A DNA stretch of 41,405 bases from positions 1 to 41,405 of the forward strand of contig CANFLL010000032.1 in NCBI GenBank assembly GCA_947447825.1, read 5' to 3'. Shown here in pieces: positions 1-41,405 of this stretch. The notes under the pieces are model-generated. The model was not told where the DNA came from. It did not search any database and worked only from the letters and a program-made list of their open reading frames with translations. Position 1 is the stretch's first letter. Every line of letters starts with the position of its first letter. Origin of the DNA: Chitinophagaceae bacterium. GTDB taxonomy: Bacteria; Bacteroidota; Bacteroidia; Chitinophagales; Chitinophagaceae. The position numbers and the translations under genes were made by a program.

Positions 1-136
1 ATTTACCACTAAGCAAACAAGGGAAAAAACAAAGAACACTAAGGTTTAGAGTCCCCCAATGGTAGTTCTGAAGGAATAATATTTCACAATCCTTGTGTTC
101 TTGGTGAAGCCTTAGTGATCTTTGTGGTTAAATATC
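1..136. repeat. Interspersed CTTTGTG/CACAAAG-type imperfect palindrome
   Basis: The left part (about 1-60) carries ACCACTAAGC...ACAAAGAACACTAAGG. The right part (about 83-136) is a diverged reverse complement ending in GATCTTTGTGGTTAAAT. The same word family recurs at 838-905, 2690-2830, 10405-10517 and 15664-15888. It has no coding potential and fits a dispersed intergenic repeat family. Its mode of spread cannot be seen here. Confidence 0.6.
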
Positions 137-157
137 CCCTGAATAGTTACTAAAAAA

Positions 158-379
158 TTAGTATATAATAAAATCATTTATTATATCACATTGAGGTGTT
201 GCATCATCATCAGAACAACCTGATTTGTCAATAACAAATTTTAGAATCTCATTCAACTCATATTTCCTTTCAATAGTCAATTTGGAATAATTTAACCTAC
301 AATACTTTTTCTTTCTAAAAGTTATTCTCAATTCATTACCAAAAATAAAAGAATTAATTAAAGTGGATTCTATTAGCAA
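158..379 (-). CDS. Possible small hypothetical protein (73 aa), doubtful
   Basis: This is an open frame of 73 codons in an AT-rich stretch between interspersed repeats. The protein is rich in Ile, Asn, Lys and Asp, with a basic middle (FRKKKYCR) and an acidic SDDDA segment. I recognise no domain, signal peptide or membrane segment. No neighbour on the same strand would support an operon. In such AT-rich DNA an open frame of this size can arise by chance or be the remnant of a decayed gene. I list it only because nothing else explains the stretch. Confidence 0.2.
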   Translation of the reverse strand: MLIESTLINSFIFGNELRITFRKKKYCRLNYSKLTIERKYELNEILKFVIDKSGCSDDDATPQCDIINDFIIY

Positions 380-576
380 TAATTATATCAACTTAATTAT
401 TTGGTGATACAACCGAAGGGATTATTGTTAGTAGAATCCCACTAATAATGCCCCAGACAACATATATGAGGACGCTGAAATCTTTTCAAATAGTGCTAAA
501 TACAATCCATTTTATTCTTGAAACTTGTTTTACAGAAGGTGTATTTTACACCTAATACCAGTTTCTGAACAATAGT

Positions 577-762
577 GTGACGTCACTTTAAAGTAAAGTG
601 ACGCCACTTTACTTTAAAGTGACACGACTTTACTTTAGAGTGACGCCACTTTACTCTCGAGTGACGCCACTTTACTTTAGAGTGGCACCACTTTGCTTTA
701 GAATAACGTCACTTTACTCTTCGGGAACGCCACTTTACTCTTCGGGAACGCCACCTCATAGC
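577..762. repeat. 21-bp tandem repeat array, 8 full units plus a partial
   Basis: Units start at 577, 598, 619, 640, 661, 682, 703, 724 and (partial) 745. Each unit is exactly 21 bp and has the core GTGACGCCACTTTACTTTA or a close variant. The last two units have switched their tail to CTCTTCG and their head to GGAACG. Changes are nearly all substitutions, so the 21-bp register never slips. Several units contain the self-complementary arms AAAGTGAC and GTCACTTT. Confidence 0.9.
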
Positions 763-837
763 TAATGAAACGCCTTTCTGAAAAGAATTTATGTCTTGGA
801 ACATTAAGATTGTGGGGTAAGTATTGATTGCACAAAA

Positions 838-905
838 ATCCTTGCATTGACTTAAAACCTTAGTGCCCTTTGTTTTTTCCCATTTGTTCTTTGTGGTAAA
901 GCTTT
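838..905. repeat. CTTTGTGG-type interspersed repeat, inverted relative to 1-60
   Basis: The reverse complement of this segment closely matches 1-60: both share the order CCACnAAG, GGGAAAAAACAAAG and CACTAAGG. The two copies face each other across about 790 bp, enclosing the doubtful small frame and the 21-bp array. Confidence 0.6.
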
Positions 906-960
906 TAATGAGTAACCTTTTTCCGTTAATTTAGCCGCCATCTAAAAAAGAAAGATTATT

Positions 961-2679
961 ATGAGTTTAAGTGCAGATATTAAGAAAATTGAACGACGTT
1001 TTGTTCCACAAGATTTCACCGTTACCACTTGGGAAAACTTGGAACCCTTTTTTAAAACATTATTGGAAAGAGCAATAAATAGTAGTGCCGACCTTGAACA
1101 ATGGTTGAAAGATACGAGCGAAATTGAAGCCGTTATTAGTGAAGATGCTTGCTGGAGACAGATAAAAATGACTTGCGACACAACAGATAAAGCCCTTGAA
1201 GAATCATTTACTTTTTTCTGTATGGAGATTCAACCTAAACTGCAACCTTATGCTGATGCGCTAAACAAGAAGTTAATTGCATCGCCATTCACGAAGGAAT
1301 TAGACCAAGAAAAATTCTACACTTATCTGCGTAGTGTGAAGAAAAACATTGATTTGTTTAGGGAAGAAAACATTCCGTTGCAAGCCGAACTAAGCGTGAT
1401 GCAACAACAATATGGTGCAATTGCTGGCAAGATGACGGTAGAGGTAAATGGACAAGAATATACGCTTCAACAAGCAGCTAAGTTTTTAGAAAACGAAGAC
1501 AGATCAATAAGAGAATCTGTTTATAGAAAAATTCAAGACCGTCGCTTGCATGATAAAGCTGCCATGGATGGTTTATATTCTGCATTAATTGCAAAACGTC
1601 ACCAAGTGGCATTGAATGCTGGCTTTGAAAACTATCGTGATTATAAGTTTGTGGAACTTGGTCGTTTTGATTACACCAAAGAAGATTGCTATCAGTTTCA
1701 TGAAGCAGTGAAGCTACACGTGCTTCCTTTGATTGAAAAAATATATAACAAAAAGAAACAAAAACTTGGTTTAGATACCCTGAGGCCATGGGATACAGAA
1801 GCTGAACCAGCAGGCATCACACCATTGAAGCCTTTTACAACTGGTAATGATTTATTGAAGAAATCGGAAGAGTGTTTCGAAAAGTTGAATCCTTTTTTTG
1901 CAGATTGTTTGCGTAAGATGGATGAATTGAAACACTTCGATTTAGAAAGCAGAAAAGGCAAAGCTCCTGGTGGCTATAACTGTCCGCTTTCTGAAAGTGG
2001 CGCCCCTTTTATTTTTATGAATGCTGCCGGACAAATGAGCGATGTAACTACCATGGTGCACGAAGGCGGTCATGCCATCCATTCTTTCCTGTCGCATAAT
2101 TTGGAGTTAAGTGCTTTTAAAGAGTATCCAATGGAGATTGCGGAAGTAGCAAGCATGTCGATGGAGTTGTTTAGCATGAATCATTGGGAGAGTTTCTTTG
2201 ATAATGCCGATGATTTAAAGCGTGCCAAAGAGCATCAATTAGAGCGCACCATCACCATATTCCCTTGGATAGCCATTATTGATAAGTTTCAACATTGGGT
2301 ATATGAAAATCCTACGCATACTGTTGAGGAAAGAACTGCAATATGGACTTCTATCTTGAAAGAGTTTTCTACTAGTGCCATCGATTTCACTGGTTTAGAT
2401 GCGTATAGAGAAATTGCTTGGCAGCGTCAGTTGCATTTGTTCGAAGTGCCTTTCTATTATATAGAATATGGCATTGCACAACTAGGAGCCATTGGTTTAT
2501 GGATGCAGTACAAGAAGAATCCTGAACAAGCATTACAGAATTATATAAATGCGTTAAGCTTGGGTGGAACGAAAACATTGCCTGTTTTGTATGAAACAGC
2601 GGGATTGAAATTCGATCTATCTCCAGATTATATAAAGACATTAATGGAGTTCACCAACGAAGAAATGGAGAAACTGTAA
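961..2679 (+). CDS. M3-family zinc oligoendopeptidase (PepF-like)
   Basis: A 572-residue zinc metallopeptidase of family M3 that hydrolyses short peptides, most likely in the cytosol because no signal peptide is seen. The catalytic motif HEGGH lies at residues 367-371 in the sequence MVHEGGHAIHSF. The helix with EIAEVASMSME (about 392-402) should supply the third, glutamate zinc ligand. The length is normal for M3 oligoendopeptidases (about 560-600). The N-terminal half is the helical substrate-channel domain with no obvious motif. The ATG follows an A-rich leader without a Shine-Dalgarno site, as is usual in Bacteroidota. The thioesterase gene follows 157 bp downstream beyond a palindromic repeat, so co-transcription is possible but unproven. 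Peptide size range and in vivo role are not visible. Confidence 0.93.
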   Translation: MSLSADIKKIERRFVPQDFTVTTWENLEPFFKTLLERAINSSADLEQWLKDTSEIEAVISEDACWRQIKMTCDTTDKALEESFTFFCMEIQPKLQPYADALNKKLIASPFTKELDQEKFYTYLRSVKKNIDLFREENIPLQAELSVMQQQYGAIAGKMTVEVNGQEYTLQQAAKFLENEDRSIRESVYRKIQDRRLHDKAAMDGLYSALIAKRHQVALNAGFENYRDYKFVELGRFDYTKEDCYQFHEAVKLHVLPLIEKIYNKKKQKLGLDTLRPWDTEAEPAGITPLKPFTTGNDLLKKSEECFEKLNPFFADCLRKMDELKHFDLESRKGKAPGGYNCPLSESGAPFIFMNAAGQMSDVTTMVHEGGHAIHSFLSHNLELSAFKEYPMEIAEVASMSMELFSMNHWESFFDNADDLKRAKEHQLERTITIFPWIAIIDKFQHWVYENPTHTVEERTAIWTSILKEFSTSAIDFTGLDAYREIAWQRQLHLFEVPFYYIEYGIAQLGAIGLWMQYKKNPEQALQNYINALSLGGTKTLPVLYETAGLKFDLSPDYIKTLMEFTNEEMEKL

Positions 2680-2689
2680 GAAAAGATTA

Positions 2690-2830
2690 ACCACAATGGT
2701 CACAAGGGTTTACACAAAGAAACACAAAGGAAAATAAATGTGTTTTTTCTTTCTATAAATCTTAGGGTACTTAGTGAAAACCCTTGTGACCATTGTGATT
2801 AATCTTTGTGTTCCTTGTGGTTAAAAAATA
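2690..2830. repeat. CACAATGGTCACAAGGG inverted-repeat element
   Basis: The left arm starting near 2690 (ACCACAATGGTCACAAGGG) is mirrored by its reverse complement near 2780-2800 (CCCTTGTGACCATTGTG). It is followed by a CTTTGTGTTCCTTGTGG tail up to the thioesterase leader. It belongs to the CTTTGTG interspersed family and could form a long hairpin in mRNA. Confidence 0.7.
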
Positions 2831-2836
2831 ATAAAC

Positions 2837-3358
2837 ATGGAAAAGAAAGCAAGCGAAAGTTTTATCATCATGAACGAAATGGTGATGCCCAATGACACCA
2901 ACCACTTTGGCAACCTCATTGGTGGACGATTGATGTATTGGATGGATATTGCGGCGGCAATGTCTGCCATGAAGCATTCAAACCTGCCTTGCATGACGGC
3001 TTCCGTGGATAACCTGAGTTTTAAAACACCTATCAAGTTGGGCAACATCGTTCATATTGAAGCGAAGGTTTCCCGCAGTTTCAATACCTCTATGGAGATT
3101 CATGTGCGTGCTTGGGGCGAAGACCCATTGAGCAAATATGTGTATGCTAGCAATGAAGCCTACTTCACTTTTGTGGCATTGGACCCAAATAACAATCATA
3201 AACCTATTGCTTCGCCTGTATTGATTCCGGAAACAGAAGAGGAGATAAAACTGTATGAAACCGCCTTGCACAGAAGACAACTAAGGCTTGTGTTGGCTGG
3301 GAAAATGAAAGTTGATGACGCATTAGAGTTGAAAGCATTTTTAAGTAATGTTGGGTAA
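2837..3358 (+). CDS. Acyl-CoA thioesterase, hotdog fold (YciA/BACH-like)
   Basis: A 173-residue single-hotdog acyl-CoA hydrolase. The N-terminal block MNEMVMPNDTNHFGNLIGG (about residues 12-30) is the family signature, combining the loop before the long helix with the NHFGN active-site region. It is followed by the hotdog helix GRLMYWMDIAAAMSAM and the strand ASVDNLSFKTPIKLGN. These enzymes release free fatty acid and CoA in the cytosol; chain-length preference cannot be read from sequence. The start is the first ATG of the frame and follows an A-rich leader. It stands between the peptidase and the glycosylase on the same strand, with no functional link evident. Confidence 0.9.
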   Translation: MEKKASESFIIMNEMVMPNDTNHFGNLIGGRLMYWMDIAAAMSAMKHSNLPCMTASVDNLSFKTPIKLGNIVHIEAKVSRSFNTSMEIHVRAWGEDPLSKYVYASNEAYFTFVALDPNNNHKPIASPVLIPETEEEIKLYETALHRRQLRLVLAGKMKVDDALELKAFLSNVG

Positions 3359-3367
3359 TAAGTTAGG

Positions 3368-3404
3368 AAGAAGAGAGTTAAAAGTCGAAAGTTGAACGTT
3401 AGTA
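3368..3404. repeat. AAAGTCG-type heptad repeat
   Basis: A short stretch after the thioesterase stop reads AGAGTTAAAAGTCGAAAGTT and continues in the same pattern. It is built of 7-bp words such as AAAGTCG and AAAGTTG, and the same words recur at 17213-17300, 29272-29420, 30899-31012 and 32003-32045. Confidence 0.5.
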
Positions 3405-3544
3405 ATAAGTTTAGGCATTAAATTGAGGCTTGTATTGGATAAATTTTAGGTAGTATATTAACTAAAAAACAAAGATTCAAAGAGCCTAAGAAGTACAAAG
3501 AAAAAGTAAAGAAGGGAGCGTAAATTTCACACAAACTACCTTTC

Positions 3545-3552
3545 TATTTTTG
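3545..3552 (+). promoter_or_regulatory. Candidate -7 box for the DNA glycosylase gene
   Basis: TATTTTTG matches the Bacteroidota -7 consensus TAnnTTTG and lies 36 bp before the ATG at 3588. That would leave an untranslated leader of about 30 nt. No convincing TTTG -33 element is seen, so the call is weak. Confidence 0.35.
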
Positions 3553-3587
3553 CGGTTAAATTCCTCCAAATAAACAAATACCATCAG

Positions 3588-4187
3588 ATGAATTATACGT
3601 CGCATTTACAAAAAGACTCACTTCTTGCTGGGATTTTGGGTAGTGAAATACACGAATTGGTACTGCACAAAAACATTCCGCTAAGATTGATAGCTAGCAT
3701 CATGAGCCAACAACTGAGTACAAAGGTGGCGGCAGTTATTTTCAAACGTTTTTTAGAAATCTATAATGAGGAAGAGCCTACTCCACAACAAGTATTAGAT
3801 ACACCTTTCGAAACATTACGCAGCATTGGATTGAGTAATAACAAGGTGAAATACATTCAGAATGTTGCTGCTTTTTGCCTTGAACATAACATTACCGATA
3901 CTAAACTACTAGCCATGAGTAATGAGGAAATCATTAACTTATTAGTGCAAATAAAAGGTGTTGGGCAATGGACGGTGGAGATGTTACTCATCTTTTCATT
4001 GGGACGAGAAGATGTTTTTGCTGTGGATGATTTGGGCATCCAGCAAGCCATGGAGAGACTTTTTAACCTAGATGCAACAAACAAAAAACTTTTAAAAGAA
4101 AATATGCTTACCCTTTCCGAACCATGGAAACCCTACCGTAGCTATGCATGCCTGCATTTATGGAGATGGAAAGATGATAAGAATTAG
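3588..4187 (+). CDS. DNA-3-methyladenine glycosylase II (AlkA-like, HhH-GPD)
   Basis: A 199-residue base-excision repair glycosylase of the HhH-GPD superfamily that removes alkylated purines from DNA. The helix-hairpin-helix is seen as KGVGQWTVEM with GVGQWT at 124-129. The catalytic aspartate of the GPD loop should be D147 or D148 in FAVDDLG. MSQQLSTKVAA near residue 40 is the conserved helix preceding the hairpin. The protein is compact, like yeast Mag1 and bacterial short AlkA forms, and lacks the N-terminal beta domain of E. coli AlkA. No Ada or methyltransferase partner lies nearby. The gene converges on the GH88 gene at 4324. Confidence 0.9.
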   Translation: MNYTSHLQKDSLLAGILGSEIHELVLHKNIPLRLIASIMSQQLSTKVAAVIFKRFLEIYNEEEPTPQQVLDTPFETLRSIGLSNNKVKYIQNVAAFCLEHNITDTKLLAMSNEEIINLLVQIKGVGQWTVEMLLIFSLGREDVFAVDDLGIQQAMERLFNLDATNKKLLKENMLTLSEPWKPYRSYACLHLWRWKDDKN

Positions 4188-4323
4188 TGTAGTTATAAGT
4201 ACTGAGTTAAAGCTAATAAGTCAATGTAACACTTCATTTCTATTCAAGTTACTCAACCAATTAGCTGCATTCTACAAAAGTTATTTTTTGACACTGATTC
4301 TAGACATACTAAAATCCATAAAA

Positions 4324-5535
4324 CTAAAACAGCTTCTTCCCTTCCTTAATCATTTTCGCCCTGAGTAATGCTTCCAGATAATAATAATCCGCATAAGGCA
4401 ATGGCGCATCCACTTCGCTATTATTGGGTTTTGCACCTGTGCTATGCAATAGTATAAATCCTCTGCTTTCTCCAATTGGTGAACGATAATTATTGGTGAG
4501 GCTCTCTATCATTTTGTCTGCCGCCTTCTTGTAAATCTTTCCATTTCTACTGTACGTACTCAATTCATACAAGCCCGAAGCCATACATGCCGCTGCCGAA
4601 GCATCCCTTGGTTCGTTAGGAATGTTGGGCGCATTAAAATCCCAATAAGGCACAAGGTCTTCGGGCATTGTTGGATTGTTCAAAATATATCCAGCCACAT
4701 TTTCGGCTTGCTTTAAATACTTAGGATCTTTGGTTTCACGATAGCACATCGTGAATCCATATATTGCCCAAGCCTGCCCTCTTGCCCAAGCAGATTCGTC
4801 AGCATATCCTTGATGGGTAACTTTCTTGATGATAGAATTAGGCTTTGTACTATCATAATCTACTACGTGGTAGCTGCTAAAATCTTTTCTAAAATGGTTT
4901 TTAATGGTAGTATTAGCATGGCTAACGGCCATCTTGTAATAAGTACTATCTCCAGAAAGCTTGGTTGCTTCAAACATCAATTCTAGGTTTAGCATATTAT
5001 CTATAATTACAGGAAAGCTGAATTTAGGCATTGTATCCCACGACCTGAAAGTGCCTACTGTATAGTTAAACCTAGTTGCCAAAGTTTTTGCAGCCTGAAG
5101 TAGCGTGTTTTTATAGGCAGAATCTTTGGTTAATAGATACCCATTTCCATAACTACAATACATCTTAAAGCCCATATCGTGTGTGCCTCCATTATATTTT
5201 TCACGTTGTAAGTTTGCCGTATAAATTGTTGCTTGCTCTGCCCACTTTTTATTGCCTGTGTATTTATATAAATACCAAAGCACCCCCGGAAAGAAGCCGC
5301 TTGTCCACCTAAAAGAAGGCGTTAACACTAGCTGACCATTAGCATCTAAACTTCTAGGGGATACCAATTCTGCCTTGCCATGTTTTGCCGTAGGAATTTC
5401 CCTTAGCATCACCTCTGTTTGTTTTTCTGCATCAGCAAAAACAGTTTTAATGTCTACGTTCTGAGCATTGGCTGATAAAATTAAGCTACTGAAAAGGAGC
5501 ATTAAAAACAGTGAATAGTATTTACTTATTGCCAT
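4324..5535 (-). CDS. GH88 unsaturated glucuronyl hydrolase
   Basis: A 403-residue secreted or periplasmic glycoside hydrolase of family 88. It hydrates and cleaves the 4,5-unsaturated uronic acid left at the non-reducing end of lyase products. An N-terminal signal peptide is evident (SLFLMLLFSSLILSANA, likely cut before Q25). The two family catalytic aspartates fit D120 in GGTHDMGF and D179 in VIIDNMLNLELM. ESAWARGQAWAIYG is the hallmark alpha6/alpha6-barrel motif. It is the last gene of the lyase cluster, 27 bp after the T9SS-sorted PL6 gene, so it is probably co-transcribed. A related GH105-type specificity for rhamnogalacturonyl ends is less likely given the PL6 neighbours. Confidence 0.92.
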   Translation of the reverse strand: MAISKYYSLFLMLLFSSLILSANAQNVDIKTVFADAEKQTEVMLREIPTAKHGKAELVSPRSLDANGQLVLTPSFRWTSGFFPGVLWYLYKYTGNKKWAEQATIYTANLQREKYNGGTHDMGFKMYCSYGNGYLLTKDSAYKNTLLQAAKTLATRFNYTVGTFRSWDTMPKFSFPVIIDNMLNLELMFEATKLSGDSTYYKMAVSHANTTIKNHFRKDFSSYHVVDYDSTKPNSIIKKVTHQGYADESAWARGQAWAIYGFTMCYRETKDPKYLKQAENVAGYILNNPTMPEDLVPYWDFNAPNIPNEPRDASAAACMASGLYELSTYSRNGKIYKKAADKMIESLTNNYRSPIGESRGFILLHSTGAKPNNSEVDAPLPYADYYYLEALLRAKMIKEGKKLF

Positions 5536-5562
5536 TCTGAAAATAAATTAGATTGAAAAGAA

Positions 5563-7677
5563 TTATTTATTAATGATTACCAGATAACTTTCTAGCACGT
5601 TTTGTTTATCAATCAATTGAAGATGATAAACTCCAACAGCATATTCTTTAATAGAAAAAGTGTTTAAGCCCTCATTGATTGTAACGTTCATTAATTGTTT
5701 GCCGCAATTATCTACCAAAACCAATCTTATATTTTTAGGAATCTTATTAGCGTTTACGTTTATTATATCTTTTGCAGGATTTGGGTAAACTGAAATAATA
5801 TCTTTCTTGTTGGTAGCAATTTCAATTACGTTTGAATAATAGAAAGAACCATCCTTGCTAATCATCTTCAATCGATAATAACTCTTCGCTTTAATAGAAA
5901 CAATATTCAGGTTGTAATTCGGTTTTCCATTTGCCAATATAGCGTCTATGGTTGCAAACGAATAGCCATTACTACTACATTCAACTTCATATTTTGATAG
6001 GTCTTTCTCATTGGCAACAGACCAATCTAGCTTGACAATATTATCGGAATAACTTCCTGTAAAACTCAATAACCTTACTGGCAAAGGCACAATTGGCGTA
6101 CCAGCCCCTACTTTAGTACTATCCAACGGAGAAGCCAAGATGTTTCCTGATCCATTTAGTTCAACAGCCCCCACATCGTAAATAGAACTTCGAGTATGAC
6201 CTTGTGCATCCAATCCATTTAAAACAGCAGCATAATCTGCACTATTAAAAGCGGCATCTTTAACCAATGAAGGCGGAGGAAGGATACCATTTGAAATCTT
6301 TCCAAAAGTCAAGGTTTTATTATAAAATCCTGTAGAGTCAGTAACGCCCAATTTAGACGCATTATATAGGTTGCCTTCAGCAAAGTAAGTTACAGGGCTT
6401 CCCGTTCCATAAGTATCTATTAGGACGGCTTGCCCTTTTTTCATTTTAATTAAATTATTGGCTACCGTAACACCATGTGGCTTGTATAACCCTGAAGTAT
6501 CAACCAAGAACCCTACAACTATTCCTGCACCGCCATAGCAATTCACAGTTGTATTGAATGCCACTAAGGCACTATCCGCCGCAAAATATTTAGCAGCAAA
6601 AGCTGGATTAGCCGTATCATTAGAGTTGGTTGAACCATTAAAGAGGATGATTGGACACCTCAACGAGCTTGTGCTATTATAATTACCATCTAGGTTTTCA
6701 AGGTAATTATTAAATACTTTGTGGCCTTTATCTATAATTCTTATGCCATATTGAGTGCTTCTTGCCGTGGTCGTTTTAATAATAAAATTGCCATACACAT
6801 TACAATACCTTCCTTCTCTCAACGTGATACCACCTGCATGATTGCGGATTGTATTGTATCGGTAGGTATTGAAACCTGATTTGTTCGAAATAATTTCGGG
6901 ATCTAACTGTACCCCATCTTCAAACAAATTATACTCAATTACATTGTATCCATCTGTTCTAGAATTCGAACTTGTACCCACCCTAATAACCTCCCCTTCA
7001 TTACTACCCAAATAACCACGTCCTTTAAAATAATTTGAGTCGATAAGGTGATAAGTAGATGTTCCTTTTGCAGGATAATTAGTGCTGTCATACCACACAA
7101 CCACTGTGGGCGATCCGTTGAACTTATTAATAAAAGTGCAATGATCTACCCTGTTATGCGTGCCATAAATTGACACCCATCTATTCAATGTGTCGCCACC
7201 ATTTTTAGTTCCGGTATTGTTGGATGAACCAGTAGAATCGCTGTTATAATTATCGACAGTAATATTATTTATTCTACAATAATGAGCTAATGTTCCGCCA
7301 GCACTCCTAAACTGAATTACGTCATTAGCACCAGAATTTCCATTTGCAAACCTAAAACCTGTAACCAGAATATGCTTACCACCAAACTGCAAGTAAGTAT
7401 TCCCCGTAAACACAACGCCATTAAAGGATTCAGCCTTCAATACTATCCAGTTAGAAGTGGCAGTTCCTTTTTTATTAGTAAAACTAACCTGCCCCCAATT
7501 GTAGCTACCATTAGCAACAATTACGGTATCTCCTGGTAGTGCTGCTCCCATTTGGGCTATTAAATCAGCTTTAGTAGAAACGGTATAATTTGTGGCAAAA
7601 CAGTAAACAGTATTCAGCAACAAGCATATTGCTAATATGCTTAACCTTATTTGCTTAACTGATTTTACCATTATCAT
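5563..7677 (-). CDS. PL6 (alginate lyase/chondroitinase-B-like) with T9SS C-terminal domain
   Basis: A 704-residue secreted polysaccharide lyase. A signal peptide is present at residues about 5-28. Residues about 30-510 form the right-handed parallel beta-helix of family PL6. K266 (in NKSGFNTYRYNT) and R287 (in ITLREG) have the same 21-residue spacing as the catalytic Lys and Arg of chondroitinase B. After a Pro-rich linker (VPLPVRLLSF), a beta-sandwich leads to a type A T9SS sorting domain (VYPNPAKDIINV to the end), so the enzyme is exported by type IX secretion and likely anchored on the surface. It should make the first endolytic cuts for the cluster. Substrate could be alginate, polyMG or a glycosaminoglycan; PL6 subfamily cannot be set by eye. 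Confidence 0.92.
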   Translation of the reverse strand: MIMVKSVKQIRLSILAICLLLNTVYCFATNYTVSTKADLIAQMGAALPGDTVIVANGSYNWGQVSFTNKKGTATSNWIVLKAESFNGVVFTGNTYLQFGGKHILVTGFRFANGNSGANDVIQFRSAGGTLAHYCRINNITVDNYNSDSTGSSNNTGTKNGGDTLNRWVSIYGTHNRVDHCTFINKFNGSPTVVVWYDSTNYPAKGTSTYHLIDSNYFKGRGYLGSNEGEVIRVGTSSNSRTDGYNVIEYNLFEDGVQLDPEIISNKSGFNTYRYNTIRNHAGGITLREGRYCNVYGNFIIKTTTARSTQYGIRIIDKGHKVFNNYLENLDGNYNSTSSLRCPIILFNGSTNSNDTANPAFAAKYFAADSALVAFNTTVNCYGGAGIVVGFLVDTSGLYKPHGVTVANNLIKMKKGQAVLIDTYGTGSPVTYFAEGNLYNASKLGVTDSTGFYNKTLTFGKISNGILPPPSLVKDAAFNSADYAAVLNGLDAQGHTRSSIYDVGAVELNGSGNILASPLDSTKVGAGTPIVPLPVRLLSFTGSYSDNIVKLDWSVANEKDLSKYEVECSSNGYSFATIDAILANGKPNYNLNIVSIKAKSYYRLKMISKDGSFYYSNVIEIATNKKDIISVYPNPAKDIINVNANKIPKNIRLVLVDNCGKQLMNVTINEGLNTFSIKEYAVGVYHLQLIDKQNVLESYLVIINK

Positions 7678-8002
7678 CTACTTTTATTTTTACTCTATAC
7701 ATATTAGTTTCATCACAATCAACCGAGCGATTGGCTTGGAGTGAACTCGGTTCAACCCAATACACCGGCGTACTACCTTGCCGCAAAGGAAAAACAACCC
7801 AATACACCGGGTGATTGGCTTAAAGTGAACTCGGTTCAACCCAATACACCGACGTGCAACCTTGCCGCAAAGGAAAATCAACCCAATACACCGGGTGATT
7901 GGCTTAAAGTGAACTCGGTTCAACCCAATACACCGACGAGAAAAGAAAGACCTGTCAGGTTTAAAAACATATCCCGACTCACCAATCACCACTCACTATT
8001 CA
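7678..8002. other. Intergenic gap between the two PL6 genes
   Basis: The gap is dominated by the 21-bp modular array at 7732-7941, followed by a short CACTCACTATTCACTAC-type direct repeat up to 8010. Both strands are open across the array because 21 is a multiple of three. The encoded QPNTP-rich and RRCIGLNRVH-rich peptides show no protein-like features. Confidence 0.6.
7732..7941. repeat. 21-bp modular array of three unit types, order B-A-C-A-B-A-C-A-B-A
   Basis: Ten consecutive 21-bp units with no gaps. Type A begins CAACCCAATACACCG (units at 7753, 7795, 7837, 7879, 7921). Type B begins TGGCTTAAAGTGAAC (7732, 7816, 7900). Type C begins nACCTTGCCGCAAAGG (7774, 7858). A alternates with B or C, giving an 84-bp higher-order period. 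The six 3' bases of A vary by context: GGTGAT before B, GACGTGC-like before C. Confidence 0.9.
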
Positions 8003-9475
8003 CTACTTCATCCAGCTTGGCCCTACTTCACTTGGTTTAAGTGGATGGCACTCTACACTTTTGGTAACATATTCATCAGCACCAACTCCCTTTAAATCTT
8101 TTGCTATGAATAAACCATTCTTGTCTGTAGAACCTTTTACTTCTTTTTGTGTGATACCCTCATTTTTATCAACCCCTAAAACTTTACCCCCAACAACAAC
8201 ATTTCCTTCAAACTTATTGGGCGCAAATTGTAAAAAGCTAGTAACCGCTTCAGCATCAGGATGAAGTACTTCAACGTTCGATTCGGCACAATTCATTATT
8301 AGGTTATTCTTGATGGTATTATTTTCTGGCAATAAACACATTTGCATTTCTGGCCAATGTTTTTTGTACGAATCACCCAATTGCAAACCCTTACCGTCCG
8401 AGTTGATGATGGTATTATTTTCAAAAACACTATTTTTTACCTGCGCATATTTTGGGGCAAAAAGAAAATCCTTGTTACCCGGACTAGGCTTAAAATCGGT
8501 GGTCAATGCTTTGTCAACATATTCTCCAGCCATCAAAAGCATCCCATTATCCGATACATTACTGATGTAATTATTAACTATGTGCAAGTTTTCGCCAGCT
8601 ACCCTAATGCCGTAAGTACCTTTTCTATTTTCTCCAAAAATAAAATTGCCTTCAAAGGTGTTATTATGTCCTTGCCTGTTGGTAAATCCACCCATTGTTG
8701 CCCTCACGGTATTAAAGCGGACAATATTATGATTCGATTTTAATGAAACAATCTCTACGCCTTCGCCATCTGCATGATCAAAAAGATTATGTTCTACCAA
8801 AAAGAAAGCACCATCATCACTTGGTTTACCCAATTTGCCTGCTCCCCAAATTCTCATAATCTCTCTGCCATTTTGTTTTGCCCAAGGAATATCTTTAAAA
8901 TAGCAATAGGTAGTGGTGTTATGCCTTGCATTTTCTATTGCATTTCCTAATACTGGTTCCACATTATTCTTTCCTTGAAAAAAACAATGAGTCAATAAAT
9001 TATAATTACCCGAAAAGAAGACCCAGTAATATTTGGTTTTAAAATCTGCTGGATTATAGTCAATGATGGCAGTATTGGATACGGTGCAATTGTCTGAATT
9101 AAAATTAATTACTGCGCCCTTAGAAATAGCACCGCCTTTAAACAGAAGGCCATCTACTTTTAGAAATGGCTTGTTGAGTGAAAGCTTACTACTGCCCGAT
9201 AAAATAACTTTCCCAGCAGTTTGAGCTTTAAGGGTAATAGGTGCTGCTTCGGTAGCAGTAGATGAAAAGTTTAGGTCAACATCTTTCCAATCGCCATCTT
9301 TCAGCACAATTACATCACCCGGTTTTGCCGAAGAAATAGCCGTGGCAAGTTCTGCATTCGTAGTAACTACAGTTTCATTTCCAGCAGCAAAACCCAATTG
9401 GATGGATAGCAATATTGCTGCCATCAAACAAAGTTCTTTTGTTTTTTTAATCGTTATACTCAATCTATGTTTCAT
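8003..9475 (-). CDS. PL6-family polysaccharide lyase (alginate lyase/chondroitinase-B-like)
   Basis: A 490-residue second PL6 enzyme without a T9SS tail, so likely periplasmic after Sec export (signal peptide roughly residues 10-31, ending GFAAG). The beta-helix domain fills the protein. Catalytic K246 (in VSLKSNHNIVRF) and R267 (in GFTNRQG) keep the 21-residue spacing seen in the neighbouring PL6. The NGREIMRIWGAGK block near 202-214 is also typical of PL6. It is only distantly similar to the T9SS-sorted neighbour, so the pair probably split the work between surface and periplasm rather than being a recent duplication. The esterase gene ends 34 bp upstream and is probably in the same operon. 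Confidence 0.92.
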   Translation of the reverse strand: MKHRLSITIKKTKELCLMAAILLSIQLGFAAGNETVVTTNAELATAISSAKPGDVIVLKDGDWKDVDLNFSSTATEAAPITLKAQTAGKVILSGSSKLSLNKPFLKVDGLLFKGGAISKGAVINFNSDNCTVSNTAIIDYNPADFKTKYYWVFFSGNYNLLTHCFFQGKNNVEPVLGNAIENARHNTTTYCYFKDIPWAKQNGREIMRIWGAGKLGKPSDDGAFFLVEHNLFDHADGEGVEIVSLKSNHNIVRFNTVRATMGGFTNRQGHNNTFEGNFIFGENRKGTYGIRVAGENLHIVNNYISNVSDNGMLLMAGEYVDKALTTDFKPSPGNKDFLFAPKYAQVKNSVFENNTIINSDGKGLQLGDSYKKHWPEMQMCLLPENNTIKNNLIMNCAESNVEVLHPDAEAVTSFLQFAPNKFEGNVVVGGKVLGVDKNEGITQKEVKGSTDKNGLFIAKDLKGVGADEYVTKSVECHPLKPSEVGPSWMK

Positions 9476-9509
9476 AATTTATATTTAATATTTAGTCTTT
9501 ACTGTAAAA

Positions 9510-10400
9510 TTAGTAGATACCTAACTCCTTCAAAAAAGTCAATATCCTTTGATCCATTACTTTCAATTGATCCTTTGCACCAAGCAAACTATGACCTGCA
9601 TTTGGCACCACCATCAACTCGGTTTTAATGCCAATTTCCTTCAGTTTTTTATGCAACAAATAAGATTCTTCGATAGGAACCGTTGAATCCGCATCTCCAT
9701 GACAGATGAAAATGGGTGGACTCGTCTTCTTTAAATACGTCATAGGAGAAACTGTTTTGGCAAAAGCCTCATCAGTTTGCTTGTCTCCCAACCAGTTTTT
9801 TGCCGAATGACTTTTGCAGCAATATGCCCAAGCCCAAACGTCGGTAATGCCCCATTTGTCGATGATGGCTGCCACTTTCATGTCTTTTACACCGGGACAA
9901 TTGCCATCAAAGCGATGATCGTTTTCTAACAATCCGGTCATCAAAGCAAGGTGTCCGCCTGCCGATCCGCCCATAACCACAATTCTGTTTACATCTATCC
10001 CTAATTCTTTAGCATTCTTTTTAAGATAAGCCAACGCACAGCGGGCATCCTCCACCGCAGCAGGCGCTTTCGCTTCCTTTGTCATCCGATACTCGATATT
10101 GCAAACTAGAAAGCCTTTTTTAAAATACTCACCAAACCCTCCTTGCTGATCCTTACTTCCACCAACCCATCCACCTCCATGAATATTGATGATGGCGGGC
10201 GCAAGATTTTCTGATTTATTGGGAATATACAAATCGAGCTTTTCCTGAAAGTTTGTTCCGCTAGTATAAACCACATCCAACTGCTTGGTGTAGTTAGCCG
10301 GAATAGCAACCGGTTTAAATTTTTTTGCCGTATCAGCAGGCTCTTGCGCCTCTAAAAAACTAGTGGCTACTAAGGCAATTCCAAGAAGTATTTTTTTCAT
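9510..10400 (-). CDS. Secreted alpha/beta-hydrolase esterase (BD-FAE-like)
   Basis: A serine esterase with HGGGW (residues 74-78) as oxyanion-hole motif, nucleophile S146 in GGSAGG, probable acid D238 in HGDADSTVP and H270 in NAGHSLLG. I start it at the ATG at 10400 because this places MKKILLGIALVATSFLEAQ, a good signal peptide, at the N-terminus. The upstream ATG at 10430 lies inside the CTTTGTG repeat and adds ten residues that spoil the signal. Families of this kind remove acetyl or feruloyl groups from plant or bacterial polysaccharides. Here it sits between two lyase genes, suggesting that the polymer carries O-acyl groups. Substrate is inferred from context only. Confidence 0.87.
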   Translation of the reverse strand: MKKILLGIALVATSFLEAQEPADTAKKFKPVAIPANYTKQLDVVYTSGTNFQEKLDLYIPNKSENLAPAIINIHGGGWVGGSKDQQGGFGEYFKKGFLVCNIEYRMTKEAKAPAAVEDARCALAYLKKNAKELGIDVNRIVVMGGSAGGHLALMTGLLENDHRFDGNCPGVKDMKVAAIIDKWGITDVWAWAYCCKSHSAKNWLGDKQTDEAFAKTVSPMTYLKKTSPPIFICHGDADSTVPIEESYLLHKKLKEIGIKTELMVVPNAGHSLLGAKDQLKVMDQRILTFLKELGIY

Positions 10401-10404
10401 TTTA

Positions 10405-10517
10405 TTTATTACATTAAGCACAAAGAACACGAGGGAGAAGACACAAGGAACACAATTTGTAAAATCTTTTCTTTGTGTTCATTGTGATAATATCATAGTG
10501 TCCTTGGTGGTAAACCT
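10405..10517. repeat. CTTTGTG/CACAAAG interspersed palindrome
   Basis: CACAAAGAACACGAGGG on the left is answered by TTTCTTTGTGTTCATTGTG and TCCTTGGTGG on the right. It fills the gap between the alginate-lyase-domain gene and the esterase gene, so any polycistronic mRNA would carry it as a hairpin. Confidence 0.6.
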
Positions 10518-10527
10518 TCATTTATAT

Positions 10528-11736
10528 TTATAAAAGATTAATTATTGATTCCTGATACTTTTCTCCAGCCAACTTTTTAATGGCATCCAAACAACTAGGG
10601 CAATTATATCTATCAGCGTCCCTAAGCAAAAGTGGATAAGCATCCTGAAAATTGAATGGGCGAATTTCTTTTCCTGTCCATTCTTTTTCTTTAGTTAAAT
10701 AAGGCGCTAAGGCATCCAATGCTTTTTTGTACGATTTGCCAGAAGCTGTCTCCGCCGTCCAGAAATTGGTAGAAGTTTTATCTGAAAGAATGGCGATAAT
10801 GTTAAAGGCATTCATAATGAAAGCTGAATAGTGCAAAGAAGTAGTTCGTGCCAATTCCAACGGAAAGAAGCCATCATTATTCATTTGAACATCCAAGCGT
10901 TGTTCTGCTCTTGCAACTATTTTGTTTGCCAAATCTGTGCTATCTACATAAACTGCAATGGCCAAACTTTGGGCATCAAACCAAACGCCGTGGTTGTTTT
11001 TAGCGTTCATTTCTCCATTGCCATTCTTGCTAGTATTTAACCAACCCAAAAACTGAGAGAACCATTTTTTTAGGTTCGTATCATTCTGTGGTGTCCAGCT
11101 CTTTGAGTTTTTTAATAATTGAATGCCATCAAGCAAATAAATAAAATGGCGAGTATCAATTACCCCTTCTGGTCTTCCTTCAAATCTTCCCTTTACAGCT
11201 TGTGCATAGTTGAGGTTCGGATTCATTTTAGTAGCCGTATCCAAAAACCACACTTTTACTAGCTCAGTTGCTTTTTTAGCATAGGTTTCATCATTAGAAT
11301 AATAGAAAGCAATCCCTAGTTTGTACACGTTTTCGCAAAGAGTAGGCATGTTTTCTTTGTCGGGGAAGTCATGTACTTCAGGATTTATTTGTCCATCTCT
11401 TTGTTTGTACGGAACACCATTTGGTTGTGTAGAATCTGGCCACCAATAAGGCCCTATGCTCATATAGTCATGCTTATTTCCACTAGGCGGAAAAGCTTTT
11501 TTGTTCATTACGCTTACTGGCGCAAAGTTTAGGAGCGCATTGGCATCAGTTATCAACTTTTTATAAGCAACAGTAAGACTAGGATCTTTAGCTTTTAGCT
11601 TTGACTTTTTTTCTGCCATGCTCTTAAAATCTATTTTAATTACATCAGCTTTCGACAAGTTGCCTTCCATTTTTTGGGCAACTATATTGTTTAATAAAGC
11701 AATCGACAGCACAACAAGCAAGAATCCTTTTTTCAT
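10528..11736 (-). CDS. Alginate lyase-domain protein (PF05426; PL38/PL5-like)
   Basis: A 402-residue secreted alpha-barrel polysaccharide lyase. A signal peptide (MKKGFLLVVLSIALLNNIVA) is cleaved near residue 20. HDYMSIGPYWWPDS (89-102) and NNHGVWFDAQ (247-256) are signatures of the alginate_lyase domain. By analogy with PL5, N248, H249 and Y303 in SLHYSAF are probable catalytic residues. The layout fits the Bacteroidota PL38-type enzymes that act on glucuronan or alginate. It is the promoter-proximal gene of the cluster, with a degenerate LacI-type palindrome about 185 bp upstream. The exact PL family would need a profile search. Confidence 0.88.
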   Translation of the reverse strand: MKKGFLLVVLSIALLNNIVAQKMEGNLSKADVIKIDFKSMAEKKSKLKAKDPSLTVAYKKLITDANALLNFAPVSVMNKKAFPPSGNKHDYMSIGPYWWPDSTQPNGVPYKQRDGQINPEVHDFPDKENMPTLCENVYKLGIAFYYSNDETYAKKATELVKVWFLDTATKMNPNLNYAQAVKGRFEGRPEGVIDTRHFIYLLDGIQLLKNSKSWTPQNDTNLKKWFSQFLGWLNTSKNGNGEMNAKNNHGVWFDAQSLAIAVYVDSTDLANKIVARAEQRLDVQMNNDGFFPLELARTTSLHYSAFIMNAFNIIAILSDKTSTNFWTAETASGKSYKKALDALAPYLTKEKEWTGKEIRPFNFQDAYPLLLRDADRYNCPSCLDAIKKLAGEKYQESIINLL

Positions 11737-12036
11737 TTATATACATTTAGTAAAATGACATCCTCCATCAAACAGAGCGAGTCCAATGTAAAAGTAGGAT
11801 TGAGAAGTAAGCTTTCAGCAGGAAAAGTGAAAGATAATTTCTAAATAATTTCTAATTTCTTGAATAATATTCAAATTATTTCGCCTGAATTTGAAATTGT
11901 CAAATTATACTCAATCGTTAGCGTTGCCGGAAACGATACCGGTTTGGTTGAATAAAACAAGGTATAATAGGTTTATTAAGGGGGTAACTATCAGCTTTAA
12001 AGAATGAAAAGAGAGGATGGATTTGTTAATTACACA
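11737..12036. other. Upstream region of the lyase cluster
   Basis: A 300-bp gap with no gene. It contains a TTGAATAATATTCAA palindrome (11860-11874) and a LacI-type near-palindrome (11920-11937). A second ACCGGT-centred half match overlaps the latter at about 11934-11947. No full TTTG/TAnnTTTG promoter was found. This is the likely regulatory region of the minus-strand cluster. Confidence 0.5.
11920..11937. promoter_or_regulatory. Degenerate LacI-type operator upstream of the lyase cluster
   Basis: AGCGTTGCCGGAAACGAT matches the perfect palindrome at 26210-26227 in 15 of 18 positions and keeps the central CG dinucleotide typical of LacI-family operators. Binding by a LacI-family regulator is inference; no such regulator lies in the window. 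Confidence 0.45.
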
Positions 12037-13299
12037 CTATTTCAGCATCTTTAATTTTACTAATTCAATTCTAGTATCAGTTACTGAAAGAATGTTAAAC
12101 TGATAATTGTCGATAACTATCTCCTCGCCTTGTTTAGGAATGGTTTCAAATTGGTTAATGATATAGCCACTCAAAGTTTCAGATTCGGTTATAGAAAATG
12201 AGAGGTCATACTTTTCCATGATAGAGTCTAGTTCAAGCCGCCCACTAAAAATGAATTCATCTTCGGCAATTTGCTTGTCAATAAACTCTTCCGTATCGTA
12301 CTCGTCTTGTATCTCGCCAAATATTTCCTCCAGCAAATCCTCCATAGTTATGATGCCTGCTGTGCCACCAAATTCATCCACCACCCAAGCAATGCTCTTT
12401 CGTTCTTTTGTGAACTTATTTATTAAATCGGTAGCCCCCATTGTTTCAGGCACAACCGGTATTGGATGCAAAATGTCTTGAATGGAATGTGGTTTCTTAA
12501 ATAAATCAAGCTGATGGATGTACCCAACAATATTATCAATATTGGTTTTATAAACAATCAACTTACTTAACCTCGTAGTAATAAAACGATTTGTGACATT
12601 CTCGATGGTATCATTAATTTCCACTGCTTCAATTTCTGTGCGTGGCACCAAACACTGCCGAATCTTGATGGTGGGAAGACTCAAAGCATTTTCAAAAAGA
12701 TTGGTACTCACCTCCTGTTTTGTTTCTTCCTTTTCTTTATTGCTATGAAAAAGATATTCCAAGTCCATCTTATTAAAAGTACTGTTTTTATCCCCCATTT
12801 TCAGGTTGAACAAATACTTCAACACCCACTGGGCAATGCCAACAAAAAACTGAGTGAATGGATAAAATATATCATGGAAAAATTTGGCAATCGGTGCAAA
12901 AAACAGTAGAATAGTATTTGCTTTTGCCCTAAAAATTGCTTTGGGAAAGAATACGCCAACTATAATTAAGATGATTGCAGAAACCAAAGTGTCGAAAGTT
13001 AGTTTCACATATTCACCTTGAATTTTTAATGGATTCCAGAAAGTGATACGCAATAATTCATCGAATAATAAACCATAACCAACGATAAATATGTTTAACC
13101 CTATCAGGCAGGTGCCGATAAAATGAGCAGGACGCTCCATGAATTTGGACAAGATGATACCACCTTTTTTGCCTTGCTTCTTTTTTAGTTCAATGTTCAG
13201 TTTATTGGCACTAATAAATGCAATCTCATAGCCTGCAAAAAAGGCAATGAAAACAAGGCATAAAATAATACCTATGATAACTATTGTTGTTGTTGTCAT
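12037..13299 (-). CDS. CNNM/DUF21-CBS-CorC_HlyC membrane protein (hemolysin C-like)
   Basis: A 420-residue integral membrane protein of the CNNM/CorC family, linked in other bacteria to Mg2+/Co2+ efflux; the old name hemolysin is historical. Residues 1 to about 190 form the DUF21 transmembrane domain with segments at about 5-25, 60-80, 100-120 and 130-160. A CBS pair follows (about 215-330, with CLVPRTEIEAVEINDT and GTAGIITMEDLLEEIFGEIQDEYD). A C-terminal CorC_HlyC domain runs from about 345, including SGRLELDSIMEKY and SGYIINQFETIPKQGEE. Bacteroidota encode several paralogues, among them GldE, and I cannot tell which this is. It appears to be monocistronic. Confidence 0.9.
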   Translation of the reverse strand: MTTTTIVIIGIILCLVFIAFFAGYEIAFISANKLNIELKKKQGKKGGIILSKFMERPAHFIGTCLIGLNIFIVGYGLLFDELLRITFWNPLKIQGEYVKLTFDTLVSAIILIIVGVFFPKAIFRAKANTILLFFAPIAKFFHDIFYPFTQFFVGIAQWVLKYLFNLKMGDKNSTFNKMDLEYLFHSNKEKEETKQEVSTNLFENALSLPTIKIRQCLVPRTEIEAVEINDTIENVTNRFITTRLSKLIVYKTNIDNIVGYIHQLDLFKKPHSIQDILHPIPVVPETMGATDLINKFTKERKSIAWVVDEFGGTAGIITMEDLLEEIFGEIQDEYDTEEFIDKQIAEDEFIFSGRLELDSIMEKYDLSFSITESETLSGYIINQFETIPKQGEEIVIDNYQFNILSVTDTRIELVKLKMLK

Positions 13300-13344
13300 G
13301 ATGAAAACGAATATAGTAAAACTGAAATAGAAATAACAGGGTAA

Positions 13345-13373
13345 AAATAAAAAAAGCTGGGTAGAAACCCAGC
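13345..13373 (-). terminator. Rho-independent terminator
   Basis: The stem GCTGGGT (13356-13362) pairs with ACCCAGC (13367-13373) around an AGAA loop. On the minus strand it is followed by a T-rich tract (complement of 13345-13355). It lies about 200 bp past the end of the DUF4097-like gene and should stop transcription before the CNNM gene. Confidence 0.75.
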
Positions 13374-13572
13374 ACTTACCGATAAATTATAATGAACATG
13401 AAAAATACCGGATCATATATTTAACTACTAAAGAAGCCTTACTTATGAAATACAAAGAAATGGATACAGCGCAAACAAATTCTAAAACATCGGTTAAAGC
13501 CTAACATATAATCTGTTAAATATTCCATTTCTTCGTCATAATCAGCATATTTCAGAATGCTGCTTTTTGAAA

Positions 13573-14877
13573 TTATTTAAAGTCCACGGTACAATTTTGG
13601 CATCTGATGTCTATCTGAGTTCCTTTTCCATCACCAACAGTAGCAGAAAACTTGTCTTCTGAAGTTGCTTCATCACCACTAAGCGACTGTGTAATTGCTC
13701 TAGTAATCTTTTCTTCTAAAGCCTGATCAAGCGATGTAGTCTTCGTGACTTTTCCTTTAAAAGCCTTCTTTTCAAAGTTTCCATATACCGTGCTGTAAGG
13801 CCCTGAATAATTAATAGTGTAACTCTTCAAGTTTCGTAAAGGCAATCTCATGTCGGCATATTTATTATAAAACTGAATTGCATTTACTGTTGGTGCAATG
13901 TTTCTGACTTTCACATCCGCATTAACGCCATCTATTTCTAAGCTTTTACTCAGTTTGCTAATGCGCAGATTACCATAATTTTTCTGCCCTACCACACTGC
14001 CCGCCTCTTCAATATCATATTCATCATTGGTACTTACAAAATGAATTTTGCTGGCAGACGCAATATCCACAGTGCTATATTTAGTATCAATATCCAAATC
14101 GCCAACCTCTTTTGCCGTGAAGTGACCATTAATAAATTCCACTTCAGCGGTTTGCAAGTTGCCAGTATTCACGTTGCCATATTTTGAACGCAGTGTTAAG
14201 GTATTTACATCTTGAGTTTCTAGGTTACCATTTGTTAAATCTATGGTTAATTTGTTTAGGTTATCGCTAACTGTAACATCCGAATACTTGCTTTCAACAA
14301 TCAACTTATTGTCTTTTGGTAGATAGATGGTCACTAATCGTGTCACATTTTTTTTTGTGCCAATGTTTTCTCCATTACCATTAAAAATGGCAACGCCACT
14401 TGCTGGACCGCTGCTCCAGTTAAACGAGTTACCCATCACTTCATACGAGCCTCCACTACTCACCGTGCCCGACTTAATTTTTATAGAACTAGTCATTGCT
14501 CTTACGCTGATATTCAACTTTTCGAACCATTCAGCATCGCTCAATGTGTTTGCATCGCCATCGTAATAGATGGTGGTAACTACTTTCACTTTAGGTTCAT
14601 TCCATGCTTTAATTTCAATTGAACGGCTGGTATTGTCTACAAAGATGTCGCTATTTCTACTTGCATTTACCTCTACAGAAACCTCCTTACTTTTTAAATT
14701 TTTAAAGTTCTTTTCCCCTCTACTAGTTATACTGTAATTAGTGGAAGCAATAGATTCCATAGGTGGTAATGGCGGCAATGGAGCCAGTTCTTGTGCCACT
14801 AACGGCAAGTTGTTTCCCAAAACTAGACCTACTAAAAGCAACCCAGTCGTAATTGTTTTACTAATCATTGTATTCAT
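13573..14877 (-). CDS. Secreted DUF4097-like beta-helix protein of an ECF sigma operon
   Basis: A 434-residue exported protein with a signal peptide at about residues 4-29 (TTGLLLVGLVLGNNLPLVAQ). A Pro-rich stretch (LAPLPPLPPME) follows. From about residue 60 it has short alternating beta-strand repeats such as LTLRSKYGNVNTGNLQTAEVEFINGHFTAK written as successive rungs, which resembles the DUF4097 or putative auto-transporter adhesin head fold. The C-terminus carries two Cys close together (IRCQNCTVDFK). It follows the anti-sigma-like gene by 11 bp, so it is almost certainly in the sigma operon. Molecular function is unknown; a surface or envelope stress role is inference. Confidence 0.75.
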   Translation of the reverse strand: MNTMISKTITTGLLLVGLVLGNNLPLVAQELAPLPPLPPMESIASTNYSITSRGEKNFKNLKSKEVSVEVNASRNSDIFVDNTSRSIEIKAWNEPKVKVVTTIYYDGDANTLSDAEWFEKLNISVRAMTSSIKIKSGTVSSGGSYEVMGNSFNWSSGPASGVAIFNGNGENIGTKKNVTRLVTIYLPKDNKLIVESKYSDVTVSDNLNKLTIDLTNGNLETQDVNTLTLRSKYGNVNTGNLQTAEVEFINGHFTAKEVGDLDIDTKYSTVDIASASKIHFVSTNDEYDIEEAGSVVGQKNYGNLRISKLSKSLEIDGVNADVKVRNIAPTVNAIQFYNKYADMRLPLRNLKSYTINYSGPYSTVYGNFEKKAFKGKVTKTTSLDQALEEKITRAITQSLSGDEATSEDKFSATVGDGKGTQIDIRCQNCTVDFK

Positions 14878-14888
14878 TATTATTCTTT

Positions 14889-15653
14889 TTAAATGTTTAA
14901 GAAGTATGTTTTTTGATTATCGGTTTGTGCTTGTTGACGGCTTTGTTTGTAACGGTTATTTGTTTTTTGAATCTCCGTTTGCAGTTGTTTCAGCACATTC
15001 AGCTTCTGCTGATAGATGTTTATCAACCTATCCAAAAGTTCATCAGTAATGCCTCGTTTCTTTATGTCTAGTTTTATTATTGCTTCATCCGTTTCCATTT
15101 CCTTCATCCTTTGGTTAAAATCTTTAAAGTAGCTAGGGTCTTCTGCGTTCAATGGAGTCGTATTTATTCTTTCTTTCTCCAAGTTTATCACTTGCGTAAA
15201 GCTACTTTCTAGCCCCAGCAGAGTCTTTTCTGCCACATAATCAGTCTTAGTTTTAGGATGTTTTTTCTGGACAGCAAACTCTTTTCTTTCATCTGTTGAA
15301 GCAATAACCGTTTCTTTTTGAGAAATCGGTTCCAAACCTCTCACATTCACACTTCCCTCCTCTTTATCATTTGTAGTAGTAGATGCTGGTTGAATCGTAT
15401 TGCTTTTAACTTCCTTTTTTATAGATGGATAAACCACCATTTGTTTTGGATTACTGTCCTTATCCAACAAAAAGAAACCTATCCCTACCAATAAAACAAA
15501 ACATGCAGCAGCCATCCATCTAACTGCCATTGAAATGACCCATTTCTTTTTAGGAAATAGTTGTTGATGAATATTTTCCCAATATTCACCATTGGGTTCA
15601 TCAATGTCTAGTTCATCTAAATGTTGCTGAATATGTTTTTTAAAATCATCCAT
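14889..15653 (-). CDS. Single-pass membrane protein, probable anti-sigma factor
   Basis: A 254-residue protein with a short acidic N-terminus (MDDFKKHIQQHLDELDIDEP) and one transmembrane helix at about residues 45-63 (WMAAACFVLLVGIGFFLL). A charged Lys/Glu/Gln-rich C-terminal region with likely coiled coil follows (about 180-245). There is no HxxxCxxC zinc-binding anti-sigma motif, so this is a divergent type. The call rests on position: directly downstream of the ECF sigma gene and upstream of the secreted DUF4097-like gene, the usual Bacteroidota arrangement. The 230-bp gap to the sigma gene is filled with CTTTGTG repeats. Confidence 0.6.
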   Translation of the reverse strand: MDDFKKHIQQHLDELDIDEPNGEYWENIHQQLFPKKKWVISMAVRWMAAACFVLLVGIGFFLLDKDSNPKQMVVYPSIKKEVKSNTIQPASTTTNDKEEGSVNVRGLEPISQKETVIASTDERKEFAVQKKHPKTKTDYVAEKTLLGLESSFTQVINLEKERINTTPLNAEDPSYFKDFNQRMKEMETDEAIIKLDIKKRGITDELLDRLINIYQQKLNVLKQLQTEIQKTNNRYKQSRQQAQTDNQKTYFLNI

Positions 15654-15663
15654 GTTGTTTATT

Positions 15664-15888
15664 TTTTACCGCCGAGCACAATAAGAAAAACACTAGGAAC
15701 ACTAAATAATCTTTGTGGTTTTCTATCTTCTTTTTCTTTGTGTTCCTTTTGAAAAACCTTGTGTTCTTTGAGGTTAAGCATATTTTTTTCTCTGTTTTTT
15801 TCTGCAAAAGCCTTTGTGTTCTTTGCGGTTAATTATTCTCCTTTTCTTTATTCTCATTGTGAAAACCCTCGTACCCTTTGCGGTTAAA
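15664..15888. repeat. Cluster of CTTTGTGTTC-type repeats between sigma and anti-sigma genes
   Basis: At least four degenerate copies of CTTTGTGTTCTTTGCGGTTAA-like words, each under 20 bp of identity, run in the same direction, preceded by one inverted ACCGCCGAGCACAATAAG copy. It is the densest patch of this family in the window. Confidence 0.65.
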
Positions 15889-16423
15889 TTTTCCTACTTA
15901 ATCTTTCTTTCAATAATTGCTTTGCCCTATGATACTGACTCTTACTAGTGCTTTCCGATATTCCCATACTTGCGGCAATGTCTTTATGGCTAAAGTTTTC
16001 TATTGCATAGAGCGTAAAAACCTGTCGGCATCCATCTGGCAACGCCTTTATCTGTGTTTGAATTTCTGCCATCCCCACAGTACCCCACCAGTTTGTTTCG
16101 TCCAAATCTGGCGTATCGTGCAAGTCATCATCCCATTCTGTCCAACTATTTTTCTTTTTACCTTTCCTAATACATTCATTAATCACAATTCTTTTAAGCC
16201 ATCCACCAAACTGAGCCGCATCTTTCAGTTGCTTCAAACTTTTAAAAGCCACTATAAAACTATCTTGCAAAACATCTTCTGCACTATATCTGTCGCCCAT
16301 CATCCGTGTACAAACATTGTACATAGCCTTGCTATATTGTTTGTACAAAGCCTCCATAGCCACAGAATTACCCCGTTGGGCTTGCTGAATAAGGACGGTA
16401 TGTGCTTGCAGATTATTTTCCAA
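15884..16423 (-). CDS. ECF-type RNA polymerase sigma factor
   Basis: A 179-residue sigma-70 family factor of ECF type. Region 2 spans about residues 22-90, with YKQYSKAMYNVCTRMMGD and AEDVLQDSFIVAFKSL as the core-binding and -10-recognition helices. Region 4 lies at about 125-175, with ALPDGCRQVFTLYAIENFSHKDIAASMGISE and the recognition helix STSKSQYHRAKQLLKERL. Length and layout are typical. It should direct RNA polymerase to its own small regulon, starting with the two genes downstream. The signal it responds to is not visible. Confidence 0.93.
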   Translation of the reverse strand: MENNLQAHTVLIQQAQRGNSVAMEALYKQYSKAMYNVCTRMMGDRYSAEDVLQDSFIVAFKSLKQLKDAAQFGGWLKRIVINECIRKGKKKNSWTEWDDDLHDTPDLDETNWWGTVGMAEIQTQIKALPDGCRQVFTLYAIENFSHKDIAASMGISESTSKSQYHRAKQLLKERLSRKI

Positions 16424-16681
16424 AAGTTATTTAACTACTAATAAGAGAACAAGATGATGAAAAGGTTGGAAACTAGTGCCAAATTTATTTTTAAAATGTA
16501 AAGAAAGGCTTTCTGCGGTAGCTTTTTGCTTTACCAAAAGGAACACAAAGAAAAGGAGGACAAAGAACACAATGTTTTGTAAACCCTTATCCAAAACCCA
16601 TTTCTTTCTAATAATTAATGAACCTTGATGTGAATAATATAAAATTATGTTGGTATAAAATGAACCCATTTAGCTGTAACC

Positions 16682-16723
16682 GATACCTCGGATGCAGCAA
16701 AAGACACCTCGGATACAGAGAAA
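16682..16723. repeat. Two-unit 21-bp tandem repeat
   Basis: Units at 16682 and 16703 share GAnACCTCGGATnCAG over exactly 21 bp each. It is the smallest of the five 21-bp arrays and may represent an early or decayed stage. Confidence 0.65.
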
Positions 16724-16795
16724 GAAAGAGGTATTTTAGGTTGATAAAAGGTTTTGCTTTTATGAAAACTGCCAGACAGTAACGACACCTTGTAA

Positions 16796-16829
16796 AACAA
16801 AAAGACCACTCGAGTTATCTCAAGTGGCC
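16796..16829 (-). terminator. Terminator hairpin after the PID-CTERM-like gene
   Basis: CCACTCGAG pairs with CTCAAGTGG (8 of 9 pairs) around TTAT. On the minus strand the hairpin is followed by TCTTTTTGTTTT. It lies about 120 bp beyond the stop of the gene at 16950. Confidence 0.6.
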
Positions 16830-16845
16830 TTAAAATTAAATGTAT

Positions 16846-16947
16846 AAACCAGTATCTATTCCGTTTAGTTAAGTGAAATTCTACATTCAAAGGAAGGTTT
16901 CGCTTTAAGCGAAGCCTTCCTTTACTAAACGGCATGAAAACCAGTAT
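16846..16947. repeat. Bulged palindromic element framed by 10-bp direct repeats
   Basis: AAACCAGTAT occurs at 16846-16855 and 16938-16947. Five bases inward on each side lies an inverted pair, CCGTTTAGT (16861-16869) and ACTAAACGG (16924-16932). Inside is a 17-bp stem (16889-16923) that stacks directly on the outer stem on its right side, leaving a 19-nt bulge on the left. It shows symmetric architecture with no coding capacity. Confidence 0.7.
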
Positions 16948-16949
16948 TT

Positions 16950-17192
16950 CTATAAGCCTTTAAGCTTTTTAGCAGCGTAGCTAATTCCAGAAGCAGCAAG
17001 CATCAAACTCATGCCGCCATCAAAAGGAACTACTGGACTACCATCGCCCGTTGGCCCATTGTTTGGAGAACCTGGCCCATTAATGCCCGGATCGTCGGCA
17101 GGTGATTGCGCTTGCACAACCACAGTTGCCAAACTGAAACCTACTATCAGCAAAACGCTTAATAGCTTGTTGTTTGTTATTATTTTTTTCAT
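16950..17192 (-). CDS. Small secreted protein with PID-CTERM-like sorting tail
   Basis: An 80-residue protein with an N-terminal signal peptide (KLLSVLLIVGFSLATVVVQAQ, cut near residue 29) and a short Pro/Gly/Asp/Asn-rich mature region. The C-terminal tripartite tail is VPFDGG (about 57-62), a hydrophobic segment (MSLMLAASGISYA) and a basic end (KKLKGL). This tail matches what I recall of the PID-CTERM protein-sorting signal found in small Bacteroidota proteins, analogous in layout to PEP-CTERM. The mature part would be only about 28-30 residues if both ends are processed. It lies 112 bp downstream of the giant T9SS protein on the same strand. Function is unknown. Confidence 0.8.
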   Translation of the reverse strand: MKKIITNNKLLSVLLIVGFSLATVVVQAQSPADDPGINGPGSPNNGPTGDGSPVVPFDGGMSLMLAASGISYAAKKLKGL

Positions 17193-17212
17193 TTTAAAAA
17201 TTTTGAAGTATA

Positions 17213-17300
17213 AAGTTGAGAGTCAAAAGTCGAAAGTTTAGTGAATAGTTATGTTTATTATTTCAAAGACTTTCGACTTATGACTTATGACTTTCGACTA
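17213..17300. repeat. AAAGTCG heptad repeats, two inverted patches
   Basis: GTTGAGAGTCAAAAGTCGAAA at 17214-17237 (words of 7 bp) faces GACTTTCGACTTATGACTT at 17268-17300. Together they form an imperfect inverted repeat between the giant gene and the PID-CTERM-like gene, possibly working as a weak terminator or processing hairpin. Confidence 0.6.
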
Positions 17301-17304
17301 TTTA

Positions 17305-20300
17305 CTAATTGACAGATAAATTTGATTGACTAACTATTGTACCGCTAGCAGTTTCTCTGATAGTTACACTGTATGTACCAGCAGCAATTGTATTGTTGAT
17401 ACTGATTGCATGACTACCATTACCACCTGTGTGGCTGATAGCAGCTTCTTGTACCTTTTGTCCTAATACATTAGTGATGCTTACTGTGTAGTTTCCAGCA
17501 GCTATATTACCAAAAGCAACGTTAAATACCTTACTTCCTTTTAGTGGGTTCGGATACAACGTAATTGGTAATTGATTATTAGTAACTGACACTTTAGCAA
17601 CATTGCTATAGCTAACTGTTCCTACTTGGCTGATTGCCTTAATGCGATAGTAAGTAGTTGCAGTTACACTGTTATCAGTTGTAGCGTAAGCAGCAGAAGC
17701 TGTGTTTTTAGCAGTAGCTTGACCAATCTTAGTAAAGCTCTTAGCATCAGTAGATTTCTCTACTTCAAATGTAGAAACACCTTTTTCTCCAACTGTATTC
17801 CAGCTAATAGTAGCAATCTTATTGCTCAAGGTTGCACTAGCTACGATGCTATTAACAGCCAAAGTGGTTGGTTTGAAAGCAAGACTGAATCTGTTCGCAA
17901 AAGAAGCCGCAACAGAAGCATCAGCAGTGAAAGATACAGTGTTTGAACCAGTAGTTAAAGCCGTAGACGTGCCTTTATAGCTATCTACCAAGTATGGAGT
18001 TAGACCATTAGAGATATAATTAGAAGCATCAACTGCTAATTGATATTCGGTAGCGCTCACTTTGCCTATTGCTAAATGTAGAACATCAGCAGAAGTTGCA
18101 GGCAATCTACCATCAATACTTAAACTCTTACCCTTGTCTTCAATTGATAGGTTATCAGCAGCATTACCAAATTTCAAGGCATCTTGTGTGCCATAAGAAT
18201 CATTGGTAAATACTGAACTGAAAGCAACAGCCACACCATCTACTCTTGTGTAGCTAATTGATGCACTATCTTTCTTCAATAATCCTACGTAAATTTTACT
18301 AGAAGGAGCAATTACACCAAACACAGCTTGTTTTGTGGAACTTGTTTGTTTTGCTGCTTCATTGAAAATTACAACAGGAGATGCACTTGAACTGTTTTGA
18401 ATGAAGAATGCTTGACCAGGCTGTATGATACCATTTGAGGTTACAGAACTGGTAGAGGTATATCCACTTACAGATGAACCTGATTGTGCATTGAAAGCAA
18501 TGTACTTACCTGTTGCGCTAGACGTTGGGTCAAGATACCAATAAGTACCATTAATTCCAGTTGAAGCACCCCAAACAGTAGTTGTGCTGCTATTTGTTGA
18601 AGTTCCAGTACCCCACATTACAGGGCTAGCATAAGGATTTGCAATCATACTAAATGCTGTGGTAGAAGTACCATTTAAAGCAGCAGCCGTTGAAAGAGTG
18701 GTTGAAGCAGCATTGTTAATTGTTCCACTAACACCAGTTGTGTTGTAAGTTACTGTTCCATAAACTAAACTACCAGTTGCTTTAAGTGTAGTAGGGTTTA
18801 CCATTCTTAAACCATAACCATAGATATTATCTATTGCTGTTTTGGCAAGATTAAAGCTTCTATCACCTCTTACTAAAACTCTATAACCTTGGAATGCATC
18901 CAAATTAGTATTTGTGGTATTAGTGATAGTTGTCCAGTTGCTAGTAGCTTTTGAATTATCAAAATAAGAAGCAGAGCTTGCACCATTGATACTATAATCT
19001 AAACCTGAACTAGCAGGAGTTGGTTGAGCAGCAGCAGCATTGGCACCATAGTAACCATCATCTGCATGAGTTGCACTAGCCCCGGTTATGAATATACCAG
19101 AACCACTAGTCATTGAACCATTGCTTTGCCAGTTACTATACATGCTTCCTGCATTGTAAACTTGAGGAGCGATGTCGCGATATGCACGGTATCCTTTAGG
19201 AATATAACGTTCAACTTGAACGCTACCAGTAATTGAACAACCAGTACATACATTACCAACTATGGCAGTATTTGCGATTGAGGTAGATTTAAGAATCAAA
19301 CCAGGAGTAGGTGTGATAACAAGATTTCCTTTAGTAACAATTAATACCCCAGTTAAACTTTGAACACCAGTTTGAATGGTAGTTGTGTGAGTTGTTGCTG
19401 GATTAATAGTCAAATTAGAAATTGTACCTGTACCGTTGATTGATGTGGAACCAGATGGAGCCCCCATAATGATGGCACCAGTTCCAGTTATTATACCATT
19501 ATTAGTAAGGTTTGAATTTGAGCTAACCGTATTAGCAGCACCTACAGAGATACTATTGCTTCCTAAAGAAATAGTACCAGCACCATTCGTTAATGAACCA
19601 CTCAATGTGAAACTTGAGTTTACATTCATTGTACCTGTGCTATTTGATAATGAACTTAAAGAAGTAACCGAAGCTGGCAAACTAAATGTACCAGAACCGG
19701 TAAATGCTATTGAAGTACCATTAACAGAAGATGCTAAATTAGGAGCAGTAGTTACCAAACTTCCACTTGTTGCAGCATAACTAGCAAAAGTTAATGTGTT
19801 AGACCCTACATTTAAGTTTCCTGTAGTGAGATTCAAACCTCCTAGCGTTGTTAAGTTCGAACCAAGAGAAACACCAAGAGTATTATTAACATTCAAAGTA
19901 GTATTTGCACCTAAAGTAAGTGTACCATTATTAGTAATTGTTTGAGCCGTTGTTCCATTCAAATTAACAACTAATGAAGATGAAGGGCTACAATTTAAGG
20001 TTGCTCCAGAAGCAACAGTAACATTACCTGTGATGCTTACTGTTCCTGTTTGAGCTAGCGTAAAGGTGCTCACATTCACGTTCAAATCATTACAAGAGAA
20101 TCCGTTTGCACCAGGCGTAGATGGATTCGTTGTTTGATTTAAAGTAATATTTCCAAAAGAGTGACCATCTATCAACAAAGCAGTTGAAGTAGTATAGTTA
20201 TAAACAAAGCTACTAGTGGTACCAAATGATACAACGTTGCGTGTACCTGCAAAGATGTCTGCCCCCTTTGTTAAAGTAAGTGTACTTCCGTTTGCAAAAA

Positions 20301-23300
20301 CTACCGAACCAATACCAGCAGTATAAGTGCTACCACCAATTGTAGAAGTACTAGAAGAACCAAAAGCATAAGTAGAACTACCTACGTTTACCGTACAACT
20401 AGAGCCACTATTAAATGTTAGCGTACTAGCATCTACGGAAACTATTGTAGAAGCACCACCAGCTGTACCAACAGTTACTGATCCGTTTATGGTTGCTGTT
20501 GATCCAGAAGCAAAAGCAACGTTTGCAGTTGTTGTAGATAATGAACCATTAATTGCAGCAATAGCTCCAGAATTGAATGTCGCATATCCATTTGGTAATG
20601 TCAAAGCTCCACCAGTATTAATAACTAAAGAGGTTCCAGCCATAAACACCAACCCTGTAGCAGTATTTGAGTGTGTTGTTAAACTACTAGTTCCATCAAT
20701 ATATACATCACCAGTTGTTGAAGCACCTGTTTTTCCTCCATTATCACCGTTGATTGTGATTGTTGAAGTAGAAGAAGTAGAAGCAGACATCGTTACTTGA
20801 GCGCCATTAATAATTCGCAATTGTCCAATAGATAAGTTATTGCTATATTTCAATGTAACTGCTCCAGTAGTAGGTGTAGTTCCACCAATGTTAGTTCCAT
20901 TAACTTCATAAATATCTGTAGAGTTAATGCCAGAAGGTGTTGTACCAGTACCATTTAAAGCAGTATTCCACAAAGTAGTAGCTCCAGTACCCCAACCAGT
21001 TCCATTTTGAACATTACCTGGTGTACCTACCCAATAGTAAGTAGTTGGCTTTTTGATGGTAATAGAACTAGAAGTAACAGGCGTTAAAGAGCCTGAAGTA
21101 AAGGTGATAGTACCAGTTATATCAGTAGCATTACGATTAATAGCTGTGATACCCGTAAAGGTAGCAGCACCACTACTAGCAGCAGCAGTTGTAACACCAC
21201 CCAATGTGAAGTTTAATCCAGTAGCTACCGCAGCAGTAATTGTTGCAGTACTAGTAGTAACGGTATTGCCATAAGCATCCTGAACTACAACAACAGGAGA
21301 CGTAGTAAGCAACACCCCATCTAAACTATTTGAAGCGACTGGCTGAGTAGTAATAGCTAATTTACTTGCAGTACCAGCACCTACAGATTGCGTAATTGTT
21401 CTGGTAGTGTATCCTGTTGCAGCTACTGTGATAGTAACCGTTCCTGCTGTTCTTAAAGCAGTAGAGTGAGTTCCACTATTTGGAATAATGGTAATACCTG
21501 TAGAAGTCACTGTGTAATCTGTATTTTTTGTAAGTACAGTTCCAGCATAAGTAATAGAACCAGTACTCAACAACACACTCTGCCATGTAGCATCATAACT
21601 ACTAAGTGTGTATGGTATTGTATAGTTACCACCAACAGTTGCTCCCGAAGCTGTACCGAATGTTGGTGCAGGATTACTAACAGTTAAGTTACCGATAGCA
21701 AAATCACCAAGAGCAGAGAAGGTAGTTGTAGAAGAAATGCTACCTATAACATTTGCAGAACCCGTTCCACCTAAGTTAGTCCAGTTACCACCACCAATAG
21801 ATTGAGCTACTCTTAAGTTAGTAGCATCAGCCAATGAAATGGTATTGTCATCATCATTTGCAGAATAACTCAACGTAATAGAACCATTGGTTATTGTGTT
21901 TGAAGCTGCAGAAATTGTGTAATATCTTGAAGTAGAAACACCCCCTAATGTACCTCTATTATGATTTGCATTACCAACAGTTGGCACAACGGTATAAGCT
22001 GTAGCTGTGGCAGTGCCTTGTGTGAAGTTTAAAGTCAAAGGCAAATATTCGCTATTCATACCCACAGGGAAACTCAAAGTTTGTGCAAGTGAATTAGCAG
22101 CAGAATATAGTTTAACAGGTCCTGCAATGTAGTTAGTTGCACTCCAAGTAGGTTGCGTTACACCACTGTTTATTGTTAATACCGCAGTGTTAGCAGCAGC
22201 AGTTAATACAGTGCTAGTTTGAGCATACGTATTTGTTACAGTTAATGCATTAGACAAGGTAATACCTGCTGCATTAGACAATGACAAGCCATATACAGAA
22301 CTAAGTGAAGAACTATTGCCAGTAGTTTGTGCAGCAGCACTTACATAAGTGTAAGCAACAACATCTGTGAAAGTTGATGTTCCAGATGGAGCAGTTGTAC
22401 CTGATGTTCCGGCAGTTGTAACAGTGTAGATGTTTCCACCACTTGTTATTTGCTGACCAAGCACATAAACAGTACTAGCAGCCCAAGCAGTAGGCGCAAC
22501 AAAAGTGTATGTTGAAACTGTGCTATTTAAGTTATTACCACCTGTAGTTGCGATAGCTCCCAAACCAGTAGAGCTACCCAATTTAATTTGCGCACCAGCA
22601 GTAGCAGCAGTATTAAAATTGAATGAACCACCACCAGTTATTGTTTGACCAGCAGTGCGTAAATCAGCAATGTAACCAACGTTTAATTGACCACCAGCAT
22701 CAACTACTACACCAGCAACTTTACCATTACCAGCACCACCAGCAACGATGCTACTATTAGCAACGAAGTTGGTACCATTAGGATAAAATTCTGGAATGTT
22801 TAAAACACCCGTACTACCAATATGAAGGAATGAACCTGTGCCAGCACTACCATTATTTGCAATGCTTGTACCTAAACTCATATATCCATTTGCACTTCCT
22901 GCTGCGGATGCGTTAGCGTCGTAAACAGCACCAGAAATTAAACCTGTATTAAATGTTAGTGTACCATTTACATTTAGTGTAAAGTTGATAGGATTGATGT
23001 TCGAGTTAGCACCAGTATAAGGACTAAGTACGCATTCTTGATCCATTGTTACTGTTGCTCCATTATCAATGGTGATGGTACCAGTAGTAACGTTAACGCC
23101 ACCACTTGCATTATCAAGACCTAAGGCAACAGCCGTTCCTTTATTAGCAGAACCTTTGTAGTGTAATGTTACATCGGTAGCTATTTCAAGTGTGGAGCCA
23201 GAAGCATAAACCAACAATTTGTTCATGTCAATAGCACCTTTTCCTGAGTGACCAGCTATGTGAGAAGGATAATCATCAATAATTGTTGTTCCTGCATTTG

Positions 23301-26088
23301 CGGTGAATATTTCAATACCATTAGTAGTTCCACCTGTATTCGTGTTACCAATTACTCCGTTAGCAGAAACTTTAACTGAGGTACCAAACACTATTACCAC
23401 ATTTTTTTGAGAAGCTGCCAATGTTCCATCAATTCCTTTCAATGTACCCTTAACTACATACAAATTATTTGCAGATGCTGTTGTGCTAGAATTTGTTGTT
23501 GAAGTTACTAATGCAGAATTAGATGGTTCAGCCGTGTTTGTAACGGTAACAGAATAACCACCTGCAATCCATACATTATTGGCAGATCCAGGAGAAGAAG
23601 TTGTTGCTGTTAAAGCAGTACCATTCCAAGTACTCCAAGTAGTTGTTCCACTATAATTACCTGTTCCAGTGCTAACAAAATCTCCAGAAGTTAATGAACT
23701 GATTGGGAATGCCATAGCTGTTACACTAGTTACTGCACTCCAAACACTTCCGTGTCTCACATAAACTGCGTAGTTATAGTTAGTAAAGTCTGACAAACTA
23801 GTAACGGTTACGCCAGCGCCAGTGCCCTTATAAACTACAAAACCGCCATTACCATCTGATGAAGAACCAAATGCTGCATTAGCAGTATAGGCACTTCCAT
23901 TTCCTGTAGGGGCTACAATAGTTCCTGTAGAAGCAAGTACTAAAACTTCATCCCAATAATTAGACTGCGTTCCATTAAAGCTTGGGTTTGTCCATGCTAG
24001 CACACTCTGTCCGGATGCATTACTAGCTGAAAAAGCAGTTACAGGTTGCACGCCAGTTGTGGCACTTGTTGATGTGCCTGTTGCAGCCGAAGTGTATTGG
24101 CTACCACTGTATGCAAATACTTGATAATAATAAGTAGTTCCACTAGTAAGCCCAGTTACTTCTACATTACTACCAGTACCCGCAGCTACCAAATAGTAAG
24201 TGTTGCCACCATAAGAATAAGTGGTTGCACTACCCAAAGCAGCATTTGCACCAGTGTAGCTACTTGCAGCACCAGAAGGCACAATAGCAGCACTTGAAGT
24301 ACTTGCAAAAACTAAGATGTTAGTGCTAACTGTTCCCCAAGTAATATTTTGTCTTGTATCTGAGTTATTAGCAACAGCTAAAGAAGTAGGAGTAGAAAGA
24401 TTGGAAACTAATCCACTTAATGTAACCGTTTGGTTAGCGATACCTACAGATGAAATAGTTAATTTGTCACTGGTAAATGGACTATTAGACGCTAAAAGAG
24501 AAGCTTTTAAACGAACAAAAACCTGATTACCGCCAGAGATGCTACTGCTTATAACAGAAGATGCTGGAGTGAAAGTAAGTGAGCTTCCCCAATTTGTAGA
24601 ACCATCTTTAGAAATTTCCCAGTTACTACTATTAGAAACAGTTACGGTAACTGGATTGCTGATTGCACCAGAGTTTACGTAAAAAGATTGCGAAGCAGAA
24701 GGTCCTGATGTACTTTGAACATAAGAAAAACCCGACATTGCTGTCAATGGTGTAATTGGTGCAGTTAGTGTATTAGAGGCAGTAACATTTACTATAGGCG
24801 TGGTCATTATATAGTAATTGTCAAAAATATTAGTGTTAGAAGAGGCTGTAACTTGATGAAAGCCGAAGCTCGTCATAGCACTTCCTGTATAGGTAGCATC
24901 AGCTGATGATGATGCCGTTGCAAGCATGGTAGCTATTGTTGGGTCGATAGTTGCTGTACCCACAACTCCAGATGTGATGTCCGCATGAGAAAGATAGTTA
25001 CCAGCAGATAGTGTCCATATTTTAGTAAACGGATTGTAAGTCACTTTAACACTCACAAAATCTTGCGCTCCTGTTACGCTCGCTATTTGAGCTAAACTTG
25101 TAACAGAACTAGTTGTTAAACCAGAAGTATAATAACCCAACTGAATAGTATTGTAAGTAGTTCCTGGAATGATTGAAACAACATAGCCATTTCCAGTTGT
25201 AAAATTACTACTGGTTGCCGCCAATACCTGAGATATACGAGTTCCAGAGGAAAGTGGTGTTGTACTTTTTGCAGCCCTGATAGTACCATACCAAGTAACT
25301 AAGCCCGTATTATTGGCCAAAGTTGAAGTGAATGGAGAAACTACAGAAGAAGCATTTGTTGGAAAAGAAGCATAAACATAATCAACCGAAGGATTCCCCG
25401 CAACAGCTATTGCCGTTCCGTTTAATAAAATAGATGCACTTGTTCCTGTTGCAGAACCAGTGTATGTAACTGAGGGAGTTCCTCCTGCAGTAATAGTTGG
25501 TGTTGAAGTAGCAGTTCTTGTAAAATTATCAAAAAAGTAAACTGAGTTAACCACACCAGCACCAGAAGTGTAAGTACCACTGTTAGTGAGGCTTCCTGTT
25601 AGGTTAATTGTTCCAGAAGCAGTCATATCGAGTGTGCCTCCCGACTGAATTGTTATAGACGCTGCATTTAGCACACCACTTGCACCAAGGGTTATTTTGC
25701 CCCCACTTGCAATGGTTATTGCACCTATTGTATTTACAACTGATGCATTAATGGTAATAGCATTGCTAACCGTCACACTATTTCCGGCAGCAGGTAACGT
25801 TCCTACACCAGACGTTGACCAAGGAGTTGATCCCGAAGTGGTCGTATTCCAATCTCCAGTAGCAACAGTGGTACTCTGTGCCATTGCGCTCATCGCACCA
25901 ACAGCAAAGAGAAAGATTAGGCTGAATATCTTGTACCAGCCATTCGTGTACTTGTTCTTTTTCATACTTGTTTTTTTGTTATAATCAATAATAGATTCAG
26001 GGGTAACGCCTACTTTATTGGACAAACTTTCGTTTGCCAAAACAGTAAGTTGTGTAGCGGGTGTAAAATTGTTAATCGTGTTCATCAT
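17305..26088 (-). CDS. Giant T9SS-sorted surface protein (2,927 aa)
   Basis: A very large Ser/Thr/Gly/Ala/Asn-rich secreted protein. A signal peptide (YKIFSLIFLFAVGAMSAMAQ) lies at about residues 51-71, so the real start may be the ATG at 25965 (MKKNKYTNGWYKIF); the upstream 41 residues would otherwise be an unusual leader. Then come parallel-beta-like GSGTLTLNSG rungs. Two tandem fibronectin-III-like modules (about 565-680 and 680-800) share a distinctive LVFAST/LVLAST...YTGANAALGS/YTANAAFGS core. Invasin-like modules follow at about 1470-1680, then more beta-strand repeats. A VERYIPKGYRAYRDIAP segment lies near 2291, a beta-sandwich follows, and a type A sorting domain (LYPNPLKGSKVFNV onward, about 2846-2927) ends the protein. 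It probably acts as an adhesin or matrix component. No catalytic motif was found. Confidence 0.88.
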   Translation of the reverse strand: MMNTINNFTPATQLTVLANESLSNKVGVTPESIIDYNKKTSMKKNKYTNGWYKIFSLIFLFAVGAMSAMAQSTTVATGDWNTTTSGSTPWSTSGVGTLPAAGNSVTVSNAITINASVVNTIGAITIASGGKITLGASGVLNAASITIQSGGTLDMTASGTINLTGSLTNSGTYTSGAGVVNSVYFFDNFTRTATSTPTITAGGTPSVTYTGSATGTSASILLNGTAIAVAGNPSVDYVYASFPTNASSVVSPFTSTLANNTGLVTWYGTIRAAKSTTPLSSGTRISQVLAATSSNFTTGNGYVVSIIPGTTYNTIQLGYYTSGLTTSSVTSLAQIASVTGAQDFVSVKVTYNPFTKIWTLSAGNYLSHADITSGVVGTATIDPTIATMLATASSSADATYTGSAMTSFGFHQVTASSNTNIFDNYYIMTTPIVNVTASNTLTAPITPLTAMSGFSYVQSTSGPSASQSFYVNSGAISNPVTVTVSNSSNWEISKDGSTNWGSSLTFTPASSVISSSISGGNQVFVRLKASLLASNSPFTSDKLTISSVGIANQTVTLSGLVSNLSTPTSLAVANNSDTRQNITWGTVSTNILVFASTSSAAIVPSGAASSYTGANAALGSATTYSYGGNTYYLVAAGTGSNVEVTGLTSGTTYYYQVFAYSGSQYTSAATGTSTSATTGVQPVTAFSASNASGQSVLAWTNPSFNGTQSNYWDEVLVLASTGTIVAPTGNGSAYTANAAFGSSSDGNGGFVVYKGTGAGVTVTSLSDFTNYNYAVYVRHGSVWSAVTSVTAMAFPISSLTSGDFVSTGTGNYSGTTTWSTWNGTALTATTSSPGSANNVWIAGGYSVTVTNTAEPSNSALVTSTTNSSTTASANNLYVVKGTLKGIDGTLAASQKNVVIVFGTSVKVSANGVIGNTNTGGTTNGIEIFTANAGTTIIDDYPSHIAGHSGKGAIDMNKLLVYASGSTLEIATDVTLHYKGSANKGTAVALGLDNASGGVNVTTGTITIDNGATVTMDQECVLSPYTGANSNINPINFTLNVNGTLTFNTGLISGAVYDANASAAGSANGYMSLGTSIANNGSAGTGSFLHIGSTGVLNIPEFYPNGTNFVANSSIVAGGAGNGKVAGVVVDAGGQLNVGYIADLRTAGQTITGGGSFNFNTAATAGAQIKLGSSTGLGAIATTGGNNLNSTVSTYTFVAPTAWAASTVYVLGQQITSGGNIYTVTTAGTSGTTAPSGTSTFTDVVAYTYVSAAAQTTGNSSSLSSVYGLSLSNAAGITLSNALTVTNTYAQTSTVLTAAANTAVLTINSGVTQPTWSATNYIAGPVKLYSAANSLAQTLSFPVGMNSEYLPLTLNFTQGTATATAYTVVPTVGNANHNRGTLGGVSTSRYYTISAASNTITNGSITLSYSANDDDNTISLADATNLRVAQSIGGGNWTNLGGTGSANVIGSISSTTTFSALGDFAIGNLTVSNPAPTFGTASGATVGGNYTIPYTLSSYDATWQSVLLSTGSITYAGTVLTKNTDYTVTSTGITIIPNSGTHSTALRTAGTVTITVAATGYTTRTITQSVGAGTASKLAITTQPVASNSLDGVLLTTSPVVVVQDAYGNTVTTSTATITAAVATGLNFTLGGVTTAAASSGAATFTGITAINRNATDITGTITFTSGSLTPVTSSSITIKKPTTYYWVGTPGNVQNGTGWGTGATTLWNTALNGTGTTPSGINSTDIYEVNGTNIGGTTPTTGAVTLKYSNNLSIGQLRIINGAQVTMSASTSSTSTITINGDNGGKTGASTTGDVYIDGTSSLTTHSNTATGLVFMAGTSLVINTGGALTLPNGYATFNSGAIAAINGSLSTTTANVAFASGSTATINGSVTVGTAGGASTIVSVDASTLTFNSGSSCTVNVGSSTYAFGSSSTSTIGGSTYTAGIGSVVFANGSTLTLTKGADIFAGTRNVVSFGTTSSFVYNYTTSTALLIDGHSFGNITLNQTTNPSTPGANGFSCNDLNVNVSTFTLAQTGTVSITGNVTVASGATLNCSPSSSLVVNLNGTTAQTITNNGTLTLGANTTLNVNNTLGVSLGSNLTTLGGLNLTTGNLNVGSNTLTFASYAATSGSLVTTAPNLASSVNGTSIAFTGSGTFSLPASVTSLSSLSNSTGTMNVNSSFTLSGSLTNGAGTISLGSNSISVGAANTVSSNSNLTNNGIITGTGAIIMGAPSGSTSINGTGTISNLTINPATTHTTTIQTGVQSLTGVLIVTKGNLVITPTPGLILKSTSIANTAIVGNVCTGCSITGSVQVERYIPKGYRAYRDIAPQVYNAGSMYSNWQSNGSMTSGSGIFITGASATHADDGYYGANAAAAQPTPASSGLDYSINGASSASYFDNSKATSNWTTITNTTNTNLDAFQGYRVLVRGDRSFNLAKTAIDNIYGYGLRMVNPTTLKATGSLVYGTVTYNTTGVSGTINNAASTTLSTAAALNGTSTTAFSMIANPYASPVMWGTGTSTNSSTTTVWGASTGINGTYWYLDPTSSATGKYIAFNAQSGSSVSGYTSTSSVTSNGIIQPGQAFFIQNSSSASPVVIFNEAAKQTSSTKQAVFGVIAPSSKIYVGLLKKDSASISYTRVDGVAVAFSSVFTNDSYGTQDALKFGNAADNLSIEDKGKSLSIDGRLPATSADVLHLAIGKVSATEYQLAVDASNYISNGLTPYLVDSYKGTSTALTTGSNTVSFTADASVAASFANRFSLAFKPTTLAVNSIVASATLSNKIATISWNTVGEKGVSTFEVEKSTDAKSFTKIGQATAKNTASAAYATTDNSVTATTYYRIKAISQVGTVSYSNVAKVSVTNNQLPITLYPNPLKGSKVFNVAFGNIAAGNYTVSITNVLGQKVQEAAISHTGGNGSHAISINNTIAAGTYSVTIRETASGTIVSQSNLSVN

Positions 26089-26209
26089 TATTTAGCAAGC
26101 TTTTCAAGCAATCATTTCAATAAGCAAAGCGCATTAAAAAGGGGATTCCCCACCTATTGAATGTGTGAAATTATAGGGCTATTTTATTATTTAAAAAAAA
26201 ATCTACGGC

Positions 26210-26227
26210 ATCGTTACCGGTAACGAT
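26210..26227. promoter_or_regulatory. Perfect LacI-type palindrome upstream of the giant protein
   Basis: ATCGTTACCGGTAACGAT is self-complementary over all 18 positions with a central CG, the form expected for a LacI-family operator. It lies 122 bp upstream of the 26088 start and 245 bp upstream of the 25965 start. A 15/18 relative stands before the lyase cluster. Confidence 0.6.
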
Positions 26228-26404
26228 AGCATTTATTGTATTTGTTCTTCAACCCCTTTTTGACCCTTTTAAGTGTAATTTTTACACGTTTTTTCTAATG
26301 AGGTTTGATTTTAATAAGTGTTCATAAAATTTTCACTTTTAAGGTGCATTGATATGCGTCTCTACATCTATCAATTAATTTGTCCTTTTTTCGCTTCATA
26401 CATT

Positions 26405-26614
26405 CCAAATATGTCTTCACATATACCAAATATGACTTCACATATACCAAATACGTCTTCACACATACCAAATATGTCTTCACACATACCAAATACGTCT
26501 TCACACATACCAAATACGTCTTCACATATACCAAATATGTCTTCACACATACCAAATACGTCTTCACATATACCAAATACGTCCTCACATATACCAAATA
26601 TGTCTTCACATATA
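26405..26614. repeat. 21-bp tandem array, 10 units
   Basis: Ten uninterrupted units from 26405, each CCAAATAyGTCTTCACAyAT plus a final A. They differ only at a few pyrimidine positions (C/T at unit positions 8 and 18) and one GTC to GAC change. It is the most homogeneous array in the window, implying recent expansion or active homogenisation. In every frame it reads as heptapeptide repeats such as SSHIPNM. Confidence 0.95.
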
Positions 26615-26714
26615 CCAATGAAGAAATTTCTAAACCGTTTATTGTTCATCAGTTACTGATGTATTAACACTACAATTATCTTTAACGCCTTAATCTCAAA
26701 AAATTAGTTTTTAT

Positions 26715-29273
26715 ATGAGGAAATTGATAGCAGGTGTGGCGCTGTTCTGTAGTGTATGTTCTATTGCGCAGAAAAAGAACCCTATACCGGATTCTACCAA
26801 AACAAAGATGTCGAACACATTTGCCGACTTCGCAGCTATGATGGGCAAAAACTCTGATGGTCCAAAGCCTTATAAGGATGTGATTACCGACAAAGCCATC
26901 ACTAAAAAAGGACTCTTCACGGTTCATAAAGTAGAAGAAAAATACTATTTCGAAATACCCGATACCCTTCTTAAAAGAGAGATATTGGCTGTAGTACGAT
27001 TTGTAAAAGTGCCTACCGGAGCAGGTTATGGTGGGGAAATGGCTAACCAAAACACCCTCACTTTCGAGAAAGGACCTAACAACAATATCTTCCTTCGGGT
27101 AATCACTTTGGTAAATACTGCTGATAGCACCCAAACCATTTACCGAGCAGTGGCAAACAGCAATGTAAATGGTATTGCCATGTCATTCAATATTGCTGCA
27201 AAGGGAAAAGATAGTCTCAACCCAAGTTATGTTATAGATGTAACAGAACTTTTTAAGGGCGATAACCAACCGGTTAGCATTGGTAGCATGGCGAAAAAGA
27301 AGTTTAATTTTGGCGGATTAGCACCTGACAGGTCTTACATTAGCTCTATAAATACCTATCAAATTAATACCGAAATACGCTCCGTTAAAACCTTCAATTC
27401 CTTCGGTAGTGGTGGTTTCTCTTTGCCCGGCATGCCTTCGTCTTCCTCTTTACCCTCGGCTAATGCTTCTGGAGCGGTAACTTTGGAACTAAACACATCG
27501 TTGCTTTTATTGCCTAAAGTGCCTATGGCAAAAAGATTGGCAGATAAAAGGGTAGGCTATTTTACTGAAGAATACACCCAATATAGCGATGACCAACAAC
27601 AAGTAGATACTAAAGAGTTTACTACCCGCTGGCGGATGGAACCTAAGGACAGCGACTATGAAAGATGGACTAAAGGTGAATTGGTAGAACCTAAAAAGCA
27701 GCTTATTTATTATATAGACCCTGCCACACCCAAACAATGGCGACCTTACCTAATAGCTGGCATCAACGACTGGCAGAAAGCTTTTGAAGAGGCTGGCTTT
27801 AAGAATGCCATCATAGGAAAAGAATGGCCGGAAGGTGACACGACTATGAGTTTGGAAGATGCTCGCTTCTCGGTTTTAAGATATTTTGCTTCTGATATAG
27901 AGAATGCTTATGGCCCTAATGTACACGACCCAAGAAGTGGTGAGATACTGGAAAGCCACATTGGCTGGTACCATAATGTGATGAAATTGGTGCATGATTG
28001 GTATATGATTCAAACGGCTGCCGTTGATAAAAGAGCTAGAAAGATGAAGTTTGATGAGTCGTTAATGGGCGATCTAATTCGGTTTGTATCATCACATGAA
28101 GTAGGTCATACCCTAGGATTGCGGCATAATATGGGTAGTAGTAGCCGCACGCCTGTAGAACTTTTACGCAACAAAGCTTGGGTAGAAGCGCATGGGCATA
28201 CAGCTTCCATTATGGATTATGCACGTTTTAATTATGTGGCACAACCAGAAGATAGCATTGGAAAAGAAGGGTTGTATCCTCGCATTGGCGACTATGACCA
28301 TTGGGCTATTAAGTGGGGTTATTCATACATAAAAGGAGCTACGGAAGAAGAGCAAAAGAAAGAAAGTAATAAGCTGATTATTGCTGCGCTGAAACAAAAC
28401 CCTCGCAATTATTTTGGCACTTATGAATGGGGAAACATGTCTGACCCAAGAACACAGAGCGAAGACCTTGGAGACAACGCCATAAAAGCAAGCGAATACG
28501 GCATTAAAAACTTACAAAGAATACTGCCTAACCTGCCCACTTGGACAAAAGAAGAAGCTGACCTGAACGAAAATCTAACAAATATTTATGGTCAATTGGT
28601 TACGCAGTTCCGTAGATATGTAGGTCATGTGAGCAGAAATGTGGGTGGTATTTATGAAACATTTAAAAGCGTTGAACAGCCAGGAGCTGTGTATGAAATC
28701 ACGCCAAAGGCAGTGCAAAAAGAGGCAGTTAGCTTTATTAATAAGCAAGTATTTACTACACCAAGATGGTTGATTGCAAAAGACATTTGGGACAGAATAA
28801 ACAACCCAGTTGGCTTAGATCCTGTTGCTTCACTGCAAGAAAGTGCTTTAACTAGCCTGATTGCAGTGGACAGAATGGTACGGATGCAAACGTGCATAGA
28901 AAGATTTGGGGCAGAGAAAACGTACACTGCCATTGAATTGCTGAATGATGTTCAAGGAGGGTTATTCTCTGAACTAAGTACTCAAAAACCTATTGAATAT
29001 TACAGGAGACTATTGGAGAAAAGCTTTGTAGATAAATTGGCGGCCATCGTGAACCCCGCACCAGGTTCTGCACCTACCATTAGCCTTTCAGGCATAATCA
29101 TATCAATGGGCAATGATGCTAGCAGAAGCGATTTACCAGCAATAGCCCGAGGACAATTGCAACAATTGCGCAGCCAAATCATTGCTGCAATTCCACTTAC
29201 TACTGACAAAATGAGTAAACTTCATTTGCAGGACTTGCAAGAGAAGATAAAAAGAACACTGAATCCGAAGTAA
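26715..29273 (+). CDS. Secreted zinc-dependent metalloprotease (DUF5117/DUF4953-type)
   Basis: An 852-residue exported metallopeptidase. A signal peptide (MRKLIAGVALFCSVCSIA) ends near residue 18. HEVGHTLGLRH at 461-471 is the extended zinc-binding motif HExxHxxGxxH of metzincin-like enzymes. Downstream ASIMDYARFNYVAQPED supplies a Met-turn-like IMDY. The N-terminal third (about 40-250) and the regions around the catalytic core fit the DUF5118/DUF5117/DUF4953 layout common in Bacteroidota and Planctomycetota. Substrates are unknown; a periplasmic or surface role is likely. It is transcribed divergently from the giant T9SS protein, across the region with the 21-bp array and the palindrome, and ends before a bidirectional terminator shared with asnS. 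Confidence 0.9.
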   Translation: MRKLIAGVALFCSVCSIAQKKNPIPDSTKTKMSNTFADFAAMMGKNSDGPKPYKDVITDKAITKKGLFTVHKVEEKYYFEIPDTLLKREILAVVRFVKVPTGAGYGGEMANQNTLTFEKGPNNNIFLRVITLVNTADSTQTIYRAVANSNVNGIAMSFNIAAKGKDSLNPSYVIDVTELFKGDNQPVSIGSMAKKKFNFGGLAPDRSYISSINTYQINTEIRSVKTFNSFGSGGFSLPGMPSSSSLPSANASGAVTLELNTSLLLLPKVPMAKRLADKRVGYFTEEYTQYSDDQQQVDTKEFTTRWRMEPKDSDYERWTKGELVEPKKQLIYYIDPATPKQWRPYLIAGINDWQKAFEEAGFKNAIIGKEWPEGDTTMSLEDARFSVLRYFASDIENAYGPNVHDPRSGEILESHIGWYHNVMKLVHDWYMIQTAAVDKRARKMKFDESLMGDLIRFVSSHEVGHTLGLRHNMGSSSRTPVELLRNKAWVEAHGHTASIMDYARFNYVAQPEDSIGKEGLYPRIGDYDHWAIKWGYSYIKGATEEEQKKESNKLIIAALKQNPRNYFGTYEWGNMSDPRTQSEDLGDNAIKASEYGIKNLQRILPNLPTWTKEEADLNENLTNIYGQLVTQFRRYVGHVSRNVGGIYETFKSVEQPGAVYEITPKAVQKEAVSFINKQVFTTPRWLIAKDIWDRINNPVGLDPVASLQESALTSLIAVDRMVRMQTCIERFGAEKTYTAIELLNDVQGGLFSELSTQKPIEYYRRLLEKSFVDKLAAIVNPAPGSAPTISLSGIIISMGNDASRSDLPAIARGQLQQLRSQIIAAIPLTTDKMSKLHLQDLQEKIKRTLNPK

Positions 29274-29420
29274 GTTGAGAGTCAGAAGTCGAAAGTTGAG
29301 AGTAGAAGTATTAAATAAAAAAAAGGGCATATAGAGTTATAATTCTATATGCCCTTCTTTATGCTGTAAAACATCAACAGTTGAAAACTTTCGACTCTTG
29401 ACTATAGACTTTCAACTTTC
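29272..29420. repeat. AAAGTCG heptads flanking a terminator
   Basis: GTTGAGAGTCAGAAGTCGAAA on the left (split over 29274-29305) and ACTTTCGACTCTTGACTATAG-like words on the right (29387-29418, under 20 bp each) form inverted patches. The bidirectional terminator lies between them. Confidence 0.6.
29323..29356. terminator. Bidirectional rho-independent terminator
   Basis: AAGGGCATATAGA (29323-29335) pairs perfectly with TCTATATGCCCTT (29344-29356), with extra weak pairs inward. An A-run precedes it and CTTT follows, so it can end both the metalloprotease gene (+) and asnS (-). Confidence 0.85.
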
Positions 29421-30869
29421 TTAGAATTCACAGTTCTTTGGTGTTCTTGCAAAAGGAATCACATCGCGGATGTTTGTCATACCCGTTACAAAAAGCACCA
29501 TTCTTTCAAAGCCCAATCCAAAGCCAGCATGTGGTACTGAGCCAAAACGACGAGTATCTAAGTACCAACTCATTTCTTCGAGCGGAATATGCATTTCGTT
29601 CATTCTCTTTTCTAGCTTGTCCAATCTTTCTTCCCGTTGGCTACCACCCACTATTTCGCCAATGCCCGGAGCCAATATATCCATTGCAGCAACGGTTTGT
29701 TTGCCTTCTTCGCAGTTATCGTTTAAGCGCATATAGAAAGCTTTTATTGCCGCAGGATAACCAGTCACAATTACTGGTTTCTTAAAATGTTTCTCTACCA
29801 AGTAACGTTCATGCTCGCTCTGCATATCTATTCCCCAAGCAACATCGTATTTAAACTTCTTCTTTTTATACGCAGGACTATCCAATAATATCTGGATGGC
29901 TTCGGTGTAAGTGATGCGTTCAAACTGGTTATCTACCACAAACTTCAGTTTCTCTATCAATCCAAATTCACTTCTTTCTGCCACAGGTTTAGACTTTTCT
30001 TCATCTGCCAAACGTGCATCCAAAAACTCAAGGTCTTCCATATTATGCTCCATCGCATAGCGGATAAGGTATTGAATAAACTCCTCAGCCAAGTTCATAT
30101 TGTCTTCAATATCATTGAAAGCCATTTCTGGTTCTATCATCCAAAACTCTGCTAAGTGACGAGTAGTATTAGAATTCTCTGCCCTGAATGTTGGCCCAAA
30201 AGTATATATCTCACTAAAAGCCATTGCGCCTAGTTCGCCTTCCAATTGACCACTTACGGTAAGATTGGTGCTTTTACCAAAGAAATCTTCGGTGTAGTTT
30301 ACAGAGCCATCTTCATTACGAGGAGGATTATCGAACGGAAGCGTAGTAACCCTAAACATTTCTCCTGCACCTTCGGCATCGCTAGAAGTAATGATGGGCG
30401 TATTTAGATAAACAAATCCCTTTTCATTAAAGAATTTATGAACTGCAAAAGCCAATGAATTACGCAAACGAAATACCGACCCAAAAGTATTGGTACGGAA
30501 GCGCAAGTGTGCCTTCTCCCTTAAAAATTCCAAGCTATGTTTCTTAGGTTGCAATGGATATTTCTCTGCATCACTATCACCCAATACCTCCAACGTCTTC
30601 GCTTTCACTTCCACCTTTTGTCCTTTGCCAAGGCTTGCCACCACTTCACCAATCACCTTTATAGACGCACCTGTAGTAAGGCGTTTCAAGGTTGCTTCAT
30701 CTAGCAAACCTAATTCTACCACTACTTGCAGGTTATTATTGGTGCTTCCATCATTCAAAGCTATAAACTGGTTATTTCTAAAAGTACGTATCCAACCCAT
30801 CACGGTTACTTCATGCCCCGTCTGTTCGCTGGCAAGTAATTCTTTAATCTTTACCCTTGTATTAAACAT
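29421..30869 (-). CDS. asnS: Asparaginyl-tRNA synthetase
   Basis: A class IIb aminoacyl-tRNA synthetase that charges tRNA-Asn. The N-terminal OB-fold anticodon-binding domain is seen as [25 protein letters not shown]. Motif 2 is [21 protein letters not shown] and motif 3 is the C-terminal [13 protein letters not shown] start it at 30869 ([12 protein letters not shown], 482 aa) because a TAnnTTTG box and -33 element lie just upstream, and because the longer frame from 30923 begins inside a heptad repeat and would place the promoter within the coding region. Its presence suggests direct Asn charging rather than sole reliance on the GatCAB route. It ends at a shared terminator. Confidence 0.96.
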
Positions 30870-30889
30870 TATTTCTTTTTTAGCGGACG

Positions 30890-30924
30890 CAAATATAGTT
30901 GTAAGTAATAAGTCGTAAGTCAAA
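30890..30924 (-). promoter_or_regulatory. asnS promoter (-33 TTTG, -7 TATATTTG)
   Basis: On the minus strand TTTG (30924-30921) is followed after 23 bp by TATATTTG (30897-30890), matching the Bacteroidota consensus TTTG/TAnnTTTG. Transcription would start about 15-20 nt before the ATG at 30869. The -33 element is provided by the heptad repeat. Confidence 0.6.
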
Positions 30925-31012
30925 AGTCAAGAGTAACAAAAACTACTTCAATTACATCTTTCAACATCTTTTACCAACTTTCGACTCACGACTTTCGACT
31001 TTCAACTTGGCT
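30899..31012. repeat. AAAGTCG heptad repeats between asnS and the GNAT gene
   Basis: AAGTCGTAAGTCAAAAGTCA (30910-30929) is mirrored by TTTCGACTCACGACTTTCGA and following bases (30980-31008). The patches are inverted and frame a 50-bp AT-rich core. Confidence 0.6.
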
Positions 31013-31033
31013 TCTTTCCACTATTTTTGATTT

Positions 31034-31519
31034 ATGATACGCAATGCTGAACATCGTGACCTGCCCATCATTTTAGAAATAATGAATGAAGCAATACAGA
31101 ACACTACCGCCATTTATGATTATAAAAGCCGCTCGATGGAGTTTGTGGGAGCTTGGTTTGCCAATAAACAAGCTGATAATTTGCCGATAATTGTTTATGA
31201 ACTAGAAGGAAAAGCAGTTGGTTATGGCACTTTTGGGGTATTCAGGGCTTGGGAAGCCTATAAATTCAGCGTAGAACATTCTATATATGTACACGTAGAT
31301 CATCAGGGAAAAGGTATTGGCAAAACATTGTTGACCGCCCTTATTGAAGCTGCTAAAAAAGGTGGCTACCACACCATGATTGGTGGAATAGATGCCGCTA
31401 ACCAAAAAAGCTGCGAGTTTCATGCAAAGTTTGGCTTTGTAGAAGCTGGAAGAATAAAAGATGCTGGCTACAAGTTTGACCGTTGGCTCGATTTAGTTTT
31501 TATGCAACTGATGCTATAA
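31034..31519 (+). CDS. GNAT N-acetyltransferase (phosphinothricin/methionine-sulfoximine type)
   Basis: A 161-residue acetyl-CoA-dependent N-acetyltransferase. The acetyl-CoA pyrophosphate-binding loop is HQGKGIGKTL (Q91 to G96). The N-terminal IRNAEHRDLPIILEIMNEAI, the AYKFSVEHSIYVHVDH strand pair and the C-terminal GFVEAGRIKDAGYKFDRWLDLVFM are typical of the PAT/MddA group, which acetylates phosphinothricin, methionine sulfoximine or related amino acids. The natural substrate is not certain. A TATTTTTG box ends 4 bp before the ATG, so the transcript may have almost no leader. It stands alone between repeats. Confidence 0.9.
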   Translation: MIRNAEHRDLPIILEIMNEAIQNTTAIYDYKSRSMEFVGAWFANKQADNLPIIVYELEGKAVGYGTFGVFRAWEAYKFSVEHSIYVHVDHQGKGIGKTLLTALIEAAKKGGYHTMIGGIDAANQKSCEFHAKFGFVEAGRIKDAGYKFDRWLDLVFMQLML

Positions 31520-31620
31520 ATTATTACCACAATACAGGCGTTTTACCAATCTGAATACGAAAGTAAAATACAGAAAATACTCACGTTTTTACAATGCCAC
31601 TTTCATTTTTGGGCAAACCG

Positions 31621-31809
31621 CTCACCCGAGTCATGTCATGACTCAAGTGAGTCGTGACATGACTCACTTGAGCGGAAGATAAATTCAACTGAGTTATGAA
31701 GCCGCTTGCCTTAGTCGTGTCACGACTCAGGTGAGTCATGACACAACTCACCTGAGTCACTCCGTCACTCAGGTGAATTTATCTTCGACTCAAGTGAATC
31801 ATTGGGTGT
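31621..31809. repeat. 21-bp tandem array with nested palindromes, 9 units
   Basis: Units start at 31621, 31642, 31663, 31684, 31705, 31726, 31747, 31768 and 31789, each exactly 21 bp. Units open with the self-complementary core CTCAnnTGAGTC, and several continue with a second palindrome-like GTCATGAC or GTCGTGAC. Divergence between units is high, but the length never changes. Confidence 0.9.
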
Positions 31810-32002
31810 TTCGATTGAAAAAAATAAGGACTAGAAAGCTACAATGCCTTATGTGTAAAGGTTTCAGAGAATTTAAGTAGAGGAATAGCAATAGACATCA
31901 CGTTTCTTAGTTTTAATTATGGAGGATATAAGAAAGGCAAAGAAGGAGCGTATAAAAGTGACTTTTACAAAACGCTAATTATTGTATCATAATTTCTACT
32001 TC

Positions 32003-32045
32003 TACTTCAACTTACGACTTTTGACTTTTGACTTTTGACTTTTTA
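32003..32045. repeat. GACTTTT heptad repeats
   Basis: Three perfect consecutive 7-bp words GACTTTT, preceded by ACTTCAACTTACGA. It is the clearest view of the 7-bp unit in this dispersed family. Confidence 0.65.
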
Positions 32046-32161
32046 TTGCCACTTCCTTAGCTATCCCTGAAAATAATCTATTACTTTTATGACCATTGTC
32101 AGGTTCTGTCTCCACCCCCACTTTTACTTTTACCCCCTTTAAGTAATTAAAAAAGGGACTT

Positions 32162-33802
32162 ATGACAAACAACGACATGACTAAGCCAGTGGATTTTCAA
32201 CAACACGCAAAAGGTACTGGCTCATTACGCACACAACGTCCTGTATATACAGACTTTTTACCTCCTTGTAATAATGCTTGTCCCGCCGGTGAAAATATTC
32301 AGGCTTGGTTGGGGTTGGCACAGGAAGAACACTACGAAGACGCATGGCAAAAGTTGGTAGAAGAGAATCCATTGCCTGCCGTTCATGGTAGGGTTTGCTA
32401 TCACCCATGTGAGTCTGCTTGCAATAGAACTGCCACGGACAGTCCCGTTAGTATTCATGCCATCGAACGGTATCTTGGTGATACAGCCTTGGATAAGAAG
32501 TGGAAGATTAATTTCAATCAATATAGATCTGGTAAAAAAGTTTTGATTATCGGAGGCGGCCCAAGTGGTTTGTCAGCTGCTTATCATCTTAGGCGTTCTG
32601 GTCATGAAGTAACCATTTTTGAAGCAGGACCAATGCTGGGTGGTATGCTTCATTTTGGTATTCCTGCCTATCGTTTGCCAAGACATATCCTAGATGCAGA
32701 AATTCAACGAATTGTAGATATGGGCATCAATGTAAAACTGAATTATAAAGTAGATGATATTGCCAAGGAAAAAGTAAATGGCGGATTTGATGCAGTCTTT
32801 ATAGCTATAGGGGCTGGTCTAGCCAAGAAGATTGATATTCCGGGTCAGGCAGCTGTGAAGATGATGGATGCTGTTAGTTTTTTACGTGATGTTGAAACAG
32901 GAAATGCACCAAAACTTGGTAGAAAAGTGGCCATTTATGGTGGAGGCAATACCGCAATGGATGCCGCCCGTACTGCAAAAAGATTGGGTGCTGAAGCATT
33001 TATTATTTATAGAAGAGATAGGGAAAATATGCCTGCCCATGATTTTGAAGCCGAGGAGGCATTAACTGAAGGCGTGAAAATTAATTGGCTACGTACCATC
33101 AAGACAGTAGAAGAAAATGCTTTCCAAGTAGAAATAATGGAAATTGTTGATGGCAAACTAACAGCCACTGGCAAATATGAAACTCTTGAAGCTGATGCCT
33201 TAATCATGGCTCTTGGACAAGATACAGATACAAGCTTTGTACGGAAACTGGAGGGAATACAATTTAAGAATGATGGCACAGTAGAGATAGATCATACAAT
33301 GATGACGGGACATAAAGGTGTTTTTGCCGGTGGCGATATGGTGCCAAGCGAAAGAACTGTAACAATTGCTGTGGGGCATGGTAAGAAAGCAGCTAGATAT
33401 ATTGATGGTTATTTGAAGGAAGTTGATTATATGAAAAGCGATAAACACCCAATAATTGGCGCTGACAAATTACATGTTTGGTATAAAACTATTGCTCCTC
33501 AAAGAGAGCAAGAAATGCTTGCGGCAGAAGAAAGGGCAAAGAATTTTGAGGAAGTATTGGGAGGATTAACTACTGAACAAGCATTATACGAAGCACAACG
33601 TTGTTTAAGCTGTGGAAACTGCTTTGAATGCGATGGATGCTATGGTTCATGCCCTGAAGATGCAGTCATAAAACTAGGTAAAGGCAATAGATATGAATAC
33701 GATTATAACAAATGCACTGGCTGTGCAGTATGTTTTGAACAATGCCCTTGCCATGCAATAGAAATGGTTTCAGAAGAGTTAGTGGTTAGTTATAAGTTTT
33801 GA
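32162..33802 (+). CDS. GltD-like NAD(P)H flavoprotein with C-terminal 2[4Fe-4S] ferredoxin domain
   Basis: A 546-residue iron-sulfur flavoprotein related to the glutamate synthase small subunit and NfnB. The N-terminal helical Fe-S domain has Cys36, Cys40 (CNNACPAGENIQ) and Cys78, Cys82, Cys86 (CYHPCESAC). A first Rossmann fold (VLIIGGGPSGLSAAYHLRRS, about 124-143) binds FAD and a second (VAIYGGGNTAMDAARTAKRL, about 255) binds NAD(P)H. GVFAGGDMVPSERTVTIAVGHGKKAA closes the FAD domain. The C-terminus has two ferredoxin clusters: Cys481, 484, 487, 490, 493, 497 and Cys518, 521, 524, 528. There is no glutamate synthase large subunit nearby; nifJ follows 77 bp downstream. The likely job is electron transfer between NAD(P)H and the ferredoxin reduced by nifJ. 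Confidence 0.88.
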   Translation: MTNNDMTKPVDFQQHAKGTGSLRTQRPVYTDFLPPCNNACPAGENIQAWLGLAQEEHYEDAWQKLVEENPLPAVHGRVCYHPCESACNRTATDSPVSIHAIERYLGDTALDKKWKINFNQYRSGKKVLIIGGGPSGLSAAYHLRRSGHEVTIFEAGPMLGGMLHFGIPAYRLPRHILDAEIQRIVDMGINVKLNYKVDDIAKEKVNGGFDAVFIAIGAGLAKKIDIPGQAAVKMMDAVSFLRDVETGNAPKLGRKVAIYGGGNTAMDAARTAKRLGAEAFIIYRRDRENMPAHDFEAEEALTEGVKINWLRTIKTVEENAFQVEIMEIVDGKLTATGKYETLEADALIMALGQDTDTSFVRKLEGIQFKNDGTVEIDHTMMTGHKGVFAGGDMVPSERTVTIAVGHGKKAARYIDGYLKEVDYMKSDKHPIIGADKLHVWYKTIAPQREQEMLAAEERAKNFEEVLGGLTTEQALYEAQRCLSCGNCFECDGCYGSCPEDAVIKLGKGNRYEYDYNKCTGCAVCFEQCPCHAIEMVSEELVVSYKF

Positions 33803-33879
33803 ATTTTATTAAAAACTTACTACCATTACCAACTAACAATCACACGAACCACTAATCACTAACAACTAATCACTAAATT

Positions 33880-36800
33880 ATGAAATTAATAAAAACAATT
33901 GATGGTAACGAGGCGGCAGCGTCTATTGCTTATCGTGTTAACGAGGTCTGCGCCATCTATCCTATCACACCTTCTTCCACAATGGCCGAATTGTGTGATG
34001 AGTGGAATGCTTTAGGCTTAAAAAATATATGGGGAAACATCCCCGATGTTATCCAAATGCAGAGCGAAGGTGGTGCTGCGGGTACTGTTCATGGTGCATT
34101 GCAAGCTGGTACAATGACAACTACCTTCACCGCCTCACAAGGTTTGATGTTGATGTTGCCCAATATGTATAAGATTGCTGGGGAGTTAACTTCTACTGTT
34201 TTCCATGTGGCGGCACGTTCATTAGCAGCACAAGGTCTTTCCATATTTGGCGATCATAGTGATGTAATGGCGGCAAGAATGACTGGCTTTGCATTGCTTT
34301 CTTCTAATAATGTACAAGAAGCCCACGATCTTGCTTTGATATTACAAGCTTCTACTTTAGAAGCAAGACTTCCCTTTATTCATTTCTTCGATGGTTTCAG
34401 AACTTCGCATGAGGTTAGTAAAATAAACATGTTGAGCGATGATGATGTTCGTTTTATGATTGATGATGAACTTATTATTGCTCATCGCCGTAGGGCTTTA
34501 AACCCTGACCATCCTTTTATCCGTGGTACTGCACAAAACCCGGATGTATATTTTCAAGCTAGGGAAACGGTGAATTTGTATTACGATAAAATTCCTTCCA
34601 TCGTGCAAACTCAGATGGATAAGTTTGCAGGATTAACGGGTCGTCAGTATAAATTAGTTGAATATACAGGTGCGGAAGATGCAGATAGCGCAATAGTTAT
34701 TATGGGTTCGGGGGCTGAGACTGCCAATGAAACAGCACTTGTATTAGCGGCTAAAGGCGAGAAGGTGGCAGTTATTAATGTAAGATTATATCGTCCTTTC
34801 CCATCTGAGCAATTGTTAGCAGCCTTGCCTGCTACCATTAAAAAGATTGCGGTTTTGGATAGAACCAAAGAACCTGGTGCCGATGGTGAGCCATTATATA
34901 AAGATGTAATGACCAGCCTTACCGAAGCCTATAGCGCAGGAAACTTAGAAACATTACCAAAGATTACTGGAGGTAGATATGGTTTATCTTCCAAAGAATT
35001 TACACCTGCAATGGTAAAAGCTGTGTTTGATGAATTAAAGAAAGATAAACCCAAGAATCATTTTACAATTGGAATCAATGATGATGTAAGTTTCACTAGT
35101 TTGGATTATGACCCCGACTATGAATTAGAACAAGAGGGAATGACTACTGCATTGTTTTATGGATTGGGGGCAGATGGAACTGTGTCTGCAAATAAGAACA
35201 GTATCAAGATTATTGGCGAGAATACTGATTTGTTTGCCCAAGGATATTTTGTTTACGATTCCAAAAAGTCTGGTTCGCAGACTGTTTCCCATCTTCGCTT
35301 TGGTAAATTGCCTGTGAAAGCACCTTATCTTATCAGTAAGGCAAACTTTATCGCTTGTCATGTTTTCAACTTTGTTCAAAAGATTAGTATTCTAGATAAG
35401 GCAAAACAAGGTGGCGTATTCTTATTGAACAGTCCTTACAGTAAAGATGAGGTTTGGAATCATCTACCTGCACCTGTTCAAAAAGATTTGATAGAAAAGA
35501 GATTAAAGTTCTATGTAATTGATGCTTCTGAAGTTGCAGAAAAAACTGGTATGGGTAACCGTACCAATACCATTATGCAAACTTGTTTCTTTGCATTGTC
35601 TGGTGTATTGCCACAGGCAGAATCAATTGAAAAGATTAAATATGCCATTAAAAAAACGTATTCTAAAAAGGGACAAGCAATTATCGATCTAAATTTTAAT
35701 GCGGTCGACCAAGCCTTAAATCATTTACATGAAGTAACAGTTCCGGCAACGGTTAGTACAAAGACCGATTTTCCATTAACAGTTTCTTTAGATGCACCTG
35801 AATTTGTGCAATTGGTTACTGCCGAAATGATGAAAGGAAATGGCGATAATCTTCCCGTTAGTATGATGCCAAATGATGGTACGTATCCAAGTGGAACTAC
35901 TCAATGGGAGAAGAGAAACGTATCAGATACGATTGCAATCTGGGATGCAGAAACTTGTATTCAATGTGGTAATTGCAGTTTCGTTTGTCCGCATAGTGTA
36001 ATCCGTGCTAAGTTTTATAACCAAGATGTGTTGGCAAATGCGCCAGAAGGATTTCCATCTGCTAAAATTAGTGCCCGCGGTTTTCCTGAAACTAGATATA
36101 CATTACAAGTTTATGCAGAAGACTGTACGGGTTGTACCTTGTGTGTAGATGCTTGTCCTGCTTTTAATTTGGCTGACAATACCAAGAAGGCAATTAATAT
36201 GGGAGACAAAACGCCTATCCTCGAAAGAGAAAAAGAAAACATCAAGTTCTTCGAAAGCATCTCTTTCAATGATCGTTCTAAGGTCGATTTTTCATCTGTT
36301 CGCGGCACACAGTTCCTAGAACCCTTGTTTGAGTTCTCTGGTGCTTGTGCCGGTTGTGGCGAAACGCCTTATATCAAAATACTCACGCAGTTGTTTGGCG
36401 ATAGATTGATGGTGGCAAATGCTACAGGTTGTTCTTCCATTTATGGCGGTAATCTGCCTACAACTCCTTGGACAAAAAACAAGGATGGAAAGGGACCGGC
36501 TTGGTCTAACTCTTTGTTTGAAGATAATGCCGAGTTTGGTTTGGGAATGCGTGTTGCTGCTGACAAACATCTTGCAGTAGCAAAAGATTTCTTAGAACAA
36601 ATAAAACCAGAGGTAGGTGAAGAATTAATAAACGATATACTCCATGCACCTCAATTAACCGAGTCTCAATTAATGATTCAAAGGCTACGTGTAGAGAAAT
36701 TAACCCACCGGTTGCAAGAATTAAATACCCCTCTTGCCAAACAACTATTATCTGTGGCCGAGCATCTGGTTCGCAGAACTGTATGGTTGATAGGTGGTGA

Positions 36801-37443
36801 TGGATGGGCTTATGATATTGGTTCTTCTGGTTTAGATCATGTATTGGCAAGCGGAAGAAATGTAAATATATTGGTGTTGGATACGGAGGTTTATAGTAAT
36901 ACTGGCGGTCAATCATCCAAAGCTACGCCTACTGCCGCCACTGCTAAGTTTGCCTCAGCTGGTAAACGTGTGGGCAAGAAAGATTTGGCTTTACAAGCTA
37001 TTTCTTATGGTAATGTATATGTAGCGCAAGTTTCAATGGGTGCCAATCCGCAGCAAACGCTGTTGGCTATGCGTGAAGCAGAGGCTTATGATGGTCCGTC
37101 TTTAATTCTAGCCTACAGTCATTGCATTGCGCATGGCATTGATATGACCAAAGGATTACATCAGCAAAACCTAGCAGTTAAAAGTGCTTATTGGCCATTG
37201 CTTCGTTATAATCCTGGTTTAAGAATGGCAAATAGCAATCCTTTTGTATTAGATTCTCCTCGCCCTACCATTTCTCTAAAGGATTATGCCTATAATGAAT
37301 TAAGGTATAAGAACTTAGAAAAAGCCAATCCAACCGAGGCCGCTTATTTGATGCAGAAAGCCCAGGAATTAGTGGATTTAAGGTGGCAGACTTACGAAAA
37401 CATGAATGGCTGGAAGGCAGAGGCATTTGCTCCAGTTATGTAG
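33880..37443 (+). CDS. nifJ: Pyruvate:ferredoxin (flavodoxin) oxidoreductase
   Basis: A 1,187-residue single-chain PFOR that oxidatively decarboxylates pyruvate to acetyl-CoA and CO2 while reducing ferredoxin or flavodoxin. N-terminal pyruvate-binding domains start with DGNEAAASIAYRVNEVCAIYPITPSS. The ferredoxin-like domain has Cys693, 696, 699, 703 and Cys749, 752, 755, 759. The proximal cluster ligands Cys823, Cys826, Cys851 and Cys1082 match the Desulfovibrio enzyme (812, 815, 840, 1071) at a constant offset. The thiamine diphosphate motif starts at GDGWAYDIG (974) and ends with YSNTGGQ. All cofactor residues are present, so the enzyme should be active. It is oxygen-sensitive in most organisms, which points to micro-oxic or fermentative growth. 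Confidence 0.97.
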   Translation: MKLIKTIDGNEAAASIAYRVNEVCAIYPITPSSTMAELCDEWNALGLKNIWGNIPDVIQMQSEGGAAGTVHGALQAGTMTTTFTASQGLMLMLPNMYKIAGELTSTVFHVAARSLAAQGLSIFGDHSDVMAARMTGFALLSSNNVQEAHDLALILQASTLEARLPFIHFFDGFRTSHEVSKINMLSDDDVRFMIDDELIIAHRRRALNPDHPFIRGTAQNPDVYFQARETVNLYYDKIPSIVQTQMDKFAGLTGRQYKLVEYTGAEDADSAIVIMGSGAETANETALVLAAKGEKVAVINVRLYRPFPSEQLLAALPATIKKIAVLDRTKEPGADGEPLYKDVMTSLTEAYSAGNLETLPKITGGRYGLSSKEFTPAMVKAVFDELKKDKPKNHFTIGINDDVSFTSLDYDPDYELEQEGMTTALFYGLGADGTVSANKNSIKIIGENTDLFAQGYFVYDSKKSGSQTVSHLRFGKLPVKAPYLISKANFIACHVFNFVQKISILDKAKQGGVFLLNSPYSKDEVWNHLPAPVQKDLIEKRLKFYVIDASEVAEKTGMGNRTNTIMQTCFFALSGVLPQAESIEKIKYAIKKTYSKKGQAIIDLNFNAVDQALNHLHEVTVPATVSTKTDFPLTVSLDAPEFVQLVTAEMMKGNGDNLPVSMMPNDGTYPSGTTQWEKRNVSDTIAIWDAETCIQCGNCSFVCPHSVIRAKFYNQDVLANAPEGFPSAKISARGFPETRYTLQVYAEDCTGCTLCVDACPAFNLADNTKKAINMGDKTPILEREKENIKFFESISFNDRSKVDFSSVRGTQFLEPLFEFSGACAGCGETPYIKILTQLFGDRLMVANATGCSSIYGGNLPTTPWTKNKDGKGPAWSNSLFEDNAEFGLGMRVAADKHLAVAKDFLEQIKPEVGEELINDILHAPQLTESQLMIQRLRVEKLTHRLQELNTPLAKQLLSVAEHLVRRTVWLIGGDGWAYDIGSSGLDHVLASGRNVNILVLDTEVYSNTGGQSSKATPTAATAKFASAGKRVGKKDLALQAISYGNVYVAQVSMGANPQQTLLAMREAEAYDGPSLILAYSHCIAHGIDMTKGLHQQNLAVKSAYWPLLRYNPGLRMANSNPFVLDSPRPTISLKDYAYNELRYKNLEKANPTEAAYLMQKAQELVDLRWQTYENMNGWKAEAFAPVM

Positions 37444-37454
37444 AACCTAACTTG

Positions 37455-37487
37455 CCCTATAAGGGTTTCAGACCCTTATAGGGTTTT
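37455..37487 (+). terminator. Terminator after nifJ
   Basis: CCCTATAAGGGT (37455-37466) pairs with ACCCTTATAGGG (37472-37483) around TTCAG and is followed by TTTT. It lies 12 bp past the nifJ stop. The haemoglobin gene begins 32 bp later, so it may be expressed by read-through or from its own promoter. Confidence 0.75.
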
Positions 37488-37519
37488 AATCCATTACAGG
37501 GGTGTTTATAAAATAAAAT

Positions 37520-37891
37520 ATGAGAGATATAGAGAATAGGGAGGATATAATCCTTTTGGTGAATACGTTTTACGACGATGTAAAAGCGGATAAAACCATC
37601 GGAGACATTTTTAACAAGGTAGTTGCGGTAAATTGGGATGAACATCTACCCAAAATGTACGACTTCTGGGAAGGTATTTTATTGGGGGGAGGTGCTTTTA
37701 AAGGAAATCCGATGCAGGCTCATATTGCTTTAAGTAAACAAACAGAAATGGGTAAAGAACAATTTGATGCTTGGCAAACCATCTGGAATAAAACAATCGA
37801 CTCACTATTTGAAGGTGATAAGGCTATTGAAGCAAAAACGAGGGCTAATAATATTGCGCAACTAATGTTATATAAAATTCAAACGGCATAA
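37520..37891 (+). CDS. Group III truncated haemoglobin
   Basis: A 123-residue 2-on-2 globin of the truncated haemoglobin group III type (trHbP). FYDDV near residue 17 includes the distal Tyr18. NWDEHLPKMYDFWEGILLGG (38-57) is the conserved E-helix region. GNPMQAHIALS carries the proximal His68. The QFDAWQTIW segment (usually HF in the family) is conserved except for the Gln. Such globins bind O2 or NO in the cytosol and have been linked to NO or oxygen handling under micro-oxic conditions. The position next to nifJ suggests that it protects or accompanies the oxygen-sensitive pyruvate enzyme, which is inference. Confidence 0.92.
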   Translation: MRDIENREDIILLVNTFYDDVKADKTIGDIFNKVVAVNWDEHLPKMYDFWEGILLGGGAFKGNPMQAHIALSKQTEMGKEQFDAWQTIWNKTIDSLFEGDKAIEAKTRANNIAQLMLYKIQTA

Positions 37892-37988
37892 TGATAAGTA
37901 GTAATAAGAAATCAATTTATCTTTAGCGTATAGAAACTTGACAAAAGAAGGGTCGTTATCTATATTTTATCTTTATCTGAAAAACAAG

Positions 37989-38019
37989 AAGGGCAGCAAT
38001 CTGATTTAATGCTGCCCTT
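37989..38019. terminator. Bidirectional rho-independent terminator
   Basis: AAGGGCAGCA (37989-37998) pairs with TGCTGCCCTT (38010-38019). A T-rich run follows on the plus strand (TTCTTTT) and on the minus strand (CTTGTTTTT). It serves the converging haemoglobin and leuB genes. Confidence 0.85.
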
Positions 38020-38075
38020 TTCTTTTATCAATAAGTAAACCTTTTTCGATTACTAATTATGCAAAAGTTAATCAA

Positions 38076-39146
38076 CTAAAGGAACTTCAATACTTCAGCA
38101 CCCATTGCTGCTGTACCTAAAATTTTGTCGGCAGGAGTTTTAGCATCTGCAATATCACGTGTACGGTATCCTTCTTTCAATACCTTATCAACAGCAGAGA
38201 TAACTAGTTCAGACTCTTCTTTCATGCCAAAAGAAATATCCAACAACAATGCAGCAGATAAAATAGAAGCCAAAGGATTAGCTACTCCCATACCAGTAAT
38301 ATCGTGTGCAGAACCATGGATAGGTTCGTAAACACCAGTGCCATCACCAATTGAAGCAGAAGCCAACATTCCCATTGAACCCGCAATTTGAGAAGCTTCG
38401 TCCGTTAATATATCACCAAACAAGTTTGCAGTAACTACTACATCAAATTGTTTGGGGTCTTTAATCAACATCATCGCACAAGAATCTACAAACTGATGGG
38501 TTACAGTAACTTCAGGATATTCTAGTGCTACTTTTTGAACCACTTCACGCCATAACCTACTTGTTTCTAACACATTTGCCTTATCAACCGACATCAATTT
38601 TTTACCACGAGTCATTGCCGCTTCAAAAGCCCTACGTGCAATACGCTCCACTTCGAAACGACTGTATTCGGCAATATCATACGCTGTATCGCCATCGTTT
38701 TTACGTCCTTTTTCCCCAAAGTAGATATCGCCAGTCAATTCACGAAAGAAAAGGATGTCTGCACCCTTTAGGATTTCGGGCTTAATGCTAGAAGCTGATA
38801 ATAACTCATCAAATAATTTGATAGGTCGAAGGTTGGCATATAAACCAAGTTCCTTTCGCATCTTCAACAACCCTTGCTCTGGACGAACCTTTGCACTTGG
38901 ATCATTATCATATTTTGGATGACCAACCGCACCGAACAACACGGCATCAGAAGCTTTCATTTTAGCTAATGTTTCATCTGGCAAAGGATTGCCAGTAGCC
39001 TCAATAGCCACGTGACCAATAAGCGCCTCATCATAAGTAAACTCATGACCAAACTTGGCTGCTATCTTATCCAATACTAGTTTACCTACAGCGGTAACTT
39101 CTTGTCCTATTCCATCTCCTGGAACAATTAGAATGTTTTTTTTCAT
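38076..39146 (-). CDS. leuB: 3-isopropylmalate dehydrogenase
   Basis: A 356-residue decarboxylating dehydrogenase that converts 3-isopropylmalate to 2-oxoisocaproate in leucine synthesis using NAD+. The N-terminal IVPGDGIGQEV, the substrate loop FRELTGDIYFGEKGR, SVDKANVLETSRLWREVV with its catalytic Lys, and the metal-binding DILTDEASQIAGSMGML are all present. GDGTGVYEPIHGSAHDITGMGVANPLASI is the NAD-binding end. Length is normal. It is the last gene of the leucine group here; the S23-family gene stands between it and the LeuA2-like gene. Confidence 0.97.
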   Translation of the reverse strand: MKKNILIVPGDGIGQEVTAVGKLVLDKIAAKFGHEFTYDEALIGHVAIEATGNPLPDETLAKMKASDAVLFGAVGHPKYDNDPSAKVRPEQGLLKMRKELGLYANLRPIKLFDELLSASSIKPEILKGADILFFRELTGDIYFGEKGRKNDGDTAYDIAEYSRFEVERIARRAFEAAMTRGKKLMSVDKANVLETSRLWREVVQKVALEYPEVTVTHQFVDSCAMMLIKDPKQFDVVVTANLFGDILTDEASQIAGSMGMLASASIGDGTGVYEPIHGSAHDITGMGVANPLASILSAALLLDISFGMKEESELVISAVDKVLKEGYRTRDIADAKTPADKILGTAAMGAEVLKFL

Positions 39147-39154
39147 TTTTTTAC

Positions 39155-39265
39155 TTTAGGGAAAGAGGAAAGGAGGATAAGAGGGAAAGAGTTTTGTGGA
39201 GAGTTGAGAAATTTAGGATATTTCTTACCCTATTTCCCTCCTTGCCTAAATCCTCTTTCCCTCTC
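39155..39265. repeat. Purine/pyrimidine-rich inverted repeat flanking the S23-family gene
   Basis: AGGGAAAGAGGAAAGGAGGA (39169-39188) faces TTTCCCTCCTTGCC and CCTCTTTCCCTCTC (39232-39265). A related CT-rich stretch follows on the far side of the gene (39660-39712, CTTATCCTATCTCCTCATATC-like words). Together they bracket the four-helix-bundle gene. Confidence 0.6.
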
Positions 39266-39273
39266 TTCTATGC

Positions 39274-39639
39274 TTAATTCTCTTTCAATTTTTGAATTAT
39301 TACGTATAAAATTTTATCAATCTCCGTGCATAAACCAATTGTTTCTCTGTAAGGAGACTCAATGATGTATTTCAGTTGAAAAGAAATCTCTACCTGTGTT
39401 TGAAGTTCATACAAAGAACCTACAGAAATATGAAGGAATCTAATATAATCTCCTGTAGAGTGCCTCCCGTATCCTTCGGCAATGTTGCTAGGTATAGAAA
39501 CTGCACTTCTTCTCATTTGACTTGATAATCCAAACAGTTCCTCTCTAGGATATATCTGCGTTACCAAGTATATTTTCTTTACTAATTCTATGGATTTCTG
39601 CCAAACGATTAAATCTCGATAACTTTTTATCAGTGACAT
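39274..39639 (-). CDS. Four-helix-bundle protein, S23 (rRNA intervening-sequence) family
   Basis: A 121-residue all-helical protein. SYRDLIVWQKSIELVKKIYLVT (helix 1), LSSQMRRSAVSIPSNIAEGYGR (the most conserved block, with IPSNIAEG), FLHISVGSLYELQTQVEISF (helix 3) and a C-terminal helix define the S23/bAvd-like four-helix-bundle family. Members are found as single genes inside 23S rRNA intervening sequences, beside diversity-generating retroelements, and scattered through Bacteroidota genomes; molecular function is unknown. Here it interrupts the leucine genes, 127 bp from leuB and 73 bp from the LeuA2-like gene, and is flanked by CT/GA-rich repeats. No reverse transcriptase or rRNA is nearby. 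Confidence 0.92.
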   Translation of the reverse strand: MSLIKSYRDLIVWQKSIELVKKIYLVTQIYPREELFGLSSQMRRSAVSIPSNIAEGYGRHSTGDYIRFLHISVGSLYELQTQVEISFQLKYIIESPYRETIGLCTEIDKILYVIIQKLKEN

Positions 39640-39712
39640 ACTCTCTTTTTATTTGATAAATCCAATCCCTTGCCTCACTCTTATCCTATCTCCTCATATC
39701 CTACTTGCCTAT

Positions 39713-41236
39713 CTATATCGTATTCAGCATCTTCTCGGTAGCTTTAATTGCAGCAACCGTTTGATCGCTATCCAATCCCCTAGTCTTAAATTCTTTTCCT
39801 TTATAAAGCCAAGTAATAATTGTTTCGCACAATGCATCAGACTTACCACCGGGAGGAATGCGAACTGTATAATCTGTCAATAATGGCAACTCTACTTTCT
39901 TTTGCTTATAAATCTTCTTTAGGGCATTTACAAAAGCATCATACTGACCATCGCCCTGCGCATGTTCCTCAAACTTTTCGCCATCTATAACTATTTCTAA
40001 GGTAACAGAAGGATTAAGATTCTTAGAATGTGTCAAAACATAATTGGTAATCTGAACCTTTGCCTCAATAGAGTTGCTGTCTAATACATCAGAAATTATA
40101 TAAGGCAAATCAGCTTGGGTAACCATTTCTTTTCTGTCACCCAATTCAATGATTCGTTGGGTAACTTTCTTTAGGTCAGCATCACTAAGCTTGATGCCCA
40201 ATTGTTGTAGGTTGTTCTCTATATTGGCCTTGCCACTTGTTTTACCAAGCGCATATTTGCGTTGACGACCAAAACGCTCGGGCATCAAATCATTATAATA
40301 AAGGTTATTTTTCTTATCACCGTCAGCATGAATACCCGCAGTTTGTGTAAATACATTCTCACCAACAACAGGCTTATTCGCAGAAATCCTAAAGCCAGAG
40401 AAAGTCTCTACCAACTTACTTACAGTGTATAATGACTTTTCTACAACGCTTGTTTTTACTTGAGGTAGGTAGTCGTTCATCACCGCAACTGCACTTGCCA
40501 ATGGAGCATTTCCTGCTCTTTCACCCATTCCGTTAATGGTTAGGTGTAAGCCTTTTGCACCTGCTTTCACGGCTTCCAATACATTGGCGGTACTTAAATC
40601 GTAGTCGTTATGCGCATGAAAGTCGAAATGTAATTGCGGGTAACGGGCAACCAGTTCGGAGATATAAGTAAATGTTTCAGAAGGAATCAGTATGCCCAAA
40701 GTATCTGGCAACAGAACGCGTTTGATGGGTTGCGTAGCCAAGAAATCTATGTATTGCAACACATATTCCTTAGAGTTACGCATACCATTACTCCAATCTT
40801 CAAGGTATATATTGCAGTCAATTCCCTTTTCGTTTGCAAGGGCAATTACCATGGCTACATCAGCGAAGTGTTCTTCCGGTTTCTTTTTAAGTTGATGGGT
40901 AAGATGGTTTAAAGAGCCTTTGGTAAGTAGGTTCATCACTTTAGCACCAGATTCTACCATCCATTTTACAGAAGTTTCTCCATCCACAAATGTCAATACT
41001 TCTATCTTATCAAGAAATCCGTTTTCGGCAGCCCAAGCTGTAATCTTTTTTACGGCCTGAAACTCCCCTTCCGAAACACGTGCAGAAGCAATCTCAATCC
41101 TATCAACCTTCACTTCGTTTAATAATAACTGTGCGATGGTCAATTTCTCTGATGCAGAAAAAGATACTCCACTCATCTGTTCACCATCCCTCAGGGTGGT
41201 GTCCATTATTTCTATGTGACGTTGTTTGTTCTTCAA
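39713..41236 (-). CDS. LeuA2-type 2-isopropylmalate synthase / (R)-citramalate synthase-like
   Basis: A 507-residue DRE-TIM acyltransferase that condenses acetyl-CoA with a 2-oxoacid. The DRE motif is IMDTTLRDGEQMSG (R16, D17). Zinc ligands fit H207 and H209 in HAHNDYDLS, and NGMGERAGNAPLAS is the conserved loop. A LeuA_dimer regulatory domain fills residues about 380-507, suggesting feedback control by leucine or isoleucine. The sequence is of the divergent Bacteroidota type that accompanies leuB and leuCD, where the substrate may be 2-oxoisovalerate (leucine) or pyruvate (citramalate, isoleucine). Context favours leucine. The 58-bp palindrome lies just upstream. Confidence 0.87.
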   Translation of the reverse strand: MKNKQRHIEIMDTTLRDGEQMSGVSFSASEKLTIAQLLLNEVKVDRIEIASARVSEGEFQAVKKITAWAAENGFLDKIEVLTFVDGETSVKWMVESGAKVMNLLTKGSLNHLTHQLKKKPEEHFADVAMVIALANEKGIDCNIYLEDWSNGMRNSKEYVLQYIDFLATQPIKRVLLPDTLGILIPSETFTYISELVARYPQLHFDFHAHNDYDLSTANVLEAVKAGAKGLHLTINGMGERAGNAPLASAVAVMNDYLPQVKTSVVEKSLYTVSKLVETFSGFRISANKPVVGENVFTQTAGIHADGDKKNNLYYNDLMPERFGRQRKYALGKTSGKANIENNLQQLGIKLSDADLKKVTQRIIELGDRKEMVTQADLPYIISDVLDSNSIEAKVQITNYVLTHSKNLNPSVTLEIVIDGEKFEEHAQGDGQYDAFVNALKKIYKQKKVELPLLTDYTVRIPPGGKSDALCETIITWLYKGKEFKTRGLDSDQTVAAIKATEKMLNTI

Positions 41237-41275
41237 TTATGATTAAATTGATTTGAATGATTGAATGATTGAGAA

Positions 41276-41333
41276 AGTTATACGTTGTAAGTAGTACGTT
41301 TTACGTAAAACGTACTACTTACAACGTATAACT
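41276..41333. repeat. Perfect 58-bp palindrome without a loop
   Basis: Each arm is 29 bp (41276-41304 and 41305-41333) and complementarity is complete, including the centre TTTTACGTAAAA. It lies in the gap between the probable leuD stop (41335) and the LeuA2-like ATG (41236). Confidence 0.92.
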
Positions 41334-41334
41334 C

Positions 41335-41405
41335 TTAAACCGCTTTCGCTTCCGCAAACGTAAGAATCTCTTCTTTCATGGCTTGTAGATAATCAATATC
41401 ATCAA
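41335..41405 (-). CDS. leuD: 3' end of a probable 3-isopropylmalate dehydratase small subunit
   Basis: Only the last 22 complete codons plus a partial one are in the window; the rest lies beyond 41405. They read DDIDYLQAMKEEILTFAEAK followed by AV and a stop. The I(D)YLxxxKxEIxxF pattern resembles the C-terminus of Bacteroidota LeuD as I recall it, and a leuD-leuA2-leuB order is common in this phylum. The assignment depends mainly on context and could be another gene. Confidence 0.55.
   Translation of the reverse strand, partial: DDIDYLQAMKEEILTFAEAKAV

Follow-up and report, generated by a model that had tools for sequence, protein, structure and literature searches.

Intergenic tandem arrays with a common 21-bp unit length and family-specific sequences in a Chitinophagaceae bacterium and its congeners

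Why should tandem arrays that differ in sequence share one unit length? This question is raised by a 41,405-nucleotide stretch of DNA from a Chitinophagaceae bacterium (assembly GCA_947447825.1, contig CANFLL010000032.1, positions 1 to 41,405; the window), in which the original prediction had listed five unrelated arrays of exact 21-bp units. Three of them are arrays of this kind, and no strand is assigned to any of the features described here. The array of family F577 at 577-762 contains ~8.5 units, and TRF together with reading of the DNA identified 577-754 as a true 21/63 bp array with the core GTGACGTCAC, CACTTTACTTTAAAGTG; two other F577 copies share, in addition, the adjoining 18 bp on the left (559-576). 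The F263 array at 26394-26618, delimited by the same two means, is composed of 10.7 units of CTTCACATATACCAAATATGT, in which ACATAT/ATATGT half-sites alternate. The F316 array at 31621-31809 retains the 21-bp register through ~9 very diverged units based on the palindrome TGACTCA-SS-TGAGTCA; TRF reports 31621-31672 and 31709-31759 only, and the rest was read from the DNA. With short flanks, this array forms a 267-bp stretch (31603-31869) common to three other contigs, with matches of 75% in C43, 79% in C11 and, inside a longer match, 89% in C13. An inverted pair was also read by eye inside the F316 array of the window, an observation confined to that array. On the other hand, 7722-7938 is an 84-bp (4 x 21) tandem repeat (2.6 copies, matches of 93%) that is also partly similar to itself at 42 bp; its lag-21 identity of 0.27 equals chance, 21-bp homology being absent, and a genome search returned only its match to itself. 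The fifth feature, at 16685-16725, is a 21-bp unit present just twice, with 85% matches, and is weak alone. The five unit sequences of the window do differ, as had been claimed, but at the genome level three of the arrays belong to dispersed families: F577 gave 15 matches at 5 places, F263 gave 11 matches at 10 places, and F316 gave 93 matches, grouped by eye into at least ~40 places, a lower bound with 40 of 48 candidates scored. This dispersal over the genome is observed directly, and its mechanism we infer.

The unit lengths were surveyed in an 841-kb sample of the draft genome, in which 90 arrays had a TRF score of at least 70. The best period was exactly 21, 42, 63, 84 or 126 bp in 50 of these and 41, 62, 64, 83 or 85 bp in 11 more; five of the 61 are heptamer-like and were put in another class, which leaves 56 of 90 arrays (~67/Mb) whose unit is 21 bp long or close to a multiple of it (42, 63, 84; also 41, 62, 83). 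Near-21-multiple arrays are carried by 9 of the 12 congeners sampled. In 1.44 Mb surrounding a single gene in 80 named relatives, 2 of 31 arrays are of this type, and the one array in 240 kb from the family's other genera is not. This TRF analysis of the genome sample and its relatives produced the expected peak at 21 bp with many sequences, instead of a broad spread of unit lengths. In 49 arrays of the class, pre-chosen for periods near multiples of 21, mean identity was 0.61 at lag 21, 0.67 at lag 42 and 0.61 at lag 63, with 0.22-0.33 at other lags from 8 to 69, and the unit length per ~21 bp was 21.003 (sd 0.237); lag-21 identity was below 0.40 in 12 of 37 higher-order arrays. These 49 derive from a set of 66 arrays (TRF score of at least 70; period 20-22, 41-44, 62-65, 83-85, 88 or 126), drawn from 140 clusters of score at least 50: a further length requirement of ~100 bp left 50 arrays, 49 without one that is heptamer-like and 48 with full flanks. 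An origin of the class from heptamers (7 x 3) was rejected, as separate 7/14-bp arrays exist and a heptamer structure within the unit appears in only 1 of the 50 arrays at least ~100 bp long. By blastn (1e-5, 40 bp), the 66 arrays fell into 50 groups, 10 of them with at least two members. A crude gene finder of our own placed 56 of the 66 in intergenic DNA, eight in short ORFs that largely coincide with the array and two in longer ORFs, in agreement with the claim that the arrays lie between genes. The families are species-specific, as judged from the one family examined, F316, whose palindrome (at most one mismatch) occurs at 71 sites per strand in this genome, is absent from nine of the 12 congeners and is found 2, 2 and 3 times in the remaining ones. 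The window contains members of a genus-wide class of intergenic minisatellites in which the unit is held at 21 bp and near-multiples while the sequence varies by family.

The observation made in the window is largely real and genome-wide, and it is not new in kind. Although the original prediction named no description of such a pattern, Subirana and Messeguer described tandem arrays in Bacillus whose units keep a size of 20-21 nt while their sequence varies, noted the two helix turns and proposed that the arrays are strings of RNA hairpins (PMC8161180). Their 20-21 nt class resembles the present one in being mostly non-coding and species-specific, with several families per genome that have no common sequence and with most repeats carrying a short characteristic sequence. 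In contrast, the arrays studied here occur in a Bacteroidota genus, and their higher-order units of 41-42, 62-63 and 83-84 bp go further than the consulted sections of that paper describe (PMC8161180); dyad symmetry of the unit was tested, an indel deficit was measured, and part of one family was located in MITE-like elements. In the literature searched, no description of a 21-bp array class was found for this genus. Why some bacteria maintain numerous arrays that agree in length and differ in sequence is a question raised in print and left unanswered (PMC8161180). The genus offers an internal yardstick for it, the MITE flanks beside the arrays, against which the length proves to be truly conserved; dyad symmetry with a two-turn spacing provides a testable clue.

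This yardstick comes from F316. Of its ~40 places, 20 were fetched, and 15 aligned to one element type of ~700 bp, 12 of them complete (641-720 bp, with both ends); the ends are inverted TTCTACTTTGACA[G/C]ATTA adjoining TA. Among the five loci outside this alignment, three (L176-L178) have window-type flanks, L186 has near flanks in common and L179, judged by eye, has neither. Part of F316 is a MITE with an internal minisatellite between a leader and a tail with inverted ends, and its size suggests that it carries no transposase. The indel comparison used 12 of the 15 copies, since L180 and L183 are without a recognisable right end and L192 ends at a contig edge. In these mutually non-independent copies, the array is 167, 188, 209 or 230 bp long, in every case 20 modulo 21, and 102 of 104 core-to-core steps equal 21, the other two (11 and 10) being neighbours in one array. 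Only successive copies in the list were compared (12 pairs). Their flanks contain 31 gap events over 5723 aligned positions, and the arrays show no off-register indel against ~13 expected when that rate is scaled to ~2470 array sites. Neighbouring units differ at ~6 of 21 bases. The arrays in these MITEs change by whole units, without off-register indels, which may be due to selection or to unit-wise recombination. The claim that length is kept better than sequence is borne out by these array lengths and by the genome-wide peak at 21 bp.

For the constant length, we tentatively favor, at somewhat less than an even chance, phased binding of putative protein dimers at two helical turns per site. 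Each unit would be a dyad-symmetric site for a putative dimeric DNA-binding protein, or for several such proteins, and neighboring dimers, lying two turns apart on one face of the helix, would act jointly as a phased filament or cluster. The 21-bp length would be fixed because neighboring dimers must share a helix face, and each family could have its own sequence if spacing and dyad symmetry are recognized more than letters, or if a separate factor serves each family. Relative to shuffled versions of the same unit, dyad symmetry was significant (p<=0.05) in 26 of 56 arrays of this genome and 10 of 17 from congeners, compared with 3 of 35 in the comparison sets (other-period arrays, 2/9 in this genome and 1/10 in congeners; named relatives, 0/16); the test omits units shorter than 18 or longer than 130 bp and heptamer-like units. 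The remaining 30 of the 56, the F263 consensus of the window among them, showed no significant dyad symmetry. Of the three causes originally offered, the two-turn reading fits best, although it is unproven, with 87 of 112 spacings between inverted-repeat centers (those among the 15 commonest values) at multiples of 10.5 bp. Intrinsic curvature is poorly supported, since AA/TT phasing at 10.5 bp exceeds shuffles only slightly (8 of 49 arrays at p<=0.05, 2-3 expected), and a self-complementarity scan for one long hairpin per array was dropped, as it favors central registers by construction. Phasing on the helix would by itself equally permit units of about 31 and 52 bp; the 841-kb sample contains one 30-bp unit, one 32-bp unit made of 8-mers, no unit near 52 bp, and a few arrays with units of 22, 44 or 88 bp. 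A survey by Subirana and Messeguer (J Bacteriol 2020) reportedly distinguished 22/44 and 52 nt classes. A broader form of phased dimer binding, in which a dedicated, sequence-tolerant putative protein system of this genus binds along hundreds of intergenic arrays to form phased nucleoprotein blocks and reads dyads two turns apart, is improbable on present evidence; if true, it would be a bacterial analogue of satellite heterochromatin whose signal is spacing and not sequence.

The alternative that survives best, unlikely as we judge it, is a functionless fixed step of mutation or recombination that makes or keeps 21-bp units, for instance by the filling in of staggered nicks 21 nt apart or by conversion unit by unit that removes copies out of register. 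The register could be maintained by repeated unit-wise recombination even if the arrays do nothing, and a fixed step accords with one length in many unrelated sequences and with MITE copies that differ by whole units. Isolated two-copy repeats outside arrays (at least 80% identity) also point this way, with 14 at 21 bp, 3 at 20 and 0 at 22 in the 841 kb against 2, 4 and 1, respectively, in controls (1.68 Mb), and the pairs of the 21-bp peak look older. However, several of the 12 pairs listed from these 14 resemble heptamer runs or fragments of known arrays, and a strict scan (at least 85%, further filters) gave no isolated two-copy 21-bp repeat, with low power, as it missed the window pair at 16685. 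Dyad symmetry, moreover, is unpredicted by a pure step mechanism.

Less probable still is that the repeats are transposition sites, the arrays being inner parts of MITEs whose spacing is set by a transposase. The F316 elements (15 of the 20 loci fetched, 12 of them complete with inverted ends) agree with this, and a precedent exists in BrickBuilt, a MITE of Porphyromonas gingivalis with a 23-nt array, one family and 19 copies; in that report, leader-to-tail forms without the 23-nt repeat were not found, and the authors raise the possibility that an autonomous element needs the repeat (PMC4596501). The report also describes further likenesses in a Bacteroidota host, namely spacer-less short repeats between leader and tail, inverted-repeat ends, dispersed intergenic copies with or without leader or tail, and expansion and contraction by whole units (PMC4596501). 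The present arrays differ in their 21-bp units, many sequences and location mostly outside recognised MITEs, and they are likened to BrickBuilt by architecture, with no homology claimed. This architecture was found for part of F316 and was not found for the arrays in general. A MITE origin of all arrays is not supported: F263 copies have the array alone in common, homology in the compared pairs stopping approximately at the array edges, and inverted ends around the 48 arrays with full flanks showed no general excess, in a weak test that scored an array in a known MITE at only 11. In that scan, one array, which has a copy of a different dispersed repeat on either side, clearly stood out with a score of 69; two others scored 12, which is the 99th percentile for shuffled pairs of flanks. 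No autonomous partner was present among the matches to the end pattern.

Transcription of the arrays, which would then act as strings of small RNA hairpins, is a somewhat more doubtful proposal. The 52-nt arrays of B. coagulans are reported to be transcribed (PMC8161180), and 21 of 77 units in arrays of score at least 60 have a stem longer than shuffles (p<=0.05). Selection for RNA hairpins was nevertheless rejected, as strand asymmetry is absent: among 23 arrays of ~100 bp or more between genes of one direction, sense folding was more stable than antisense in 12. The surrounding genes show a mild divergent surplus and nothing further, and the window has no Rfam match. A Bacteroidota promoter consensus had no match in 10.9 kb of arrays against ~1.8 expected, a weak point, and a promoter function was likewise rejected.

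An artefact of short-read metagenome assembly is very unlikely. A k of 21 is a common first k-mer length in assembly, and this genome and its congeners are drafts of 130-710 contigs; however, neighboring units that differ at ~6 of 21 bases are not something an assembler invents, families recur in other contexts, and 41-, 62- and 83-bp forms are present. Arrays of 20-21 nt are, in addition, reported in Bacillus genomes (PMC8161180). Short-read assemblies may break or collapse at 21-bp arrays. Selection for a frame-neutral length, with arrays that are or become coding, can hardly be credited, for although 21 is a multiple of 3 and two ORFs of the window span arrays (7690-7992 and 26318-26659), the 41-, 62-, 83-, 85- and 88-bp units present in the genome are not divisible by 3, 18-bp units are absent from the 90 arrays and a 24-bp unit occurs in one, and most array ORFs are largely the array itself. 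Gene finders may call such array-only ORFs in this genus.

REP palindromes with RAYT transposases also resemble the present arrays in being short, dispersed, intergenic palindromes in clusters (PMC3733652), but the arrays studied here have an exact 21-bp head-to-tail phase and are not mainly downstream of genes. REP palindromes measure 20-40 bp and bear a GTAG or CGTC tag; one GTAG-N14-CTAC site occurs in the window (0.31 expected), outside the arrays. The genome contains five matches to Y1_Tnp (RAYT-type), four of them over the cut-off, and a 21-bp array is located at one of the five fetched loci (L197).

Based on a repeat-finder survey of unit lengths across the draft genome and its relatives, the sharp peak at 21 bp of the original prediction was borne out. 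The genome sample, made up of the window and 40 stretches of 20 kb each (841,405 bp in all), held 90 arrays scoring at least 70, comprising 56 with units near a multiple of 21 (the 21-bp class, with a tolerance of 0.5 bp per unit), 16 of the heptamer type and 18 others. The best periods, counted before five heptamer-like arrays were transferred to the heptamer class, were the exact multiples 21 (22 arrays), 42 (14), 63 (8), 84 (5) and 126 (1) and the off-multiples 41 (6), 62 (2), 64, 83 and 85 (1 each); other periods included 20, 23, 24, 30, 32, 88 and 108 (1 each), plus longer ones. The density of the class, 66.6 arrays per Mb, extrapolates to about 300 for this genome. It accounts for 17 of 46 arrays in 12 congeners (27 stretches, 443 kb; 38.4 per Mb; present in 9 of the 12), for 0 of 1 array in other genera of the family (12 stretches, 240 kb) and for 2 of 31 in 80 named relatives (one gene and its surroundings, 1.44 Mb; 1.4 per Mb); of these two, a 103-bp unit was admitted by the tolerance alone. 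Because the class is frequent in the genome and its congeners and near-absent elsewhere, 21-bp arrays are a genus property in these samples, sharply set at 21. Asparaginyl-tRNA synthetase places Chitinophagaceae MAGs among the closest named relatives, with a top protein identity of 88%.

In the draft genome (4.65 Mb, 187 contigs), the window is contig C32, in which Tandem Repeats Finder places 21-bp arrays at 577-754, 26394-26618 and 31621-31759 (in two pieces), two 21-bp copies at 16685-16725 and an 84-bp array at 7722-7938. Units of 21 bp, expected at all five loci, were recovered at four, one of them with just two copies; in the 84-bp array, lag-21 identity is at chance level (0.27), and the number 21 enters solely because 84 is 4 × 21. 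The loci had also been taken as mutually unrelated, which does not hold at genome level: the families of the 577, 26394 and 31621 arrays (F577, F263 and F316) are dispersed at 5, 10 and 40 places, the last being our grouping of 93 matches, and that of the 84-bp array (F7722) occupies 1 place. Sixty-six arrays of the sample fall into 50 groups, 10 with at least two members, and the largest consists of five heptamer-like arrays. Copies of F263 have nothing in common beyond the array, and three copies of F577 also share an edge of about 18 bp that contains CAGTTTCTGAA or the complement of this word. At one locus (L197), the F263 array at C103:4386-4570 has a Y1-transposase-like match (C103:3694-3924) some 0.5 kb away. 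Another dispersed repeat, roughly 100 bp long (GTAACTATTCAGGG...AACACAAGG), adjoins some arrays (L096:7187-8222, L105:12360-12420), with 62 and 63 flank-only matches for two arrays.

The window copy of F316 shares at least 267 bp with three other copies, and the palindrome of this family is almost confined to this genome (71 sites per strand versus 0 to 3 in congeners). Fifteen of 20 fetched places, 12 of them complete, align to a single MITE-like element of about 700 bp, whose homology ends sharply at inverted ends TTCTACTTTGACA[G/C]ATTA adjoining TA. With up to two mismatches, the end pattern has 57 genome matches (29 forward, 28 reverse) versus 5 for a reversed control; no autonomous partner was identified among the 57. 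The array lies mid-element, as in L185:311-1010 (contig C40) and its relatives L184, L195 and L190. BrickBuilt, a MITE with an internal minisatellite in Porphyromonas gingivalis, is a close parallel to the F316 element from another member of the Bacteroidota, as described in PMC4596501. Inverted ends were not found as a general feature around arrays in a test of limited power.

In 49 class arrays, preselected for near-multiple-of-21 periods, mean identity is 0.61, 0.67 and 0.61 at lags 21, 42 and 63 and stays within 0.22-0.33 at every remaining lag between 8 and 69; the unit length, taken per ~21 bp, comes to 21.003 (sd 0.237). The MITE-like elements offer the best length test because array and flanks sit in the same 12 copies. 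Comparison of each copy with its list neighbour gave 907 substitutions and 31 gap events over 5723 aligned flank sites, a rate from which about 13 gap events would be expected in the arrays. The arrays measure 167, 188, 209 or 230 bp, all 20 modulo 21, and of 104 core-to-core steps 102 are exactly 21; the remaining two, 11 and 10, are adjacent within one array. About 6 of 21 bases differ between neighbouring units, so length is indeed better conserved than sequence, as first noted.

Unit consensuses with more self-complementarity than shuffles of their own letters (p ≤ 0.05) were obtained for 26 of the 56 arrays of the genome and 10 of 17 in congeners, for 2 of 9 and 1 of 10 arrays of other periods, respectively, and for 0 of 16 in named relatives. 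In the window, F577, F7722 and both F316 pieces show this dyad excess; the units of F263 and 16685 fall short of this threshold. Inverted repeats are denser in arrays than in other intergenic DNA (0.0159 versus 0.0045 per bp), and of the 112 centre spacings that take one of the 15 commonest values, 87 fall on multiples of 10.5 bp; repetition plus symmetry accounts for part of both. The simplest account of the fixed length is cooperative binding by a putative protein, whose dimers would occupy one face of the helix. It is favoured by fixed length with many sequences, dyads two turns apart and no sign of an RNA-strand preference; symmetry is not clear in about half of the arrays, which counts against it. 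A serious rival is a recombination process that merely keeps register: the MITE comparison shows a length constraint, not function, because recombination by whole units could likewise yield the length pattern and the copies are related to one another. Outside arrays, isolated two-copy repeats at ≥80% identity numbered 14 at 21 bp, 3 at 20 and 0 at 22, and none passed a stricter scan at 85%; the outcome of these two small scans agrees better with decayed arrays than with new duplications. An RNA role is not clearly indicated, the sense fold being more stable in 12 of 23 arrays, which is no strand preference. Intrinsic curvature shows little sign (8 of 49 arrays), and placement shows a mild divergent surplus without depending strongly on how the neighbouring genes are oriented (divergent, tandem and convergent cases number 18, 26 and 7 for arrays versus 63, 186 and 34 among gaps of at least 150 bp). 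A coding role is rejected on intergenic location and on units of 41, 62 and 83 bp, which break frame and also speak against frame-neutral length as a cause. Location between genes holds by a crude gene finder: 56 of 66 arrays are intergenic, and 8 of the other 10 lie inside short ORFs that are mostly array.

The pattern had been thought to be without a known description; constant-size arrays of 20-21 nt are already reported in PMC8161180, and by the tested features the present arrays are a new member of that class. As presented there, Bacillus arrays come in two fixed sizes (20-21 and 52 nt), are generally non-coding and species-specific with several families in each genome, and the 20-21 nt class extends to Cyanobacteria, Actinobacteria and further groups; the ideas put forward there are nucleoid proteins, small RNAs and two turns of the helix. 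Dispersal of non-coding satellites is deemed rare in prokaryotes, according to PMC6749651. No literature report of the class in Chitinophagaceae was found, and a J Bacteriol 2020 survey may contain one; nor was a report of measured dyad excess or indel deficit in such arrays.

Genes flanking the window arrays are ordinary, encoding an M3 peptidase, a met-zincin, a GNAT acetyltransferase, pyruvate:ferredoxin oxidoreductase, LeuB, chondroitinase-B-family and alginate-lyase-family proteins and a 2927-aa protein (17305-26088) that ends in a T9SS sorting tail and matches the Hb-interacting domain found in Shr-like heme-binding proteins. The 84-bp array sits within a one-strand cluster (4324-11736) of GH88-like, two chondroitinase-B-like, esterase-like and alginate-lyase proteins, possibly for acidic polysaccharide breakdown. 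A four-helix-bundle protein of the TIGR02436 family (39274-39639) is encoded between leuB and a citramalate/isopropylmalate-synthase-like gene. Heptamer arrays of the GACTTTT or GACTTAT type, a second repeat class of this genome, lie at 17268-17299, 30977-31008 and 32016-32043.
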